Origin: Arthrobacter sp. APC 3897 | GTDB lineage: Bacteria; Actinomycetota; Actinomycetes; Actinomycetales; Micrococcaceae | Assembly: GCF_030407495.1 (NCBI RefSeq) | Contig: NZ_JASDDG010000018.1 | Span: forward strand, 1-64,000 | Reading direction: 5' to 3' | Length of the DNA: 64,000 bases | In this document: piece by piece, positions 1 to 64,000 of the stretch | Layout: every line of letters begins with the position of its first letter | Position numbering within the stretch: position 1 is the stretch's first letter | The notes under the pieces: generated by a model | The model's input: the letters and a program-made list of their open reading frames with translations, nothing else | What the model was told of the DNA's origin: nothing | Database searches by the model: none | Translations under genes and position numbers: made by a program

Positions 1-419
1 CGGGTTTCCTGATCCACCCGGGCACCGGCTGGCTGATTGAGGCAGGGACCGGCTACCTGGTCGAAGCCGGAAGCCTGCTGTACACGAATTTCCGCTGGGA
101 TCCTGTAACCGGCGTTGTGGTTGAGATAGTGGATGACCAGGAGCCGGCCGGCCCCACTCCGTCCCCTGCGGAGCCGCCGTCCCCCTCGCCGACCGCCGCC
201 GCGACAGCGGTCACGTCACCTTCCCCGGCAGCCGCACCCGCGCCGTCGGCAACCGCTTCGCCCAGCCTGCTGGCGGCAGTGCCCGGCAGCGACAGTGAAG
301 GGGCGGACGGCAGCGGATGGCTGGTGCGCACCCTGGTGATTCTGGGACTCATCGGAGCGGGCGCCCTCTATTACATTAAGCTGCGCGGATCCTCGGCGAA
401 GGCTGCTTTCACCCGATAA
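1..419 (+). CDS. C-terminal part of a membrane-anchored, Pro/Thr/Ser-rich surface protein (5' end outside window)
   Basis: An open frame enters from the left edge (first whole codon at 3) and ends with TAA at 417-419, leaving 138 visible residues. About 40 residues of an ordinary folded segment are followed by a roughly 60-residue linker made almost only of Pro, Ala, Ser and Thr. Next comes one hydrophobic stretch (WLVRTLVILGLIGAGALYYI) and a short basic tail. This is the layout of a protein held at the membrane by a C-terminal helix with a wall-spanning stalk outside. There is no LPXTG motif before the helix. The function is unknown because the N-terminal domain is missing. The neighbouring polymer genes make an envelope role plausible, but that is inference. 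Confidence 0.65.
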   Translation, partial: GFLIHPGTGWLIEAGTGYLVEAGSLLYTNFRWDPVTGVVVEIVDDQEPAGPTPSPAEPPSPSPTAAATAVTSPSPAAAPAPSATASPSLLAAVPGSDSEGADGSGWLVRTLVILGLIGAGALYYIKLRGSSAKAAFTR

Positions 420-493
420 CGGGCGGCAGGGGATAGACTGTCACGGTCTTATACCGTGGTCCATGCCACAGCACAACTCTGGGGGGGTAGTTT

Positions 494-1696
494 TTGCGGG
501 TTCTCTTACTCACTCATTCCTACTCGCCGGAGCACAGCCCTCCGCAGCGCCGCTGGACCCAGATCATCCGTTCCTTCCGGCAGCGGGGCTGGGACGTCGA
601 CGTCGTGGCTCCCGTTGCTCATGCGCCCCACGGCCGGCGCACGCTGCCCAAGGCAGAAGCGGGCCGGGCCTTCCGCCGCGATACCGGAGTTTTCGGGGAA
701 CAGATTCGACGGGTCCCCTACCTCCTGCACCGCACCACGCGGCTGGGGCGCCTGTCGGACCATCTGTTTTCAGCGGCCTGCAGCGTACCGGCTGCCCTCC
801 TGGGCCCCAAACCGGACGCCGTCATTGTCACCGTCCCCAGCCTGCCCATCCTCGGGGCCGGCTACCTCGCTGCCCGGCTGCTGCGCACACCGCTGGTTGT
901 GGACATGCGGGACGCCTGGCCGGACATAGCACGCGACGCACGGCTGGTTCCGGGCAGCGCAAAAGGCCTGGCCGAGCGCATCATCATGGGAATCCAGGAC
1001 AGCGCAGCCCTTGTTGTCACAGTGACCTACGGATTCGCGCAGACGCTCAGGGACCGCGGGCTGGGCAACGTAGCCACAGTGAGCAACGGCGTTGACGTGT
1101 CAGTCCGCGAGCTGCTGATGCCGCCTCCCGAGCAGTCGGAATTCCTCAACGTGCTGTATCTCGGCAACCACGGCGAGAGCCAGCGGCTGGACATCGTGAT
1201 CCGTGCGGCCGCCCTGGCCCGGGACTGCGTCCGGCTGAACCTGGTGGGACACGGCGTCCAGCGCCGCGAACTGATAGCCCTCGCCCGGGAGCTGGACGCA
1301 CCGGTGGTCTTCCACCATCCGGCGGTGGGCGCCGAGGTGATGGAACACTACCGGCACGCTGATACCTGCGTGGTGTCGCTGCGGGATGATTGGAAGTCCT
1401 TTGAAACCACCATTCCTTCCAAGACTTATGAAGTGCTTGCGGTTGGCCGGCATGTGACCGGTATTGTGCTGGGCGAGGCCCGCAAGATCATTGAAGAATC
1501 CGGAGCCGGTGACGTAGTGTCCGCCCACCCCGAAAAGGTTGCCGAGCTGTGGCGTGAACTCGCAGCTGACCGGACCAGGCTGCTGACCGGCACCGCAGGA
1601 CGGGACTGGGTTCATGACAATGCCAACGTCGATGCCCTGGCCGATGCCTATGCCGAGCTGCTGACCACCCTGGTGGACGGAGTCTCCACCCCGTGA
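494..1696 (+). CDS. Glycosyltransferase family 4-like (GT-B fold)
   Basis: This 400-residue protein starts at TTG 494, just after a G-rich ribosome-binding stretch (481-488). The N-terminus MRVLLLTHSYSPEHSPPQRR is the typical first strand and donor-loop region of group 1 (GT4/WcaI-like) transferases. MRDAWPDI lies near residue 140, and the C-terminal Rossmann half carries the nucleotide-sugar site (VLYLGNHGESQRLD, then PSKTYEVLAVGRHV near residue 315). It probably transfers a sugar from a nucleotide donor to a lipid-linked acceptor at the cytoplasmic membrane face. Donor and acceptor cannot be read from the sequence. It overlaps the next gene by four bases (GTGA), so the two are probably translationally coupled. 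Confidence 0.88.
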   Translation: MRVLLLTHSYSPEHSPPQRRWTQIIRSFRQRGWDVDVVAPVAHAPHGRRTLPKAEAGRAFRRDTGVFGEQIRRVPYLLHRTTRLGRLSDHLFSAACSVPAALLGPKPDAVIVTVPSLPILGAGYLAARLLRTPLVVDMRDAWPDIARDARLVPGSAKGLAERIIMGIQDSAALVVTVTYGFAQTLRDRGLGNVATVSNGVDVSVRELLMPPPEQSEFLNVLYLGNHGESQRLDIVIRAAALARDCVRLNLVGHGVQRRELIALARELDAPVVFHHPAVGAEVMEHYRHADTCVVSLRDDWKSFETTIPSKTYEVLAVGRHVTGIVLGEARKIIEESGAGDVVSAHPEKVAELWRELAADRTRLLTGTAGRDWVHDNANVDALADAYAELLTTLVDGVSTP

Positions 1697-3438
1697 ACCG
1701 TTTCGGCACACTTGTGCGCAATCTGCTGCTGGCCGGCGGAACCGCCGTCGAACACCTGGGCGATGATCCGGTGGTCCTGGCACTTCAAATCTCCCGCCGG
1801 CTTCCTCCCGGCGTGCTGAGCCCGCCGCTGGACACCGCCGCCCGCATCCCAGGGCGGGGCACCCTCGCCTCGCTGGTGGCGCTGCTGCGCGGGGACAGGC
1901 AGCGGCTGGAAGCGAACCTCCGTGCGTGTCTGCAGGGCGGCGGCCGCGACGGTCAGCGGCTGCGGATGGCGGACGTGGCCACAGCTGCCGGACTGCCGGA
2001 CCTTGCCGCCGGGCTCCTGGAAAACGTCCGGCCGGACGCCCGCGGCCGCCGGGGAACCCTGGCCCGGCTGAACTGGTACAACGGCAGCACCTCCGAAGCG
2101 GTCAGCGCCCTGGACGGTGGATCCCGCCGGGAGCTCGCCCAGCAGCGCCGCCTGGCGGCTGAAGCGCGGGTTTTCGCCGGCTGGCAGCCCCGGCTGGCGC
2201 CGGTGCGGGGGTATGAGCCGGAGCCCCGGACGGTGCTCCATGTCCTGACCAATTCGCTGCCGCACACGCAGAGCGGATATGCGCAGCGGACACATTCCAT
2301 CCTCAAAGCCCAGCTGGAGCTGGGGTGGAACGTCCATGCCGTGACCCGGTTGGGCTATCCCGTGCAGGTGGGCAAGCTGGGGGCCGGGGATACGGACGTG
2401 ATCGACGGCGTGGCATACCACCGGCTGCTTCCGGCCCGGATGCCCTTTGGCATGGACCGCCGGCTGCAGCGGCAGGCAGAGGACATGCTGGCACTGGCCC
2501 GGGTCCTCCGGCCAACCGTGCTGCACACCACCACACACTTCACCAACGGACTGGTCACCGCGGCCGTGGCGGAAGCCCTCGGTATTCCGTGGGTGTACGA
2601 GGTCCGCGGGCAGCTGGCGGACACCTGGGCCTCCACCCGGCCCGAGGAAGCCCGGAGCAGCCGGCGTTACCGGGATTTCAAGGCCGCGGAGGCCCGGATC
2701 ATGAACCGCGCCTCGCTGGTGCCCACCCTGGGCACGGTGATGGCTGAGGAAATCACCGCTGCCGGGGTGGACCCCGCCAAGATTGTGCTGCTGCCCAACG
2801 CCGTGGGGGAGTTCTATCTGAAGGAGCCGCTGGCGCCCCGGGAGGCGCGCCTGCTGCTCGGACTTCCCGCGGACACGGAGATCATCGGAACCGTCAGCAG
2901 CCTGGTTGACTATGAAGGCCTGGACGATCTGCTGCGGGCCTTCGCCGTGCTTGCACCGAAACACCCGCAGCTGACCTGCCTCATCGCCGGCGACGGCGTG
3001 GCGGCACCCGCATTGAAGGCGCTCGCCGCAAAACTGGGGATAGACCGCAGGGTGGTGTTCCCGGGTCGTGTATCCCGCCAGGATGCACATTTGTATCATC
3101 AGGCACTCGACATCTTTGTGGTGCCCCGGAAGGATCTGAACGTGACACGAGCGGTTACCCCGCTGAAACCCGTGGAAGCCATGGCCTGCTGCACCCCCGT
3201 GGTGGCCAGCAGCCTGCCGGCGCTCCGGGAATTGGTGAACGACGGCGGCAACGGCACCCTGGTGCCGGCGGCAGACCACGCGGCGCTGGCGGCAGCGCTC
3301 AGCCGCCTGCTCACCGATGGCGGTCAGCGCACCCGGATGGGTGTCAACGGGCGCCGGCATGTCCTGGCTACCCGGACCTGGCACGCCAACGCGCAGCTCT
3401 GCGTGGAGAAGTACGGCTCCCTGACGGTTGCGGCCTGA
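1693..3438 (+). CDS. Glycosyltransferase family 4 with a helical N-terminal extension
   Basis: This 581-residue protein starts at GTG 1693, inside the stop of the preceding gene. Residues 1-170 look helical, Leu/Ala/Arg-rich and repeat-like, and have no recognised fold. The GT-B part begins near residue 178 (VLHVLTNSLPHTQSGYAQR). It has the standard C-terminal pattern: GTVSSLVDYEGLDDLLRAF, then IAGDGV, then PLKPVEAMACCTPVVAS, which is the donor-binding EX7E-like segment. The likely role is a sugar transfer during polymer backbone or linkage-unit assembly. The extension may be a protein-interaction domain. The next gene starts one base inside this stop codon. Confidence 0.88.
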   Translation: MNRFGTLVRNLLLAGGTAVEHLGDDPVVLALQISRRLPPGVLSPPLDTAARIPGRGTLASLVALLRGDRQRLEANLRACLQGGGRDGQRLRMADVATAAGLPDLAAGLLENVRPDARGRRGTLARLNWYNGSTSEAVSALDGGSRRELAQQRRLAAEARVFAGWQPRLAPVRGYEPEPRTVLHVLTNSLPHTQSGYAQRTHSILKAQLELGWNVHAVTRLGYPVQVGKLGAGDTDVIDGVAYHRLLPARMPFGMDRRLQRQAEDMLALARVLRPTVLHTTTHFTNGLVTAAVAEALGIPWVYEVRGQLADTWASTRPEEARSSRRYRDFKAAEARIMNRASLVPTLGTVMAEEITAAGVDPAKIVLLPNAVGEFYLKEPLAPREARLLLGLPADTEIIGTVSSLVDYEGLDDLLRAFAVLAPKHPQLTCLIAGDGVAAPALKALAAKLGIDRRVVFPGRVSRQDAHLYHQALDIFVVPRKDLNVTRAVTPLKPVEAMACCTPVVASSLPALRELVNDGGNGTLVPAADHAALAAALSRLLTDGGQRTRMGVNGRRHVLATRTWHANAQLCVEKYGSLTVAA

Positions 3439-4349
3439 TGGCCGGGATCAAGGCGGATTCCCAGTCCGGCCGGCAGGGGGATTCCGTGCCCGGAGTCCAG
3501 GTGAAACCGCTGTCCGTGGATGTCCGGGGACTGCAGCGCGTGGGCGCGCGCCCGGGTTTTGTGGACTACGTTGTCCAGGTCTGGAACTACCGCCAGTTTA
3601 TTTTCTATGACGCCAAGTCACGGGTGCAGAGCGGAAACCGCCGGGACCGGCTGGGCAGCATCTGGCTGATCCTGAATCCCGTGCTGAACGGGCTGACCTA
3701 CTTCCTGATTTTCGGCCTGCTGCTGGGAACAGGGGGAGGTATCGAGAACTTCATCGGCTACCTGGTGATCGGCATCTTCCTCTTCCAGTACAGCTCACGC
3801 GCCATCACCAACGGTGCGCGGTCCATCCAGCAGAACCGGTCAGTTATCCAGGCCTTTTCCTTTCCGCGGGCCACTCTGCCCATTGCCGTAAACCTGCGCG
3901 AGCTGCTCGCCAACATTCCGGTGTTCATCGTGATGGTGCTGATTGTCCTGCTGATCCCTCCCACCGAGGAAATCTCCTGGCTGGGATTGCTCATCATCCC
4001 GGCTCTGCTGCTGCAGAGCATCTTCAACCTGGGAGTGGGACTGATCCTGGCCCGGGTGATCTCCAAGGTGAATGACGTGGTGCATCTCCTGAGTTTCGCG
4101 CTGCGGGCCTGGATGTACGCTTCGGCAGTCTTTTACTCCTACGACAGGTTTATCCACCAGCCGGTGATGCTTGAGATCATCAAGCTCAACCCGCTGTTCA
4201 ACGTCCTGGATATTGTCCGCGACGTGCTGCTCTACAACACCGCGCCGGACTGGCAGTCCTGGGCCGTCCTGAGCTGCTGGGCGCTGGGTGCGCTTGCCAT
4301 CGGGTCCGTCTACTTCTGGCGGGCGGAGGAAACCTATGGACGGGGTTAA
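3438..4349 (+). CDS. ABC-2 type polysaccharide/teichoic acid export permease (TagG/Wzm-like)
   Basis: This 303-residue integral membrane protein has about six hydrophobic segments, for example LNGLTYFLIFGLLLGTGGG, VIGIFLFQYSS and the IPVFIVMVLIVLLIPP block. The cytosolic N-terminus contains FVDYVVQVWNYRQFIFYDAKSR, a form of the conserved amphipathic entry helix of TagG, Wzm and RfbA-type permeases. With the downstream ATPase it should form the transporter that flips a completed lipid-linked polymer. TGATG joins it to the preceding glycosyltransferase, and its 3' end overlaps the ATPase start by 14 bases, so the two are co-translated. Teichoic versus teichuronic cargo cannot be decided from the permease alone. 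Confidence 0.9.
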   Translation: MAGIKADSQSGRQGDSVPGVQVKPLSVDVRGLQRVGARPGFVDYVVQVWNYRQFIFYDAKSRVQSGNRRDRLGSIWLILNPVLNGLTYFLIFGLLLGTGGGIENFIGYLVIGIFLFQYSSRAITNGARSIQQNRSVIQAFSFPRATLPIAVNLRELLANIPVFIVMVLIVLLIPPTEEISWLGLLIIPALLLQSIFNLGVGLILARVISKVNDVVHLLSFALRAWMYASAVFYSYDRFIHQPVMLEIIKLNPLFNVLDIVRDVLLYNTAPDWQSWAVLSCWALGALAIGSVYFWRAEETYGRG

Positions 4350-5235
4350 GGACCTGGAGTACCTGCAGGAGGACCCCTGCATCGTCATCGATGACGTGAG
4401 CATGCGTTACCGTGTGCCGTCCAGCGAGGCACCCGCCGCCGATGACACGTCCAGCGGTACCTCGCGATTTCTGCGGCGTGTGATGGCAAGACCCAACCTG
4501 GTCACCGTCAACGCGCTGAACCCCATGTCCCTGGTGGCGCTCCGCGGCGAATCAATAGGCATTGTGGGCCGCAACGGCTCGGGCAAAAGCACCCTCATGA
4601 AACTCATCAGCGGGCAGGTCAAACCCACCACGGGGGCTGTCTACGCCGTGAGCACCCCGGTCATGCTGGGAGTTAACGCTGCTCTGGTTCCCGAACTGCC
4701 AGGTGACCACAACGTGGTGCTGGGCTGCCTGGCCATGGGAATGTCCAAAGCGCAGATCGCTGAGAAGTTCGACGAAATCGTGGAACTCTCCGGCTTGGAA
4801 AAGGCCATTCACCTGCCGATGCGCTCCTACTCTTCCGGGATGGCGTCCCGGCTTCGCTTTGCCATTGCCGCCAGCATCGATCCGGAAATACTCCTCATTG
4901 ACGAGGCATTGAACACCGGTGACGCGCAGTTCGCGGACCGCAGCAAAAAGCGGATGGACGAGTTGCGCGGCAGGGCGGGCTGCGTGTTCCTGGTCAGCCA
5001 CAGCCTTGATACCATCCTGGAGATGTGCACCCGCGTCGTCTGGATCGACAAAGGGGATCTGCTGATGGACGGCGACCCCGGAGCGGTTGTCAGCGCCTAC
5101 AAGGACTTCACGCGGCACCTTTCCAAGGGCAACAACATCAGTGCCGCGAAAATCCGGACAGATGCCATGGAATCCCTGACCGTCACCCGGGTGATGGAGC
5201 GTTCCACCGGCCGCCGCAGCCTGAGGATGCAGTAG
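4336..5235 (+). CDS. ABC transporter ATP-binding protein for polymer export (TagH/Wzt-like)
   Basis: I chose ATG 4336 (299 residues) because GGAGGA at 4325-4330 stands just upstream. An earlier in-frame ATG at 4288 lacks this site. Visible motifs are Walker A GRNGSGKST, signature YSSGMASRLRFAIA, Walker B ILLIDEAL and an H-loop in FLVSHS. The PELPGDHNV region and the NTGDAQFADRS segment after Walker B are hallmarks of TagH, Wzt and RfbB export ATPases rather than importers. There is no extended C-terminal carbohydrate-binding domain as in some Wzt proteins. It energises the permease encoded at 3438-4349. Confidence 0.93.
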   Translation: MDGVKDLEYLQEDPCIVIDDVSMRYRVPSSEAPAADDTSSGTSRFLRRVMARPNLVTVNALNPMSLVALRGESIGIVGRNGSGKSTLMKLISGQVKPTTGAVYAVSTPVMLGVNAALVPELPGDHNVVLGCLAMGMSKAQIAEKFDEIVELSGLEKAIHLPMRSYSSGMASRLRFAIAASIDPEILLIDEALNTGDAQFADRSKKRMDELRGRAGCVFLVSHSLDTILEMCTRVVWIDKGDLLMDGDPGAVVSAYKDFTRHLSKGNNISAAKIRTDAMESLTVTRVMERSTGRRSLRMQ

Positions 5236-7143
5236 GTGGCTTTGCTGGGCGACGTCCGCACCGGACTCTGGCACCTGCGCGCAGGTGGCCCCGCCCAACT
5301 CAAGGAATGGAAAATCCGCAGCCGGGCCGAGCGTAACTTCGCGGATCCCGCCAATGCCCGCGGTGTGGAAGCCGGATGGATCGGCCGGGGCGCCGCACGC
5401 CGGTTATCGATCCCGGCGGCACCGCTGCCCGCACCGGTGCCGCGCAGGAGCGACCTCACGGTCGGCGTCATCCTGGACGAATTCTCCGCCATGGCCTTTG
5501 CCTACGAGTGGAACACGGTGGCTCTGGACCCGGCGTCCTGGCGGCAGCAGATGACAGCGGCGGCAGTGGACCTGGTTTTCATTGAATCGGCCTGGGCCGG
5601 CAACAACCGGCTTTGGCGCGGCAAACTCGCCGGTCCATCCGGTCCTGCTCCCGAACTCGTGGAGCTGCTCCAATGGAGCCGACACAACGGAATCCCGACG
5701 GTCTTTTGGAACAAGGAAGATCCGCCCCACTACCAGGACTTCCTTCCTGCAGCAAAGCTCTTTGAACATGTCTTCACTTCCGACGTGCGCCGGGTCCCGT
5801 TTTACCGGCAGGATCTCGGTCACGAGCACATTGGTGTGCTGCCGTTTGCCGCACAGCCTGCCATCCACAACCCGGTGCGTCCCCGGCACGGCCGGCACTC
5901 CCGGGACATCGCCTTTGCCGGCATGTACTTTGCCCACAAGTATCCGGAGCGCCGCAGCCAGATGGACCTGCTCCTGGGCGGGGCCATGGACGCATCGGAA
6001 AAACTCGCCACCGGGCTGGAGATCTTTTCCCGCAAGCTCGGCGGTGACAGCAACTACCAGTTCCCGGCGCCGCTGAATACCCGGGTGGTGGGTTCCCTGA
6101 GCTACCCCCAGATGCTCTCCGCCTACAAGACGTACAAGGTGTTCCTTAACGTGAACTCCGTGGTGGATTCGCCCAGCATGTGCGCCCGCCGGATCTTCGA
6201 AATCAGTGCAGCCGGCACCCCCGTCATCACTACGCCCAGCGCCGCCGTGGAGCAGTTTTTCGCTCCAACGGAGGTGCCCGTGGCAACCACCAGGGAGGAA
6301 GCGGCCGCACTGAGCCGCGGCCTGGCCTCCAACCCGGAGTACAACGACAGGACCGTGCACCTGGCCCAGCGCCGGATCTGGGAGCAGCACACCTACGCAC
6401 ACCGTGCGGAGGAGGTTCTGGCAGCCGTACTGCCGGACCGTGCCCGCCCCCTGATCCGGCCCGCCGTTTCGGCGCTGGTGCCCACCATCCGGCCGCACCA
6501 GCTGGACGGCCTGTTCGCCACCATTGCCCGCCAGCGGAACGTGGATGTGGAACTGGTGCTGCTGACCCACGGATTCGAGCTGGAACCGGGCAGGCTCGAG
6601 GAACTGCAAACCACGCACGGGGTGGCGAAAGTAAAGCTGCTGACCGCCGGACGCGGCGTATCACTGGGCGAATGCCTGAACAGGTGCGCCGCTGCCGCCA
6701 CCGGAGAGGTAGTGGCCAAAATGGACGACGACGACCATTACGGTCCCCACTACCTCAGCGACCAGCTGCATGCCCTGCATTATTCGGGCGCGGACATCGT
6801 GGGCAAACAGGCGCATTACATGCACCTGCGCACCTCCAACGCCACAGTGCTGCGGTTCGGACACCGGGAGCACCGGTACACGGACTTCGTCATGGGCCCC
6901 ACCATCACGGCCCGCCGCAGCCTGGTCCTGGAACTGCCCTTCCCCGCGCTGGGGCTGGGCGAGGACACCGGGTTCCTGCGGCAGGCTGCAGCCGCGGGCA
7001 AACGCATTTACTCATCAGACCGTTTCAACTACTTTCAGGTCCGGGAAGCAACCGGGCACACATGGCAGGTGGCGGACGCCGCCCTGCTGGCGTCCGGTGA
7101 CCTGAAATTTTATGGGGGACCGCATGAACACACAGACATTTAA
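5236..7143 (+). CDS. Bifunctional glycosyltransferase: CgeB-like GT-B domain fused to a GT2-like domain
   Basis: This 635-residue protein starts at GTG 5236, directly after the ATPase stop. Residues 70-400 resemble the CgeB/DUF3880 glycosyltransferase group: VFWNKEDPPHY, DIAFAGMYFAHKYPERR, then a C-terminal FLNVNSVVDSPSMCARRIFE and AAGTPVITTPS. From about residue 405 a second domain begins (VSALVPTIRPHQLDGLFATI) with the GT-A metal-binding signature AKMDDDDHYGPHY and a late GLGEDTGFLRQA. Two transferase domains in one chain suggest two consecutive or alternating sugar additions. It ends 20 bases inside the next gene. The substrates are unknown. Confidence 0.85.
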   Translation: MALLGDVRTGLWHLRAGGPAQLKEWKIRSRAERNFADPANARGVEAGWIGRGAARRLSIPAAPLPAPVPRRSDLTVGVILDEFSAMAFAYEWNTVALDPASWRQQMTAAAVDLVFIESAWAGNNRLWRGKLAGPSGPAPELVELLQWSRHNGIPTVFWNKEDPPHYQDFLPAAKLFEHVFTSDVRRVPFYRQDLGHEHIGVLPFAAQPAIHNPVRPRHGRHSRDIAFAGMYFAHKYPERRSQMDLLLGGAMDASEKLATGLEIFSRKLGGDSNYQFPAPLNTRVVGSLSYPQMLSAYKTYKVFLNVNSVVDSPSMCARRIFEISAAGTPVITTPSAAVEQFFAPTEVPVATTREEAAALSRGLASNPEYNDRTVHLAQRRIWEQHTYAHRAEEVLAAVLPDRARPLIRPAVSALVPTIRPHQLDGLFATIARQRNVDVELVLLTHGFELEPGRLEELQTTHGVAKVKLLTAGRGVSLGECLNRCAAAATGEVVAKMDDDDHYGPHYLSDQLHALHYSGADIVGKQAHYMHLRTSNATVLRFGHREHRYTDFVMGPTITARRSLVLELPFPALGLGEDTGFLRQAAAAGKRIYSSDRFNYFQVREATGHTWQVADAALLASGDLKFYGGPHEHTDI

Positions 7144-8416
7144 TCCCGGGGAGGCTGCCACCGAAGTCTCCACGGTCGCCGTCGTCGGCCTTGGCTATAT
7201 TGGCCTGCCCACCGCCGCCATCCTGGCCGGCAAGGGACTGCACGTCATCGGTGTGGACGTAAATCCGGACACCGTTCAGGCCGTCAACGAAGGCCGGGTG
7301 CCCTTCATCGAACCCGATCTGGGTGTTCATGTGGCCGGCGCAGTGAGCCAGGGGCATCTCACGGCGCAGGAAAGCATGCCGGAGGCGGACGCCTACATCG
7401 TGGCTGTGCCCACTCCGTTCCGGGATGACAAGACTGCCGATCTGGTCTACGTGGAGCAGGCCGCCCGCAGCATTGCCGCCAGGATCCGTCCCGGCAACCT
7501 GGTGATCCTCGAGTCCACCTCGCCTCCCGGCACCACGCGCCGGATGGCGGACGTCATTCTTGACCTGCGTCCCGACCTGTCCGCGGCGGCCGGCAGCGAC
7601 AGGGACCGGGTCCTGTTTGCGCACTGTCCCGAGCGTGTGCTGCCCGGAAGAATTATGATCGAGCTGGTCACCAATGACCGCATCATCGGCGGACTGACAC
7701 TGGAGGCTGCCACAGCCGCCGCCGGCCTGTACAGCACGTTCTGCCAGGGGCGTATCCACCTCACTGACGCTGCCACGGCTGAAATGGCCAAGCTGGTGGA
7801 AAACGCCTACCGGGACGTGAACATCGCGTTCGCGAACGAACTCTCCGTCATCAGCGGCAACCTCGGCATTGACGTGTGGAATCTGATTGAGCTGGCCAAT
7901 TACCACCCGCGCGTCAATATCCTCCAGCCCGGTCCCGGAGTAGGGGGCCACTGCATTGCCGTGGATCCCTGGTTCATCGTGTCCGCGGACCCGGAGAATT
8001 CCCGCCTGATCCGCACAGCGCGCGAGGTCAACGACGCAAAGCCCGGCCATGTCATTGCCGAGGTAAAGACGGCGGTTGAGGGGATTGAAGCTCCCGTCAT
8101 TGCAGCCCTGGGACTGGCTTTCAAAGCGAATATTGATGACACCCGCGAATCCCCGGCAGTGGAGATTGTCCGCCGGCTGGCACTGGAAAACCCCAGGGCG
8201 CGGATCCTGGTGGGACGGTCATTCCCGGGAGCTAAACTTCCCGATGAACTGTCCCCGCTGCCGAACGTATCGTCCGTCGTCACCAATGACGCCGTAGCCG
8301 CCGCTGACGCCGTCGTCCTCCTGGTGGACCACGATGCCTTCCGGGAAATCCGCCCCGAACAGCTGGCCGGAAAGGCCGTCATCGATACCAGGGGATTTTG
8401 GCGCACCACGGCATGA
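7124..8416 (+). CDS. wecC: UDP-N-acetyl-D-mannosamine dehydrogenase (nucleotide sugar dehydrogenase)
   Basis: This 430-residue protein oxidises a UDP-hexosamine C6 twice with NAD+. The best fit is UDP-ManNAc to UDP-ManNAcA. Visible features are the N-terminal Rossmann VAVVGLGYIGLPTAAILAGK, the ESTSPPGTT loop, the KLVENAYRDVNIAFANEL dimerisation helix, the catalytic cysteine in GVGGHCIAVDPWF, and the C-terminal LAFKANIDDTRESPA domain. These match the WecC/Cap5O branch better than UDP-glucose dehydrogenase. I prefer ATG 7124 because GGGGGAC precedes it; ATG 7112 is the alternative. The partner epimerase WecB lies at 23412-24593 on the other strand, which supports ManNAcA as the product. Confidence 0.88.
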   Translation: MNTQTFNPGEAATEVSTVAVVGLGYIGLPTAAILAGKGLHVIGVDVNPDTVQAVNEGRVPFIEPDLGVHVAGAVSQGHLTAQESMPEADAYIVAVPTPFRDDKTADLVYVEQAARSIAARIRPGNLVILESTSPPGTTRRMADVILDLRPDLSAAAGSDRDRVLFAHCPERVLPGRIMIELVTNDRIIGGLTLEAATAAAGLYSTFCQGRIHLTDAATAEMAKLVENAYRDVNIAFANELSVISGNLGIDVWNLIELANYHPRVNILQPGPGVGGHCIAVDPWFIVSADPENSRLIRTAREVNDAKPGHVIAEVKTAVEGIEAPVIAALGLAFKANIDDTRESPAVEIVRRLALENPRARILVGRSFPGAKLPDELSPLPNVSSVVTNDAVAAADAVVLLVDHDAFREIRPEQLAGKAVIDTRGFWRTTA

Positions 8417-11400
8417 AGCGGCTCGCCAAACGGTTCGCGGCCGCCGGTGCCGGTCTGCACCCGGCGCTGAAGGCTCGCCTGCGGCGCACCGTGGGGCGCG
8501 GCCGGCCGGACCACGGAGAGCTGAGCGTGGTGGTGCCCATGCACAATGTGGCTCCGTACCTGGAGCGTTGCCTCACCAGCCTGGTGAACCAGACTTACGC
8601 CAACCTGGACATCATTGTGGTGGATGACGGATCAACCGACAGCTCAGCAGCAGCTGCCGGCCGGTATGCCGCGTATGATCCGCGGATCCGCCTGATTAAG
8701 CTTCCCCACGGCGGCAACGGGCGCGCCCGCAATGCCGGCATCGCTGCCGCACGCGGAGAGTTCCTCACCTTTGCCGACGCCGACGACGTTGTTCCCGGCA
8801 ACGCCTACGAAGTCATGATGGCGTCTCTGGCGGCGTCCGGGTCCGATTTCTGCGTGGGATCCTACGGACGGATCCGAGGCAGCCGGAAGATCCCGGTCCG
8901 GTTGGCCGGGAGCATCCACGCACGGATGAGGACCGGCGTTACGGTCAGCGATATTCCGGAGGTTATCGACAACGTCTTCCTCTGGAACAAGGTCTTCCGC
9001 CGGGACTTCTGGGACCGTCAGGTAGGTCCCATGCCGGAGAACATCCGGTATGAGGACCAGGAAACCACTGCCCGGGCCTATCTGCGCTCGCAATCCTTCG
9101 ATGTGCTTCCGGATGTGGTCTACTGGTGGCGGATCCGGGAGGACGGCTCTTCCATCACCCAGGCCAAACATCTGATCGAAGATCTGCGGGACCGGCTCTC
9201 CGTAGCCGGTGACGTCACCGCCCTCTGTGAGGCGGAGGCGCCGGCACCGGTTGCCGCAGGCTGGTTCCGGCGGCTGCTGGGCGCGGACCTCCTTCCCTAT
9301 ATTGAACAAATTCCGGACGCCGGCGAGGAGTATTGGCAGCTGCTTAGACGGGGTGTCCGGCAGCTCTGCGCAGCCGGGCAGCCGCATCTGCGGGACATTG
9401 ATCCGCAGGTACGCGTGCTGCTGCACCTGACGGCGGAGGGAAGGCGTGAGGATATCCGGCGAGCCCTGGTGGACCGGATCAACAACGGAACCGCCAGCCC
9501 GCTCGTCTTTGACCGGGGACGGATCTTTGCTGAGCCGCCGCTCCTGCAGGTACTCGCTGAACCCGTGGACCGGGAGCTCCTGGCAGTGGACGCCCGGCAC
9601 CTTGACCTGGTGGCTGCGCTTGCACCACCCGTGACGGAGCACGACGGCGGTGCCACCCTCAGGGGATACGCCTACCTGCGCAACGTGGACCTGCGCCGCA
9701 CTACAGTGCAGCTTTCCGTGCGCGTCTGCGGGGACGAGGGTTTCCAGCCGCTGCCGCTACAGCCCGGCACGGACCCCGGCCTGGATACTGCGTCGGGGGA
9801 CCGGAACTGCAGTTATGCGGATTCCGCCTTTTCCCTGCAGATAAATGCGCCGCTGCCAGTGGAGCTGACGGTGTGTGCGGAAGTGGACGGACACCGGACC
9901 GAACGGACGGTAGCCCTGCCCGTTCCCGCCGGACCGGGCGCCAAGTCCCGCGGCAACGGTCCCGCAGTGACAGCCTTCGCCGCTGAAGCCGGCGGCGACG
10001 CCATAGACATAGTGGTGGACGGCGCTCCTGCAGCGGCAGCCTTTGCCCTGGTCACCGCGCGTTTCCGGATTCCGGCAGGAGACGCCGAGCCGCTGCCCGA
10101 CGGCGGGACGCGGCTCCGGTTCCCCCTGCCCGTCACACGGTGGGGCAGGGAACTGCCGGCCCCGCCGTCGGACTCTTACACCCTGCGCTGGAACGCCGGG
10201 GGAGGCCGGCCGGACCCGTCGGATCCCACCGTTCCAGTTGCCGAAGACACGGCCGCATCCTTCCGGTCCAGCCTGTTGTCCGCGGCGCGGGTCTGCGGCC
10301 TGCGGACAGCGGCAGGAGCCATGGCCGTCAGCATCGCTGCTCCGCTGGCCGCGGATGAAGCGGGAACCTTTCACCAGTACCGGCTGCGGCGCGAGGTCTT
10401 CGGCACGCACCCTGCTCCGGAACTCACGCCCGGAGTTTTCTTTGAAAGCTTTGGCGGAAAAAGCTGCACGGACAGTCCCCGGGCCATTTCCGATTACCTT
10501 GCCGCCAATGGTTTTGATGAGCCTCTGTATTGGTCCGTCGCTGACCGTTCCGTCCCCGTGCCGGACTATGCGGTGCCCCTGCTGCAGGGATCCGCTCAGT
10601 GGTACCGGAAACTGGCCTCCACCCGGCGGCTGGTCAACAACAACAACTTCCCTTGGTATTTCCGTAAATCGCCGGGCCAGTTCTACCTGCAGACCTGGCA
10701 CGGAACGCCGCTGAAAAAAATTGGCCTGGACGTGCCGCAGCGGGTGCTCTCCCTGTCCTACCGGGACCTGATGGCCCGGGAAGCAAAGTGGTGGGACCTG
10801 CTGCTGGCACAGAATGACTTTGCCGCCGGAGTGCTTCCGACGGCGCTGGGCTATAAGGGGGAAGTGCTGACTGCCGGATACCCCCGCAACGATGCACTGC
10901 TGCATCCACAGGCCGCGGACGGCGGGAACAGGGTGCGGGCCCTGCTCGCAATTCCGGCGGACCAGAAGGTGCTGCTCTACGCTCCCACCTGGCGCGACAG
11001 TGTCCGGGACGGCGCCGGCCGGTCGGACTGGAACGGATTCCTCGACGTAGCGGAAGCCAGCCGCCGGTTGGGGCCGGGATGGACCTTCCTGATCCGCGGC
11101 CACCACAACGTTGCCGGCCAGCGCCGGATCGAGAACCACCCTGCGGCGATCGATGTGACCGACTATCCGGACATCAATGATCTGTATCTGGTCTCGGATG
11201 TCCTGGTCACTGACTACTCCTCGGCAATCTTCGACTATGCAGTGCTCCGGAAGCCAATGGTCCTGCTGGTTCCGGACCTGGCTGAGTACCGCAGGTCGCG
11301 CGGACTGTATCCGGAGCCGTCCGATGTCTTTGGGCTGCTGCCGACAGCGTCCGCTACTGATGAACTCATCTCTGCACTGACACGGAGTGCAGCCGCCGGT

Positions 11401-11529
11401 GAACCGGCTTGGAGCCGCATCGCGGACCGTTATGCTTCCGCTGAACAAGGCACGGCGGCAGCGGCGTCCGTTGCACTGCTGCCAGCCTCCGCTCATTTCC
11501 AGAACCCCACAGGAGTCCAACGTGGCTAA
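8413..11529 (+). CDS. GT2 glycosyltransferase fused to CDP-glycerol glycerophosphotransferase (TagF-like)
   Basis: This 1038-residue protein starts at ATG 8413, overlapping the dehydrogenase stop as ATGA. Residues 35-250 form a GT2 domain (LSVVVPMHNVAPYLERCL, VVDDGSTDSS, TFADADD). Residues about 410-660 are beta-rich and resemble no family I know. They contain a segment shared with two other proteins of this locus (GYAYLRNVDLRR through CSYADSAF). Residues about 675-1010 are a CDP-glycerol:poly(glycerophosphate) transferase-type domain: VNNNNFPWYF, FYLQTWHGTPLKKIG, LLYAPTWRDS and DYSSAIFDYAV, which include the family's catalytic His regions. It likely adds a sugar and an alditol phosphate to a growing polymer. 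The real alditol is unknown. Confidence 0.88.
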   Translation: MKRLAKRFAAAGAGLHPALKARLRRTVGRGRPDHGELSVVVPMHNVAPYLERCLTSLVNQTYANLDIIVVDDGSTDSSAAAAGRYAAYDPRIRLIKLPHGGNGRARNAGIAAARGEFLTFADADDVVPGNAYEVMMASLAASGSDFCVGSYGRIRGSRKIPVRLAGSIHARMRTGVTVSDIPEVIDNVFLWNKVFRRDFWDRQVGPMPENIRYEDQETTARAYLRSQSFDVLPDVVYWWRIREDGSSITQAKHLIEDLRDRLSVAGDVTALCEAEAPAPVAAGWFRRLLGADLLPYIEQIPDAGEEYWQLLRRGVRQLCAAGQPHLRDIDPQVRVLLHLTAEGRREDIRRALVDRINNGTASPLVFDRGRIFAEPPLLQVLAEPVDRELLAVDARHLDLVAALAPPVTEHDGGATLRGYAYLRNVDLRRTTVQLSVRVCGDEGFQPLPLQPGTDPGLDTASGDRNCSYADSAFSLQINAPLPVELTVCAEVDGHRTERTVALPVPAGPGAKSRGNGPAVTAFAAEAGGDAIDIVVDGAPAAAAFALVTARFRIPAGDAEPLPDGGTRLRFPLPVTRWGRELPAPPSDSYTLRWNAGGGRPDPSDPTVPVAEDTAASFRSSLLSAARVCGLRTAAGAMAVSIAAPLAADEAGTFHQYRLRREVFGTHPAPELTPGVFFESFGGKSCTDSPRAISDYLAANGFDEPLYWSVADRSVPVPDYAVPLLQGSAQWYRKLASTRRLVNNNNFPWYFRKSPGQFYLQTWHGTPLKKIGLDVPQRVLSLSYRDLMAREAKWWDLLLAQNDFAAGVLPTALGYKGEVLTAGYPRNDALLHPQAADGGNRVRALLAIPADQKVLLYAPTWRDSVRDGAGRSDWNGFLDVAEASRRLGPGWTFLIRGHHNVAGQRRIENHPAAIDVTDYPDINDLYLVSDVLVTDYSSAIFDYAVLRKPMVLLVPDLAEYRRSRGLYPEPSDVFGLLPTASATDELISALTRSAAAGEPAWSRIADRYASAEQGTAAAASVALLPASAHFQNPTGVQRG

Positions 11530-14275
11530 GGGCCAATTTTCCCTCGTAGTGGCGCTGTATAACGTGGCCGACTATGTTCCCACCTTCCTCAAGTCTCTGG
11601 AGGCCCAGACCTACCCGTTGGCGGACCTGGACATAGTTGTGATCGACGACGGCTCCACCGACGAATCTGCGGATGTGGTGTCTGAATGGGCCCGCGGCCG
11701 TTCCAACGTCCGCCTGGTCCGCAAAGAAAACGGCGGCCCGGCCTCGGCCCGCAATGTGGGACTGGACCTGGTCCGGAATGCCTGGGTGACCTTCTGCGAC
11801 CCGGACGACGCCTTCCACCCGCACTATTTTGACCGGATTGCCGCCTTCATCAGCCGTGATGTCCAGCAGTCCGCACAAATGCTCACCGGCCGGCTCGTGC
11901 AGTTCAACGACTCTTCACTGCGGACGTCGCAGGGCCACCTGCTGAACCGCAAGTTCCGCCAGGGGGACCTGCTGGTTGATCTGGACCTGAACCCGGAGTA
12001 CTTCCACATGCACGGGCCCACCACCTTCCTCCGCAGAGAGATGCTGGAGGCGCATCAGCTCCGCTTTGACGAACGCATCCGCCCCAAATTCGAGGACGCG
12101 AATCTCATCGGCCGCTACCTCGCGGCGGCCGGCCGTCCGGTAGTAGGCCTTGTTGCCTCGGCCAGCTACTACTACCGCCGGCAACGCCGCGGCACAGCGT
12201 CACTGGTGCAGGGGACATGGGCCGACCCCCGTGCCTACAGCGACCTGCCGCAGTACGGCTGGCTGGGCATGCTCGAGGGCGTGCGTTCCAGTGCCGGAGG
12301 GGTTCCGCACTGGGCACAGTACATGGTGCTTTATGACCTGGTCTGGCTCTACATTGATGACAAGCGCATGCACAGCGACACCGGCTCCGCCACGCCCGAG
12401 CAGCAGGCCCGCATGCATGAGCTGCTGGAAAGCATCATCTCCCTGATTGACGAAGACGTCATCAACACGTTCAGCGTGGTCAGCCAGGGGTGGCTTTTCC
12501 ACAGTATTCTCCGCACCTACTACAAAGGCATCCGCGACGCTGATCCTCTCGTGGTGGAGGGGACAACGGATCCGGTGCAGCAGGTCACCACCTACAACTA
12601 CCTCTACCAGGGAAACGTGCCGCAGGAAGAGTACCTGGTGGACGGCGTTTCCCGGGTTCCGGCGGCCGCAAAGGTGCTCGAACACCGGGTGCTGGGCAGA
12701 GTCCTCATCCGTGAGCGGATCCTTGTTCTGCCGGCAGGGGAGAGCGCAGAGATTGTGCTTGACGGCGTCACAGCGGTTCCCTCCAAGGACCGCGGAGTTC
12801 CGCTGCAGCCCGGACGGCGGCCTACGCCGGCTCCCTACCTTCAACTGGCTGCGGGGCGGGCAAGGAGCCGTCTGACTAAGACGGTAGGTGGAAGCCGTAT
12901 ATCCCGGCGCCTGGCGCGTGCCCGTGCGGGACTCACCGTCCGGCAGGTACTGTCCGGACAATCCCGTTCACGGACGGCCGCGTCGGCAATAAAGCGGGTG
13001 ATCCGCCGGCAACTCAAGTCTGCCGCAGCCAAGAAACGGGCTGCTGCGGACCGTGCGCTCATCCGCCGGGCATCCAGCGAACCTGTGCGCTCGCGGTACA
13101 AGGATGCCTGGCTGCTGATGGACCGGATTGACCGGGCCGATGACAATGCCGAGCACCTCTACCGGTACCTCATGAAGCACCGCCCCGACATCAATATCCA
13201 CTTCGTGATTGAAAAGGACTGTCCCGACTGGCACCGGCTGCAGGGCGACGGCTTCAAGCTGGTCCCCTACGGCTCGGATGAATCGGTGCTGCTGGTACTG
13301 AACGCCGCCTATAAGCTCTCGTCTCACGCTAACTGGAACGTCGAATACCCGGTGAGCCGACGCCGTTACGGTGCGGGCAGCGCCAAATTCGTCTACCTTC
13401 AGCACGGAGTCATTAAAGACGACATGTCGCGTTGGATCAACGGCAAGAACATTGCAGCCATGGTCACAACCACCCGTGGCGAGCACGAGTCCATTGCCGG
13501 TGACAACAGCGTTTACCGGCTGTCCAACCATCAGGCCAAACTCGTTGGGCTGCCTCGTTACGATGCCCTGCGTAAGGCAGCGCTTGCCTCACCGGTGGAG
13601 GAGCGCCGCCGGCTACTCATCGCACCCACCTGGCGTCAGTACGTGAAAAAGGTCATCGAAGTGTGCCCCACGCCTGCCGAGGCGGCCAGGGCATTCGAAG
13701 AAACCGACTTCGGTAGCACATGGATGGCGCTGCTGCGCTCTGCGGAGCTGAAAGAACTGAGCGTGAACGAGGACATGGACGTGGTCTTCATGCCCCACCC
13801 GGAGTTCGAATTTGTGGTGCCCTATCTCGACCTTCCCGAGTTTGTACGCCCTGCGCGGTACCGGGACGTGAGCGTCCAAGCCGAGCTGACCAAAGCCCAC
13901 ACCATGATTACCGACCATTCCTCCATTGCCTTTGATGCCGCGTATGCCGGCAGCAACCTCATCTACCTGCAGTTCGACGGCGACGAAATTTTCCGCGGCA
14001 AGCATGTGTACCGCAAGGGATACTTCGACTACGCCCGGCACGGTTTTGGTCCGGTGACCGAGAACGTGGACAGCGCTATTAAAGAACTCGAACGCATCGT
14101 TTGTAGGGGGCTGGCCCGCGAAGGGAAGTATGAGGAGCGGGTACGGGAAACGTTCCCCTTCTGGGATTCACGCTCCTGCGAACGGATCACTGCAGCAGTG
14201 GAGAACCTGGCACGTCCCTGGGATCAGCAGCTGCCACTTGATGCGCCTCTCAATACGCCAGGCAACGGGGAATGA
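11522..14275 (+). CDS. GT2 glycosyltransferase fused to a divergent CDP-glycerol glycerophosphotransferase domain
   Basis: I chose GTG 11522 (917 residues) because AGGAG at 11511-11515 precedes it and the GT2 domain begins at once (FSLVVALYNVADYVPTFLKS, VIDDGSTDES, CDPDDAF). Residues about 440-570 form a basic Arg/Lys/Ala-rich linker without the beta modules of its neighbours. The glycerophosphotransferase-like half starts near residue 570. Its first His motif reads YLQHGVIKDDMSRW instead of TWHGTPLK, followed by LLIAPTWRQY and ITDHSSIAFDAAYAG. This marks a different subfamily of the Glyphos_transf fold. It overlaps the preceding gene by eight bases and the next by four, so one transcript is likely. 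Confidence 0.86.
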   Translation: MAKGQFSLVVALYNVADYVPTFLKSLEAQTYPLADLDIVVIDDGSTDESADVVSEWARGRSNVRLVRKENGGPASARNVGLDLVRNAWVTFCDPDDAFHPHYFDRIAAFISRDVQQSAQMLTGRLVQFNDSSLRTSQGHLLNRKFRQGDLLVDLDLNPEYFHMHGPTTFLRREMLEAHQLRFDERIRPKFEDANLIGRYLAAAGRPVVGLVASASYYYRRQRRGTASLVQGTWADPRAYSDLPQYGWLGMLEGVRSSAGGVPHWAQYMVLYDLVWLYIDDKRMHSDTGSATPEQQARMHELLESIISLIDEDVINTFSVVSQGWLFHSILRTYYKGIRDADPLVVEGTTDPVQQVTTYNYLYQGNVPQEEYLVDGVSRVPAAAKVLEHRVLGRVLIRERILVLPAGESAEIVLDGVTAVPSKDRGVPLQPGRRPTPAPYLQLAAGRARSRLTKTVGGSRISRRLARARAGLTVRQVLSGQSRSRTAASAIKRVIRRQLKSAAAKKRAAADRALIRRASSEPVRSRYKDAWLLMDRIDRADDNAEHLYRYLMKHRPDINIHFVIEKDCPDWHRLQGDGFKLVPYGSDESVLLVLNAAYKLSSHANWNVEYPVSRRRYGAGSAKFVYLQHGVIKDDMSRWINGKNIAAMVTTTRGEHESIAGDNSVYRLSNHQAKLVGLPRYDALRKAALASPVEERRRLLIAPTWRQYVKKVIEVCPTPAEAARAFEETDFGSTWMALLRSAELKELSVNEDMDVVFMPHPEFEFVVPYLDLPEFVRPARYRDVSVQAELTKAHTMITDHSSIAFDAAYAGSNLIYLQFDGDEIFRGKHVYRKGYFDYARHGFGPVTENVDSAIKELERIVCRGLAREGKYEERVRETFPFWDSRSCERITAAVENLARPWDQQLPLDAPLNTPGNGE

Positions 14276-17244
14276 AGGCCGCACAGTGGCTGAGGCGGGG
14301 AATGAAGCAGCTGAAGCGAAGAGCCGATCCTGATCCCGTGTCCCGCCAACCGGCGGATGCGGCCGGCTGGCTTGCACCGGAAGTGCCGGCCGCTCCAGCA
14401 CCGGCTGCTGCTGTCACAGGTCTGCGTGAATGGTTGGATCAGGTGTCCGCTGCCGCCGCCGTCGTCGTCTGCAGCGAAGCTCCGGAAGCGGAGATGCGCA
14501 ACTGGTACGTGCAGCTGCTGGGAGAACTCAGGGACCACCTAACGTATGTGCAGCACAGCGGACCGGAGTACTTCGAGGTTCTTCAGGAGCTTGTTGCCGG
14601 CGTGCTGCAGGCTCCGGCCGGGCGTCATGCCCTGTTTACGTTGCCGGATGTTCATCAACGGGTGCTGCTTTGGCTGACGGCACATAACCGGCGCAACGAT
14701 GTGCTGCTGGTACTGGCGGACCTGCAGGACAATGGCCGCAGCTACCGCCTGTCCACCGCACACGGCGCAGAAACCATCAGGGACTTCAGTGCGGAGCTGT
14801 CATACCTCCTGCTGCTCAGCAGCCACGTTGACGCCGAACTGCTCCGGCTAACCCAGGCGGACTTGGTGCTGACAACCCGACTAACGGGATTCGCCTGGAC
14901 CGAAGACGGAATGCTCAAGCTCGGGGGATGGGCCTATCTTCCCGGAGTCGACCCTGCAGAGTGCGCTTTGGAGGTTCGGTTTCAAGCCACCGGTTCGGAT
15001 AAGAGCACCACGCTCGCCGTGATCCGGGGGCACGATCCACGGATCGATGCGACGGCATCGGATCGCTGGTTGTCCTATGCCGGTGCAGCTTTCACGGCAA
15101 TAGTGGATCCCGGAGCGCTGCCGCAGCTGGACCTCCAATCCGGCACAGTCTCGGAGTGGGTGCTGGAAGTGACGTTGAGGTTCGGCGGGATCTCGGTGTG
15201 CGGCCCGTTTCGGGACCGGGATCCGGATACCGTGCCGCGGCGTCTTCCGATCGGACCGCTGACCGATGAGCGCATTCGTGTCATTGGCTTGATGGACGGC
15301 ACCGCGGGCCTCAGGCTCAGGCGGGTGCGCTATTCCTGCAGCGCTGTGTCCGTTGCAATGGACGGGAGCACGGCGGGTATCAGCTTCAACCCTGATGGCG
15401 GTGTCACGCCGTCGGCTTTGCATCTTGAAGCGCCCGGCGAACCTCCGTTGGAGTTCCGCCCAACGGATTCCGGCGGAACCTCGTTTGCCGTGGACGTGAG
15501 GTCAAGTGGCTCCACCGCCAGCAACCAAAACCAACGCTGGACGGTCAAAGCTGTTCTGCCCAACGGCCGCAGCGAACCGGTGGGCTGGGGCGGCTCAGGC
15601 GCCGAGTTGGCAGCGGCGTCGGAGCCCTCAGCGGTGCTGCGAGCCGAATGCACGGGGTACGGGTACCTGCAGCTGGTGATGCAACCGGGGCGGGTGACCC
15701 TGGACAGCGCGGAGATCAGCCCGGACGGTGCCACGCTGGTCATGGAAGGAAGGGCGGGTCAATTGCCGGGCTCACCGGATCCAGTGCTCCCGGAGATGCT
15801 GTTGCTTACTGCCCGCAATGAACTGCGCCCGCTGTCCACCATCTGGCTGGATGGCACTCATCGTTTCCGCACGGAATTCCCGCTCCAGCAGAACAAATGG
15901 GGACACGGGAACCGTGCGCCGGAGGCCGGGCATTACCGCGTGCTGCACGCTGTGACCGACGATGCCGGGCGCGTCCGCAATGCCAGAGTTCCTGCACTGG
16001 GACAGCTGCTCCGGCAACTTCCTCTGCGAGCTGAGCGGACATTGGCAGCCCTGGAGCTGGTGGGGGAGGGAAACGAGCAGGATCTGGTACTGCGGGTTTC
16101 CGCTCCGCGCCCTTCGGCTGACCGCACCGCCCTGGGCCGTGGCCGATTGATCGCGGATTATTGCGGGACGACGGAAGCGGTGGACCCCGGTGCCGTGCTC
16201 TTTGAGACTTTTGACGGCAAGTCCTGCTCGGACAGCGGCCGTGCCATCAGCGATGTACTAGGCGCTCACCGGCCGGATCTGCAGAGGTACTGGACCGTGG
16301 CGGACTTTTCGGTGCAGGTTCCGCCGAACTGTACGCCGGTGCTGCGCGAGAGCCCGGAGTGGTTCCGCCTTCTCGCCACCGCCGGCTATCTCGTCAACAA
16401 CAACAACTTTCCGCACTATTTCCGTAAACGCCCGGAACAGTTCTATCTGCAGACCTGGCACGGAACACCTCTCAAGCGCATCGGTTGCGATACACCCGTG
16501 GCCGGAACCACCGCCTCCTACCGCGCGCTGATGCAACGCGAGGCGGCGGCCTGGGACATGCTCCTGGCACAGAATGAGTTCGCTGCCGGCACCTTGGCTG
16601 CCGCCTTCGGATACCGGGGGCGGACCGCCGTTCTCGGGTATCCCCGCAATGATGCGCTGGCCGCTGGGCCAGCTGCCGGGCGCCGGGAAGAGACTCGGCG
16701 CCGCCTCGGAATCAACCCGGGTCAGAAGGTGCTTCTCTACATGCCCACGTGGCGGGACAGCGCAGCCGCCGCAAGCCGGTACCTTGATTTCAACAAGGCC
16801 GCAAGGGAACTTGGTCCGGACTATGTGAATCTTTACCGGGGTCATCACAAGATCGCTGGCCGCCGCAAAACAACGGGTCAGGAGCACTACTTGGACGTCA
16901 CTGCCTATCCCGAGGTAAACGATCTTTATCTGGCGGCGGACCTGCTGGTCACCGACTACTCCTCGGCCATGTTCGATTTCTGTGTGACCGGCAAACCGAT
17001 GTACTTTCTGACTCCGGACCTCGAGCATTACCGGGACACCGAACGAGGTTTCTATTTCGATTTTGAGGCGGGGGCACCTGGACCCATTGCGAGTAAGACT
17101 GAGGATTTGCTGGCGGCAATCCTCTCAGAGGATGCGGCCGCCGAACAACACTCCCTTCGCTACAAGGTGTTTCTGGAGAGGTTTGCGCCGGACGACGATG
17201 GCGCTGCCGCGGGCAGGATTGTGCGGGCAGTTTGGGGGTCATAA
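14272..17244 (+). CDS. CDP-glycerol glycerophosphotransferase-family protein with orphan N-terminal and beta-rich modules
   Basis: This 990-residue protein starts with ATGA on the stop of the previous gene. There is no GT2 domain. Residues 1-200 are helical and unrecognised. Residues about 205-320 repeat the module seen in the 8413 and 19668 proteins (LGGWAYLPGVDPAECALEV, then DRWLSYAGAAF). A second beta-rich segment near 500-570 contains FPLQQNKWGHGNRAPEAGHY. The transferase domain spans about 640-980: LFETFDGKSCSDS, VNNNNFPHYF, FYLQTWHGTPLKRIG, LLYMPTWRDS and DYSSAMFDFCVTGKPMYF. It probably extends or primes an alditol-phosphate polymer at the inner membrane face. Base composition drops just after its stop. 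Confidence 0.86.
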   Translation: MKAAQWLRRGMKQLKRRADPDPVSRQPADAAGWLAPEVPAAPAPAAAVTGLREWLDQVSAAAAVVVCSEAPEAEMRNWYVQLLGELRDHLTYVQHSGPEYFEVLQELVAGVLQAPAGRHALFTLPDVHQRVLLWLTAHNRRNDVLLVLADLQDNGRSYRLSTAHGAETIRDFSAELSYLLLLSSHVDAELLRLTQADLVLTTRLTGFAWTEDGMLKLGGWAYLPGVDPAECALEVRFQATGSDKSTTLAVIRGHDPRIDATASDRWLSYAGAAFTAIVDPGALPQLDLQSGTVSEWVLEVTLRFGGISVCGPFRDRDPDTVPRRLPIGPLTDERIRVIGLMDGTAGLRLRRVRYSCSAVSVAMDGSTAGISFNPDGGVTPSALHLEAPGEPPLEFRPTDSGGTSFAVDVRSSGSTASNQNQRWTVKAVLPNGRSEPVGWGGSGAELAAASEPSAVLRAECTGYGYLQLVMQPGRVTLDSAEISPDGATLVMEGRAGQLPGSPDPVLPEMLLLTARNELRPLSTIWLDGTHRFRTEFPLQQNKWGHGNRAPEAGHYRVLHAVTDDAGRVRNARVPALGQLLRQLPLRAERTLAALELVGEGNEQDLVLRVSAPRPSADRTALGRGRLIADYCGTTEAVDPGAVLFETFDGKSCSDSGRAISDVLGAHRPDLQRYWTVADFSVQVPPNCTPVLRESPEWFRLLATAGYLVNNNNFPHYFRKRPEQFYLQTWHGTPLKRIGCDTPVAGTTASYRALMQREAAAWDMLLAQNEFAAGTLAAAFGYRGRTAVLGYPRNDALAAGPAAGRREETRRRLGINPGQKVLLYMPTWRDSAAAASRYLDFNKAARELGPDYVNLYRGHHKIAGRRKTTGQEHYLDVTAYPEVNDLYLAADLLVTDYSSAMFDFCVTGKPMYFLTPDLEHYRDTERGFYFDFEAGAPGPIASKTEDLLAAILSEDAAAEQHSLRYKVFLERFAPDDDGAAAGRIVRAVWGS

Positions 17245-17426
17245 ACAAAAAGCGGAGACTCGCTGAGACCCAAAGACAAACTATATGTTCGAAGGTGTAC
17301 TGCAGTTCACCTTTTGTTCCTCTGCGCGTACTCTGGCATGGGGGCGCGAAGATTTGTGTACGTGGCAATGACGAGCTGTCGATATTCGAGAGTCCCATTT
17401 CAACACTCCGACGAACAGGACAACAG

Positions 17427-18152
17427 ATGACCGTGCAGGCCGTAATTCTCGCAGCAGGAATGGGGACCAGATTGGCGCGCCCCCATCCGAAGGCATTGAC
17501 GCAGTTGGATGATGGACGCACGATTATGGAACAGCAGGTAGAGAATCTACGAGCTGCTTTCGGTGACGATCTCCATCTGACGATTGTAGTAGGTTACAAA
17601 CTGGAACAAATAATGGAGCACGTTCCCGAGGCGTCTTTCGTCTATAACGAGGCCTTTGACCAGACAAATACTTCCAAAAGTCTCCTGAAAGCCCTTAGGA
17701 ATTCTTTCGACGGCGGCGTTTTGTGGATGAACGGTGATGTTGTTTTTGATCCAGCTATCCTCGGTCACCTTCAGGATCACATACTTGCGGACCAATCCTT
17801 CGTTGCAGTGGATACTTCATCAGTCTCTGATGAAGAAGTAAAATATACTGTTGATGAATCCGGGCATATTTATGGTCTATCAAAATCGGTGCAAGGAGGA
17901 CTTGGAGAAGCCGTCGGTATCAACTTTGTTTCTTCGGCTCATAAGGGGCAACTGGTAGCCCGACTCAACGAAGTTGAGGACCAAGATTATTTCGAGAAGG
18001 GAATGGAGATCACGATCGTGCAGGATCGGTTCAAGTATCTCCCTGCAGACATTAGTCAGTTTTATGCTGTTGAGGTGGATTATGCGGATGATTTGGCTCG
18101 TGCCAATCAACAACTTTTGGCAGAATCGGCATCAGGAATAACTGCTCGTTGA
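17427..18152 (+). CDS. Nucleotidyltransferase (NTP_transferase fold, LicC/sugar-phosphate cytidylyltransferase-like)
   Basis: I chose ATG 17427 (241 residues), preceded by ACAGGA at 17415-17420. The N-terminus VQAVILAAGMGTRLARPHPK has the nucleotide-binding GXGTRL and the Pro-Lys motif of sugar-phosphate and phosphocholine nucleotidyltransferases. WMNGDVVFDPAIL supplies the metal-binding Asp and GMEITIVQD lies late in the fold. It may make the activated CDP- or NTP-linked donor used by the glycerophosphotransferases, but the nucleotide and substrate are not readable. It is neither a TagD-type (HXGH) nor a clear TarI-type enzyme. Codon use is clearly more A+T-rich than in the genes before it: the 60 bases at 17821-17880 contain 21 G or C. 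Confidence 0.78.
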   Translation: MTVQAVILAAGMGTRLARPHPKALTQLDDGRTIMEQQVENLRAAFGDDLHLTIVVGYKLEQIMEHVPEASFVYNEAFDQTNTSKSLLKALRNSFDGGVLWMNGDVVFDPAILGHLQDHILADQSFVAVDTSSVSDEEVKYTVDESGHIYGLSKSVQGGLGEAVGINFVSSAHKGQLVARLNEVEDQDYFEKGMEITIVQDRFKYLPADISQFYAVEVDYADDLARANQQLLAESASGITAR

Positions 18153-18238
18153 GCCTAATGTGTTCCACGAAGTACGCCGGGGGCCAAGCAGGGCGGTCAG
18201 TCCAGAGCTGTGGCCTCTAAACACTATGGAGATACTCA

Positions 18239-19366
18239 TTGCATGAAACTGTCAAGCTAGTCGTATACCCGTCACCCGTTGTGCTGCCAAGTAACGCGAT
18301 CCAACGATTCCCGCCGCGGCCGAAGAGTCAGCGACAGGATAGTTACGACGAACTTTTCGATGCAAACACTTTGTTTTATGATTCCGTACAAGTGGACGGT
18401 GGAATTAGCCTTATAGGTCCGCCGTTGCTGAACCTTGAGACAGTACTTTCTCAGGGTGTCGTCACAGACCGTAGGGGAAGACCTTTACGGACAGTTCACA
18501 ACTCGCTGGACCGCACATCGATAATTCGCGTTGACGGAGATGAAAACGTCGATGTTGTGAATATTTGTTCTTCTGAGATGGCTTTGTCGGCTATTGCATC
18601 ACCCAACTTCCGCGACCTGTTTGAAGGAACGAATACCCTCGTCACCAAATCCAAAGACAATCGTCTAACGTGGATTTCTGATTGGGTCAAGTTTCATGTT
18701 GCTGAACAGAAGATTGACGCAGTACTTATCTACGACAATAACTCGAGCCAGTATGGTCCGGAGGACGTTCTCGAGGCCATATCTGTTCCTGGAATCAAAG
18801 TTGCCGTAGTGGTTCACTGGCCGTTTAAGTTTGGACCCCAAGGCGGAAGCTGGAACGGGCTAAACGGGGCACCCTGGGATTCAGATTTTTGTGAATATGG
18901 CATCATGGAGCACGCGCGTCATCGGTTCCTTGGGGGCGCGGCCGGCGTATTGAATGTTGATATTGACGAGTTGGTTATCACGAAGGGTGATAACACGGTT
19001 TTCGATGTTCTCACCGATCTTGAATGCGGGGCTATCTCGTTTGCGGGACGATGGATTGAGACAGCCGGACGCCGTGGCGCCAGTGAGTCGTTCGCTGATT
19101 ACTCGTACTATGACAAGCGCCGTGCACCAACGACCATAAAGTGGGCTATCTCGCCAACGAAGATACCCGAAGCCACGCAATGGAAGACGCACATGATTGC
19201 CGGTGTGACAATGGTTCCTTCCCCGACAACTATGCATCGACACTTCATGGGGATCAGTTCGAATTGGAAATGGCAGCGGTCGACTGACCGTGACCTTGCG
19301 GCCCATCATGAACGGGATCATGAATTGTTGACCGCCTTTGGGCGGGCATTTGCCATTGGGGTCTGA
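18239..19366 (+). CDS. GT92/DUF23-like glycosyltransferase
   Basis: This 375-residue protein probably starts at TTG 18239. The tempting ATG at 18243 is in another frame and stops after five codons. A central segment, KDNRLTWISDWVKFHVAEQK followed by DAVLIYDNNSS, is the typical opening of GT92/Glyco_tranf_2_4 proteins. VLNVDIDELVI carries a DXD-type metal site. The C-terminal KTHMIAGV and HRHFMGISSNWKWQR segments complete the family look. It is probably a cytosolic sugar transferase for the same envelope polymer. It lies in the lower-G+C block after an 86-base gap, and its 3' end faces the minus-strand polymerase gene. Confidence 0.7.
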   Translation: MHETVKLVVYPSPVVLPSNAIQRFPPRPKSQRQDSYDELFDANTLFYDSVQVDGGISLIGPPLLNLETVLSQGVVTDRRGRPLRTVHNSLDRTSIIRVDGDENVDVVNICSSEMALSAIASPNFRDLFEGTNTLVTKSKDNRLTWISDWVKFHVAEQKIDAVLIYDNNSSQYGPEDVLEAISVPGIKVAVVVHWPFKFGPQGGSWNGLNGAPWDSDFCEYGIMEHARHRFLGGAAGVLNVDIDELVITKGDNTVFDVLTDLECGAISFAGRWIETAGRRGASESFADYSYYDKRRAPTTIKWAISPTKIPEATQWKTHMIAGVTMVPSPTTMHRHFMGISSNWKWQRSTDRDLAAHHERDHELLTAFGRAFAIGV

Positions 19367-19667
19367 AAGAGTCGCTGCGCGGGGTGGGGGACCACTCCTA
19401 GAAACCTGCATGGCGCCTTTAGTAGACCTGCGCCGAATTGGCATACAGCCACAGGTGCTCGGAAACAGCGTATAAATCCGCGCTGATTATCATTCGACAC
19501 GGGGTGGGCCCGTGCTGCGCCCGCTTGCTAATCGGCGAAGTTACGGCTGCCCCAGCATGGAGTGAAACCGGGGCAGTTGGTTGCAGCTTTCGTTCTTAGA
19601 CAGCAGATGGGGGGAGTCTCGTTCTGAGACTCCCCCATAGATATTTGGTTTGCGCCCCTAGGAGACG
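19367..19667. other. Intergenic spacer between convergent genes
   Basis: These 301 bases separate the stop of the GT92-like gene from the stop of the minus-strand glycerophosphotransferase gene. I see no credible reading frame. They contain a weak 7-bp stem (CTGCCCC 19547-19553 with GGGGCAG 19570-19576) and a strong hairpin at 19610-19636, listed separately. Confidence 0.6.
19610..19636. terminator. Bidirectional hairpin terminator
   Basis: A perfect 11-bp stem, GGGGGAGTCTC (19610-19620) with GAGACTCCCCC (19626-19636), has a 5-base loop. It lies between two convergent genes and could stop transcription from both sides. There is no long T-run on either side, so its strength is uncertain. Confidence 0.6.
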
Positions 19668-22600
19668 TCAGAGATGTGATGCGCCCCAAATATGGTCGTA
19701 AACACGCTGTGCGGCCTTCCCATCATCGTGGGATGCGTACAACTTTCTGAAGCTCTCGTATTTATCCGCATAAGCCGTGGTGGGACCCTGAAGTATCGAT
19801 TCAACCAGGGACTCCGTGCTGGCAACGATGGGACCCGGACTAGTGGATTCAAAGTCGAAATAGAATCCTCTGACCGAATCGCGGTATCTCTCCAAATCAG
19901 GTGCGAGGAAGTACATGGGCTTCCCGGTGACACAGTAGTCGAACATGACCGATGAATAGTCGGTGACTAAAAGATCGGAAGCTGTGTACAGCTCATTTAT
20001 GTCTTCATAATCTGTCACGTCGATGCAACTTAGATTAGTAAGTGCCGGCACTTGACCAGCAACATTGCTGTGTCCCCTTACCAGAAAAACAAAATTGGCT
20101 CCCAGGCGGTCGTTTGCTTTCTGGAAATCCAGGAAGGAACTCATCTGATATCGATTGCCCTGGCCTCTGAGGTAATCCCGCCAGGTCGGCGCATAAAGAA
20201 CAACAGTCTTGTCTTCATCGATGCCTAAGCGACTCCGGACGGCAGCACGTAGAGGGTAATGGTCATCCTGAACCAAAGTGTCATTACGTGGATAGCCTTC
20301 AGTGACAACGCGACAACTAGTGCCGAAGGCTCGGGGAAGAACTTCGGCAGAGAAGTCGTTCTGTGCAAGCAGGAAGTCCCAGTATCGGGCTTCACGTTGC
20401 ATCAAATTTACATAAGGCAACGATAGATGAGTCGACGGTATGTCGTTTCCAATACGCTTCAGTGGTGTTCCGTGCCAAGTCTGAACGTATTTTTGGCCTG
20501 CGCGCTTTCGGTAATAGAAAGGAAAGTTGTTGTTGTTTACGAGATATTCGACGGTATGAAGTTTTCTGTACCACTCCTCCGAGTACCGGATGAGCGGGAC
20601 TGCCCCGGTAGGAACATGCACCGAAAGGTCAACTACTGACCAATATCTGGTTCGGGGATCATCCCGGCGATCCATTTCATTGAATAGTGCGAGGCCTGAG
20701 TCTGTGACTGACTTGCCACCGAAGGACTCAAATAAAACGGCCCCGGGCTCTAGGGGGAGTTCGGAAAATTCAGGAATCCGGTCCTGAAGAGTTCTCTGCC
20801 TGTACTTACCTCTCTCAGAGGTATCCAGAGGTGCCAACACCTGCAACGCGAGGGCGCCAGCCCTTGGCGTACGACCAAGCTTCAACCGTGTGGTTTGCGT
20901 CGTTAGTTCCTGAGGAAGGCGAAGCTCAAGGTCCTTGGTAACTGGTATCCAATACTCATGACTTTCTCCACCCAACGATTCTGTGGCACACCGGACCGTA
21001 TAGGTGCCGGACGTTAGGACCTCACGAGAAGAGCCATGCTTTTCACGATTGAGCACAAAAGTCGTAGTCATTGCGCCGGATCCGTGGAGGACTTCGGTTT
21101 TGGACGGCCTTACCCTGTGTGCGTCGCTAGCTAGTACCAATGGAGGCAAGGTCAGGTAGGGGGGAGTGCCGACGACACACTTGGCACGGTACTCCACCTT
21201 CAGCTCATTTGTGGCGGCGTCGTAAGAGGCGTCATCTATAACTAGTCTCCACCGCTGCTGCGTCAGCTCGAGGTACCCGTATCCCGACACCGTAGCGCGA
21301 AGATTATTGATGTCCTCGGAAGTTCTGTTCAGAGACTCAATATCTGTGGGCCAAGCTATATGGTGCAGCTTTCCGTCGCTGCTGATGACCCTCACCTTAT
21401 ACATGTAGTTCGCGGTGGGCGGCTGGTCCTCATTCAGGGTGGGTACATCAATGATGAACTTGGCCGCTTCATCGGCCGGCCCCGGAATCTTCCGGCCGTC
21501 GAGTTCGATACCGAGCTTCGGACACTCAATCCTTATGCCCACGAGATCTTCGCCTGGTGCCCCGGTGACGCTCAAATTCACCGTCTGATCTTCAACGCTA
21601 AGTTCCGTTACAAAACGACGCTGCTTCACGTCAAAGAATGACAGGCCGTATTGTTTGGAGAATCGAGTGATGAGTCTACGGTTTCCGGCGGCGTCAAGAA
21701 GGGGCATGCTCGCAGTCGTCCCACCGGCATCTTTCGTCAGAAAATTTGACGTGATATTTTCGTTGTCCAAACTGAGCGACAGCGACAGCGCCCACTCGGA
21801 GCCATCGTGCTGTGGTCCGGTCGGCAAAGAATCCAAGTCGACCTCAGCCACAAAGCCAGTGCCCGCATAACTAACCCAAGGGTCACCGTCGACTGCGTCA
21901 ACGTCGAAGTCTGAACGTTTTATCGGACCTAGTTCGATTCGCTGGGAAGAGAGAATGTCAATGAGTTCAACACGAGGTACACCGGGGTAGTATTTCGGGC
22001 TCAGACCTTCAATAAATGCGTAACCGGAAATTTCCATGGACCGTGGACCTGTTTTCCGCATTGCGGTTAGGCGGCTCTTAACGCTGAGGTTCTTTGGGTC
22101 GACACGCATCAAACCGGGTTCCGGAATGTAATCTATATCCTCAAGATATGCAGGTTTCGCAGTCAGGCCGGAATGATCCTTCTCAATTTCGAAGGAGTGT
22201 CCGTACTCAGCCAAGTGCAGTACTACCTTTTCTGCATTTTTACGATCCGCAGACCCAATGAGACGTACCAGTATCTTGTGATGTGGGGACATCTCATTGA
22301 GTACGGCGTCATCCAAGTCAGCCGCCAGCCGTTCAACCCCTCGTTGGAGCTCTTTCCAATACTTGTCATCAACCCGAGGAATAAGGCTGTAGTACTGACC
22401 AAGATCTGGTCCAAGGGTCCGTGCAAGCCACGCGATCCTGGTGGATTCTTTACCAGCTTCTTGGAGAAGTTTCGCGACGCAATCTATTGCCGCCAGTCGA
22501 TCTCTCACATCAACATATCGTTCCTTCTGCTGTGTGATCGACGAGTTATCGCTGCGGATCCGCCAGTCATAGACTACTTCTTTTACAACATCGAATTTAG

Positions 22601-23387
22601 TCGAGAGTAGATAGGCTTTGGCGGTAGTCTCCTGGTCTTCGTAGAGAACACCCTCTGGGAACTGTCCGATGTTTAGATCCCAAAACGTCTTCCGGAATAG
22701 TTTGTTACAGGCAAATACGTCCTGCAATATTCCGGGACAGTCTTCGACACTGATTCCATGTTGGGGTTCTGCATGGAGCCTTTCCGCCCATGCAGGAACA
22801 CGCCTGACGCCGTTCGTTAGACGCCTGATTGTTCCCACCACAAAATCGGACCCGGTGTCGGTAAGTGTACGAATCATCTGGGTATAGGCATCACGCGGAA
22901 TGATGTCATCGGAATCCACAAATGATAGGAAATCACCAGTTGACTCCTTGATTCCCGTATTCCGTGCCGCGCCTAGTCCGGCGTTGTCTTTATTTATCAA
23001 TCGTATACGTGTGTCGGAGGACGCCAAAGCCTCTGCTATAGCAACGCTTGAATCGGTGGAACCATCGTTTATCAGAAGTATTTCAAGATGTGGATATGAC
23101 TGTGAAGTAATACTTTCGACACACTCGGCAAGATAATCTTCGACATTATAAACAGGAATTATGACTGATATGGTTCCAAGATGCTGTGGTGCGGGTTTTG
23201 ACTTCGAATCCAACACATGCAGGTTGTCTTCTTTGATAGCGACCTTTGGGGGCAGCATTAGCTCTTTTTTTGTCTTAGCTGCGGAGATATTGGCTGCCGA
23301 AAGTAGGGGGCGGACCTGGTTTCGTACAGATGGTGGAACTCGTCGCCACACAGCTCTTAGGTATGGAGATCTTACGTGCGGTGACAT
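19668..23387 (-). CDS. GT2 glycosyltransferase fused to CDP-glycerol glycerophosphotransferase (largest of the set)
   Basis: This 1239-residue minus-strand protein contains a GT2 domain at about 73-300 (ISVIIPVYNVEDYLAECV, LINDGSTDSS, SFVDSDD). Near residue 450 is the shared beta module (GYAFIEGLSPKYYPG, then DPWVSYAGTGF), followed by more beta-rich sequence. The transferase domain covers about 880-1230: LFESFGGKSVTDSG, VNNNNFPFYY, QTWHGTPLKRIG, LYAPTWRDYL and DYSSVMFDYCVTGKPMYF. It is a close structural paralogue of the 8413 protein but is encoded in lower-G+C DNA and on the opposite strand. The wecB gene ends 24 bases upstream, so the two probably form one transcript. Confidence 0.86.
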   Translation of the reverse strand: MSPHVRSPYLRAVWRRVPPSVRNQVRPLLSAANISAAKTKKELMLPPKVAIKEDNLHVLDSKSKPAPQHLGTISVIIPVYNVEDYLAECVESITSQSYPHLEILLINDGSTDSSVAIAEALASSDTRIRLINKDNAGLGAARNTGIKESTGDFLSFVDSDDIIPRDAYTQMIRTLTDTGSDFVVGTIRRLTNGVRRVPAWAERLHAEPQHGISVEDCPGILQDVFACNKLFRKTFWDLNIGQFPEGVLYEDQETTAKAYLLSTKFDVVKEVVYDWRIRSDNSSITQQKERYVDVRDRLAAIDCVAKLLQEAGKESTRIAWLARTLGPDLGQYYSLIPRVDDKYWKELQRGVERLAADLDDAVLNEMSPHHKILVRLIGSADRKNAEKVVLHLAEYGHSFEIEKDHSGLTAKPAYLEDIDYIPEPGLMRVDPKNLSVKSRLTAMRKTGPRSMEISGYAFIEGLSPKYYPGVPRVELIDILSSQRIELGPIKRSDFDVDAVDGDPWVSYAGTGFVAEVDLDSLPTGPQHDGSEWALSLSLSLDNENITSNFLTKDAGGTTASMPLLDAAGNRRLITRFSKQYGLSFFDVKQRRFVTELSVEDQTVNLSVTGAPGEDLVGIRIECPKLGIELDGRKIPGPADEAAKFIIDVPTLNEDQPPTANYMYKVRVISSDGKLHHIAWPTDIESLNRTSEDINNLRATVSGYGYLELTQQRWRLVIDDASYDAATNELKVEYRAKCVVGTPPYLTLPPLVLASDAHRVRPSKTEVLHGSGAMTTTFVLNREKHGSSREVLTSGTYTVRCATESLGGESHEYWIPVTKDLELRLPQELTTQTTRLKLGRTPRAGALALQVLAPLDTSERGKYRQRTLQDRIPEFSELPLEPGAVLFESFGGKSVTDSGLALFNEMDRRDDPRTRYWSVVDLSVHVPTGAVPLIRYSEEWYRKLHTVEYLVNNNNFPFYYRKRAGQKYVQTWHGTPLKRIGNDIPSTHLSLPYVNLMQREARYWDFLLAQNDFSAEVLPRAFGTSCRVVTEGYPRNDTLVQDDHYPLRAAVRSRLGIDEDKTVVLYAPTWRDYLRGQGNRYQMSSFLDFQKANDRLGANFVFLVRGHSNVAGQVPALTNLSCIDVTDYEDINELYTASDLLVTDYSSVMFDYCVTGKPMYFLAPDLERYRDSVRGFYFDFESTSPGPIVASTESLVESILQGPTTAYADKYESFRKLYASHDDGKAAQRVYDHIWGASHL

Positions 23388-23411
23388 TGTGTCTGCACCT
23401 TTCTAGAGGTG

Positions 23412-24593
23412 TTAATTGTCGGTATTTTTAGGTAGCTCACTTGCGGGCAGATTAATATCAGCGACGTTTTGCGGCGAGGTTTGAATAAAAAACCTGCTAA
23501 TGGCATCGAGTGTACGGCGTGCGGCGAACCCATCGCCGTACGGATTTATAGCCTTGGACATGGAATCGAAGTAGTCCCGGTCATGGAGCACCCGGTTCAC
23601 CTCGTACACAATCCTGTCCTCACCGGTGCCGATGAGCTTCACGACGCCGGCTTCCACTGCTTCCGGCCGCTCAGTGTTTTCCCTCATCACCAGCACGGGG
23701 ACACCCAGGCTGGGGGCCTCTTCCTGGACTCCGCCGGAATCGGTCAGGATGATGTGTGCCAGCGACAGCAGCCGGGTGAACTCGCCGTACTCAAGCGGTT
23801 CGGTGACCAGGACGTTGGCCAAACCGTCCAGATGGGGGAGCACTGCCTCGCGGACCAGCGGATTGGCATGGGCCGGCAGCACAATGCTTAGGTTGGGCTC
23901 GGCGGCGGCAATGCGGGCGAGGGCCCGGCCAATGCCCTGCATTCCTTCGCCCTGGTTTTCCCTGCGGTGTGTGGTGACCAGCAGGATTCTGCGGCCGGAG
24001 TCTGCCAGGTCTTCCAGCTCCGGGTCCTTGAAGGGAACGTTCTTCTCCACCGTGGCCAGCAGGGCGTCCACAACAGTGTTGCCGGTAACCACAATGCTGG
24101 CCGGGTTGATGTTTTCTGCCAGCAGGTTTTGCCGGCTTCCCTCAGTAGGCGCCAGATGCAGAGAGGCGAGCTGGGACGTGATTTTCCGGTTGCCCTCCTC
24201 AGGGAAAGGCGAATGCGGGTCCCCGCTGCGCAGTCCGGCTTCCACATGGACCACGGGAATGCCGTGGTAGAAGGCTGCCATGGCTGCGGCGGTGGAGGTG
24301 GTGGTATCGCCCTGGACAATGACGGCGTCCGGGCGGTTGACGTTAAAGAGTTTTTCCAGCCCGTCGATGGTCCGGGCAAGAATGCTGTTGAGGGTCTGGC
24401 CCGGCTCGAAAATGTTCAGGTCATGGTCAGGTTCAATCCCAAACAGGTTGTTGACCTGGTCCAGCATCGAGCGGTGCTGGCCGGTGACAGTGACAAAGCA
24501 GTCCAGCACGTCAGACTTCTTCAGGGCGGCTACGATCGGCGCCATTTTGATGGCTTCCGGCCGGGTGCCATAAATAGGCATGACCACTGGCAT
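23412..24593 (-). CDS. wecB: UDP-N-acetylglucosamine 2-epimerase (non-hydrolysing)
   Basis: This 393-residue enzyme interconverts UDP-GlcNAc and UDP-ManNAc. Diagnostic segments are YGTRPEAIKMAPIVAAL at the N-terminus, TGQHRSMLDQV, IVQGDTTTS, VHVEAGLRSGD with FPEEGNR, TTHRRENQGEG, and ILTDSGGVQEEAPSLGVPVL near residue 285. Its product is the substrate of the dehydrogenase at 7124-8416, giving UDP-ManNAcA for a teichuronic-type polymer. G+C content is back to the chromosomal level in this gene, unlike the GT2-glycerophosphotransferase gene just downstream of it, so the boundary of the A+T-richer block lies near 23411. Confidence 0.95.
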   Translation of the reverse strand: MPVVMPIYGTRPEAIKMAPIVAALKKSDVLDCFVTVTGQHRSMLDQVNNLFGIEPDHDLNIFEPGQTLNSILARTIDGLEKLFNVNRPDAVIVQGDTTTSTAAAMAAFYHGIPVVHVEAGLRSGDPHSPFPEEGNRKITSQLASLHLAPTEGSRQNLLAENINPASIVVTGNTVVDALLATVEKNVPFKDPELEDLADSGRRILLVTTHRRENQGEGMQGIGRALARIAAAEPNLSIVLPAHANPLVREAVLPHLDGLANVLVTEPLEYGEFTRLLSLAHIILTDSGGVQEEAPSLGVPVLVMRENTERPEAVEAGVVKLIGTGEDRIVYEVNRVLHDRDYFDSMSKAINPYGDGFAARRTLDAISRFFIQTSPQNVADINLPASELPKNTDN

Positions 24594-24713
24594 AAATTCC
24601 CCGCTTAGCTTGACAACTGCGCGATAACTCGGCTCAGTCTAACCGAAACGCATTTGGGGGGAATAAGAAGTCGAATCCGGACAGGTAGAGTACTTTTCAC
24701 CTCATCCCGGGCA

Positions 24714-24962
24714 TTACCCGAAGAGGACCAGCAGGGCTATCAGCGCGGGAACCGAAAGACACACCAGGGTTGTCAGCGCCAGGGCCACCAGACGCTTCCT
24801 GCGGTGCGCCCGGTCCTGTTCGGATTGGGGTGCGCGGCTGCCTGCCGGCGGACGGGGCAGAGGATCGGTGCGCTTGCCCTGCCCGGTCTCTGTCTCTGGC
24901 CCAAGGGGGGTGTCCCTCATATGTCTTGCCGCGGCAATGTCCGCGTACCGCTTGTTGGCCAT
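24714..24962 (-). CDS. Small membrane protein of unknown function
   Basis: An 82-residue product starts at ATG 24962, with GGGAAAG on the minus strand upstream; ATG 24980 is an alternative. The first half is polar and Pro/Arg-rich (ANKRYADIAAARHMRDTPLG). The second half is a single strongly hydrophobic helix (LVALALTTLVCLSVPALIAL) ending almost at the C-terminus. It is a tail-anchored single-pass protein of unknown role. It is divergent from the DAK2 gene and is followed by a 120-base gap before wecB, whose promoter probably lies there. Confidence 0.6.
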   Translation of the reverse strand: MANKRYADIAAARHMRDTPLGPETETGQGKRTDPLPRPPAGSRAPQSEQDRAHRRKRLVALALTTLVCLSVPALIALLVLFG

Positions 24963-25103
24963 GACCCAACTTTCCCACATTTATGCAAATCGTTATCGGC
25001 GACGCCAAGGCGCCTGCGGTAGAGTTCCTACTGACCAAACCGGCACGCAGGCAATGAGGCCAGCGCTCCGGATCAGAGGTGCCAGCACGGAAACGGAATC
25101 ACT

Positions 25104-26108
25104 TTGCAGACCAAAATCACCGCGAACGCACAAGCGCTGAAGCGATGGTTGAGCAACGCCGAAGTATCCCTGGGTAACCACAGTGACCGGCTGAACGCGA
25201 TCAATATCTTTCCGGTGGCCGACGGCGATACCGGCACTAACCTGTATCTCACGCTCCGCTCCGCCTCGCGGGCGGTCACCGACGTCGACACCACAGACAT
25301 CGGGGAACTGCTCGGCATCGCCGGGCGCGCGGCCATGGAAGACGCCAAGGGCAATTCAGGCACTCTGCTTTCCGTGTTCCTGACCGCCATGGCTGAACCG
25401 CTGCAGGGCTGCACGCGGCTTTCCGCGCCGCTGCTGGCCACTGCGCTGCACCGGGCGCAGCTTCGCTCCTGGTCCGTCCTGAGCGACCCGGTGCCCGGCA
25501 CCATGCTCTCGGTGCTGGAGGAAGCGGCCCGTGCCGCCATGGATGAGGAAGCCGCGCAGTCCGGTGATGACAGCAACGTGGGGCTGGCCACCACTTTGCG
25601 CGCCGTCATGAATGCCGCCCTGGCCGCCGTCGTCAACACCGAGCTGCAGCTGGACGCCCTCACCCAGGCCCGGGTGGTGGACGCCGGGGGAGTCGGGTTC
25701 CTGCTGGTGCTTGATGCCCTGCGTGCCTCGGCCCTGGGCGAGGAGCTGCAGGAAGAACTGCTGGACGGTCTGCACGGCTATGACGTGCAGGCCCCCCACA
25801 TCCACAGCACCATGCCCCGGATGGAGGGCGTGGAAGTCATGTGCACCATCACGCTGAGCCCGCTGGACGCCGCCACGCTGCGCCTGCAGCTGGATGAGGT
25901 GGGTGACTCCGTGATCATGAGCGCCGTGAACGCGGTGGGGGAAGGGTACCGCTGGCGTGTGCACGTCCACACGCCCGACGCCGGCACCGCCATTGACCTG
26001 CTGCGCACCGTGGGCGAACCCATGAACCTGACGGTCACGGAACTGTCCGCCGACGGACATGAAACCAAGGAAATCATCAGCGAGATCCATGAGGCCCATG
26101 AAGTCTAA
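25104..26108 (+). CDS. DAK2 (dihydroxyacetone/fatty acid kinase-type) domain protein, short form
   Basis: This 334-residue protein starts at TTG 25104. Residues about 10-200 are a DAK2/DhaL domain: LNAINIFPVADGDTGTNLYL contains the conserved Asp residues that bind Mg-ATP, and DAKGNSGTLLSVFLTAMAE follows. Residues about 235-330 resemble the middle region of the YloV/FakA family (MEGVEVMCTITL, WRVHVHTPDAG). Typical FakA-like proteins are about 550 residues, so the last third is absent here. In Firmicutes FakA phosphorylates fatty acids held by FakB; in actinobacteria the role is unproved. It overlaps recG by 20 bases, a pairing common in this phylum. Confidence 0.82.
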   Translation: MQTKITANAQALKRWLSNAEVSLGNHSDRLNAINIFPVADGDTGTNLYLTLRSASRAVTDVDTTDIGELLGIAGRAAMEDAKGNSGTLLSVFLTAMAEPLQGCTRLSAPLLATALHRAQLRSWSVLSDPVPGTMLSVLEEAARAAMDEEAAQSGDDSNVGLATTLRAVMNAALAAVVNTELQLDALTQARVVDAGGVGFLLVLDALRASALGEELQEELLDGLHGYDVQAPHIHSTMPRMEGVEVMCTITLSPLDAATLRLQLDEVGDSVIMSAVNAVGEGYRWRVHVHTPDAGTAIDLLRTVGEPMNLTVTELSADGHETKEIISEIHEAHEV

Positions 26109-28317
26109 CGTTCCCCCGGAACTGGACTTCCCGCTCGAACGGCGCATCGGCAAGCCCTCCGCCGCCAAGCTCGACAAGTACCTGGGCCTGAAAACCGTGG
26201 GCGACCTCCTGCACCACTTTCCGCGGCGCTACCTGGAACGCGGGGAACTGACGCCCATCGCGGAGATCCCCTTCGATGAGGAAGTCACCCTGATCGCCCG
26301 GGTGCAGAGCGCCAACGCCCGGCGCATGCAGACCCGCAAGGGGACTCTCCTTGAAGTGGTGGTCACCGATGACGCCTCCGGAGCCCTGGGCCAGCTGCAC
26401 CTGACCTTTTTCAACGGCTGGAACGCTCAGAAGGAACTCACAGTGGGCACCCGCGCCATGTTCTCGGGCAAGGTGGGCGTCTACAAGCAGCAGCTGACGC
26501 TGACCAACCCCAACTACGTGGTGCTCGATGACGAAGCCGACGACGAGGAAATGGCCAAGCGCCCCATCCCCGTCTATCCCGCCACCGCCAAGCTCAACAG
26601 CTGGGACATCAAGAAAGCAGTGGACCTGCTGCTGGACACCATGCAGACCGAACAGCTGCAGGACCCCATTCCCGGGCCCATCCGGAAGACGGAGCACCTG
26701 CTGGGGCTGGCTGAGGCCTACGAGAAGATTCACCGGCCGGCGGAGATCGGGGAGGCGTACAAGGCCCGGCACCGGTTCCGCTACCAGGAAGCTCTGGTGC
26801 TCCAGACGGCGCTGGCCCGCCGCCGCAGCTACGCAGCCAAGGAAGATGCCACAGCGCGCCCGCCCAGCCCGGGCCGCCTGCTGGACAAATTTGATGCATC
26901 CCTGCCGTTCACGCTCACCGACGGCCAGTTCGGCGTCGGCCGTGAGCTCGCGGAGGACCTCGCCCGCCCGCATCCGATGAACCGGCTGCTGCAGGGCGAG
27001 GTGGGTTCCGGCAAGACACTGGTGGCGCTGCGCGCAATGCTCCAGGTGATCGACGCCGGCGGTCAGGCGGCTCTGCTGGCCCCCACCGAGGTCCTCGCGG
27101 CGCAGCACTATGAATCCATCACCAAAACCCTGGGCCCGCTGGGGCAGGGGGGACGGCTGGGGAGCGACGACGACGCCACCCGGGTCACGCTGCTGACCGG
27201 GTCCATGGACACCGGCGGACGCCGTGCCGCTCTGCTGGATGCCGCGGGCGGCGCCGCCGGCATAGTGATCGGCACCCACGCGCTGCTCTCCGAACACGTG
27301 CAGTTCGCGGACCTCGGGCTCGTCGTCGTGGACGAACAGCACCGGTTCGGTGTGGAGCAGCGGGATGTCCTGCGGACCAAGGGCCGCAGTACCCCGCACC
27401 TGCTGGTCATGACGGCCACTCCCATTCCGCGGACCGTGGCCATGACAGTGTTCGGCGATCTGGAAGTCTCTACCCTGACCGAACTGCCGGCCGGACGGGC
27501 ACCTATCTCCACCTTCATGGCGCCGCTGGCCGAGAACCCGGCCTGGGGCCGCCGCATCTGGGAACGCGCCCGCGAGGAGATCGACGCCGGACGGCAGGTG
27601 TACGTGGTCTGCCCCAAGATCGGGGACAAGGAAGAGGAACCGGGAACCGACCTGACCCTGCTGGATTATGGACCGCCCCCGGCCGGAAAAGCGAACAAAC
27701 CGGAGCTGGCATCAGTAGCCGAGATGTACCAGCAGCTCGCCGAGGCGCCGGCGCTCGCGGGCGTCCGGATTGGAGTCCTTCACGGCAGGCTGGATCCCGT
27801 GGACAAGACCGAGACCATGGCGGCGTTTACCCGCGGCGACATTGACCTGCTGATCTCCACCACGGTCATCGAAGTGGGTGTGGACGTCCATAACGCCTCG
27901 CTCATGGTGATCATGGACGCTGACCGTTTCGGCATCTCCCAGCTGCACCAGCTGCGCGGACGGGTGGGCCGCGGCGGCCTGCCAGGCACCTGCCTGCTGG
28001 TCACCCGGCTGGAGCCCGGGCATCCCAGCCGGGAGCGGCTTGAGGCAGTGGCATCCACCACCGACGGTTTTGAGCTCTCCCGCCGGGACCTGGAGCTGCG
28101 CCGTGAAGGGGACATTCTGGGGGCCTCCCAGTCCGGCGGGCGTTCCACGCTGAAACTGCTGCGGGCTATCCAGGACGAGCCGCTGATTGAAAAGGCCCGT
28201 GCTTCCGCCTCAGCCCTGGTGGCGGAGGATCCGGATCTGACGCAGCACCCGGCGCTGAACGAGGCGATCGAGGATTACCTGAACCCGGAGAAGGAAGCCT
28301 TCCTGGACCGCGGCTAG
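26089..28317 (+). CDS. recG: ATP-dependent DNA helicase RecG
   Basis: This 742-residue helicase remodels stalled replication forks and branched recombination intermediates. The N-terminal wedge/OB domain occupies about residues 50-190. Helicase motifs include LLQGEVGSGKTLVALRAM (Walker A), LLAPTEVLAAQHY, VVVDEQHRFGVEQR (motif II), MTATPIPRTVAMT (motif III), STTVIEVGVDVHNASLM and QLRGRVGRGG (motif VI). Two adjacent starts are possible, ATG 26089 and ATG 26098, both inside the end of the DAK2 gene, so translation is probably coupled. The RecG C-terminal helical region is complete. Confidence 0.97.
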   Translation: MRPMKSNVPPELDFPLERRIGKPSAAKLDKYLGLKTVGDLLHHFPRRYLERGELTPIAEIPFDEEVTLIARVQSANARRMQTRKGTLLEVVVTDDASGALGQLHLTFFNGWNAQKELTVGTRAMFSGKVGVYKQQLTLTNPNYVVLDDEADDEEMAKRPIPVYPATAKLNSWDIKKAVDLLLDTMQTEQLQDPIPGPIRKTEHLLGLAEAYEKIHRPAEIGEAYKARHRFRYQEALVLQTALARRRSYAAKEDATARPPSPGRLLDKFDASLPFTLTDGQFGVGRELAEDLARPHPMNRLLQGEVGSGKTLVALRAMLQVIDAGGQAALLAPTEVLAAQHYESITKTLGPLGQGGRLGSDDDATRVTLLTGSMDTGGRRAALLDAAGGAAGIVIGTHALLSEHVQFADLGLVVVDEQHRFGVEQRDVLRTKGRSTPHLLVMTATPIPRTVAMTVFGDLEVSTLTELPAGRAPISTFMAPLAENPAWGRRIWERAREEIDAGRQVYVVCPKIGDKEEEPGTDLTLLDYGPPPAGKANKPELASVAEMYQQLAEAPALAGVRIGVLHGRLDPVDKTETMAAFTRGDIDLLISTTVIEVGVDVHNASLMVIMDADRFGISQLHQLRGRVGRGGLPGTCLLVTRLEPGHPSRERLEAVASTTDGFELSRRDLELRREGDILGASQSGGRSTLKLLRAIQDEPLIEKARASASALVAEDPDLTQHPALNEAIEDYLNPEKEAFLDRG

Positions 28318-28388
28318 GCCGTCCGTGCCCCCGCACAGGCCGCCCCGCAGTGTCCGGGCACCGATTCAAAGCCCGATAAAGTGAACCC

Positions 28389-29003
28389 ATGAGCCGCATC
28401 ATTGCCGGAACCGCCGGCGGAACCTCCCTGACCAGCGTTCCCGGAACAGGAACCCGCCCCACCACGGACCGGGTGAAGGAAGCCCTGTTCTCCCGGCTGG
28501 AGTCCTATGACGTCCTGTCGGGGGCGCGCGTGCTGGATCTCTTTGCCGGTTCCGGCGCCCTGGGCATTGAAAGCGCCAGCCGCGGCGCCGTCTCCGTGGA
28601 CCTGGTGGAGCTGGCCGACAAGGCTGCCGGCACCTGCAGGCAGAACGCAAAACTGATCAATGACGCCGCCGGGCGGCCGGTGGTCAACGTGCACCGCGCC
28701 AAGGCCGACACCTACCTGCTGCGCGTGCCCGCCGAGGTCACCTGGGACCTCGTCTTCCTGGACCCGCCCTATGACCTGGACGAAGAAGACTTGAACTCCG
28801 TGCTGCGGGCACTGCCCCGGCACCTGGCCGAGGGCGCCGTCGTCGTCCTGGAACGCTCCGCCCGCTCACCGGAGCCGGAGTGGCCCGCCGGGATGGAACG
28901 CTTCAGCGAACGCAAGTACGGGGAGACCACGCTGTGGTTCGCTGAACCTGCGCAGGCTTCCGGTGAGGAAGCCGGGGACGCACAGGCGGACGGCGCTTCC
29001 TAG
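28389..29003 (+). CDS. rsmD: 16S rRNA (guanine-966-N2)-methyltransferase RsmD
   Basis: This 204-residue SAM-dependent methyltransferase modifies G966 of 16S rRNA in the small subunit. The N-terminus MSRIIAGTAGGTSL and the TRPTTDRVKEALFSRL segment are characteristic. LDLFAGSGALGIEA-type motif I and LDPPYDLDEED (motif IV, DPPY) follow. It starts 71 bases after recG and is in the usual actinobacterial position. Its last four bases overlap the end of the convergent minus-strand gene. Confidence 0.95.
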   Translation: MSRIIAGTAGGTSLTSVPGTGTRPTTDRVKEALFSRLESYDVLSGARVLDLFAGSGALGIESASRGAVSVDLVELADKAAGTCRQNAKLINDAAGRPVVNVHRAKADTYLLRVPAEVTWDLVFLDPPYDLDEEDLNSVLRALPRHLAEGAVVVLERSARSPEPEWPAGMERFSERKYGETTLWFAEPAQASGEEAGDAQADGAS

Positions 29004-29803
29004 GAACCCGACGCGAAGACGTCCAGCCGTTCACCGGTAAGGACGTCCGCCGGATGCGGTCCCGCGGCCAGGAGCTGCGCGGTCCACTCCTCGGGCCAGG
29101 GGAAGGCCGTGGCGGCCAGCACTATGTTGCCCGGGTAGCGTCCGGTGAACATGGACTTTTCCGCCAGTGCCGCGAAGCCTGCCCGGGGGATGCCCGCCAT
29201 CCCCTCCTGGACGGCGCGGACCTGCCGCCGGCAGAAAGCCAGCCCCGGATCGTCTCCCACATTCACCAGCAGCACCCCCGCAGGAGAAAGCAGGGCCGCG
29301 GCTTCGGCGTAGAACTCCGGCGTGGTCAGGTGCTCGGGTGCGTCGGCTCCGGCGAAGACATCGAGGACGATGGCGTCGAAGGACCCCGGTTCCCAGCGGG
29401 ACAGGGCATCCCGGGCGTCTCCGATGACGGTCTCCAGCACGGTTCCCTCCGGCAGCGGCAGATGCGCCAGCACAAAGTCCAGCAGTTCCCGCTCCAGCTC
29501 CACGGCCGCCTGTTCCGAGCCGGGCCGGGTGGCCTGCAGATAGCGGGTGAGGGTCAGCGCGCCTGCACCCAGATGCAGGGTCCGCAGCGGCCGGCCGGCG
29601 GGGGCGGCCAGGTCCAGCACGTTCCCGATCCGCCGCAGGTACTCGTAGAAGATCTCCTCCGGGTGGGCCAGATTCACATGTGACTGTTCGGCGCCGCGGA
29701 TGCTCAGCACCCGGGCACCCGGGGTGAAGCCGTCCTCGGTGATGGTGGCGTGGGCACCTATGCCGCGCAGCAGCCGGGACGGGATTTTATCCTGGGCAGC
29801 CAT
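29000..29803 (-). CDS. Spermidine synthase-like methyltransferase-fold protein
   Basis: This 267-residue soluble protein has a Rossmann SAM-binding core: LRTLHLGAGALTLTRYL (glycine loop), AAVELERELLDFV (acidic end of strand 2), IGDARDAL, and FDAIVLDVFAGADAPEHL. It is homologous to the spermidine/spermine synthase fold. The aminopropyltransferase active-site Asp pattern is not clear, and many actinobacterial relatives have no proven polyamine activity. The ATG at 29803 overlaps the stop of the aminotransferase gene (ATGA on the minus strand), so they form a two-gene operon. The substrate is unknown. Confidence 0.8.
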   Translation of the reverse strand: MAAQDKIPSRLLRGIGAHATITEDGFTPGARVLSIRGAEQSHVNLAHPEEIFYEYLRRIGNVLDLAAPAGRPLRTLHLGAGALTLTRYLQATRPGSEQAAVELERELLDFVLAHLPLPEGTVLETVIGDARDALSRWEPGSFDAIVLDVFAGADAPEHLTTPEFYAEAAALLSPAGVLLVNVGDDPGLAFCRRQVRAVQEGMAGIPRAGFAALAEKSMFTGRYPGNIVLAATAFPWPEEWTAQLLAAGPHPADVLTGERLDVFASGS

Positions 29804-31047
29804 CAGAGCACCTGACCCAGCTTCGAGATGCGCTCGGCGGCTTCCTGCAGTACTTCTGTCTTCTTGCAGAAGGCGAACCGCAGCAGCGAACCCGTCCGGC
29901 GGGCGCCGTCGTCGTGGCAGAAGACGGCCACTGGAATGGCGCCCACGCCCACCAGCTCGGGCAGCCGGCGGGCCAGCGCAGTGGCATCGGTGATGCCCAG
30001 GGGCGCGACGTCGGCATTGACGAAGTAGGTGCCCTGCGGTTCAAAGACGGTCAGCCCGGCGGCCCGCAGTCCCTCGCTGAGGACATCCCGTTTGTTCTGC
30101 AGGGTGGTGGCGATGCCGGTAAAGAATTCATCCTCCATCCCCAGACCGAGGGCGATGGCGCCCTGGAACGGAGTTCCGGAGCTGTAGCTGAGGAACGACT
30201 TCACCGCACGGACGGCGGCCACCAGGTCCGCAGGCCCGGACAGCCAGCCGATCTTCCAGCCGGTGAAGGAGAAGGACTTGCCCGCGGAGGAGATGGTCAG
30301 AGTGCGTTCAGCAGCCCCGGGAAGGGTTGCGACGGGGATATGCCGGGGACCGAAGGTGAGGTGCTCGTACACCTCGTCAGTGACAATCACGGCGTTGTAC
30401 TTGGCGGCAAGCTCCACAATCCGCTGCAGTGTTTCGGCGGGAAACACCGCGCCGGTGGGATTGTGCGGATTGTTCACCAGCACCACGCGCGTGCGCTCGG
30501 TAAAGGCATCCTCCAGTGTGGCGAGGTCCGGCTGGAAGTCCGGTGCGAGCAGCGGCGCCGTGGTGTGTGCGGCACCGCTGAGGCCGATGACCGCCCCGTA
30601 GGAGTCGTAGAACGGTTCAAACGTCAGGACCTCATCACCCGGGCCGGTGAGCGCGAGGAGCGCGGCGGCAATGGCTTCAGTGGCCCCGGTGCTGACAATG
30701 ATCTGGGTGTCCGGATCCAGGGACAGGCCGTAGAAACGCTCCTGGTGGGCCGCGACGGCGTTGCGCAGCACCGGCAGGCCCTGTCCCGGTGCGTACTGGT
30801 TGGCCCCCGCGCTGATCGCCTCGCGGGCTGCCTCGCGGATGACCGACGGCCCGTCCTCGTCAGGGAATCCCTGACCCAGGTTGATGGCGTTGTGCTTGCC
30901 GGACAGCACCGTGATCTCCTCGAAAATGGTCACCCCCAGGGCGCCGTCAGAACCGAGCAGATTGGCGCCGGCGGCTGTGCGCTGCCAGGGCGGGGTGCCC
31001 GAAGCCGAAGCGGAGCGGAGAAGGGGAGTGCGGTCGAGAGAGCTCAT
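29803..31047 (-). CDS. Pyridoxal-phosphate aminotransferase, class I/II (DapC/kynurenine aminotransferase-like)
   Basis: I take ATG 31047 as the start (414 residues, MSSLDRTPLLRSAS). The frame stays open further upstream but without family resemblance. Fold-type I motifs are INLGQGFPDEDGP, ANQYAPGQGLPVLRNAVAAH, VSTGATEAIAAAL, VNNPHNPTGAV, VTDEVYEHL (the Asp binding the PLP pyridine N) and SSAGKSFSFTGWKIGW (Schiff-base Lys). The family includes N-succinyldiaminopimelate, methionine and kynurenine aminotransferases, and the sequence alone does not separate them. The spermidine-synthase-like gene follows with a one-base overlap. Confidence 0.9.
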   Translation of the reverse strand: MSSLDRTPLLRSASASGTPPWQRTAAGANLLGSDGALGVTIFEEITVLSGKHNAINLGQGFPDEDGPSVIREAAREAISAGANQYAPGQGLPVLRNAVAAHQERFYGLSLDPDTQIIVSTGATEAIAAALLALTGPGDEVLTFEPFYDSYGAVIGLSGAAHTTAPLLAPDFQPDLATLEDAFTERTRVVLVNNPHNPTGAVFPAETLQRIVELAAKYNAVIVTDEVYEHLTFGPRHIPVATLPGAAERTLTISSAGKSFSFTGWKIGWLSGPADLVAAVRAVKSFLSYSSGTPFQGAIALGLGMEDEFFTGIATTLQNKRDVLSEGLRAAGLTVFEPQGTYFVNADVAPLGITDATALARRLPELVGVGAIPVAVFCHDDGARRTGSLLRFAFCKKTEVLQEAAERISKLGQVL

Positions 31048-31101
31048 GCCTACCAGTATTCCAGTATCGGAAATTTTGCATTTGTCCTGGCTCCTGCCGG
31101 C

Positions 31102-31142
31102 CTGGTTGTCAGCAACGGATGAGACAACCAGGGACTGTCTCA
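31102..31142 (+). promoter_or_regulatory. Two mutually exclusive hairpins upstream of the orphan gene
   Basis: CTGGTTGTC (31102-31110) can pair with GACAACCAG (31123-31131). TGAGACA (31120-31126), which overlaps the right arm, can instead pair with TGTCTCA (31136-31142). The element lies between divergent genes and might act on RNA or as a protein site. No function is proven. Confidence 0.3.
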
Positions 31143-31291
31143 CTGCAGGGCAAACGTACCTGCGAGTACGCTCTGCGCTCCGGCAATGAGCGGCCTGATT
31201 AGGGTGGCTGATACGTGTAGTGTTTACGCTAATAATTGGGAAATACCTCAGTTGTCAAACGCCGTTATTCTCAATCGTTAGGAGCTAAATA

Positions 31292-31690
31292 GTGCCAGCG
31301 AAAGATATCCTTACCGAGCTCGCTTCAGATCTTGAACGCTCGGTAAGGCTGACCAGTACCAGCACTAGAATTTGGGTATATAAGTCCAAAGCGGCTGTGA
31401 TTGACTTTTCAATCGAGGGGCTTGACTTTGCTCTAGATCTCACCACCGATCAAGGGGCCTTGACTGCGAGTGTTCTAGGACGAAGTGATGAAGGTCGAGA
31501 GATTCTGAAGAATGCCTTTACCGATAGATATGAAATGCTGGCCATGGGCGGAGGGCGTCACATTATGGGGCGGCTCAAAGATGCTTATGAATTTCCTGAA
31601 GCTGCCGCTGAACAGTGTTACCAGTGGATTTTAGAAACACGCAGGCTCGTATCGGCTCAGACACACGCTGGCACCGAACTGACCGTGTGA
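31292..31690 (+). CDS. Orphan protein of unknown function in A+T-richer DNA
   Basis: A 132-residue product starts at GTG 31292, seven bases after a good AGGAG (31280-31284), so the gene looks expressed. It is soluble, with mixed alpha/beta appearance (RIWVYKSKAAVIDFSIEGLD, then GREILKNAFTDRYEMLAMGG and a helical C-terminus with CYQWILETRR). I recognise no family. Its codons and the 100 bases upstream are visibly richer in A and T than recG, coaD and other neighbours, which suggests recent acquisition. It sits alone between the divergent aminotransferase gene and coaD. Confidence 0.7.
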   Translation: MPAKDILTELASDLERSVRLTSTSTRIWVYKSKAAVIDFSIEGLDFALDLTTDQGALTASVLGRSDEGREILKNAFTDRYEMLAMGGGRHIMGRLKDAYEFPEAAAEQCYQWILETRRLVSAQTHAGTELTV

Positions 31691-31778
31691 TCCGGAGTAC
31701 CGGCCGGTTGCGCTGCTGCTGCCGCACTCAAACAGCGGGTGCACGCGCTTTCATGCCGGAACCGGGTAGATTCGACCT

Positions 31779-32258
31779 ATGCGACGCGCTGTATGCCCCG
31801 GATCCTATGACCCCCTCCATAACGGACACGTGGAGGTGATCGCGCGGGCTGCCAGCCTGTTCGACGAAGTCCTTGTAGCGGTGTCCACTAATTACGCGAA
31901 GAAATACCGGTTTTCCGGCGACGAACGGCTGGCCATGGCACGGGAGACCCTCGGCGGGCTGCGCGGCGTTTCAGTGGTGCCGATGGGGGAGGGGCTGCTG
32001 GCGGATTTCTGCCGCGAACACGGCGTGAACGCCATCGTCAAGGGACTGCGGTCGGTGCAGGACTACCAGTACGAGCTGCCAATGGCGGTGATGAACCGGC
32101 ACCTGACCGGCATCGAGACCGTGTTCCTGCCGGCCGAGAGCCGTTACACGCACCTGTCCTCAAGTCTTATCAAGGAAGTTTCCTCCCTGGGCGGTGACAT
32201 TTCGGAACTGGTGCCCCGCGCTGCGTACCGCCGCCTGTACCAGGAACAGGGCGCTTAG
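31779..32258 (+). CDS. coaD: Pantetheine-phosphate adenylyltransferase
   Basis: This 159-residue enzyme transfers AMP from ATP to 4'-phosphopantetheine, the fourth step of CoA synthesis. The nucleotidyltransferase signature PGSYDPLHNGHVEV (HXGH type) lies at residues 7-20. IVKGLRSVQDYQYELPMAVM and the C-terminal YTHLSSSLIKEV, equivalent to the ISST motif, confirm the family. The length is normal. It is followed after four bases by the decayed pyruvyl transferase reading frame. Confidence 0.97.
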   Translation: MRRAVCPGSYDPLHNGHVEVIARAASLFDEVLVAVSTNYAKKYRFSGDERLAMARETLGGLRGVSVVPMGEGLLADFCREHGVNAIVKGLRSVQDYQYELPMAVMNRHLTGIETVFLPAESRYTHLSSSLIKEVSSLGGDISELVPRAAYRRLYQEQGA

Positions 32259-32262
32259 CGGT

Positions 32263-33316
32263 ATGCCGCCGAGGGTCCGCCCGCTGCCCCCGGAGAAGCA
32301 GGCACCGGAGTTTTTGGTCCGTGAGCTGGAGTTCGCGGACCCGGGGGTTTCCGGTCTGGCAGGCGCCCGGCTGGCGCTGGAGCTCGTTGAAGTGAACGAC
32401 GGCGCTGCCGGACTCCGGACAGCCGTTTCCGTGCGTGCCGTTTCCAAGGACGGCGGGGGAGCGGAAAGCGCGGCCCCGGAGGCGCACCCCGGCGCAGCGC
32501 TGCTCCGTAACGCCCTGCTGGGCGAATCCTGCCTTGTCCGTGACGAGGAGCCCCCGGCGGGATCCGGCACCGAGCGGCACCTGGTGTCCTGCCTGCCTGC
32601 CGAGGCCGCACCCGAGCGGCAGCGCGCGGCGCTGGAAGAGGTCCGACGGCGCTCCCGGCGATGCTGGGGCCGTCGGCCGCCGTGGCGTCCGGGTCCCGGC
32701 AGCTCCCGGAAGGCTGCGTCAACCTGCTGTGGTGGGATGAGCGCGCGAACTTCGGAGACGCCGTCGGGCCCTGGCTGGTCCGGCGGATCAGCGGACTGAC
32801 TGGAGCCGGCGGAGACTGAACGGCTGGCCGGCCTGCGCGGCGTGGGGGTCCATGCCGTCCGCGGCGCACTGACCGCTGCCGAGCTGCGCTCGAAGCTGGG
32901 CTGGAGGGTCCCTGAAGTCTACGGCGACCCGGCGCTGCTGCGGACTGTTCCCGGATAGCGGGGACCCGGGGGTCCATGTTGTGGATGCCAGGCAGGGAAT
33001 GGAACAGGTGGTTCGGGAGATTGCCGGATCCCGGGCCTGCGTCTCCAGCTCGCTGCACGGGATTATTGTGGCCCAGGCCTACGGGGTGCCGTGGGTTTGG
33101 GTACGAGTCAGAGATGCCGTAATTGCCGGGGATACCTTCAAATGCCGGGACTTCTTCACCACTCTGGAGGAATCCTCAGTGGCCCGTGTGGACGTTACCG
33201 CGGCCCGGGCGCGCACGCTGGACCCCATGCGTCTTGCCCGCCGTGCGTCCCTGCCGCGGCTGCGCATTTCCCTGGATGCGCTGGAGGACGCTTTCCCAAT
33301 GCCGCGGCGGACTTAG
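32263..33316 (+). pseudogene. Polysaccharide pyruvyl transferase, broken by frameshifts and deletions
   Basis: Pieces of one protein occur in all three plus frames. An opening frame runs from ATG 32263 to about 32700. In another frame 32718-32816 reads VNLLWWDERANFGDAVGPWL and ends at TGA. 32821-32958 reads VHAVRGALTAAELRSKLGW and then PEVYGDPALLRTVPG before TAG. From about 32970 to the stop at 33314-33316 a third frame gives the conserved end: SRACVSSSLHGIIVAQAYGV, then FFTTLEESSVARVDV. Intact relatives are one chain of about 300 residues, and segments on both sides of the GDP motif are missing here. The family attaches pyruvate ketals to wall polymers. The N-terminal 140 residues are not recognised. 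Confidence 0.8.
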
Positions 33317-33957
33317 ACGGCGTTGGAGCAGGCCGGGCGGAGCACCGCGGCGGCCAGTCCGCCGGTTTCCTCCACAAACCTGTCCAGCCACTGCTTGGCA
33401 GAGAGGTCCGGTTCCGACGCCACCATGGTGACCTTCGCCGTCGTGCATTGGCTGAGGTTGGTTTCCGCCCGCAGCAGGTGATAGCGGGAGGTGACCACAA
33501 TGAGCTCGTCCCAGCCGTTGTCCGCGGCCAGGCGGGCGACGGCGCGGGCCTCGCCGCGCGTGGTCATGGGCTCGGGGAAGAAGCAGGTTACGACGGCGCT
33601 GGCGGGATCCCCCGTGACCGTGTCGCCGGCCATGTAGTCGCAGTACTGATCCGTCACCACGTTCCCCGGCGTTTCCGTGCTGGAGAGCACCAGATCCGGT
33701 GCGGCACCCGAGCGGACCAGGCTGCGCCCTACGGGAAAGCGCTCGGAGGCTGCTCCCGCCAGGACCACCACGGCGTCGGCCCTGCCCGCGTTGTCCGGGG
33801 AAGCAGCCTGCGGATAAAAGAAGAGGTTGGCGGCGGCGAAAAGCCACACGAACAGTACCGACGCAATGCCGGCCGCGGCCGCGTCCACGCTTCGGGGAAC
33901 TCCGCGCTGCAGCCGGAGCACCAAGCGGTGCGGCAGGGTGCGGAGGGCGGTCAGCAT
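33313..33957 (-). CDS. DUF218 (SanA/ElyC/YdcF-like) membrane-anchored protein
   Basis: This 214-residue protein has one N-terminal hydrophobic helix (AAAAGIASVLFVWLFAAANL) followed by a DUF218 domain outside the membrane. Family motifs are AVVVLAGAASERFPVGRSLV, EPMTTRGEARAVARLAADNG and ELIVVTSRYHLLRA, which carry the conserved Glu, Thr-Arg and Ser-Arg-His residues. Relatives act in envelope integrity (ElyC, SanA), but the reaction is unclear. The C-terminal codons overlap the end of the convergent pyruvyl transferase pseudogene by four bases. Confidence 0.82.
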   Translation of the reverse strand: MLTALRTLPHRLVLRLQRGVPRSVDAAAAGIASVLFVWLFAAANLFFYPQAASPDNAGRADAVVVLAGAASERFPVGRSLVRSGAAPDLVLSSTETPGNVVTDQYCDYMAGDTVTGDPASAVVTCFFPEPMTTRGEARAVARLAADNGWDELIVVTSRYHLLRAETNLSQCTTAKVTMVASEPDLSAKQWLDRFVEETGGLAAAVLRPACSNAV

Positions 33958-34069
33958 TCCGTCAGCCTATGCGAGCAGGAGGTGCTCCGGTAAACCACTT
34001 GCCGCTTGGCCTGTAAACTGGAATGAGCAGTCCGTGCCCTGCCCGTTTTGGTGCCTGGTGCGGCGCAGT

Positions 34070-34099
34070 TTGAGAGAATCGGCCGTATCAGGCTAAGAT
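34070..34099 (+). promoter_or_regulatory. Candidate sigma-70-type promoter for DUF177-rpmF
   Basis: TTGAGA (34070-34075) and TAAGAT (34094-34099) are separated by 18 bases. They lie 32 bases before the AGGAG ribosome-binding site at 34122-34126 that serves the DUF177 gene. Confidence 0.4.
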
Positions 34100-34170
34100 G
34101 ATATGTCGGTCTATGTTCTACAGGAGTTCTCATTAGCGTTCAGTCGCGGATTAATCCGGGTTCGTCGCCC

Positions 34171-34737
34171 TTGACCATTAGTGTCAAGGATCTCGGGCGC
34201 AGCCCGGGAGTCATGCGGACTATGCATGAACATGTTCCGGCACCGAAGGACTTCGGTGTTGCGCTTATCGGCGTGCCGGAAGGAGCAGATCTTGATCTGG
34301 ACCTGAGGTTCGAAGCCGTGCACGAGGGGATTTTAGTATCCGGAACCGTCATCGCTCCTGTTAAGGGAGAATGCGGACGGTGCCTGAAGCCCATCGCGTA
34401 CGACGAAGAAGTCGATGTGCAGGAACTCTTCTACTACGAGGACGCTGAGTCCTTTGGAACAGAAGAGGAAGAAGAGCAACACCGGATCGAGCGAGATGTC
34501 ATCGATCTTGAGCCGGTTTTGCGGGACGCAGTGGTTACCACCCTGCCGTTCCAGCCGGTGTGCCGGGAGGACTGCGAAGGCCTTTGCTCCGAATGCGGAG
34601 CGCGCCTTGAGGAGGATCCGGGTCACCACCACGAAACAGTGGATCCTCGCTGGGCAGCCCTCTCCGGGCTGGCTGGCAGCGCCGCAGACAATTCTGCGGC
34701 AACAAGTACAGAGTCAGACGAGAGAGAAGAGAGTTAG
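34171..34737 (+). CDS. DUF177/YceD family protein (23S rRNA accumulation-associated)
   Basis: This 188-residue acidic protein is encoded directly before rpmF, the universal context of YceD. Motifs are [17 protein letters not shown] in the middle and the Cys pairs [13 protein letters not shown] near residue 133, likely a metal site. The start is uncertain. TTG 34171 has no ribosome-binding site, whereas the same frame continues upstream to an ATT codon at 34132 placed five bases after AGGAG (34122-34126). That start would add ISVQSRINPGSSP. No ATG, GTG or TTG exists in that extension. ATG 34213 is a poorer choice because it cuts conserved sequence. The rpmF gene follows after two bases. Confidence 0.85.
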
Positions 34738-34739
34738 TC

Positions 34740-34943
34740 GTGGCTGTTCCCAAGCGGAAAATGTCCCGCTCGAATACGCGTGCACGCCGGTCCCAGTGGA
34801 AGGCAACTGCCCCCAACCTGGTGAAGACCGTTGAGAACGGCCGCGTTACCTACAGCCTGCCTCACCAGGCCAAGGTCGTGACCGACTCAGCTGGTACCGC
34901 GCTGTTCCTTGAATACAAGGGCCGCAAGGTAGCGGACGTCTAA
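34740..34943 (+). CDS. rpmF: 50S ribosomal protein L32
   Basis: This 67-residue basic protein ([20 protein letters not shown]) is of the usual L32 length. The start is GTG 34740, two bases after the DUF177 stop. The zinc-binding Cys residues found in some L32 proteins are absent, so this is the Cys-free form. It is co-transcribed with DUF177, and rnc follows. Confidence 0.97.
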
Positions 34944-35015
34944 AACAGTGTTCCTTTCCCGGTGTGGCGAGCCGGACCGGGACTTGAATACTGCTTTTCG
35001 GGTCAGAACCAAAAA

Positions 35016-35717
35016 GTGAAGAATACTGAAGAGCTTTTGAAGCGTCTCGGTGTCGATATCGACGCCGGGACGCTTCGTCTTGCACTCACACACCGCTCCT
35101 ACGCTTACGAGCAGGGCGGCATCCCCACGAACGAACGCCTCGAGTTCCTGGGTGACTCCATCCTGGGCTTCTCCGTCACGGATGCGCTGTACCGGGACAA
35201 CCCGGAGCTGTCCGAGGGCGATCTGGCCAAGCGCCGTGCCGCCGTCGTCAGCACCCGTGCCCTCGCCGGAGTGGCCCGCGACCTCGAACTGGGACAGTAC
35301 ATCCTGCTGGGCCAGGGCGAGAAGCTGACCAACGGCCGGGACAAGTCCTCCATTCTGGCGGACACCACCGAGGCCCTGATCGGCGCCGTCTACCTCTGCC
35401 ACGGGATGGAAACAGCCCGGGCGATGGTGATGCGCCTGATCGGTCCGCTGCTGCGCAACGCTGATGCCCTGGGTGCCGGCACCGACTGGAAGACCAGCAT
35501 TCAGGAGATCGCCGCCAGCCGTAAGCTCGGCGACATCCACTATGAGGTCACCGGCTCCGGTCCGGACCATTCGCGCAGCTTCGTTGCCGTGCTCCACATC
35601 GGCGACAAAGCCTACGGATCCGGCGTGGGACATTCCAAGAAGGAAGCGGAGCAGGAAGCTGCCGCCGCTACCTGGAAGATTATCTGCCCCTCCGGCAGCA
35701 CGGCCGCCGAAGCCTAG
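35016..35717 (+). CDS. rnc: Ribonuclease III
   Basis: I chose GTG 35016 (233 residues), which gives [20 protein letters not shown], the normal N-terminus and length. The frame extends upstream into the intergenic DNA without similarity. The catalytic signature [13 protein letters not shown] lies near residue 40 and the second acidic cluster is [12 protein letters not shown]. The C-terminal double-stranded RNA-binding domain ([19 protein letters not shown], then [14 protein letters not shown]) is complete. It processes rRNA precursors and structured mRNAs. mutM starts five bases after its stop. Confidence 0.96.
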
Positions 35718-35721
35718 CTCC

Positions 35722-36714
35722 GTGCCCGAACTGCCCGAAGTGGAAGTGGTCCGCCGCGGACTGGCCTCATGGGTCCGCGGCCGGACCATCACCGGCGTCG
35801 ACGTCCTCGACCCCCGCTCGGTGCGGCGCCACGCCGCCGGTCCCGAGGACCTCGTCGGGAACCTTGAAGGCGCGGCGGTTACCGACGTCGTACGCCGCGG
35901 AAAGTTCCTCTGGATGCCGCTGGTGGAAGCGTCCGCTGCTGCTGTTCCCGGCGTCGTCCCCGGGGACGGCGCCGGCGTTCCGAGGCTGGCGCTGATGGCC
36001 CACCTGGGCATGAGCGGACAGCTGCTGATGGAAGATCCGCACCTGCCCGACGAGAAACACCTCAAAGTCCGGTTTACGCTCAGCCCTGCGGTGTCTGCCG
36101 ACGGGACCCGCATGCCTTCCGAGCTGCGCTTCGTGGACCAGCGGATTTTCGGGGGAGTTTTTCTCACGGACCTGCAGCCCACCCCCGACGGAGCTCCCGG
36201 AGGTTTGTCGGAGACGGGGTTGGCGCTGATTCCGGAGGAAGCTGCCCACATTGCCCGTGACCCGCTGGATCCGGCGTTCTCCTTTGACGAGTTCTACACC
36301 CGGCTGCGCCGGCGCCGCACCGGCATCAAGCGCGCACTGCTGGACCAGGGGCTGATCTCCGGCGTCGGGAACATTTATGCGGACGAAGCCCTGTGGGCCG
36401 CGAAGCTGCACTTTGCCCGGCCGACGGACACCATGCGGCGTGCCGACGCGCTGCGTCTGGTCGAGTCCGCGAGGGACGTCATGACCCGTGCGCTGGCCGC
36501 CGGGGGAACCAGCTTCGATTCCCTGTACGTCAACGTGAACGGGGCGTCCGGGTACTTTTCCCGGTCCCTCAACGCCTATGGCCGGGAGGGCGAACCGTGT
36601 CCCCGGTGTGCCGCCGTCGGGCTCTCGACCCTGATCCGCCGCGACTCGTTCATGAACCGTTCCTCGTACAGCTGCCCGGTCTGCCAGCCAAGGCCCCGCA
36701 ACGGCCGCTGGTAA
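35722..36714 (+). CDS. mutM: Formamidopyrimidine-DNA glycosylase
   Basis: This 330-residue base-excision repair enzyme removes 8-oxoguanine and formamidopyrimidines. GTG 35722 gives the N-terminus [20 protein letters not shown], in which Pro2 and Glu3 are the catalytic residues, so this start is well fixed. [27 protein letters not shown] (helix-two-turn-helix) and the C-terminal zinc finger with CPRC and CPVC pairs are present. About 15 residues rich in Ala, Val and Pro are inserted before HLGMSGQ. It is co-transcribed with rnc, as in many actinobacteria. Confidence 0.97.
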
Positions 36715-36891
36715 AGACTTTTTGGCGGGCTGCTGACGCCACAGATCGCGGGGCATGCGAAATCCTTCGTGCACATCCGGGGATCAAGAGGGCGAAAATC
36801 GGCTGAATGGGCCCGTTTGCTGCCCGAAGGATTCCGCGGCCGCGTGCACGCCCCCACCTCGCCGGCACCCACCGGCACGGATCAACCGGCG

Positions 36892-37710
36892 TCAGGCGCC
36901 GCTCAGCTCCGCAAGGACACCGTCGGTGAACGGGGGCCACACCTCGGCCGCCCAGGGACCGAAGTCGCGGTCCGTCAGTGCGACGGCGGCAGCACCGGCG
37001 TCGGGATCCACCCACAGGAACGTGCCGGACTGGCCGAAATGCCCAAACGTCCGCGGCGAGCTGCCTGCACCGGTCCAGTGCGGCGACTTGGAGCCGCGGA
37101 TCTCAAAGCCCAGGCCCCAGTCGTTTTCCTTCTGCCGGCCAAAACCGGGAAGAACCCCGGCAAGACCGGGAAACACCACGGTGGTTGCCTCGGCCAGGCG
37201 GCCGGGCGCGGTGATCACCGGGTTCTGCAGCTCGGCAGCGAAACGGGACAGATCGGCCACTGTGGACACCGCACCGGCAGCGGGGGATCCCTCCAGTGCA
37301 GTGGACGTCATGCCCAGGGGAGCAAGGACGCCCTCGCGGAGGTACTCGGCCATCGAAATGCCCGTGGCTTCCGCCAGGGTTTCCCCCAGCACCTCAAAGC
37401 CGGCATTCGAGTACAGGCGCCGGGTTCCCGGTGCGTAGCGGACGGTGCGGTCACTGAAGTCATATCCGGCCGAATGCGCCAGCAGGTGGCGCACGGTTGA
37501 ACCCTCGGGTCCGGCGGGCTGGTCCAGTTCCAGGGCGCCTTCATCCAGGGCCACCAGCATGCTGTATGCCGTCAGGAGCTTGGTGACCGAGGCCAGCGGA
37601 AAACGGCGCTCAACGTCACCGGATGTGCCCGCCACGGTGCCGTCCGCCAGAATAACGGCGGCGGCGGCATTGTCCACCGGCCAGTTTTCAATAACCTTGA
37701 CGCTGTCCAT
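36892..37710 (-). CDS. Serine hydrolase of the beta-lactamase/D-Ala-D-Ala carboxypeptidase fold (class C-like)
   Basis: This 272-residue protein has the SXXK motif in PLASVTKLLTAYSM (nucleophile Ser near residue 42), the YXN motif in LYSNAGFEVLGE and a terminal HFGQSG in place of KTG. No signal peptide is visible, so it is probably cytosolic or leaderless and more likely an esterase or peptidase of the EstB/beta-lactamase group than a secreted beta-lactamase. It is shorter than AmpC enzymes (about 350 residues). It lies 75 bases downstream of oleD on the same strand, so read-through from the olefin operon is possible but unproved. Confidence 0.82.
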   Translation of the reverse strand: MDSVKVIENWPVDNAAAAVILADGTVAGTSGDVERRFPLASVTKLLTAYSMLVALDEGALELDQPAGPEGSTVRHLLAHSAGYDFSDRTVRYAPGTRRLYSNAGFEVLGETLAEATGISMAEYLREGVLAPLGMTSTALEGSPAAGAVSTVADLSRFAAELQNPVITAPGRLAEATTVVFPGLAGVLPGFGRQKENDWGLGFEIRGSKSPHWTGAGSSPRTFGHFGQSGTFLWVDPDAGAAAVALTDRDFGPWAAEVWPPFTDGVLAELSGA

Positions 37711-37785
37711 GAAGTTCCTCTGCAGTGAAGCGGTCGTGACGAAAGGGGTCGGTTGGCGAAGGCCGCCCTGAACGGCCCTGCGCCG

Positions 37786-38814
37786 TTAGGCTGCGGCGCC
37801 GCCGTAATGGGCGGCGAGCCGGCGCATGCCGTCCTCCACCGTAACCTCCGGCGTCCAGTCCAGTACCTCGCGGGTGCGGCGCTGATCAAACCAGTGCGAT
37901 GTGGAGAGCTGCTCAGCGAGGAAACGCGTCATGGGCGGCTCGTCGTGGACCAGTCCGCGGCTTCCGGCGGTGAGCCAGGCGCGTTCGATCACTGATCCGG
38001 CGCCGCGGGCCAGCCAGCCGGGAACGCTCCAGGCCGGCGGGGTGACGCCGGCTGCGGTGCAGATGCCCGCGAGCAGCTCGCCCACAGGGCGGGGCTGGCC
38101 GTTGGTTACCACCAGCGCCTGGCCGTGGGCATGGTCCATGCGTTCGAGCCCGCGGACAATCGCGGCCGCGGCGTTGGCAATGTACGTGGTGTCGATCAGG
38201 GCGGTCCCGCCGTTGAGCAGCGGCAGCCGGCCGGACCGGGCCCGGTCGATAACCCGCTCCACCAGCTGCGTGTCGCCCGGCCCCCACACAATGTGCGGAC
38301 GGATGGCGCCCACCCGGAACGACGGCGAATCCTCCGCCAGTGCCAGCAGCTCGGCTGCGGCCTTGGACCGGGCATAGAAGCCGCGTGCCCGTTCGGGGTC
38401 GGCCGTACCGGCACCCGCGCCGGCAATGGGCTCCCCGAAATGCGCCACCGACGGAGAGGAGACAAACACGAAGTCCCGGACCCCGGCCGCCTTCGACGCA
38501 TCAATCAGGGTGCGCGTTCCGGTGATGTTGGTGGCTGCGAAGTCCTGCCACTCGCCGGTGAAGGACACCTTCGCGGCCAGGTGCACGACGGCGTCCGTCC
38601 CCTCCACGGCGCGCGCTGCGGCGGCCGGATCGGAGACGGAGCCGGCGATGGACTCCAGGCCTGCGGCTGCGCTTCCCGCCATCGGCGTGCGCTGCAGGGT
38701 CCGGACCGTGTGGCCCTTCTCCGCCAGCAGCCGGGCAACGGCGCCGCCGAGCAGGCCGCTGGCACCGGTCACCAGAACCCGCCGCGGTGTGCCGGGGCTG
38801 GCGGCAGAACTCAT
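37786..38814 (-). CDS. oleD: NAD(P)-dependent 2-alkyl-3-oxoalkanoate reductase, olefin biosynthesis (OleD)
   Basis: This 342-residue short-chain dehydrogenase of the 3-beta-HSD type has a Rossmann RRVLVTGASGLLGGAVARLL, the VVHLAAKVSF segment, a Ser in FVSSPSVAHFG and the catalytic YXXXK in FYARSKAAAELLAL. Its ATG overlaps the oleBC stop by four bases. In the Ole pathway OleD reduces the beta-keto acid made by OleA to a beta-hydroxy acid. The family alone would be ambiguous, but the position after oleA and oleBC makes the assignment strong. Confidence 0.9.
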   Translation of the reverse strand: MSSAASPGTPRRVLVTGASGLLGGAVARLLAEKGHTVRTLQRTPMAGSAAAGLESIAGSVSDPAAAARAVEGTDAVVHLAAKVSFTGEWQDFAATNITGTRTLIDASKAAGVRDFVFVSSPSVAHFGEPIAGAGAGTADPERARGFYARSKAAAELLALAEDSPSFRVGAIRPHIVWGPGDTQLVERVIDRARSGRLPLLNGGTALIDTTYIANAAAAIVRGLERMDHAHGQALVVTNGQPRPVGELLAGICTAAGVTPPAWSVPGWLARGAGSVIERAWLTAGSRGLVHDEPPMTRFLAEQLSTSHWFDQRRTREVLDWTPEVTVEDGMRRLAAHYGGAAA

Positions 38815-41468
38815 TTGCGTCCGCCTGTGCCGGGCACCTTGGCGCTTCCGCCGGCCAGGATCGTTGCCGCCCAGCCGGCCAGGGCCGTGCGGTCAATCTT
38901 GGAGTTGTGCCGGATATCGGTGGGCATGGCCGGCAGTACCAGTACCGCGGCCAAATCCAGACCCGTACCGGCGGCAACAGCTGTCCGCACAGCGACGGCC
39001 AGCTCCTGCGGGGCAGTGCCGGGACGGCGCACGGGGTCCTTCAGTTCCAGGACGGCCACCGGAACCTGGGCCCCGGCCGGTCCCACGCCGACGACCGCGG
39101 CACGGCCAACGGCAGGAACGGACTCCGCGGCCTGCTCGGCGGCAACGGGGGTGACCACGCCGCCGGGCGTTGTCAGGATATGGCCGAGGCGGCCTTCCAC
39201 CCAGAGCCGGCCCTGCTCGTCCAGATGCCCGACGTCGCCGGTGCGGTGCCAGCCCGGCAGCGACGCACTCTTGGACTCGGTGATCCAAAGCCGGTCATAG
39301 CGGTCCTTGACGTGCGGGGCGGATACCAGGATTTCACCGGTGAGGTTTGGTTCCACGAGCGGGGTGTCACCCACGGATCCATCCGGTGCCAGGGCAGCGA
39401 TGGCCACCTGCGCCCGCGAGACCGGGGTCCCCACGCAGACGCCGTTGCCGGCACCGGCGGCCCGGATCCCGTCCAGGTCAATGTCAGTTACCGGCAGGGC
39501 TTCGGTCATCCCGTACGGGGTGTGCAGTTCAGCATTGGGCGTCAGCGCGGAGACCCGTGCCAGGAGAGGTTCCGGAATGGGCGCGCCGGCGGAGAGCAGC
39601 AGTTCCACCTGGTGCAGTGCCTTGCGCTGGTCCTCGGTCAGGTCACCGGCGGTGGCCAGCACGTTTCCCAGAGCCGCCGGAGACGCGAACACGGCGGTCG
39701 CGCTGACGGCGGCAGCGGCGTCGGCCAGCGCCGCCGCAGTGAGGGTCCGGGGGGAGGTGACGTCCATGTCCGGGGTGACGGACGTGGCGCCAAGCGCCGG
39801 CCCCAGCAGGGCAAACGGTGCAAACCCGGCAACCAGCGAGGTGCCGGCCTGCAGGTTGTAGGTGTTCTTGAGGGCATCGCGCATGGCGGTGAGCTGGCGG
39901 TGCGTGTACACCACGCCCTTGGCCGGGCCGGTGGAGCCGGAGGTGAAGAGCACGGCGGCGTCGGCGTCCGGGTCGGTCCGCAGCCACGGCTCGTTGGGGT
40001 CCTTGCCGGTTGAGGCGTCCTTGCCGGCCGCGATCAGCTCGGGTACGGAGTGCTTGACGTCCAGCAGGCGTGCCTTGGCGGGGGACAGCGTTTCTGCACT
40101 GATCCGGATGCCGGGCCAGCCGAAAACGCGTGCGCCGATGAGGGCGCGTTCAATGCCGACAATGTACGCAGGACCGGCGCCCTTGATGGCGCGGCCCATG
40201 CCCTTGGTGCCCAGCCCGGCGTCGGCGACAACAATCACGGCGCCCAGCCGCAGGCAGGCATAAATCAGGGAGGTGAGTTCAATGCCCGGAGGCACCAGCA
40301 GGTTCACGCGGTCCCCGGCACGGACACCGGCGCCGGACAGTCCGGCGGCCAGCTGGTTGACGCGCGCCGCCAGCTCCGCCCAGGACAGGGTGGCGGGGGA
40401 CACGCCGGCCGGTGCGCCCAGCGGCGCCATGTCGACGACGGCGGGGGAGGAGTCGTCGTCGCGCTCGTCCAGTTCGGCCAGCATGGGCCGGAACACGGAC
40501 AGGCCGGCAACGTTGCGGCTGCGAATTTCCCGGTTTTCGGTGCCCGGACCCTTCTCGAGCCAGCTGAACACCGGGGCGGTGATGTCCACGTCTTCGGGCA
40601 GCAGATGGCTGGCGCCCTCAAAGCGGTGGACGTCCGCCTGCGGCAGGCGGTCCATCAGATCCCGCAGGTAGCGGTCGGAAAACACCGGATCCTTGGGTCC
40701 CCAGAGCATCAGGGCGGGCACATCCAGGCGCTTGATGCCTTCGGCCACCCGGTTCAGGGTGCCCCAGCTCGGATGCGTGGAATCAGCCGGGATGTCCGCC
40801 ACAAAGTTGGCAACACCCTCGCGCCGGGACGAGCCGCGGTACGGTGCGGAGAAGGCGGCCCGGACCTCCGGAGCCAGAGCCGGCCGGGCCAGGGAGTGTG
40901 TGACCCGGATGAACGCGTCAGTGGTTTGCGTGCCCCAGCCGTGGACGGCCGGATGCAGGGCAAGGCGCAGGGCGGGCGGCAGCGTGAAGCCGGCCGGATG
41001 CACCGCGGTGTTGGTCAGGATAATTCCGGCAAGCCGGCTGCTGTGCGTCAGCGCCCAGCCCAGCGAAATGATGCCGCCCCAGTCGTGGCCCACGGTGATG
41101 ACTTTGCCGGTCAGCTCCAGCGCGTCCGTAAGGTCCCCGAGGTCGCTGATGCGGTCTTCAAGGCGGCGGAACGTGCCGGTCCGGGCGGAGAAGCCCATGT
41201 CCAGCTGGTCGACGGCGATGACCCGCCACGGCTGCCCGGCTTCCGCGCCGGCGGCGAGCAGGCTGCGCCAGAGGTAGGACCAGGTGGGGTTTCCGTGGAC
41301 GCACAGCAGGGTCCCGGCGGGTTCGACGCCGCGCGCGGCCAGCTCCGGACCGTTGTCCAGCACGTGCCACTTATGAACGGTGTCCGGACGGTCAACGGCC
41401 GCGGTGGAGGGCACCTGGACAAAGGAAGACCAGGATTCCGGAACGCCGGGCCAGAGTTCGGCTACCAC
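38811..41468 (-). CDS. oleBC: OleBC fusion: beta-lactone decarboxylase plus beta-lactone synthetase
   Basis: This 885-residue two-domain protein starts at GTG 41468, overlapping the oleA stop. Residues 1-300 are an alpha/beta hydrolase of the haloalkane dehalogenase type with nucleophile Asp in GHDWGGIISLGWAL, a WGPKDPVF acid region and a GASHLLPED histidine region; this is OleB. Residues about 330-885 form an ANL adenylate-forming domain (OleC) with LFTSGSTGPAKGVVYTH and PYGMTEALPV. OleC turns the beta-hydroxy acid into a beta-lactone, which OleB decarboxylates to a cis-olefin. Fusion of the two is known from actinobacteria such as Micrococcus luteus. Confidence 0.92.
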   Translation of the reverse strand: MVAELWPGVPESWSSFVQVPSTAAVDRPDTVHKWHVLDNGPELAARGVEPAGTLLCVHGNPTWSYLWRSLLAAGAEAGQPWRVIAVDQLDMGFSARTGTFRRLEDRISDLGDLTDALELTGKVITVGHDWGGIISLGWALTHSSRLAGIILTNTAVHPAGFTLPPALRLALHPAVHGWGTQTTDAFIRVTHSLARPALAPEVRAAFSAPYRGSSRREGVANFVADIPADSTHPSWGTLNRVAEGIKRLDVPALMLWGPKDPVFSDRYLRDLMDRLPQADVHRFEGASHLLPEDVDITAPVFSWLEKGPGTENREIRSRNVAGLSVFRPMLAELDERDDDSSPAVVDMAPLGAPAGVSPATLSWAELAARVNQLAAGLSGAGVRAGDRVNLLVPPGIELTSLIYACLRLGAVIVVADAGLGTKGMGRAIKGAGPAYIVGIERALIGARVFGWPGIRISAETLSPAKARLLDVKHSVPELIAAGKDASTGKDPNEPWLRTDPDADAAVLFTSGSTGPAKGVVYTHRQLTAMRDALKNTYNLQAGTSLVAGFAPFALLGPALGATSVTPDMDVTSPRTLTAAALADAAAAVSATAVFASPAALGNVLATAGDLTEDQRKALHQVELLLSAGAPIPEPLLARVSALTPNAELHTPYGMTEALPVTDIDLDGIRAAGAGNGVCVGTPVSRAQVAIAALAPDGSVGDTPLVEPNLTGEILVSAPHVKDRYDRLWITESKSASLPGWHRTGDVGHLDEQGRLWVEGRLGHILTTPGGVVTPVAAEQAAESVPAVGRAAVVGVGPAGAQVPVAVLELKDPVRRPGTAPQELAVAVRTAVAAGTGLDLAAVLVLPAMPTDIRHNSKIDRTALAGWAATILAGGSAKVPGTGGRK

Positions 41469-42490
41469 GCAATCTCCATCATGGTGGTGTTCAGGCCCGA
41501 GCCCACGCCCATGCACAGCACCCGGTCGCCCGGGTTCAGCGTGCGGGCTTCCTGGGCCAGGGTCATCGGCAGCGACGCCGGTCCCACGTTGCCCCAGCGC
41601 GGGAAGGTGATCGGCACCCGTTCCCGGACCAGGTCCACGGCCTTGATGATGGCGTTGGTGTAGGAGTTGGAAACCTGGTGGGTGACGTAGCGGTCCATGG
41701 AACGCCAGTCCCAGCCCTTGTGCTCGTGGGCTTCATTCCAGGCGTCCACCACCAGTTCCAGGCCGCCGTCCAGCAGGCCCTTCGTGTCGGTGTACATGCC
41801 GTCAACGCCGCCCACGCACAGCTCATGGTGCTGGGTGCCCGCCCGGGACACCCCGCCCACGATGCGGTGCGAACCCGGATGCTCGTCGGCACGGCCGATC
41901 ACGGCGGCGGCGGCGCCGGAGCCCAGAGTCAGTGTGGCGAACTCGCGCAGGTAATCCTGACGGGTGGAGTCGGGGCTGTTGAGCCGGTTGAACGTTGCTT
42001 CCTGAGTGCCCTGCGCATCTTCGCCGGCCACGATCAGGGCGTACCTGATCTGCCCGGATTCAATCATGTTCGCGGCCATGGTGATGCCGTTGACAAAGCC
42101 CAGGCACGCGTTGGCCAGGTCAAAGTTCAGGGCCGAGGACGGCAGCCCCAGCTGGTGGTGGATCTTCACCGCAACTGAGGGTTCCAGGTTCCGCCGGGTC
42201 ACCGAGGTGTTGATCAGGAGGCCGATTTCCGAGGGTTCGACGCCGGCCTCGGCTATCGCTTTCGCGCCGGCTTCGATGGCGGCGTCGTCGAAGCTGGTGC
42301 CCGGGGACCACCAGCGGCGCTCGCTTACGCCGGCCACCCGTTCCAGCAGCCGTTTGGAGAGCCTGAGCCGTTTCAGCGACGGCGCCAGCCGTTCATCAAA
42401 TTCGGCCGAGGTCATAACCACCGGTGCTTCAACGCTTGTGACGCTGAGAAGAGCCGTATTTTCGTGCTGGAAGTTGAAGTTCCCGGTCAA
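41462..42490 (-). CDS. oleA: Head-to-head acyl-CoA condensing enzyme OleA (thiolase superfamily)
   Basis: OleA performs a Claisen condensation of two fatty acyl-CoAs to a beta-keto acid, the first step of long-chain olefin synthesis. The active-site Cys is in NFDLANACLGFVNGI (residue 129 from my start), with HQVSNSYTNA and WGNVGPASLP supplying His and Asn. TTG 42490 gives 342 residues, the family length. GTG 42565, preceded by AAGGA, would add 25 residues with no family resemblance but cannot be excluded. KASIII (FabH) is the alternative reading, but the downstream oleBC and oleD settle it. It is transcribed away from smc. Confidence 0.9.
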   Translation of the reverse strand: MTGNFNFQHENTALLSVTSVEAPVVMTSAEFDERLAPSLKRLRLSKRLLERVAGVSERRWWSPGTSFDDAAIEAGAKAIAEAGVEPSEIGLLINTSVTRRNLEPSVAVKIHHQLGLPSSALNFDLANACLGFVNGITMAANMIESGQIRYALIVAGEDAQGTQEATFNRLNSPDSTRQDYLREFATLTLGSGAAAAVIGRADEHPGSHRIVGGVSRAGTQHHELCVGGVDGMYTDTKGLLDGGLELVVDAWNEAHEHKGWDWRSMDRYVTHQVSNSYTNAIIKAVDLVRERVPITFPRWGNVGPASLPMTLAQEARTLNPGDRVLCMGVGSGLNTTMMEIAW

Positions 42491-42705
42491 AATGCCTGCC
42501 TTGTCTCCTGCTGAAGTGATCGCGCTGACGGGCTGGAGGCAGCCTGCATCCACGGTCTGATTCACTTGTTCCTTAGAGAATCCTACGTTCCCCCTGAGGC
42601 CAAAGGGACGTGCAGGCCGGGATTACGCTCAGCGAGTACTGCAGTTAAGTCTCAGGCACCAAGTAGGTTTAAGGAATCACCCCTCAGCAGGAAAGATTGG
42701 CCCCC

Positions 42706-45700
42706 GTGCATTTGAAGACGCTGACCATGCGTGGATTTAAATCCTTCGCATCAGCCACCACCTTCGAGTTTGAACCCGGAGTGACCGCAGTGGTTGGGCC
42801 CAACGGCTCCGGAAAATCCAATGTCGTAGACGCGCTGGCGTGGGTGATGGGGGAGCAGGGAGCCAAGACCCTGCGCGGCGGAAAGATGGAAGACGTCATC
42901 TTTGCCGGCACCAGCGGCCGTCCGGCGCTTGGCCGGGCGCAGGTGTCCCTGACCATCGACAACGCCGACGGCGCCCTGCCGATCGAGTACTCGGAAGTCA
43001 CCATTTCCCGGACCCTGTTCCGCGCCGGCGGGTCCGAATACGCCATTAACGGCGCGCCCGCCAGGCTGCTGGACATCCAGGAGCTGCTCTCCGATTCCGG
43101 CCTGGGACGTGAGATGCATGTCATAGTGGGCCAGGGCCAGCTGGACCGGATCCTGCACGCCGGAGCCGATGAGCGCCGCGGGTTCATTGAGGAGGCCGCC
43201 GGCATCCTCAAACACCGCCGCCGGCGGGAAAAAACCGTGCGCAAACTGGACGCGATGCAGGCCAACCTTGCCCGTCTGAATGACCTGACCTCGGAGCTGC
43301 GGCGCCAGCTGGGGCCGCTGGGCAAGCAGGCCGCCGTCGCCCGCCGTGCCCGCACCGTGCAGCAGGACGTCCGCGACGCCCGGGCCCGGCTGCTCGCCGA
43401 TGACCTGGTGACGCTGAACAACACCATGGCCCGCGACGCGGCTGAGGAAGCCGAACTCCTGGCCCGCCGGGATAAAGCAGCCGCCGCACTGGCAGCCGCC
43501 CGGGTCCGCCAGTCCGAGCTGGAGACACTCGCCGCGCAGGCCACCCCGCAGGTCAATGCTGCCCGGGACACCTGGTACGCCCTGTCCGCGCAGCGGGAAC
43601 GGTACCTGTCCCTGATCGCGTTGGCTCAGGAACGGCGCCGGCTGCTGGGGTCTTCGGACCACCGGGAAGACTCCGGACAGGACCCGGAGCGGCTGCAGGC
43701 CCAGGCCGGGCGGGTCCGCGCGGAGGCCGCCGCACTCAGCCAGACCATTGAGGAACGCCGCAGCGCCCTGGCAGCTGCCGAAGAAACCCGGACGTCAGCG
43801 GAGCAGGCCGCCGCCGCCGAGGAGCAGCGCCTGGCAGCTGTGCTCCGGGCGGCGGCGGACCGCCGCGAAGGGCTGGCCCGGATCGCCGGAGCCGTGGGGT
43901 CGGCCCGCTCCCGGGTGGATGCCGCCGAAGCGGAGCTGGGCCGGCTGCGTGCCTCCATCAGCGCCGGAGAGGAGCGCCGCCGCCAGGCGCAGCAGGAATT
44001 CACCGCGCTGGAGAATTCCGCGGCGGGTGCCGAGGAGAGCGAAGAAAGCCTGGATGCGGAGTATGAAGAAGCGCAGGCCGAGCTGGACGGGGCCAACGCA
44101 GCCCTGGACGAGGTGCGCCGCGTCAAGCAGGAGGCTGACCGGGAACGGGAAACCCTGACCGCCCGCCGCGACGCCCTGCGGGTGGGGCTGGACCGCCGGG
44201 ACGGTTCCGCAGCCCTGCTGGACGCCGGCGTTGAAGGCGTGCTCTTACCGCTCGCCGCACAGCTCACTGTGCGGGCCGGCTGCGAACGCGCCGTGACTGC
44301 AGCACTGGGTTCGGCGGCGTCGGCGGTTGCGGTGGCGGATACTGCGGCCGCGGTCCGCGCCCTGTCGCACCTCAGGGAGGCCGACGGCGGGCAGGTGGAC
44401 GTGGTGCTGGCGTCCGCTTCGGCAGACGCAGACGGCGGTCCCATGTTTGACGGTGCCGTGGTTGCCGTTGCCGTTTCCGGACGGGCCGCACCGATGGAGG
44501 GAGCGGTGTGGGCCCTGGACGCCGTTGACGCACCGGAGGAGCTGCGCCCGGCACTGGGCCGTCTGCTGAAGGACACCGTCATTGTGGCGTCCCTTGAGGA
44601 CGCAGCCCTGCTGCTGGCGGAGCATCCTGAGCTGACCGCCGTGACATTCGGCGGAGATGTCCTGTCCGTATTTTCCGGCCGCGGCGGATCCGCCTCGGCC
44701 CCCGGGCTGCTGGAGCTGCAGGCCGCAGTAGAGGAAACCGAAGCACGGATCCGGGCTGCCGCTGCCCGGTCCGAGCAGGCCGGATTTGCCCTGTCCGGGG
44801 CCGTGGCCCGCCGGAACGCCGCCCGGCAGCGCTCCGACGATGCCCTGGCCGCGCTGCATGATTCCGATGCCCGGCTGGCCGCTGTCTCGGAACGGCTGGG
44901 AACACTGGGTTCGGCGCTGCGCTCCGCCGTCGGCGAATCCGAGCGGCTGAAGCAGCTCGTTGCTGCGGCCGAAGCCAATCTTGCGGCGGAACAGGAAGCC
45001 CTGGCCGCTGCGGCGGCACGCCTGGCCGCCGCGAGCGACGCACCGGCCGAAGCTGAGCCGTCCACGGAACAGCGCGAAGCCCTGTCGCTGGCCGCGGCGG
45101 CTGCCCGGAGGGCGGAAACCGAGGCACGCCTGGCCCTGCGCTCAGCTGAAGAGCAGTACAAGGCGGTAGCCGGCAGGGCAGCAGGTCTGGAACGTGCCGC
45201 GGACAGCGAACGCCGTGCCAGGGCTGCCGCGGAGGTGCGTGCCCGCCGTCGGGCCCTGCAGGCGGCGAAGGCGGCGGCCGTGGCGGAAGCCGCGCAGGCT
45301 GTGCTGGCCTACCTCACCGTGTCGCTGGAAACGGCAGCGGCGGAACGGGACTCCGCTGAAGCGGTGCGCACCGCCTGGGACGCGGAACTGGCGCAGGTCC
45401 GCGCAGCGGCAGCCGATGCAGCCGCGGAGGTGGCCCGGCTGACCGACGCCGCGCACCGCGATGAACTGGCCCGCGCCCAGCAGCAGCTCCGCCTGGAGGC
45501 CGTGGAGGCCCGTGCCATCGAGGAGCTGGGAATGACGCCGGAACACCTCGTGGCGGAGTTTGGACCGGACCAGCCGGTTCCGGTGCCGGCCGGCCCGGAC
45601 GCCGGAGCCGCGGACGCCGCGGGGAACAAATGGGCCGCCCTGCACGTGCCGGTGGACGAAGACGGTAATCCGCTCACCACCGGCGTCCCCTACAACCGGG

Positions 45701-46389
45701 CGGCCCAGGAAAAGCGGCTCAAACAGGCGGAGCGTGACCTGGCTGCCCTGGGCCGGGTCAACCCGCTGGCGCTGGAGGAGTTTGCCGCACTCGAGGAACG
45801 GCACACCTTCCTCAGCACCCAGCTCGAGGACCTCAAGGCCACCCGCCGGGACCTGCTGGACATCATCAAAGATGTGGACCGGAAAGTGGAGGAAGTCTTC
45901 ACGGCGGCCTACCGGGACACCGCCGAACAGTTTGAGCGCGTGTTCGCCACACTGTTTCCGGGCGGAGAAGGCCGGCTGGTCCTGACGGATCCAAGCGACA
46001 TGCTGACCACCGGCATCGAAATCCAGGCCAGGCCCGCCGGCAAGAAGATCAAGCGGCTGTCGCTGCTTTCAGGCGGGGAGCGGTCCCTGACCGCGGTGGC
46101 CCTGCTGGTGGCGATCTTCAAGGCCCGGCCCTCGCCGTTCTACGTCATGGACGAAGTGGAGGCGGCGCTGGATGACACCAACCTGAGCCGGCTGATCACC
46201 ATCTTCGAGGAGCTGAAGGAATCCAGCCAGCTGATCGTCATCACGCACCAGAAGCGGACGATGGAAGTCGCTGATGCACTGTACGGGGTAACCATGCAGG
46301 GTGACGGCGTTTCCACCGTGATCAGTCAGCGGCTGGAAAAAGACGGGCTGGAAAGGGACCGGCTGGAGGGGAACAGGGCCGCCGGCTGA
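42706..46389 (+). CDS. smc: Chromosome segregation protein SMC
   Basis: This 1227-residue condensin ATPase starts at GTG 42706, giving HLKTLTMRGFKSFASATTFE, the standard N-terminus. AGGAAAG lies at about 42688-42694, and an upstream TTG at 42697 is too close to it. Visible parts are Walker A GPNGSGKSN, an Ala/Arg/Glu-rich coiled coil, a hinge at about residues 510-650, the returning coiled coil, the ABC signature LLSGGERSLTAVAL and Walker B FYVMDEVEAALDD. It acts with ScpA and ScpB to compact and segregate the chromosome. Those partners are not in this window. Confidence 0.97.
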   Translation: MHLKTLTMRGFKSFASATTFEFEPGVTAVVGPNGSGKSNVVDALAWVMGEQGAKTLRGGKMEDVIFAGTSGRPALGRAQVSLTIDNADGALPIEYSEVTISRTLFRAGGSEYAINGAPARLLDIQELLSDSGLGREMHVIVGQGQLDRILHAGADERRGFIEEAAGILKHRRRREKTVRKLDAMQANLARLNDLTSELRRQLGPLGKQAAVARRARTVQQDVRDARARLLADDLVTLNNTMARDAAEEAELLARRDKAAAALAAARVRQSELETLAAQATPQVNAARDTWYALSAQRERYLSLIALAQERRRLLGSSDHREDSGQDPERLQAQAGRVRAEAAALSQTIEERRSALAAAEETRTSAEQAAAAEEQRLAAVLRAAADRREGLARIAGAVGSARSRVDAAEAELGRLRASISAGEERRRQAQQEFTALENSAAGAEESEESLDAEYEEAQAELDGANAALDEVRRVKQEADRERETLTARRDALRVGLDRRDGSAALLDAGVEGVLLPLAAQLTVRAGCERAVTAALGSAASAVAVADTAAAVRALSHLREADGGQVDVVLASASADADGGPMFDGAVVAVAVSGRAAPMEGAVWALDAVDAPEELRPALGRLLKDTVIVASLEDAALLLAEHPELTAVTFGGDVLSVFSGRGGSASAPGLLELQAAVEETEARIRAAAARSEQAGFALSGAVARRNAARQRSDDALAALHDSDARLAAVSERLGTLGSALRSAVGESERLKQLVAAAEANLAAEQEALAAAAARLAAASDAPAEAEPSTEQREALSLAAAAARRAETEARLALRSAEEQYKAVAGRAAGLERAADSERRARAAAEVRARRRALQAAKAAAVAEAAQAVLAYLTVSLETAAAERDSAEAVRTAWDAELAQVRAAAADAAAEVARLTDAAHRDELARAQQQLRLEAVEARAIEELGMTPEHLVAEFGPDQPVPVPAGPDAGAADAAGNKWAALHVPVDEDGNPLTTGVPYNRAAQEKRLKQAERDLAALGRVNPLALEEFAALEERHTFLSTQLEDLKATRRDLLDIIKDVDRKVEEVFTAAYRDTAEQFERVFATLFPGGEGRLVLTDPSDMLTTGIEIQARPAGKKIKRLSLLSGGERSLTAVALLVAIFKARPSPFYVMDEVEAALDDTNLSRLITIFEELKESSQLIVITHQKRTMEVADALYGVTMQGDGVSTVISQRLEKDGLERDRLEGNRAAG

Positions 46390-46410
46390 CGCTGTCTGTG
46401 GCGGCCGGAC

Positions 46411-46520
46411 CCCCCGCCGGGCGTACAGTTCATACCTTTACCCCCGCCGGGCGTACAGTTCATACCTCTACCCCCGCCGAGCGTACAGCTCATACCTCTA
46501 CCCCCGCCGGGCGTACAGTT
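46411..46520. repeat. Exact-period 30-bp tandem repeat, 3.7 copies
   Basis: Units begin at 46411, 46441, 46471 and 46501, the last cut after about 20 bases. Each starts CCCCCGCCGG or CCCCCGCCGA, continues GCGTACAGTTCATACC with one or two changes, and ends with a CTCTA-type tail. The array lies between the convergent smc gene and the amidotransferase gene. With no unique spacers it is not a CRISPR array. Confidence 0.9.
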
Positions 46521-46555
46521 CGTGCCGGAATCGGCGGGGTATTACGGTATGAGCT
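46487..46555. terminator. Long imperfect hairpin at the distal end of the tandem repeat
   Basis: AGCTCATACC (46487-46496) pairs with GGTATGAGCT (46546-46555). Inside it CCCCGCCG (46502-46509) pairs with CGGCGGGG (46532-46539). The hairpin is placed where both smc and the minus-strand amidotransferase gene end, so a bidirectional terminator is plausible. There is no T-run. Confidence 0.45.
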
Positions 46556-46606
46556 CGACAACGGAATCGCCAAAAGGGCACGACGTCGGCACTCGGCCGG
46601 GCAGTC

Positions 46607-47338
46607 CTACCGGGCGTAGCGCCGAACAAAGTTGGCGAGGATCAGCGGCGGCACGCTCACATCGGCGTGGCGCACGGAGGCCCGGACGGCGTCGGCTTCC
46701 TCCGGCGGGAAGTATCCTGCATGCCGGTAGACGGTGATCCGGGTCAGCAGCCCCGGCACATCCAGCTCGGGATGGAACTGCGTGGCGTAGAGGTTTTCCT
46801 TGATCCGGAACATCTGCACGGGGCAGGTGGAGGACCCGGCCAGGTTCACGGCGTTGGGCGGCAGCACGGAGATGGCCTCGCGGTGACCCACAAAGGCGCT
46901 GAAGGACTCCGGAACACCTTCGAGCAGCGGATCCTGCCTGCCGTCGGCCGTGAGCTTGATCTCCACGGCGCCGATCGCCTCGCCGTACTGCCGGTCAACC
47001 ACGCCGCCCTGATGCCGGCCCAGTGTACCCACGCCGTAGCAGGCGCCCAGGAACGGGAAATCGCGCTCGACGACGTCGTCGAGCAGGGCGCCCAGCTCGC
47101 TTTCGACCCGCAGCTGCAGGTCCGATTTGGAGCTGTCCGGGTCGCTCGCGTTAAACGGACTGCCGCTGACGATGATTCCGCTGTACTCATCCGGATTGAG
47201 GTGCCCCAGCGGACCGGCCTCAAGCCGGATCCGCTGCAGCTGGTGAGGTTTCAGCTTTCCGAAACGGAGGAACGCCTCATACTCTTCGGCGGCGGCGTCG
47301 TCTTCGGCCCGGGAGGCCAGCAGGAGGAAAGGCTTCAT
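46607..47338 (-). CDS. Class I glutamine amidotransferase (GMP synthase-like GATase domain protein)
   Basis: This 243-residue stand-alone GATase domain has IIVSGSPFNASDP (oxyanion strand), a nucleophile Cys100 in FLGACYGVGTLGRHQGG and the His-X-Glu pair in YATQFHPELD. A triad is therefore present. No synthetase domain is fused, and the ammonia or gamma-glutamyl acceptor is unknown. Relatives are often annotated as GMP synthase-like or as gamma-glutamyl-hydrolase-like proteins. The start overlaps the end of the MFS transporter gene by four bases, so the two are one operon and the transporter may handle its substrate or product. Confidence 0.85.
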   Translation of the reverse strand: MKPFLLLASRAEDDAAAEEYEAFLRFGKLKPHQLQRIRLEAGPLGHLNPDEYSGIIVSGSPFNASDPDSSKSDLQLRVESELGALLDDVVERDFPFLGACYGVGTLGRHQGGVVDRQYGEAIGAVEIKLTADGRQDPLLEGVPESFSAFVGHREAISVLPPNAVNLAGSSTCPVQMFRIKENLYATQFHPELDVPGLLTRITVYRHAGYFPPEEADAVRASVRHADVSVPPLILANFVRRYAR

Positions 47339-48603
47339 TCCTTGATCGTAGTGCCGCCGGACCCTGCCGGGGTGTCCGGCGTCCTACCCTCTGCCGGAGG
47401 AACCGGGGAAGACGCTTCAGGCTCAAGCGTCTCGCGGGCGCCGATCCAGGCGAAACATGCCATGACCACAATGGCGCCGGTAACACCGAACGCCCAGCTG
47501 AAGCCCAGCGAGTCAGCGAGCAGCCCGGCCAGGATAGGGCCCGCAATGGCACCGCTGTCGGCGGCCATCTGGAACGTGGCCAGCACTTTCCCGCCGCTGC
47601 GGTCATTGCCCACGACGTCGCCGACGGCGGCCTGCTGCGCCGGGTTCAGGAGCCCGGTGCCCATCCCGGCAATGGCGGAAACCACCAGGAACATGGTGAT
47701 GCTGGTGCTGAAACCGATCGCGGCGGTGGCCAGGGCGTTCACCGCCAGCCCGGTCAGTACCAGCGGCCGGCGGCCCCAGCTGTCGGCGAGCCGGCCGGAG
47801 AAGGTCAGGACGACGGCGGTTCCCACAGCGAACGCGGTCAGCGAGATGCCGGCGATCTCGGGGCCGGCGGACAGGGCGGCCGCGGCGAACAGCGGCAGCA
47901 GCGAGTTGCGGACACCGAATGAGGACCACCCGTTGGCGAAGCTGGATGCCAGCGCGGCACGGTAGGCGGAATCACCCAGTGCCTCGCGGACGGTCAGCAC
48001 CGGACGCGCCGCGGGCTTGGGTTCGCCGTCGGCCAGCCGCGCATCCTTGAGCTGGAGGGCTACGACGGCGGCTGCCACCACCAGGGCGCCCGCATAGACG
48101 AGGAAGGGAACGCGCAGCCCGAAACCGGCCATCAGCCCGCCCGCCAGGGGTCCGGCGATATTGCCGAGCAGGAACGAGGAGGCATACGCGCTGGAGACCC
48201 GGCCGCGCACCGAAGGCTTCGCCAGCCGGATGATCAGGGCCATGGCCGAGATGGTGAACATGGTGGAGCCGATGCCGCCCAGCCCGCGGAAGACCAGCAG
48301 CTGCCAGTAACTCTCGGCGAAGGCGCAGGCTCCGGTGGAGGCAGCGACAATGAGCAGCCCCGCGATGTACACCGGACGCTCGCCGAACTTCTCCAGCAGC
48401 GCTCCGCCGGCCGGCGCGAAGACCAGCCGGGTGAAGGCAAAGGCGCTGACGATGACGGAGGATGCGGCAACGCCCACGTTGAAGCTCTGCGCAAACTGCG
48501 GGAGCACCGGTGCCACCAGGCCAAAGCCCAGGGCGATGACAAAGGCGGCGGCAATAAGGACTTTGATTTCGCGCGGAATCGCGAGACGGGGAGTTCGGAC
48601 CAT
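47335..48603 (-). CDS. Major facilitator superfamily transporter, 12 predicted helices
   Basis: This 422-residue membrane protein has repeated hydrophobic helices, for example VLIAAAFVIALGFGLVAPVL at the N-terminus and SSVIVSAFAFTRLVFAPAGG. The MFS loop between helices 2 and 3 is seen as GALLEKFGERPVYIAG, and a similar loop SGRLADSWGRRPLVLTG marks the second half. It resembles drug or metabolite:H+ antiporters, but the substrate cannot be read. It precedes and overlaps the amidotransferase gene and is divergent from ftsY. Confidence 0.88.
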   Translation of the reverse strand: MVRTPRLAIPREIKVLIAAAFVIALGFGLVAPVLPQFAQSFNVGVAASSVIVSAFAFTRLVFAPAGGALLEKFGERPVYIAGLLIVAASTGACAFAESYWQLLVFRGLGGIGSTMFTISAMALIIRLAKPSVRGRVSSAYASSFLLGNIAGPLAGGLMAGFGLRVPFLVYAGALVVAAAVVALQLKDARLADGEPKPAARPVLTVREALGDSAYRAALASSFANGWSSFGVRNSLLPLFAAAALSAGPEIAGISLTAFAVGTAVVLTFSGRLADSWGRRPLVLTGLAVNALATAAIGFSTSITMFLVVSAIAGMGTGLLNPAQQAAVGDVVGNDRSGGKVLATFQMAADSGAIAGPILAGLLADSLGFSWAFGVTGAIVVMACFAWIGARETLEPEASSPVPPAEGRTPDTPAGSGGTTIKE

Positions 48604-48724
48604 GATGCTCTGATTCTCTCAGACACTTCCCGCTCCCGGATGCGTATTCAGGGTGCCGGCAGTGCGATCCTCCGTGCGCTCGCACACACCCGCAAACGGG
48701 TGCCCGGGAACACACCGGTATGAC

Positions 48725-49939
48725 ATGCTAAAGAGCGTGAATGAGACTCTTGCGATTGTGATCTATGTGGTCATCGCTCTTGCGGTCGTCGGCTCTGTGG
48801 CAGCTCTGCTGGTCCGGACCCGACGCACCCCCAAGGGCATGTACCCCACCACCCGTGACGCCAATGATCCGGTGACCGGAGCAGGCGCGCATGCCGCCGG
48901 CACGGACGTCCTGGACGCGCCCCCGGCGGAGACCGACGTCGTCGTCCCCGATGACCTGCGCGACCTGGAGCCGGCGCCCGCTCCCGTTCCCGAAGCGCCG
49001 GCGCTGGAAACCCCCGACCCGGTCCAGGGCCGCCTGGCCCGCCTGCGTGCCCGCCTGTCCAAGTCCAACAATGCCCTGGGCAAGGCGCTGCTGGCGCTGC
49101 TGTCCAGCGACAAGATTGACGAGGATGTCTGGGACGAGATCGAGGAGACGCTGCTCCTGGCGGACCTTGGCACCGAACCCACCATGGAACTGGTTGACGC
49201 CCTGCGCGAGCGGGTAAAGATTTCCGGCAGCCGCGACCCGCAGGAAGTGCACCAGATGCTCCGCGAGGAGCTCATCAAGGTTGTTGATCCGACCATGGAC
49301 CGCTCCCTGGCCACCGCCCGGCACGCGGACAAGCCCGCCGTCGTCATGGTGGTGGGCGTGAACGGCGTCGGCAAAACCACCACGGTGGGCAAGCTGGCCC
49401 GCGTACTGGTGGCCGAGGACAAGGATGTGCTGCTGGGTGCTGCGGATACCTTCCGTGCCGCCGCGGCCGAGCAGCTGGCCACCTGGGGACAGCGCGTGGG
49501 CGTGCCCACGGTGAAGTCCGACGTCGACGGCGCGGACCCCGCGTCGGTTGCCTTCGAGGCCGTGAAGGCCGGCATCGACGGCGAGGTGGACGTGGTCCTG
49601 ATCGACACCGCCGGGCGCCTGCAGAACAAGGTTGGCCTGATGGACGAGCTCGGCAAGGTCAAGCGCGTCATTGAAAAGCAGGCCGAGGTGGACGAGGTCC
49701 TGCTGGTCCTGGACGCCACCACCGGCCAGAACGGCCTGATGCAGGCCAAGGTGTTCTCCGAGGTCGTGAACATCACCGGCATTGTTCTGACCAAGCTGGA
49801 CGGCACCGCCAAGGGCGGCATCGTCGTTGCCATTCAGCGCACGCTGGGTGTGCCGGTGAAGCTGATCGGCCTGGGCGAGGGCGCCGATGACCTGGCGCCG
49901 TTTGAAGCCGAGGGCTTTGTGGATGCGCTGCTGAGTTAA
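48725..49939 (+). CDS. ftsY: Signal recognition particle receptor FtsY
   Basis: This protein of about 404 residues starts at ATG 48725; GTG 48737 is also possible. An N-terminal membrane helix (ETLAIVIYVVIALAVVGSVA) is followed by an acidic/Pro-rich linker, the N domain (from about residue 110) and the SRP-type GTPase G domain with GVNGVGKTTTVGKLARVL (G1), DTFRAAAAEQL, DTAGRLQNK and TKLDGTAKGG. It docks ribosome-SRP complexes at the membrane; its partner Ffh is encoded at 55265-56848. A strong terminator follows the stop. Confidence 0.96.
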   Translation: MLKSVNETLAIVIYVVIALAVVGSVAALLVRTRRTPKGMYPTTRDANDPVTGAGAHAAGTDVLDAPPAETDVVVPDDLRDLEPAPAPVPEAPALETPDPVQGRLARLRARLSKSNNALGKALLALLSSDKIDEDVWDEIEETLLLADLGTEPTMELVDALRERVKISGSRDPQEVHQMLREELIKVVDPTMDRSLATARHADKPAVVMVVGVNGVGKTTTVGKLARVLVAEDKDVLLGAADTFRAAAAEQLATWGQRVGVPTVKSDVDGADPASVAFEAVKAGIDGEVDVVLIDTAGRLQNKVGLMDELGKVKRVIEKQAEVDEVLLVLDATTGQNGLMQAKVFSEVVNITGIVLTKLDGTAKGGIVVAIQRTLGVPVKLIGLGEGADDLAPFEAEGFVDALLS

Positions 49940-49954
49940 GCACCCGCACCGCGC

Positions 49955-50000
49955 AAAAGGGGCTCCGCACCTTCCGAAAGGAAAGTGCGGAGCCCCTTTT
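49955..50000. terminator. Strong intrinsic terminator after ftsY, symmetric
   Basis: AAAAGGGGCTCCGCAC (49955-49970) pairs perfectly with GTGCGGAGCCCCTTTT (49985-50000) over 16 bp, with T50001 extending the T-run. The A-run on the left gives a T-run for the minus-strand gene ending at 50020, so it serves both genes. Confidence 0.92.
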
Positions 50001-50019
50001 TCGTGGGACGTGCTGCTTG

Positions 50020-51717
50020 CTAGAACGTGAAGTTCAGGACCGTGACCGTGCCCGCGGTGAGGGGGAACGTCTGGGTGCTGGAACCGTATTCGAAGCCCGG
50101 CACGGTCAGCCGCTCGGCGGCCGGCGTGCCTTCGGCGGCGGCACCGTCAATCAGTGTGCCGTCCTGCGCACTGTAGGAGGTGCCCGTCATCTGGGTCATG
50201 GTTCCGGTCAGTGCCTTCCCCGGGAGCTCCAGGGTGACATCAACGGGGGCGTCGGTCTCCGGGTTGTAGTTGTTGACCACCGCAATGCTGATGCTGCCGT
50301 CCGCGTGGCGCACCGCATAGGGGTAGGCCAGGCCGCCGCCGGCGGTATCCAGTTTCAGGAACTCTCCTGCGGGCATTTCGGCCACCATGGACATGCCGTA
50401 GTAATTGGACCGTTCATCCACCGCCCCGTTGGGCTGCAGGTAATCACCGCCGGTGCAGATGGCGGACATGGGCGGTCCGCCCTTGCACGTGATCAGCGAG
50501 CTGTGGAAGGAGACCCGGGAAATGCCCATCTGTGCGGCGCTCAGGGCGTAGTCGGCGCTCCAGAGGGCCGAGGCGTGGGTTTTGGTGGTCTCGTTGGAGC
50601 CGGGGCAGGCGGAGATGCCGGTTTCGGGGATCCAGGTTTCCAGTCCCGCGGTCAGGGCCGGCTGCATGGCTTTGCCACGGAAATTGTTGGCGTGGTCGTG
50701 CAGATGCCGCGTGGTCAGGTTTGCCATGATCGGCTCGCCCAGCGGGTCGGCGCCCTCGCAGGAGGACAGCGGGTAGTGGTGGAAGGAGAGGATCTTCTTC
50801 TGCGGCAGCTCCACCTCGGCGAACGGAGCCCACCAGGTCTGCTCATAGGTGCCCGGACCAACAATGGGAACTTCCGGGGCGACGTCGTACATCGCAGCGG
50901 CGTAGGCCTTCAGCTCGGTCAGATAATCCTCAATGCCGTAACCGGAGTCCCGCAGCCCGGTCTTGGCGAAGCCGTTGGGCTCGTTGCCCACAGTGACCCC
51001 GACCAGACGCTCACCGAACGCGGCGGCGGCGTATTTGGTCATGTCCGCCGCGCGGGCCGGATCATAGTTGCCCAGATCCACGGTCAGGGCAATCTGCCCG
51101 TCAACGGCTTCCAGCAGGGTGTTGACCCGCTCCAGGTCCGCCGGGGTGACGGCGCGGACGGGATGGGCTTCGTCCCCGGACAGGTTTCCGGGAATGGACT
51201 CATCGGACGACGTCCAGAAGAAGCGGCGGTCCACGGCGTTGCCGCCGAAGCGCAGCAGCGGCCGGCCGAGACCCGAAATTGACTGCACCATTTCGGGGTT
51301 GCCGCCGGACAGTGAAGGATCGGCCAGGTCCGTGGCTTCCAAAGAGAGACCGATCAGCCCGTCGGGCAGGGCTGTGCCGGTGGTAGCCGCTGCCACGCTG
51401 ATGCTCAGCGGTTCCACGGGGTTCAGCGGCGAACCGGCGGGCGGTCCCGCCTGCTCGTAGTAGGTGACGTCCGGAGCAGCGGCCTGTGACGGCGCCGCCG
51501 AGACCGTGAACGGTGTTCCGGTGGGCGTGGGGGCCGCGGCCGGGGCGGCGTCGTCGTTCATCACCATCGGCGCAACCACGGCACCGGCAGCCAGAACGGC
51601 TACGAGGGCGGTCCCGGAGATGATCCACGTTTTCTTCTTGTTCTTGCCTGGGTTTTTGTCCTGGCCGCCGCCGGCCCCGGCGTCGGGGCCCTCGGACGGC
51701 GGAAACTGCTCGGGCAT
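50020..51717 (-). CDS. Membrane-anchored glycoside hydrolase, family 79-like (beta-glucuronidase/heparanase fold)
   Basis: This 565-residue protein has a short cytosolic Pro/Gly/Lys-rich N-terminus, one hydrophobic helix at about 30-50 (WIISGTALVAVLAAGAVVAP) and then an extracellular part. It contains a (beta/alpha)8-type domain with GVTVGNEPNGF (putative acid/base Glu) and TWIPETGISACPG (putative nucleophile Glu), and a beta-sandwich C-terminus (LELPGKALTGTMTQMTGTSY). This matches the GH79 clan-A pattern. It probably trims uronic-acid-containing glycans at the cell surface. The true substrate is unknown. The gene stands alone, ending at the terminator shared with ftsY. Confidence 0.75.
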   Translation of the reverse strand: MPEQFPPSEGPDAGAGGGQDKNPGKNKKKTWIISGTALVAVLAAGAVVAPMVMNDDAAPAAAPTPTGTPFTVSAAPSQAAAPDVTYYEQAGPPAGSPLNPVEPLSISVAAATTGTALPDGLIGLSLEATDLADPSLSGGNPEMVQSISGLGRPLLRFGGNAVDRRFFWTSSDESIPGNLSGDEAHPVRAVTPADLERVNTLLEAVDGQIALTVDLGNYDPARAADMTKYAAAAFGERLVGVTVGNEPNGFAKTGLRDSGYGIEDYLTELKAYAAAMYDVAPEVPIVGPGTYEQTWWAPFAEVELPQKKILSFHHYPLSSCEGADPLGEPIMANLTTRHLHDHANNFRGKAMQPALTAGLETWIPETGISACPGSNETTKTHASALWSADYALSAAQMGISRVSFHSSLITCKGGPPMSAICTGGDYLQPNGAVDERSNYYGMSMVAEMPAGEFLKLDTAGGGLAYPYAVRHADGSISIAVVNNYNPETDAPVDVTLELPGKALTGTMTQMTGTSYSAQDGTLIDGAAAEGTPAAERLTVPGFEYGSSTQTFPLTAGTVTVLNFTF

Positions 51718-51834
51718 AAAGGATGTACCTCCGGATTGTGAGACGTAGGGTCCATCCTAGCGGCGGGGCCCCCGGGCGGAATCCGTCCCGTTTCCCCGCG
51801 AAAATCCGCGTCCCCGAGCGTGCGGACAAGCCGC

Positions 51835-51872
51835 GAAACGCTGTGGAAACTTTTCCGTCACCGACTGTTTAC
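51835..51872 (+). promoter_or_regulatory. Candidate GlnR operator upstream of amtB
   Basis: Four pentamers occur at exact 11-base spacing: GAAAC (51835-51839), GAAAC (51846-51850), GTCAC (51857-51861) and TTTAC (51868-51872). This follows the actinobacterial GlnR box layout of alternating gTnAC and GaAAC half-sites separated by six bases. It ends 112 bases before the amtB start. Confidence 0.5.
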
Positions 51873-51984
51873 ACCGCCGGGCGGTTTGTAATGTTCCGGC
51901 AACGTTCCCGGGCCATTGCCGAAATCTTGCCCCGGCAGAGTTCAAGGTGCGGGAAGGGCCCGCGGTAGGTGAAGGGACGTGAAG

Positions 51985-53615
<1,631 letters not shown>

Positions 53616-53639
53616 ATGCGGGGTTCTCAACGTGGGGGA

Positions 53640-53701
53640 CAGGAAGACGCCTTGGACGGCTGCGTGCTTGCAGCTGCCGGGGGTCTTCCTGCGTTAAGAG
53701 G
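53640..53701 (+). terminator. Possible terminator after glnK
   Basis: CAGGAAGAC (53640-53648) can pair with GTCTTCCTG (53693-53701), enclosing an inner GCTGC/GCAGC stem. The large loop and lack of a T-run make it a weak call. Confidence 0.35.
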
Positions 53702-53725
53702 ACTTTCTCTGTGAAGTCCCGGCGG

Positions 53726-55135
53726 TCACAGCTCCGAACGGCTGGACTCCCACTCCGGAGGGCCCATGGTCCCGGCCGGATATGAATCCAGCGGGACTTC
53801 GCCGTCAGCCCATGCCTTGAGGACCGGGTCCACAATCCGCCAGCACTCCTCGGCAATGTCCGCCCGCACGGAGACCAGCGGGTCGCCGGAAAGGATGCCG
53901 TCCAGCACTTCGCCGTACGGGGTCATCGCCGATTTGTGCATGGGCGCGCTGAGCCCGGTCCGCTCCAGCGTGAAGACATTCTCGGGACCGTTGACGTTCA
54001 ACTCCAGTTCCAGCCGGGCGGGGGCGAAAGAGATCCGCAGCCGGGAAGCTTCCCCTGCCGAGCCGGTGAATCCATCCGGAAGGTGGCTCACCGGCTTGAA
54101 CGTGATGACGGCCTCCTGCCGGGTTTTGCCCAGTGCCTTGCCCGAACGCAGAATGAACGGAACGCCGGCCCAGCGGTCGTTCTCCACCCGGATTTCCACT
54201 TCCGCGAGCGTCTCCGTCTCCCGGTCCGGTTCAACACCGGGGGAATCGGCGTATGCCTCAACCTCTTCGCCGTCGATCTCCCCGGCGGACCAGCGCGCCC
54301 GGCGGGTGCTGCGGGCATAGTCCTGCGGCACGCTGGACGCCCGAAGCGTGGCTGCGATCAAATCCCGCACATCCCGCTGGCCAAGGGTTGCCGGCGCGCC
54401 CATGGCGATGACGGCCATGGTGTGCAGCAGATGGCTCTGGATCATGTCGCGCAGTGCCCCTGCGCCGTCGTAGTACTTTGCGCGGCCCTCCAGGCCGAGT
54501 TTCTCGTCGAAGATGATCTCCACGCGCTCAATGTGAAGGTTGTTCCACACCGGTTCCAGGATCCGGTTGGTGAACCGCAGCCCCAGAACGTTCATCACGG
54601 TGGCCATGCCCAGGAAATGGTCCACCCGGTACACATGGCTTTCGGGCAGCAGATCCGCCAGCAGCCGGTTGAGCTCGCGGGCCGAGGCTTCGTCGCCGGC
54701 AAAAGGTTTCTCCAGCACCAGCCGCGTATCCTCGGGCAGGTCGCCGCGTTTCAGCGCCGCAACCGTGGACTGAGTAACCTCCGGCGGGAGGGCAAAGTAG
54801 ACGGCCAGCGGTGTTTCCAGGCTGCGGATGTCCTTCACCAGCTGCGCCGGATCCTTAAGATCCACCTGCAGGTAGCTGCCGTTCCGCACCGCGGCGTCGA
54901 GCGCTTCCTTTCCGTCGTCGTCGGCCTCGCTGCGGGCAGCGTCAAAAGATTCGTTCATCAGGTCCTGCCAGGTGGCATCGTCCCAGTCCCGGGAACCGGA
55001 GCCGACCACGCGGAGGCTGGCCGGTGCCCGGCCGCTGCCGATCAGCCGGCCCAGCCCCGGCAGCAGCAGCCGCCGGGAGAGGTCGCCGGTGCCGCCGAGA
55101 ATAAGAAGTGTGCGCAGGGGAGAAGTTTCACTCAT
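53726..55135 (-). CDS. Glucose-6-phosphate dehydrogenase family protein, divergent active site
   Basis: This 469-residue protein shows the G6PDH fold: nucleotide loop ILGGTGDLSRRLLLPGL (canonical GASGDLAKR), VLEKPFAGD at 141-148, YRVDHFLGMATVMNVLGLRF at 169-188 and YYDGAGALRDMIQSHLL ending with the catalytic His235. In true Zwf the central motif is RIDHYLGKE. Asp172 and His173 are kept here, but the Lys that contacts the substrate phosphate is Met177 and the next Glu is Ala. It is therefore a paralogue that may use another sugar or work poorly. It is a monocistronic minus-strand gene, convergent with glnK. Confidence 0.8.
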   Translation of the reverse strand: MSETSPLRTLLILGGTGDLSRRLLLPGLGRLIGSGRAPASLRVVGSGSRDWDDATWQDLMNESFDAARSEADDDGKEALDAAVRNGSYLQVDLKDPAQLVKDIRSLETPLAVYFALPPEVTQSTVAALKRGDLPEDTRLVLEKPFAGDEASARELNRLLADLLPESHVYRVDHFLGMATVMNVLGLRFTNRILEPVWNNLHIERVEIIFDEKLGLEGRAKYYDGAGALRDMIQSHLLHTMAVIAMGAPATLGQRDVRDLIAATLRASSVPQDYARSTRRARWSAGEIDGEEVEAYADSPGVEPDRETETLAEVEIRVENDRWAGVPFILRSGKALGKTRQEAVITFKPVSHLPDGFTGSAGEASRLRISFAPARLELELNVNGPENVFTLERTGLSAPMHKSAMTPYGEVLDGILSGDPLVSVRADIAEECWRIVDPVLKAWADGEVPLDSYPAGTMGPPEWESSRSEL

Positions 55136-55264
55136 GGCTCCACCCTTTCATCCGCGCCGCAGGACGGGTAAGAGTTTTGCGGAAGTTTTCCAACCCGCCT
55201 TGGTACCCTTAACAGCTGGGCCTGCCAAACATGGCGAAGATCTGACGAAAGAAGTGCGCGGCAC

Positions 55265-56848
55265 GTGTTCAATTCACTGTCTGACCGGTTGACTACAACC
55301 TTCAAGAACCTCCGCGGCAAGGGCCGGCTGACTGAGGCCGACGTCGATGCCACAGTCCGCGAGATCCGCCGCGCGCTGCTGGATGCCGACGTTGCCGTGC
55401 CCGTGGTCCGCGCTTTCACCGCCTCCGTCAAGGAGCGCGCACTGGGCCTCGAGGTGTCGCAGGCACTGAACCCGGGCCAGCAGGTTGTGAAGATCGTCAA
55501 CGAGGAGCTCGTGGGCATCCTCGGCGGCGAGACCCGCCGGCTGCGCCTGGCCAAGAACCCGCCCACGGTCATCATGCTCGCGGGCCTGCAGGGTGCCGGT
55601 AAGACCACGCTGGCCGGCAAACTCTCCAAGCACCTGAAGTCCCAGGGCCACAGCCCGCTGCTGGTGGCCGCTGACCTCCAGCGCCCCAACGCCGTCAAGC
55701 AGCTGCAGGTCAACGGTGAGCGCGCCGGCGTGCCGGTCTACGCACCGCATCCGGGTGTCTCCTCCGAGTTCGAGTCCGCCACCGGCGATCCGGTGGCCGT
55801 TGCACGCCAGGGCATCGAAGAGGCACGCACCAAGCTCTACGACGTCGTCATTGTGGATACCGCCGGCCGCCTGGGCGTGGACGCCGAACTGATGCAGCAG
55901 GCCGCGGACATCCGCGCAGCCATCAACCCGGACGAAGTGCTGTTCGTCATTGACGCCATGATCGGCCAGGACGCCGTCAACACGGCCCAGGCCTTCAACG
56001 AGGGCGTCAACTTCACCGGCGTTGTCCTGACCAAGCTCGACGGCGATGCCCGCGGCGGTGCCGCCCTGTCCGTTGCGTCCGTGACCGGCAAGCCGATCAT
56101 GTTCGCCTCCACCGGTGAAGCCCTGACCGACTTCGAGGTCTTCCACCCGGACCGCATGGCCAGCCGCATCTTGGACCTCGGCGACGTCCTGACGCTCATT
56201 GAGCAGGCCGAGCAGAACTGGGACAAGGACGAAGCCTCCCGGATGGCGAAGAAGTTCGCCGACCAGGAAGACTTCACCCTGGATGACTTCCTGCAGCAGA
56301 TGCAGCAGCTGCGCAAGATGGGCTCCATGAAGAAGATGCTCATGATGATGCCCGGCGCCGCCGGCATGCGTGAGCAGCTGGAAAACTTCGACGAGCGCGA
56401 AATTGACCGCGTTGAAGCCATTGTCCGCTCCATGACCCCGCACGAGCGGGTGGCCCCGAAGATCATCAACGGCTCCCGCCGCGCCCGCATCGCGCGCGGT
56501 TCCGGCGTGCATGTCTCCGAGGTCAACGGCCTGCTGGAGCGCTTTGTGCAGGCCCAGAAGATGATGAAAAAGATGGCCTCGGGCGGCGGAATCCCGGGCA
56601 TGCCCGGCATGGCCGGACCCGGCGGATTCGGCGGCGCGCGCAAGAAGCAGCAGGCAGCCAAGGGCAAGAAGAAGGCCAAGTCGGGCAACCCGGCCAAGGC
56701 CGCCCAGGAGCGCGCCGAGGCCGAGGCGCGCCGCGCCGGGGCCCGCAAGGCGCTCCCGACCGGCAGTGCTTTCGGGGGCCAGGATGCCAATTTCGATCCT
56801 TCCTCGCTGAATCTCCCCAAGGGCTTCGAAAAGTTCCTGGGCAAGTAG
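55265..56848 (+). CDS. ffh: Signal recognition particle protein Ffh
   Basis: This 527-residue GTPase starts at GTG 55265. The N domain (residues 1-85) is followed by the G domain with MLAGLQGAGKTTLAGKLSKH, DLQRPNAVKQL, DTAGRLGVD and TKLDGDARGGAAL. The Met-rich M domain (about 300-450; QMQQLRKMGSMKKMLMMMPG and NGSRRARIARGSG) binds 4.5S RNA and signal sequences. The C-terminus is extended by a Gly/Met and Lys/Ala-rich tail, common in actinobacteria. It partners with FtsY, encoded at 48725-49939. A 14-bp hairpin follows the stop. Confidence 0.97.
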   Translation: MFNSLSDRLTTTFKNLRGKGRLTEADVDATVREIRRALLDADVAVPVVRAFTASVKERALGLEVSQALNPGQQVVKIVNEELVGILGGETRRLRLAKNPPTVIMLAGLQGAGKTTLAGKLSKHLKSQGHSPLLVAADLQRPNAVKQLQVNGERAGVPVYAPHPGVSSEFESATGDPVAVARQGIEEARTKLYDVVIVDTAGRLGVDAELMQQAADIRAAINPDEVLFVIDAMIGQDAVNTAQAFNEGVNFTGVVLTKLDGDARGGAALSVASVTGKPIMFASTGEALTDFEVFHPDRMASRILDLGDVLTLIEQAEQNWDKDEASRMAKKFADQEDFTLDDFLQQMQQLRKMGSMKKMLMMMPGAAGMREQLENFDEREIDRVEAIVRSMTPHERVAPKIINGSRRARIARGSGVHVSEVNGLLERFVQAQKMMKKMASGGGIPGMPGMAGPGGFGGARKKQQAAKGKKKAKSGNPAKAAQERAEAEARRAGARKALPTGSAFGGQDANFDPSSLNLPKGFEKFLGK

Positions 56849-56856
56849 GCTTTGCC

Positions 56857-56889
56857 GCGCACCGCCGGACCTCGAGTCCGGCGGTGCGC
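56857..56889 (+). terminator. Intrinsic terminator after ffh
   Basis: GCGCACCGCCGGAC (56857-56870) pairs with GTCCGGCGGTGCGC (56876-56889), 14 bp with a five-base CTCGA loop. It is followed only by CTTT, typical of high-G+C terminators with short T-tracts. Confidence 0.75.
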
Positions 56890-56997
56890 CTTTAACGAGC
56901 CGGCGTATACCGGCTGCCGGGCCGGACGGCGGCGCCCCGGGCGCCGGGTCCGGCCCGGCACATTGGGGAAGTCCGGCAGCAGGGGAAGAGGCCAAGG

Positions 56998-57582
56998 GTG
57001 GCAGCACAGGGACTGAGCGGCTTTTACGGGTCGGTGTTCAAACGGAGCACCTCTGCCTTCGCTCTGATCCGCACCGCGGACGGGCGGATTTTGATGGTGC
57101 GCTCCGGCACCGGCGGCTGGGAGCTTCCCGGCGGCGTCGTCAAAGGCGGGGAGGACCCCCGCTCCGCCGCCCGCCGCGGGGCGGGTGAGGCGCTGGGAGC
57201 CGGGTTCGACGTCGGGCGCGTACTGGTGCTGGATTATGTCCAGGGCGGGGACCGGCCGGGCGGCGGTCACGCCGATTCCATTGCGTTTGTGTTCGACGGC
57301 GGCACGCTGGTCACGTCGGTGACAGGGTTCAGCGGCGCCGGAGGTGAGCGCGAAGCCCGCTTCGTTGCCCTCGGCGAGGGCACGGAGGTCCTTGGCTCCG
57401 GCACGGCCGGCCTGCTGGCCGGCGCAGTGGAAGCCCTGGAGCTGGGAACCGTGACCGAACTGGTTGACGGCAAGGCGGCCCGGGGCGAACCCATTGTCCC
57501 GCCGGTTTCCCGCAGGATGATGCCTCCGGTGAACGGTTTCGAAGGAATTCTAGGACGTCAGGAGTCCCGTTTTGCCCGCTGA
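56998..57582 (+). CDS. Nudix-fold protein with a degenerate Nudix box
   Basis: This 194-residue protein starts at GTG 56998. The Nudix fold opens with SAFALIRTADGRILMVRSG, then WELPGGVVKGGE. The box should read GX5EX7REUXEEXGU. Here Gly46 and Glu52 fit, but the REUXEE core is Arg60-Gly61-Ala62-Gly63-Glu64-Ala65, so two of the three core Glu residues are replaced by Gly61 and Ala65. Mg-dependent hydrolysis is therefore doubtful, and it may be a binding or regulatory protein. The C-terminal 70 residues (PVNGFEGILGRQES) are not recognised. It overlaps the next gene by eleven bases. Confidence 0.75.
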   Translation: MAAQGLSGFYGSVFKRSTSAFALIRTADGRILMVRSGTGGWELPGGVVKGGEDPRSAARRGAGEALGAGFDVGRVLVLDYVQGGDRPGGGHADSIAFVFDGGTLVTSVTGFSGAGGEREARFVALGEGTEVLGSGTAGLLAGAVEALELGTVTELVDGKAARGEPIVPPVSRRMMPPVNGFEGILGRQESRFAR

Positions 57583-58312
57583 ACGAGTGGTATTTGTGCA
57601 CGGCGCCGGAAGTTTCGGAGCCGCTGCCTGGCCGCGGCAGCACGGACTGGCCCTGGACTATGACTGCCTCTTCCTTAAGCGTCACGGCTTCGACGACGTC
57701 GAGCCTCCCCTGGCCCCGGATGCGGAAGCCGATATTGCCGTCATCCGCGACGCCTTGGGGGAAGGCGGGCATCTGGCGGCGCACTCGGCAGGCGCCGTTC
57801 CGGCCATGCTGGCGGCTCTGCGGGATCCGGGCCGCGTGCATTCCCTGATTTTGTGCGAGCCGGCAGTTTTCTCCCTGACCCGCGACCTGCCGGCCACCCG
57901 GGCCTACCGCGAGCTGCTGCAGCCGTTGTTTGACGCAGCGCCGGAGATGACTGACGAGGAGTATGAACGCGAATTTGTCCGCCGCGTCTTCACCACCGGT
58001 GCGGCCGCCTCGGACCACCGCGCCGCCAGGCCTGGCCATACCGCTCCGGCCGATGAAGCTGCCAGGCGGTCGGCCGCACGCCTGCGGATGCAGACTCCTC
58101 CATGGGACGCTCCGCTGGACATCGTTCCGGGCGTCCCCACCCTGGTGCTCACCGGAGGATGGGAACCGCTGTATGAGGAGGTGGCGGATTTCCTGGTGTC
58201 CACCGGTGCCGAGCACCTCCAGGTGGGTGGAAATCACCGCCCGCAGGACACCGGCGCCGGACGCAAAGCGATCCGGGAGTTCCTCGCCCGTGCCCGCCGG
58301 ACGGAGCAGTAA
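57572..58312 (+). CDS. Alpha/beta hydrolase
   Basis: This 246-residue protein starts at TTG 57572, overlapping the Nudix gene. The oxyanion region VVFVHGAGSFGAAAWPRQHG, the nucleophile elbow LAAHSAGAVPAML (Ser in SXGX context, AHSAG), a late acid region in VLTGGWEPLYEE and a His in VGGNHRPQD complete a plausible Ser-His-Asp/Glu triad. It has no signal peptide and is probably cytosolic. The substrate is unknown. It is translationally linked to the downstream acetyltransferase, whose start directly follows the stop. Confidence 0.82.
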   Translation: MPAERVVFVHGAGSFGAAAWPRQHGLALDYDCLFLKRHGFDDVEPPLAPDAEADIAVIRDALGEGGHLAAHSAGAVPAMLAALRDPGRVHSLILCEPAVFSLTRDLPATRAYRELLQPLFDAAPEMTDEEYEREFVRRVFTTGAAASDHRAARPGHTAPADEAARRSAARLRMQTPPWDAPLDIVPGVPTLVLTGGWEPLYEEVADFLVSTGAEHLQVGGNHRPQDTGAGRKAIREFLARARRTEQ

Positions 58313-58852
58313 GTGAGACCCCGTGCGGTGCCTGTAATCCGGGCAGCCGGCACGGAAGATGTTGCCCTGCTGCCCGCAGTGGAGGCCGCATCGGACACCC
58401 TGCTGAACGGGCTGGCGGAGCCCGGCAGCCCTGGCGTGAGCATGGTGAGCATGGGCCCGGGCATGCTGCCGGCGCCGGCTGCAGTCCCGGAGCTGGCCGC
58501 CGCGCTGCACATCCTGGTTGCGGGAGTGCCCCCGGTGGGATTCGCCCGCATCGAGGAAGTGGATGGCCAGGCCCATCTGGAGCAGCTCTCCGTTCATCCC
58601 TCGGCAGCCGGTGCCGGGCTGGGCCGGCGGCTGGTGGAATCCGCACTGCAGTGGGCCCGGGAACAGGGTTACCGTTCCATGACGCTGTGCACTTTTGCCG
58701 GCGTTCCGTTCAATGCGCCGTTTTACCGCAGCTGCGGGTTCGTGCCGGTGGATGTCCCGCAGGGGGAACTGCGGGCCCTTCGGGACCACGAGCGGCAGCT
58801 CGGACTGGACGGTCTCGGGCCGCGGGTGGCCATGCGCAGGGTGCTGCAGTGA
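58313..58852 (+). CDS. GNAT family N-acetyltransferase
   Basis: This 179-residue protein starts at GTG 58313, immediately after the hydrolase stop. The acetyl-CoA binding motif A is LEQLSVHPSAAGAGLGRRLV, with the Q/R-X-X-G-X-G/A pattern in AGAGLGRR, followed by the motif B region FYRSCGFVPVD. An N-terminal segment contains an unusual Met/Gly/Pro-rich stretch (SMVSMGPGMLPAPAA). The acceptor amine is unknown. The three genes Nudix, hydrolase and GNAT form one operon with no intergenic gap. Confidence 0.85.
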   Translation: MRPRAVPVIRAAGTEDVALLPAVEAASDTLLNGLAEPGSPGVSMVSMGPGMLPAPAAVPELAAALHILVAGVPPVGFARIEEVDGQAHLEQLSVHPSAAGAGLGRRLVESALQWAREQGYRSMTLCTFAGVPFNAPFYRSCGFVPVDVPQGELRALRDHERQLGLDGLGPRVAMRRVLQ

Positions 58853-58873
58853 CGGCGCCGGTTTCGTGACTTC

Positions 58874-58924
58874 TTGGAATTAGATGAAGCTTCAAGTAAG
58901 CTCATTACATGAACCTTCAAGTAA
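58874..58924 (+). promoter_or_regulatory. Promoter with paired operator repeats; probable leaderless mRNA for the VOC gene
   Basis: TTGGAA (58874-58879) and TAAGCT (58897-58902) are 17 bases apart, which places the transcript start at about 58909, the A of the ATG. Two 16-base repeats, ATGAAGCTTCAAGTAA (58884-58899) and ATGAACCTTCAAGTAA (58909-58924), differ at one base. One covers the -10 region and the other the start codon. TGAAGCTTCA is itself a palindrome. Confidence 0.5.
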
Positions 58925-59796
58925 ATGCTCCTGATCTTCTGCCCGCCGATCTGTCCATGGGCACCGTCATGCTGAAGGTCGGTGACATGGCCAAGGTGTC
59001 CGCCTACTACCGCGGCGCACTGGGCCTGGAAATCGTGGCCGAGGCCGACGGCGGCCAGTACCTGGGCCGCGCGGGAGTCCCCGTAGTGCACCTGGCTCCG
59101 GCGCCGGGGCTGCAGGTGGCGTCGCGGGGTGAAGCGGGACTCTTCCATACTGCGGTCCTGTTCGAGACCCAGGCCGACCTGGCAGCCACTGTGGCCTCAG
59201 CTGCGCAATACGATCCGGCCGCCTTTGTGGGTTCCGCGGACCATTTGGTCAGCGAGGCGTTCTACTTCACGGATCCCGAAGGCAACGGGATCGAGCTGTA
59301 CTATGACAAGCCCCGGGACACCTGGAACTGGGACACTACTGCGTCCGGCCGCGAGGTGCGCATGGCATCGCTCACCCTTTCCCCGCAGGCCTACTTCCGT
59401 GAACATCTGACCGAAGCCGCGCTGGCCAACCTCAAGACTGCCGATGCGGCCGTGGGGCACGTGCACCTTCAGGTGGGCGACACCGCCGTCGCTGAATCCT
59501 TCTACGTGGACACCCTTGGATTTGAGCGGACCGCCGGATTCCACGGGCAGGCCCTGTTTGTCTCCGCCGGCGGCTACCACCACCACATGGCCATGAACGT
59601 CTGGAACAGCCGCGGGGCAGGACCCCGCCGGGACACCCTCGGCCTCGGTGAGGTGCTCATTGCTGTTCCGTCCGCCGACGACGTCGCCGGGCTGGCGGAC
59701 CGGCTGAAGGTTGCCGGGATTTCCAGCCACCACACGGGTGCCGAGCTGCGCTTTGAGGATCCCTGGCGCAACCGGCTGCGCATCGCCGTCGGCTAG
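58909..59796 (+). CDS. Two-domain VOC family protein (catechol 2,3-dioxygenase/CatE-like)
   Basis: This 295-residue protein has two vicinal-oxygen-chelate modules. The first covers about 16-140 (GTVMLKVGDMAKVSAYYRGA through YFTDPEGNGIELYYDKP) and the second about 180-294 (VGHVHLQVGDTAVAESFYVD, HHHMAMNVW, FEDPWRNRLRIAV). The metal ligands His, His and Glu of extradiol dioxygenases are plausible but not all certain. Relatives such as Bacillus CatE open catechols and respond to quinone-sensing MarR-type regulators. The ATG at 58909 lies inside the operator repeat and no ribosome-binding site is visible, consistent with leaderless translation. Confidence 0.82.
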   Translation: MNLQVNAPDLLPADLSMGTVMLKVGDMAKVSAYYRGALGLEIVAEADGGQYLGRAGVPVVHLAPAPGLQVASRGEAGLFHTAVLFETQADLAATVASAAQYDPAAFVGSADHLVSEAFYFTDPEGNGIELYYDKPRDTWNWDTTASGREVRMASLTLSPQAYFREHLTEAALANLKTADAAVGHVHLQVGDTAVAESFYVDTLGFERTAGFHGQALFVSAGGYHHHMAMNVWNSRGAGPRRDTLGLGEVLIAVPSADDVAGLADRLKVAGISSHHTGAELRFEDPWRNRLRIAVG

Positions 59797-60036
59797 CCGG
59801 TTCAGTGTCCGGAGGATTCATCGCCAGCCTTCCCCGGCGCTTGATCCGCTGCGGGGCGGGTCCGGCACCCGAGTCGCCAAAGATGGAGTCATCTGGCACA
59901 ATGGTCAGGTACTCGATCTGCGCGGCCCCTCTCTCCGTGCATGCATCTTGTCCTTTTTGAACCCCAACGTTATGGCCCGCCCCACGGGAGCAGAAGTACG
60001 GGTTCGCCCCATTTCAGATCAGGAGTGACCACAAAA

Positions 60037-60435
60037 GTGGCCGTAAAGATTCGCCTTAAGCGCCTCGGCAAGAAGTTCTCAGCACACTACCGCGTTGTTG
60101 TCATGGATTCCCGTGCCAAGCGCGATGGCCGTGCCATCGAGGAAATCGGACTGTACCGTCCGACCGAGAACCCGTCGTACATCGACATCAAGTCAGACCG
60201 TGCGCAGTACTGGCTCAGCGTCGGCGCCCAGCCCACCGAGCAGGTTGCAGTTCTGCTGAAGATCACCGGTGACTGGCAGAAGTTCAAGAACATCGAAGGC
60301 CAGGAGGGTACCCTCCAGGTCAAGGCTCCCAAGGAAGCTTTCGTGGCTCCCGAAAAGAAGTCCGTGATCGTTCCCGAGGCCATCACCCCGAAGGCCAAGA
60401 AGGACGAGGCTCCCGCAGAGGCTGAGGCCGAGTAA
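60037..60435 (+). CDS. rpsP: 30S ribosomal protein S16
   Basis: This 132-residue protein starts at GTG 60037 ([20 protein letters not shown]), preceded by AGGAG at 60021-60025. The frame is open further upstream but without similarity. S16 signature segments [20 protein letters not shown] and [13 protein letters not shown] are present. The C-terminus carries the long Ala/Lys/Glu extension common in actinobacteria. It heads the rpsP-KH-rimM-trmD-rplS cluster. The 240 bases upstream hold only non-coding sequence with a possible TGGCACAAT -10 region near 59895. Confidence 0.97.
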
Positions 60436-60436
60436 C

Positions 60437-60679
60437 TTGCTGGCCGAAGCGCTGGAGCATCTCGTCCGCGGAATCGTTGACAGTCCTGAGGACGTCAAAG
60501 TTACCGCCAAGAGCAACCGCCGCGGGGAAACCCTCGAGGTGCGAGTTCATCAGGATGATCTGGGCCGCGTCATCGGACGCCAGGGACGGACGGCACGTGC
60601 ATTGCGCACAGTGATCGCCGCCCTCGCGAACGGAGAGCCGGTCCGCGTCGATGTAGTGGATACCGACCGCCGCCGCTGA
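60437..60679 (+). CDS. khpA: KH-domain RNA-binding protein (KhpA/YlqC)
   Basis: This 80-residue protein starts at TTG 60437, one base after the rpsP stop. It consists of one KH domain: LAEALEHLVRGIVDSPEDV, then the GXXG-type loop in LGRVIGRQGRTARALRTVIA. KhpA proteins bind RNA, often with KhpB, and affect cell length and small-RNA stability in Firmicutes. Position between rpsP and rimM is conserved. A strong hairpin lies between it and rimM. Confidence 0.94.
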   Translation: MLAEALEHLVRGIVDSPEDVKVTAKSNRRGETLEVRVHQDDLGRVIGRQGRTARALRTVIAALANGEPVRVDVVDTDRRR

Positions 60680-60755
60680 CAATCCGCGGCACGGCCGGAC
60701 TGCATCGTCGGTTCACAGCACTTTCATAGCAGTACCAGTTGAACGCAGTTCACGG

Positions 60756-60796
60756 CATCCGGCCCCTGCACCAGATAATGGTGGAGGGGCCGGATG
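60756..60796 (+). terminator. Strong hairpin with T-run between khpA and rimM
   Basis: CATCCGGCCCCTGCACCA (60756-60773) pairs with TGGTGGAGGGGCCGGATG (60779-60796) at 17 of 18 positions, with loop GATAA, and is followed by TGTTTTCC. It looks like an intrinsic terminator or attenuator inside the ribosomal/RNA-modification cluster. Confidence 0.8.
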
Positions 60797-60865
60797 TGTT
60801 TTCCGGGTCCTCACCGGCCCAACCCGGTTGCAGCACCCCGCCGCACCAATACAAGGAGATTCCCC

Positions 60866-61462
60866 ATGCAGTTACAGGTGGCCCGCATCGGCAAGCCGCA
60901 CGGCATCCGCGGCGAAGTAACCGTCCAGGTCCTGACTGACGCCCCCGAAGACCGCTTTGTGCCCGGGACCGAGCTCACCGTCGAGCCCGCGTCCAAGGGT
61001 CCGCTCACTGTCCTCAGCGCCCGCTGGAACAAGGACATCCTGCTGCTCGGTTTCGAGGAAGTTGTGGACCGCAACGGCGCCGAGGAACTGCGCGGGGCCA
61101 TGCTCTCCGTAGACACCGACGAGCTGGATGACGAGGACGACGACGAGGGCTGGTACGAGCACGAGCTGGTGGGCCTGAAGGCCCGCATTGGCGGCGACGT
61201 CGTGGGTACCGTCAGCGGCCTGCGCACCCTCACCGTCCAGGATCTGCTGGTGATTGACGACAATGAGGGCCGCGAGGTCTTCGTCCCCTTCGTCGAAGCC
61301 ATTGTGCCCGAGGTCAACGTGGAAGACGGCTACGTGCTGCTGACCCCGCCGGAGGGCTTGTTTGAACTGAACCTCCCCGAGGATAAGCAGGACAAGCAGT
61401 CCAAGCCGGCGAAGGAAAATGCCGGCAGGGACGCGGATGCTCAGAACGAGGCCGGCCGCTAA
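60866..61462 (+). CDS. rimM: Ribosome maturation factor RimM
   Basis: This 198-residue protein starts at ATG 60866 after AAGGAG (60853-60858). The N-terminal RimM barrel (QLQVARIGKPHGIRGEVTVQ) is followed by a very acidic linker (DELDDEDDDEGWYEHELVGL) and the PRC-barrel half (DDNEGREVFVPFVEAIVPEV). It binds S19 and assists 30S head assembly. The Lys/Glu/Asn-rich tail is variable in this family. trmD follows with no gap (GTG directly after TAA). Confidence 0.96.
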   Translation: MQLQVARIGKPHGIRGEVTVQVLTDAPEDRFVPGTELTVEPASKGPLTVLSARWNKDILLLGFEEVVDRNGAEELRGAMLSVDTDELDDEDDDEGWYEHELVGLKARIGGDVVGTVSGLRTLTVQDLLVIDDNEGREVFVPFVEAIVPEVNVEDGYVLLTPPEGLFELNLPEDKQDKQSKPAKENAGRDADAQNEAGR

Positions 61463-62260
61463 GTGCGTATTGATGTAGTCAGCATTTTCCCGGAGTATCT
61501 GGCAGCACTGGACCTGTCGCTGATCGGCAAGGCCCGGCAGGACGGACTGCTGGACCTCAACGTGCACGACCTGCGGGACTTCACCACGGACCGCCACCGC
61601 ACCGTGGATGACACCCCCTACGGCGGCGGCGCCGGCATGGTCATGAAGGCTGAGCCGTGGGCACAGGCTCTGGCTTCCGTCGCGGAGGCGGGAAACAGCG
61701 GCGGCGACGGCGGCACCCGCCCCGTGCTGATCGTCCCCTCGCCCGCCGGAGCCGTGTTCACCCAGACCATGGCCTATGAGCTGGCGGAAGAAAAACACCT
61801 GGTGTTTGCGTGCGGACGCTACGAGGGGATCGACGAGCGCGTCCTGGAGTGGTCCGGTGAGCGTTTCGACGTGCGCCCGGTCAGCCTGGGGGACTATGTG
61901 CTCAACGGGGGAGAAGTTGCCGTGCTGGCCATGGTGGAGGCCATTGGCCGCCTGGTGCCCGGCGTCGTCGGCAATCCCGAATCCCTGGTGGAGGAGTCGC
62001 ACTCCGACGGACTGCTGGAATATCCGGTCTACACCAAGCCGTCATCGTGGCGGGACCGGAACGTGCCGGACATCCTGCTCAGCGGCAACCACGGCAAGAT
62101 TGCCCAGTGGCGCCGCGAGCAGCAGCTGCAGCGCACCGCCGTCCGCCGTCCGGACCTGCTGGAAAAGTTTGACGTCTCCCAGCTGACCAAGGCTGACAAA
62201 GCGGCCCTGGCCGCCATGGGATACGACGTGATGAAGGACCGCATCCAGCTTCGCGGCTGA
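61463..62260 (+). CDS. trmD: tRNA (guanine-37-N1)-methyltransferase TrmD
   Basis: This 265-residue SPOUT methyltransferase puts the m1G37 mark on tRNAs reading CNN and GNN-type codons and prevents frameshifting. Trefoil-knot motifs are [33 protein letters not shown] and [20 protein letters not shown]. The start is GTG 61463, immediately after rimM. The C-terminal helical domain ([20 protein letters not shown]) is complete. Confidence 0.97.
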
Positions 62261-62290
62261 TTGGTGGCGTTTGTGCGGGTGTGGCAGAAT
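62261..62290 (+). promoter_or_regulatory. Candidate promoter in the trmD-rplS gap
   Basis: TTGGTG (62261-62266) and CAGAAT (62285-62290), 18 bases apart, begin right after the trmD stop and lie about 190 bases before rplS. The rest of the 219-base gap contains no gene and could be a structured rplS leader. Confidence 0.35.
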
Positions 62291-62479
62291 AGATAACTGT
62301 GTCATCTGGGTCCGCACCTGCCACAGGGGGAGCGCGGCCAACAGAATGCACACCGGCGGCCAATCCTCGGCTTCGCCGGTCTTATAGCTTCGGCAGCATC
62401 TGTGCAGTCCAACGGGCCGCATCCTTGCCTGCCGTTACCAAAGTGGATGACCTGTGGCGTTCACCAGGAGTGATAAACA

Positions 62480-62839
62480 ATGCACATCCTAGATTCTGTT
62501 GATGCAGCCTCGCTGCGTTCAGACATCCCCGAGTTCCGCGCCGGTGACACGGTCAAGGTTCACGTAAACATCATCGAAGGCAAGAACACCCGTGTTCAGG
62601 TCTTCCAGGGCTTCGTCATGAAGCGCCAGGGCGACGGCCTGCGCGAGACCTTCACGGTCCGCAAGGTCAGCTTCGGCGTCGGCGTGGAGCGTACCTTCCC
62701 GGTGCACTCCCCGGTTCTCGACAAGATCGAGCTCGTCTCCAAGGGCGATGTCCGCCGCGCCAAGCTGTACTACATGCGCGACCTGCGCGGCAAGGCAGCC
62801 AAGATCAAGGAAAAGCGCGACGCACGTCCCGCCAAGTAA
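62480..62839 (+). CDS. rplS: 50S ribosomal protein L19
   Basis: This 119-residue protein starts at ATG 62480 after AGGAG (62466-62470). Signature segments are [40 protein letters not shown] and [20 protein letters not shown]. It sits at the 30S-50S interface. The leader of about 200 bases and its own probable promoter suggest that L19 is expressed apart from trmD. lepB follows after five bases. Confidence 0.97.
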
Positions 62840-62844
62840 TTTTC

Positions 62845-63567
62845 TTGATCCACGCAGCATCCGCTTCCGGGGAATCTTCGGACTCCTCCCGGAAGCACAC
62901 GAAACGCCGGTCCACGATTGTGGGCTGGCGTTTTGTGCTCTGCGCTCTCGCCGCCGCCGTGGTGCTGGTGGCACTGGTCCGCGCGTTTGTCGTGGACGTC
63001 TACTACATTCCGTCCGAGTCGATGCAGCCGCTGCTGGAACCGGGGGACCGCGTGGCGGTCTCGCGGACCGAGTACCGCTCCGGTGAAATCCAGCGGGGGG
63101 ACGTGGTGGTCTTTGACGGCCGCGGGTCCCTGGCTCCGCTGAACAGCGGGGACGCCGCCCCGGTTGCGGCGCTGAAGTCCCTGGCCCGCTGGGCGGGACT
63201 AATGGGCAGCGACACAGTCTATGTGAAACGGGTCGTCGGGCTCCCCGGGGACCGGGTTACCTGCTGCACCGCGGATGACCCGCGCCTGACCGTCAATGGA
63301 ACTCCGCTGGACGAGCCGTACGTTTATCCTTCCGACGCTCCCAGCGACAAGAACTTCGACGTCATCGTCCCCGAGGGAAGGCTGTGGCTTCTGGGCGACC
63401 ACCGGTCCGAGTCAGCGGATTCACGTTCGCTCCTGGGCGCCCCGGGCGGCGGCCTCATCTCCGAGGACCGCGTCATTGGCCGTGCCACGGCCATCCTGTG
63501 GCCGCTGGAGCGCAGTTCGGATATTGAGCGGCTAGAGTTAGGAGCCGAGTGGAACACGGCGAAATAA
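62845..63567 (+). CDS. lepB: Signal peptidase I (first of two)
   Basis: This 240-residue protein probably starts at TTG 62845, with no clear ribosome-binding site. One membrane helix (FVLCALAAAVVLVALVRAFV) is followed by the catalytic Ser in YIPSESMQPLLEPGD and the general-base Lys in VYVKRVVGLPGDRV. WLLGDHRSESADSRS is box E. It cleaves signal peptides on the outer membrane face. It lacks a second N-terminal helix, as usual in Gram-positive bacteria. A second, longer-tailed paralogue follows eleven bases later. Confidence 0.94.
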   Translation: MIHAASASGESSDSSRKHTKRRSTIVGWRFVLCALAAAVVLVALVRAFVVDVYYIPSESMQPLLEPGDRVAVSRTEYRSGEIQRGDVVVFDGRGSLAPLNSGDAAPVAALKSLARWAGLMGSDTVYVKRVVGLPGDRVTCCTADDPRLTVNGTPLDEPYVYPSDAPSDKNFDVIVPEGRLWLLGDHRSESADSRSLLGAPGGGLISEDRVIGRATAILWPLERSSDIERLELGAEWNTAK

Positions 63568-63578
63568 GAGGACAGCAT

Positions 63579-64000
63579 ATGGCTCAGAACGTCCCGGACG
63601 AGCCCACCAGGAACCCCGGCCCCAGCGTTCACGGGGCCCATTCAGCACGTCCACGGACAGCAGCTCCGGGCCGTAAGGACAAAGAAAAGCACCGAGGTTT
63701 TGGCGGCTGGCTCCGCGAAGTCGCCACCATCATCGTGATCGCGCTGCTGCTGTCCTTCCTCATTAAGACCTTCCTGTTCCGGGCGTTCTACATTCCCTCG
63801 GGCTCCATGGAAGACACCCTGGAAATCAACGACCGGATCTTTGTGAACCTGCTGGTTCCGGAACCCTTCGACCTGAACCGCGGCGACGTGGTGGTCTTCA
63901 AGGACACCAAGGGCTGGCTGCCCGAGCTTCCTCCGGCCGCCGAAGGACCCGGAGCCTGGATCCGTGACGCCCTTATTTTTGTCGGCCTCATTCCGGACAC
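63579..64000 (+). CDS. lepB: Signal peptidase I, second paralogue (3' end outside window)
   Basis: ATG 63579 follows AGAGGA (63568-63573), and the frame stays open to the window edge (about 140 residues). A polar, Pro/Arg/Lys-rich N-terminal tail of about 45 residues precedes the membrane helix (VATIIVIALLLSFLIKTFLF) and the Ser box FYIPSGSMEDTLEINDRIFV. FDLNRGDVVVFKD follows. The Lys of the dyad would lie beyond the edge. The long cytosolic tail distinguishes it from the first copy. Tandem lepB genes after rplS are common in actinobacteria. Confidence 0.93.
   Translation, partial: MAQNVPDEPTRNPGPSVHGAHSARPRTAAPGRKDKEKHRGFGGWLREVATIIVIALLLSFLIKTFLFRAFYIPSGSMEDTLEINDRIFVNLLVPEPFDLNRGDVVVFKDTKGWLPELPPAAEGPGAWIRDALIFVGLIPD

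What the first reader, a model, noticed from the sequence alone, without database searches (positions are those of the whole stretch)
8413..23387. Orphan beta-rich modules shared by three glycerophosphotransferase-family proteins
The proteins at 8413-11529, 14272-17244 and 19668-23387 share a segment outside any family I recognise. Its pattern is G-W/Y-A-Y/F, then about 40-60 residues, then D-R/P, W/N, SYA, and A/G-F: GYAYLRNVDL with CSYADSAF, GWAYLPGVDP with WLSYAGAAF, and GYAFIEGLSP with WVSYAGTGF. A second shared segment reads FP or F, then W/H-G, then S/A-G-X-Y-X-V/L-R. Both lie before the TWHGTPLK transferase domain. They may be substrate-length or acceptor-recognition domains, and they make this locus differ from classic TagF systems.
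Basis: partly seen in the sequence, partly recalled or inferred. Interest (0 to 1): 0.72.

Follow-up and report, generated by a model that had tools for sequence, protein, structure and literature searches.

The report
TarS-type beta modules in TagF polymerases
Three cell-wall polymer-making enzymes in this actinobacterium share a real but unnamed middle section, which appears to be a distant form of the platform that a known wall-decorating enzyme (TarS) uses to form trimers and hold on to its polymer.

Summary
The shared segment is real (BLASTP of the block alone: P2-P3 2e-31, P1-P2 2e-9; P1-P3 only 0.10, but P1 is found by profiles built without it, mA 1e-12, mC 5e-7). Pfam and NCBIfam give no consistent match. 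It is not an orphan. It is mA plus two mutually homologous domains mB and mC (P0001 lacks one), placed after a helical bundle as in TarS: GT-A, bundle, C1, C2. Profiles align the block co-linearly with the C-termini of 37 actinobacterial TarS-type transferases (hhalign 96.6%, E 6e-10, score 80.4, best of 20 shuffles 15.6; without the bridging protein L094 95.6%, 70.7 against 14.9). Some of those C-termini match Pfam TarS_C1 (6 of 37, best E 7e-5). The block also occurs without TagF (L094, L190). It stays when the GT-A domain decays: 14 of 43 fused proteins lack the metal motif, and the P0002 group has no GT-A domain. Most likely it is an oligomerisation and processivity platform of a TagF polymerase that is often bifunctional. 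The fold was not modelled; the function is inferred.

The parts
8413..11529 (+). P0001: GT2 - helical bundle - mA - mC-type module - Glyphos_transf (TagF domain), 1038 aa
8512..9174 (+). P0001 GT-A (GT2) domain with DADD and YEDQ motifs
9202..9561 (+). P0001 helical bundle (TarS_linker counterpart)
9568..9945 (+). P0001 mA module (TarS C1 counterpart), holds GYAYLRNVDL...CSYADSAF
9955..10311 (+). P0001 mC-type module (TarS C2 counterpart), holds FPLPVTRWG
10429..11484 (+). P0001 TagF (Glyphos_transf) domain, QTWHGTPLK and RGHHN
14272..17244 (+). P0002: helical bundle - mA - mB - mC - TagF domain, no GT2, 990 aa
14443..14823 (+). P0002 helical bundle (TarS_linker counterpart)
14830..15246 (+). 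P0002 mA module, GWAYLPGVDP...WLSYAGAAF
15247..15627 (+). P0002 mB module
15634..16071 (+). P0002 mC module, FPLQQNKWG, homologous to mB
16189..17235 (+). P0002 TagF domain, QTWHGTPLK and RGHHK
19668..23387 (-). P0003: GT2 - helical bundle - mA - mB - mC - TagF domain, 1239 aa, in a low-GC island
22518..23180 (-). P0003 GT-A (GT2) domain with DSDD and YEDQ motifs; aligns to TarS 3-270 together with part of the helical bundle
22128..22490 (-). P0003 helical bundle
21705..22121 (-). P0003 mA module, GYAFIEGLSP...WVSYAGTGF
21312..21704 (-). P0003 mB module
20865..21305 (-). P0003 mC module, FVLNREKHG
19686..20744 (-). P0003 TagF domain, QTWHGTPLK and RGHSN
3438..5235 (+). ABC-2 permease (3438-4349) and ABC ATPase (4288-5235), the TagGH-type exporter expected for a polymer made in the cytoplasm
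   Evidence: TagGH label recalled
11387..14275 (+). P0004: GT2 + divergent Glyphos_transf, without a detected copy of the shared modules

Best explanation
The shared segment is a divergent form of the C-terminal platform of TarS-type wall-teichoic-acid glycosyltransferases: mA corresponds to TarS C1, mB to C2, and mC is a second copy of the mB/C2-type domain. It sits between the helical bundle that follows a GT-A (GT2) domain and a C-terminal TagF (GT-B) polyol-phosphate transferase domain. Shown by sequence: the three-module anatomy, profile homology to TarS-type C-termini, intact catalytic motifs of the three TagF domains, intact GT-A motifs in P0001 and P0003, and retention of the block in proteins whose GT-A domain is eroded or missing. 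Inferred: the block folds as stacked Ig-like domains, makes the polymerase oligomeric (trimeric in TarS) and keeps the growing chain close to the TagF site, and to the GT-A site where that is intact, so that polymerisation is processive. P0001 and P0003 would be bifunctional enzymes that alternate sugar and polyol-phosphate, or polymerise and glycosylate; P0002 would be a polymerase only. The polymer would be exported by the ABC transporter encoded upstream.
For: Whole block (17 fused proteins, P0001 not among them, plus L094) against the C-termini of 37 stand-alone TarS-type transferases: hhalign 96.6%, E 6e-10, 235 columns in order, score 80.4, best of 20 column shuffles 15.6; without L094 95.6%, 1.3e-8, 70.7 against 14.9. 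Expanded mA profile alone: 94.3%, 9.6e-8, score 54.6, reversed 12.3, best of 30 shuffles 15.1; without L094 92.1%, 49.9 against 14.4. Of those 37 C-termini 6 match Pfam TarS_C1 at E up to 10, best 6.8e-5. In L190 TarS_C1 (548-690, E 0.0016, below its cut-off) and the expanded mA profile (533-663, 2e-11 in a small set of frames) fall on the same stretch, soon after an above-cut-off TarS_linker. L094 is GT2 + TarS_linker (6e-12) + mA + a C2-like domain without TagF, and its GT2-linker part aligns to TarS 3-321. Fused protein L105 matches TarS_linker at the cut-off (25.3 bits; 27.7 bits; cut-off 27). mB and mC are homologous: score 37.6 against best of 30 shuffles 11.6. The TarS platform trimerises, and intrinsic processivity was 2400 with it and 133 without (PMC5156392, passages). 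In the Gram-negative GT-A/TagF polymerase Cps1B a TPR domain mediates oligomerisation (PMC5974469, passages). The block is kept while the GT-A domain is eroded or missing.
Against: No window protein matches TarS_C1, TarS_linker or, over the block, any PDB chain above chance. Weaker parts and subsets: mA without Streptomyces-type members 54.6%; 29 of the 37 C-termini against the expanded mA profile 43.5%, the other 8 91.5% but over 48 columns only; helical bundle against linker 67.3%; post-mA region alone 38.0% and out of register; mC alone 4.9%. Whole block without the Streptomyces-type proteins 82.3%, 49.6 against 17.5; 29 C-termini against the block without L094 85.5% over 74 columns only. 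mA is net acidic (median -6, 45 of 46 at or below 0), whereas basic grooves are described on TarS C1/C2. In a quick GT2 tree the fused proteins do not fall inside the TarS-type group. For L111 the GT-A domain is not lost but encoded by the next gene upstream. There is no structure model and no assay.
Confidence: 0.6

Rival explanations
1. The block is mainly an acceptor- or polymer-binding module, that positions the chain end in the TagF and GT-A sites; oligomerisation is secondary.
For: CBM-like fold and suggested polyRboP binding role in TarS; in the 46-row alignment the one invariant column and 4 of the 11 columns at 90% or more lie in mA (F102; G47, A49, D92, Y97).
Against: mA is net acidic; in TarS removal of the domain left kcat/Km very similar (PMC5156392, passages).
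Confidence: 0.25
2. The block is a passive spacer that sets the distance between the GT-A and TagF active sites, or a chain-length ruler.
For: It lies between the two catalytic domains and varies in module number (two in P0001, three in P0002 and P0003, a second block before GT2 in L005 and L008).
Against: It persists with an eroded GT-A domain (ten Arthrobacter-type proteins, L028-L030, L137) or none in the protein (P0002 group, L111, L115, L116), and occurs with no TagF domain to be spaced from (L094, L190).
Confidence: 0.1
3. A new, unrelated beta-sandwich family; the match to TarS-type C-termini is convergence between Ig-like sequences.
For: No direct Pfam or PDB hit for window proteins; a designed Ig protein and antibody chains are among the weak PDB hits of the TarS-type C-termini; several component comparisons are modest.
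Against: Same domain order and similar spacing after the helical bundle as in TarS, co-linear two-domain alignment far above shuffles, and the bridging protein L190.
Confidence: 0.12

Closest known systems
TarS, S. aureus wall teichoic acid beta-GlcNAc transferase (PDB 5TZ8; Pfam TarS_linker PF22181, TarS_C1 PF18674)
   Same: GT-A domain with DxDD and ED motifs, helical bundle, then two stacked beta domains; P0003 GT2 plus part of the bundle aligns to TarS 3-270.
   Different: The window proteins add a C-terminal TagF domain and, in P0002 and P0003, a third beta domain; P0002 has no GT-A; the TarS_C1 and TarS_linker models do not reach them directly.
TagF, S. epidermidis glycerol-phosphate polymerase (PDB 3L7I)
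   Same: C-terminal Glyphos_transf domain (P0003 859-1233 to TagF 332-714, E 7.9e-81); a GT2-like N-terminal stretch is detectable in TagF by sequence (L094 GT2 to TagF 3-221, E 2.1e-9).
   Different: TagF has about 110-120 residues where these proteins have the helical bundle plus about 250-420 residues of beta modules.
Gram-negative TagF-like capsule polymerases, GT-A/TagF type such as Cps1B (PMC5974469)
   Same: GT-A and TagF domains in one chain, plus a domain not needed for activity that oligomerises the enzyme (passages).
   Different: Their extra domain is TPR; here it is a TarS-type beta block between the two catalytic domains.
UtrC, TarS-like transferase of Streptomyces griseus (PMC13274773)
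   Same: Actinobacterial protein with a GT domain distantly resembling TarS, acting on WTA, with a TagF encoded in the same region (passages).
   Different: Described there as a separate protein from TagF; whether its C-terminus belongs to the group compared here was not tested.

Membership tests
TarS-type glycosyltransferases | GT-A domain with DxDD metal motif and ED base | tested here: met
   P0001 DADD/YEDQ and P0003 DSDD/YEDQ; P0002 lacks the domain, so it is not met there.
TarS-type glycosyltransferases | TarS_linker helical bundle (PF22181) above cut-off | tested here: not met
   No match in P0001-P0003 at E up to 1; profile comparison with 37 linkers 67.3%, score 30.5 against shuffle best 14.7; relatives L094 well above and L105 at the cut-off.
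TarS-type glycosyltransferases | TarS_C1 (PF18674) above cut-off | tested here: not met
   Not among the families matched by 46 block sequences at E up to 10; 0 of 396 genomes of the phylum, with no control genome ringing; remote homology by profiles only.
TarS-type glycosyltransferases | Trimer through C1/C2 | not testable with these tools
   Structure prediction switched off.
TagF / Glyphos_transf (PF04464) | PF04464 above cut-off with both catalytic histidines | tested here: met
   248, 312 and 326 bits against 22.1; TWHGTPLK and RGH motifs in all three (that these hold the two catalytic histidines is recalled for TagF; two catalytic histidines of TagF-like domains were read in passages).
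TarF equivalog (NCBIfam NF041712) | Score above the equivalog cut-off of 550 bits | tested here: not met
   211.8, 210.6 and 249.1 bits.
TagF-like GT-A/TagF polymerases | GT-A and TagF domains with intact active-site motifs in one chain | tested here: met
   By motifs in P0001 and P0003, not in P0002.
TagF-like GT-A/TagF polymerases | Product is a poly(glycosylpolyol phosphate) or poly(oligosaccharide phosphate) | not testable with these tools
   Needs assay or wall chemistry.

The most novel reading that the evidence does not exclude
These are single-chain wall-teichoic-acid (type II) polymerases of actinobacteria, Gram-positive counterparts of the Gram-negative GT-A/TagF capsule polymerases, built on a TarS-type trimeric platform. 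The platform serves the TagF polymerase itself, which is why the glycosyltransferase active site could decay more than once while the platform was kept.
Probability: 0.35. Interest if true: 0.6.

Novelty: new variant of a known kind. Interest (0 to 1): 0.42.

Why it matters
[quoted passage not shown] These proteins are concrete candidates, and the pairing seen in many genus members (a P0001-type protein with intact GT-A motifs beside a second block-bearing protein) makes it testable. They also link two textbook enzymes, TarS and TagF, in one protein, and suggest a beta-sandwich platform doing the job that a TPR domain does in a Gram-negative relative. Pfam could gain a model for the divergent C1/C2 domains. 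Against high interest: every part is of a known kind, and the function is inferred.

Tried and rejected
Direct profile searches of the block against PDB gave only chance-level hits and the TagF edge. Scans of Pfam and NCBIfam with 46 block sequences gave scattered single hits, best E 0.0054 (one member, DUF7013) and 0.021; P0002 itself has a chance-level GspH match in the block (E 0.43). A search for TarS_C1 in 396 genomes gave none, with no control ringing. A first profile comparison took antisense frames of the transferases by mistake and showed no similarity; it was discarded and repeated on the frames that hold the GT2 domain. The idea that the fused GT2 came from a TarS-type GT2 was not supported by a quick tree. 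In one search the ED motif was read one residue off; one search is the corrected table. PDB entry 8BZ4 could not be traced to a paper in the library. On checking, BLASTP of the P0001 and P0003 blocks alone was not significant (0.10); the wider fragments held helical-bundle and TagF residues as well; settles P0001 by profile. The same check showed that L111's GT2 sits in a separate gene next door, so I no longer count L111 as a loss.

Rows dropped before counts. A2: of the 18 loci, L015 (partial), L016 (no block) and L018 (GT2 only, Bacteroidales) left out. A4: L015, L018, L032 and L048 (frames running off the locus) and copies of window or other rows (L019, L034, L040, L047) left out. Stand-alone C-termini: 37 of the 40 loci fetched (L178, L191 and L198 not used); these 40 were picked by me from the longer list. 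Upstream regions: the matches of 100 bits or more, not the weaker ones, plus block matches (G054, G035). The 68 Glyphos frames hold at least one gene twice, because L093 and L094 overlap. GT2 tree: envelopes under 150 residues or weaker than 1e-8 left out.
Full report
OBSERVATION. The window is the first 64 kb of a contig of a 3.79-Mb genome. Named genomes with relatives of P0003 are Micrococcaceae (Arthrobacter, Pseudarthrobacter, Paenarthrobacter) and Propionibacteriaceae (Microlunatus and a MAG), plus one GT2-only Bacteroidales match. The three proteins exist at the stated coordinates, the third on the minus strand, with all quoted motifs. BLASTP of the block alone gives P2-P3 2e-31, P1-P2 2e-9, P1-P3 0.10. 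Profiles made without P0001-type rows find mA (1.3e-12) and mC (4.5e-7) in P0001. All four PF04464 matches of the genome lie in this window; the fourth protein, P0004, has GT2 and a divergent Glyphos domain but no detected block.

ANATOMY. With profiles built from relatives, P0003 reads GT2 70-290, helical bundle 300-420, mA 423-561, mB 562-692, mC 695-841, TagF 882-1234. P0002 reads bundle 58-184, mA 187-325, mB 326-452, mC 455-600, TagF 640-988, without GT2. P0001 has GT2, bundle, mA, one mC-type module and TagF. mB and mC are homologous (hhalign 87.5%, score 37.6, best of 30 column shuffles 11.6); mA is not detectably related to either (1.2%). That the modules are beta-rich is inferred from the homology below, not modelled.

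NOT IN THE LIBRARIES. Pfam and NCBIfam give nothing above chance in the block for the window proteins and no consistent match for 46 homologous blocks. PDB sequences give nothing meaningful over the block.

DISTRIBUTION. In the close-relatives sample 15 of 59 genomes have a block match; 13 of these are among the 29 genomes of the genus, own genome included. In 396 genomes of the phylum, 8 have a match including the own genome, with only four candidates scored per genome, so this is a lower bound; 49 of 396 have a PF04464 match. From the stronger PF04464 matches I obtained 68 Glyphos frames (at least one counted twice), of which 8 carry mA and 3 more only mC. The short Streptomyces-type TagF proteins have GT2 and TagF without a detected block. 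L005:14240-19327 and L008:13301-18133 carry a second block in front of GT2.

WHAT IT IS. L094:2807-4999 has GT2, an above-cut-off TarS_linker (PF22181, 6e-12), mA and a further C2-like domain, and no TagF. Its GT2-linker part aligns to TarS 3-321. P0003's GT2 and part of its bundle align to TarS 3-270. TarS is catalytic domain 1-319, linker 320-352, C1 353-495 and C2 496-573, the latter two Ig-like, CBM-like and forming the trimer (PMC5156392, passages). TarS_linker proteins occur in 41 of 197 genomes of the class. From 40 fetched loci I took 37 C-termini. The whole block (17 fused proteins without P0001, plus L094) against these: 96.6%, E 6e-10, 235 columns in order, score 80.4, best of 20 shuffles 15.6; without L094 95.6%, 70.7 against 14.9; also without the Streptomyces-type proteins 82.3%, 49.6 against 17.5; only 29 C-termini 85.5% over 74 columns. 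Expanded mA alone: 94.3%, score 54.6, reversed 12.3, best of 30 shuffles 15.1. Of the 37 C-termini 6 match TarS_C1 at E up to 10, best 6.8e-5, and their profile aligns along residues 355-600 of a solved 624-residue glycosyltransferase (PDB 8BZ4, E 0.0057; a designed Ig protein scored better, E 0.002). In L190 TarS_C1 and mA hit the same stretch. The helical bundle matches the linker at 67.3%, score 30.5 against 14.7. I conclude that mA is C1-like and mB/mC are C2-like; the latter rests on the co-linear alignment and on L094's second domain (mC 83.4%, TarS-type C-termini 94.3%), because mC alone against the C-termini is weak (4.9%). The hhalign E-values are for single comparisons.

WHAT FOLLOWS FOR FUNCTION. 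The three TagF domains keep the TWHGTPLK and RGH motifs. Of 43 fused proteins with a GT2 domain, 29 keep DxDD and 27 keep both DxDD and ED. DxDD is eroded in ten Arthrobacter, Pseudarthrobacter and Paenarthrobacter proteins, in L028-L030 and in L137; the long forms of L005 and L008 keep DxDD but not ED. The P0002 group (six members: the window protein and L020-L024, open frames 986-1042) has no GT2 domain. L111, L115 and L116 have none in the protein either, but L111's next gene upstream is a separate GT2-TarS_linker protein; no GT2 frame was found in the stretches fetched around L115 and L116. In the trees of the TagF domain and of the block the ten-member group and the clade holding L028-L030 and the P0002 group are separate, so GT2 decay happened more than once. 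The two trees show the same main clades, while some long-branched rows (L129, L137, L138) move, so block and TagF were mostly inherited together. The block therefore does not exist only to serve sugar transfer. By analogy with TarS, where the platform trimerises and processivity was higher with it, and with Cps1B, where a TPR domain oligomerises a GT-A/TagF polymerase, an oligomerisation and processivity platform is the best reading. Binding of the polyanion by mA is not supported by its net acidic charge (median -6; 45 of 46 at or below zero).

HISTORY IN THIS GENOME. P0001 and P0002 have relatives in the genus at up to 79% and 78% identity in the TagF domain; P0003 belongs to no well-supported group and is at most 55% identical to any row (Microlunatus). 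P0003 and the two genes at 17232-19366 have GC 0.48-0.51 and GC3 0.46-0.53, against 0.60-0.70 and 0.71-0.84 for the other eleven genes measured. P0003 looks like a later acquisition (inference).

LITERATURE. A TarS-like separate transferase in Streptomyces is in print (UtrC, PMC13274773, passages). I found no paper that describes the block within TagF proteins; the searches were in an open-access library, listings seen, so this is weak evidence of absence.

Noticed in passing
17232-23387: Low-GC island (GC 0.48-0.51, GC3 0.46-0.53) holding a MobA-like NTP transferase, a protein of no Pfam family, and P0003; the other eleven genes measured have GC 0.60 or more.
   Followed up: partly
18239-19366: 375-aa reading frame with no Pfam match at E up to 1 and no NCBIfam match at E up to 0.1.
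   Followed up: no
fused proteins at about 7.3-11.7 kb of L004-L013 (10 proteins): GT2 domain kept in length but with the metal motif replaced by xAGD and the ED motif by WQ: a pseudo-glycosyltransferase domain conserved across a clade.
   Followed up: partly
L005:14240-19327, L008:13301-18133: 1695- and 1610-aa proteins with one beta block before GT2 and a second between GT2 and TagF.
   Followed up: partly
L111:380-3142 and L111:3319-4566, minus strand: Adjacent genes split the fused architecture: a 415-aa GT2-TarS_linker protein upstream of a block-TagF protein.
   Followed up: partly
11387-14275: P0004: GT2 plus a Glyphos domain with TDHSS and LQHGVIK, without the TWHGTPLK and RGH motifs; a different branch of PF04464 in the same cluster.
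   Followed up: no
window 23412-24593 and 7112-8416: UDP-GlcNAc 2-epimerase and a UDP-sugar dehydrogenase in the cluster, which suggests an acidic aminosugar such as ManNAcA in a wall polymer (inference).
   Followed up: no
PDB 3L7I (TagF) residues 3-221: By sequence the N-terminal part of S. epidermidis TagF matches a GT2 domain (E 2.1e-9 with L094), so TagF itself looks like a GT-A/GT-B two-domain protein.
   Followed up: no
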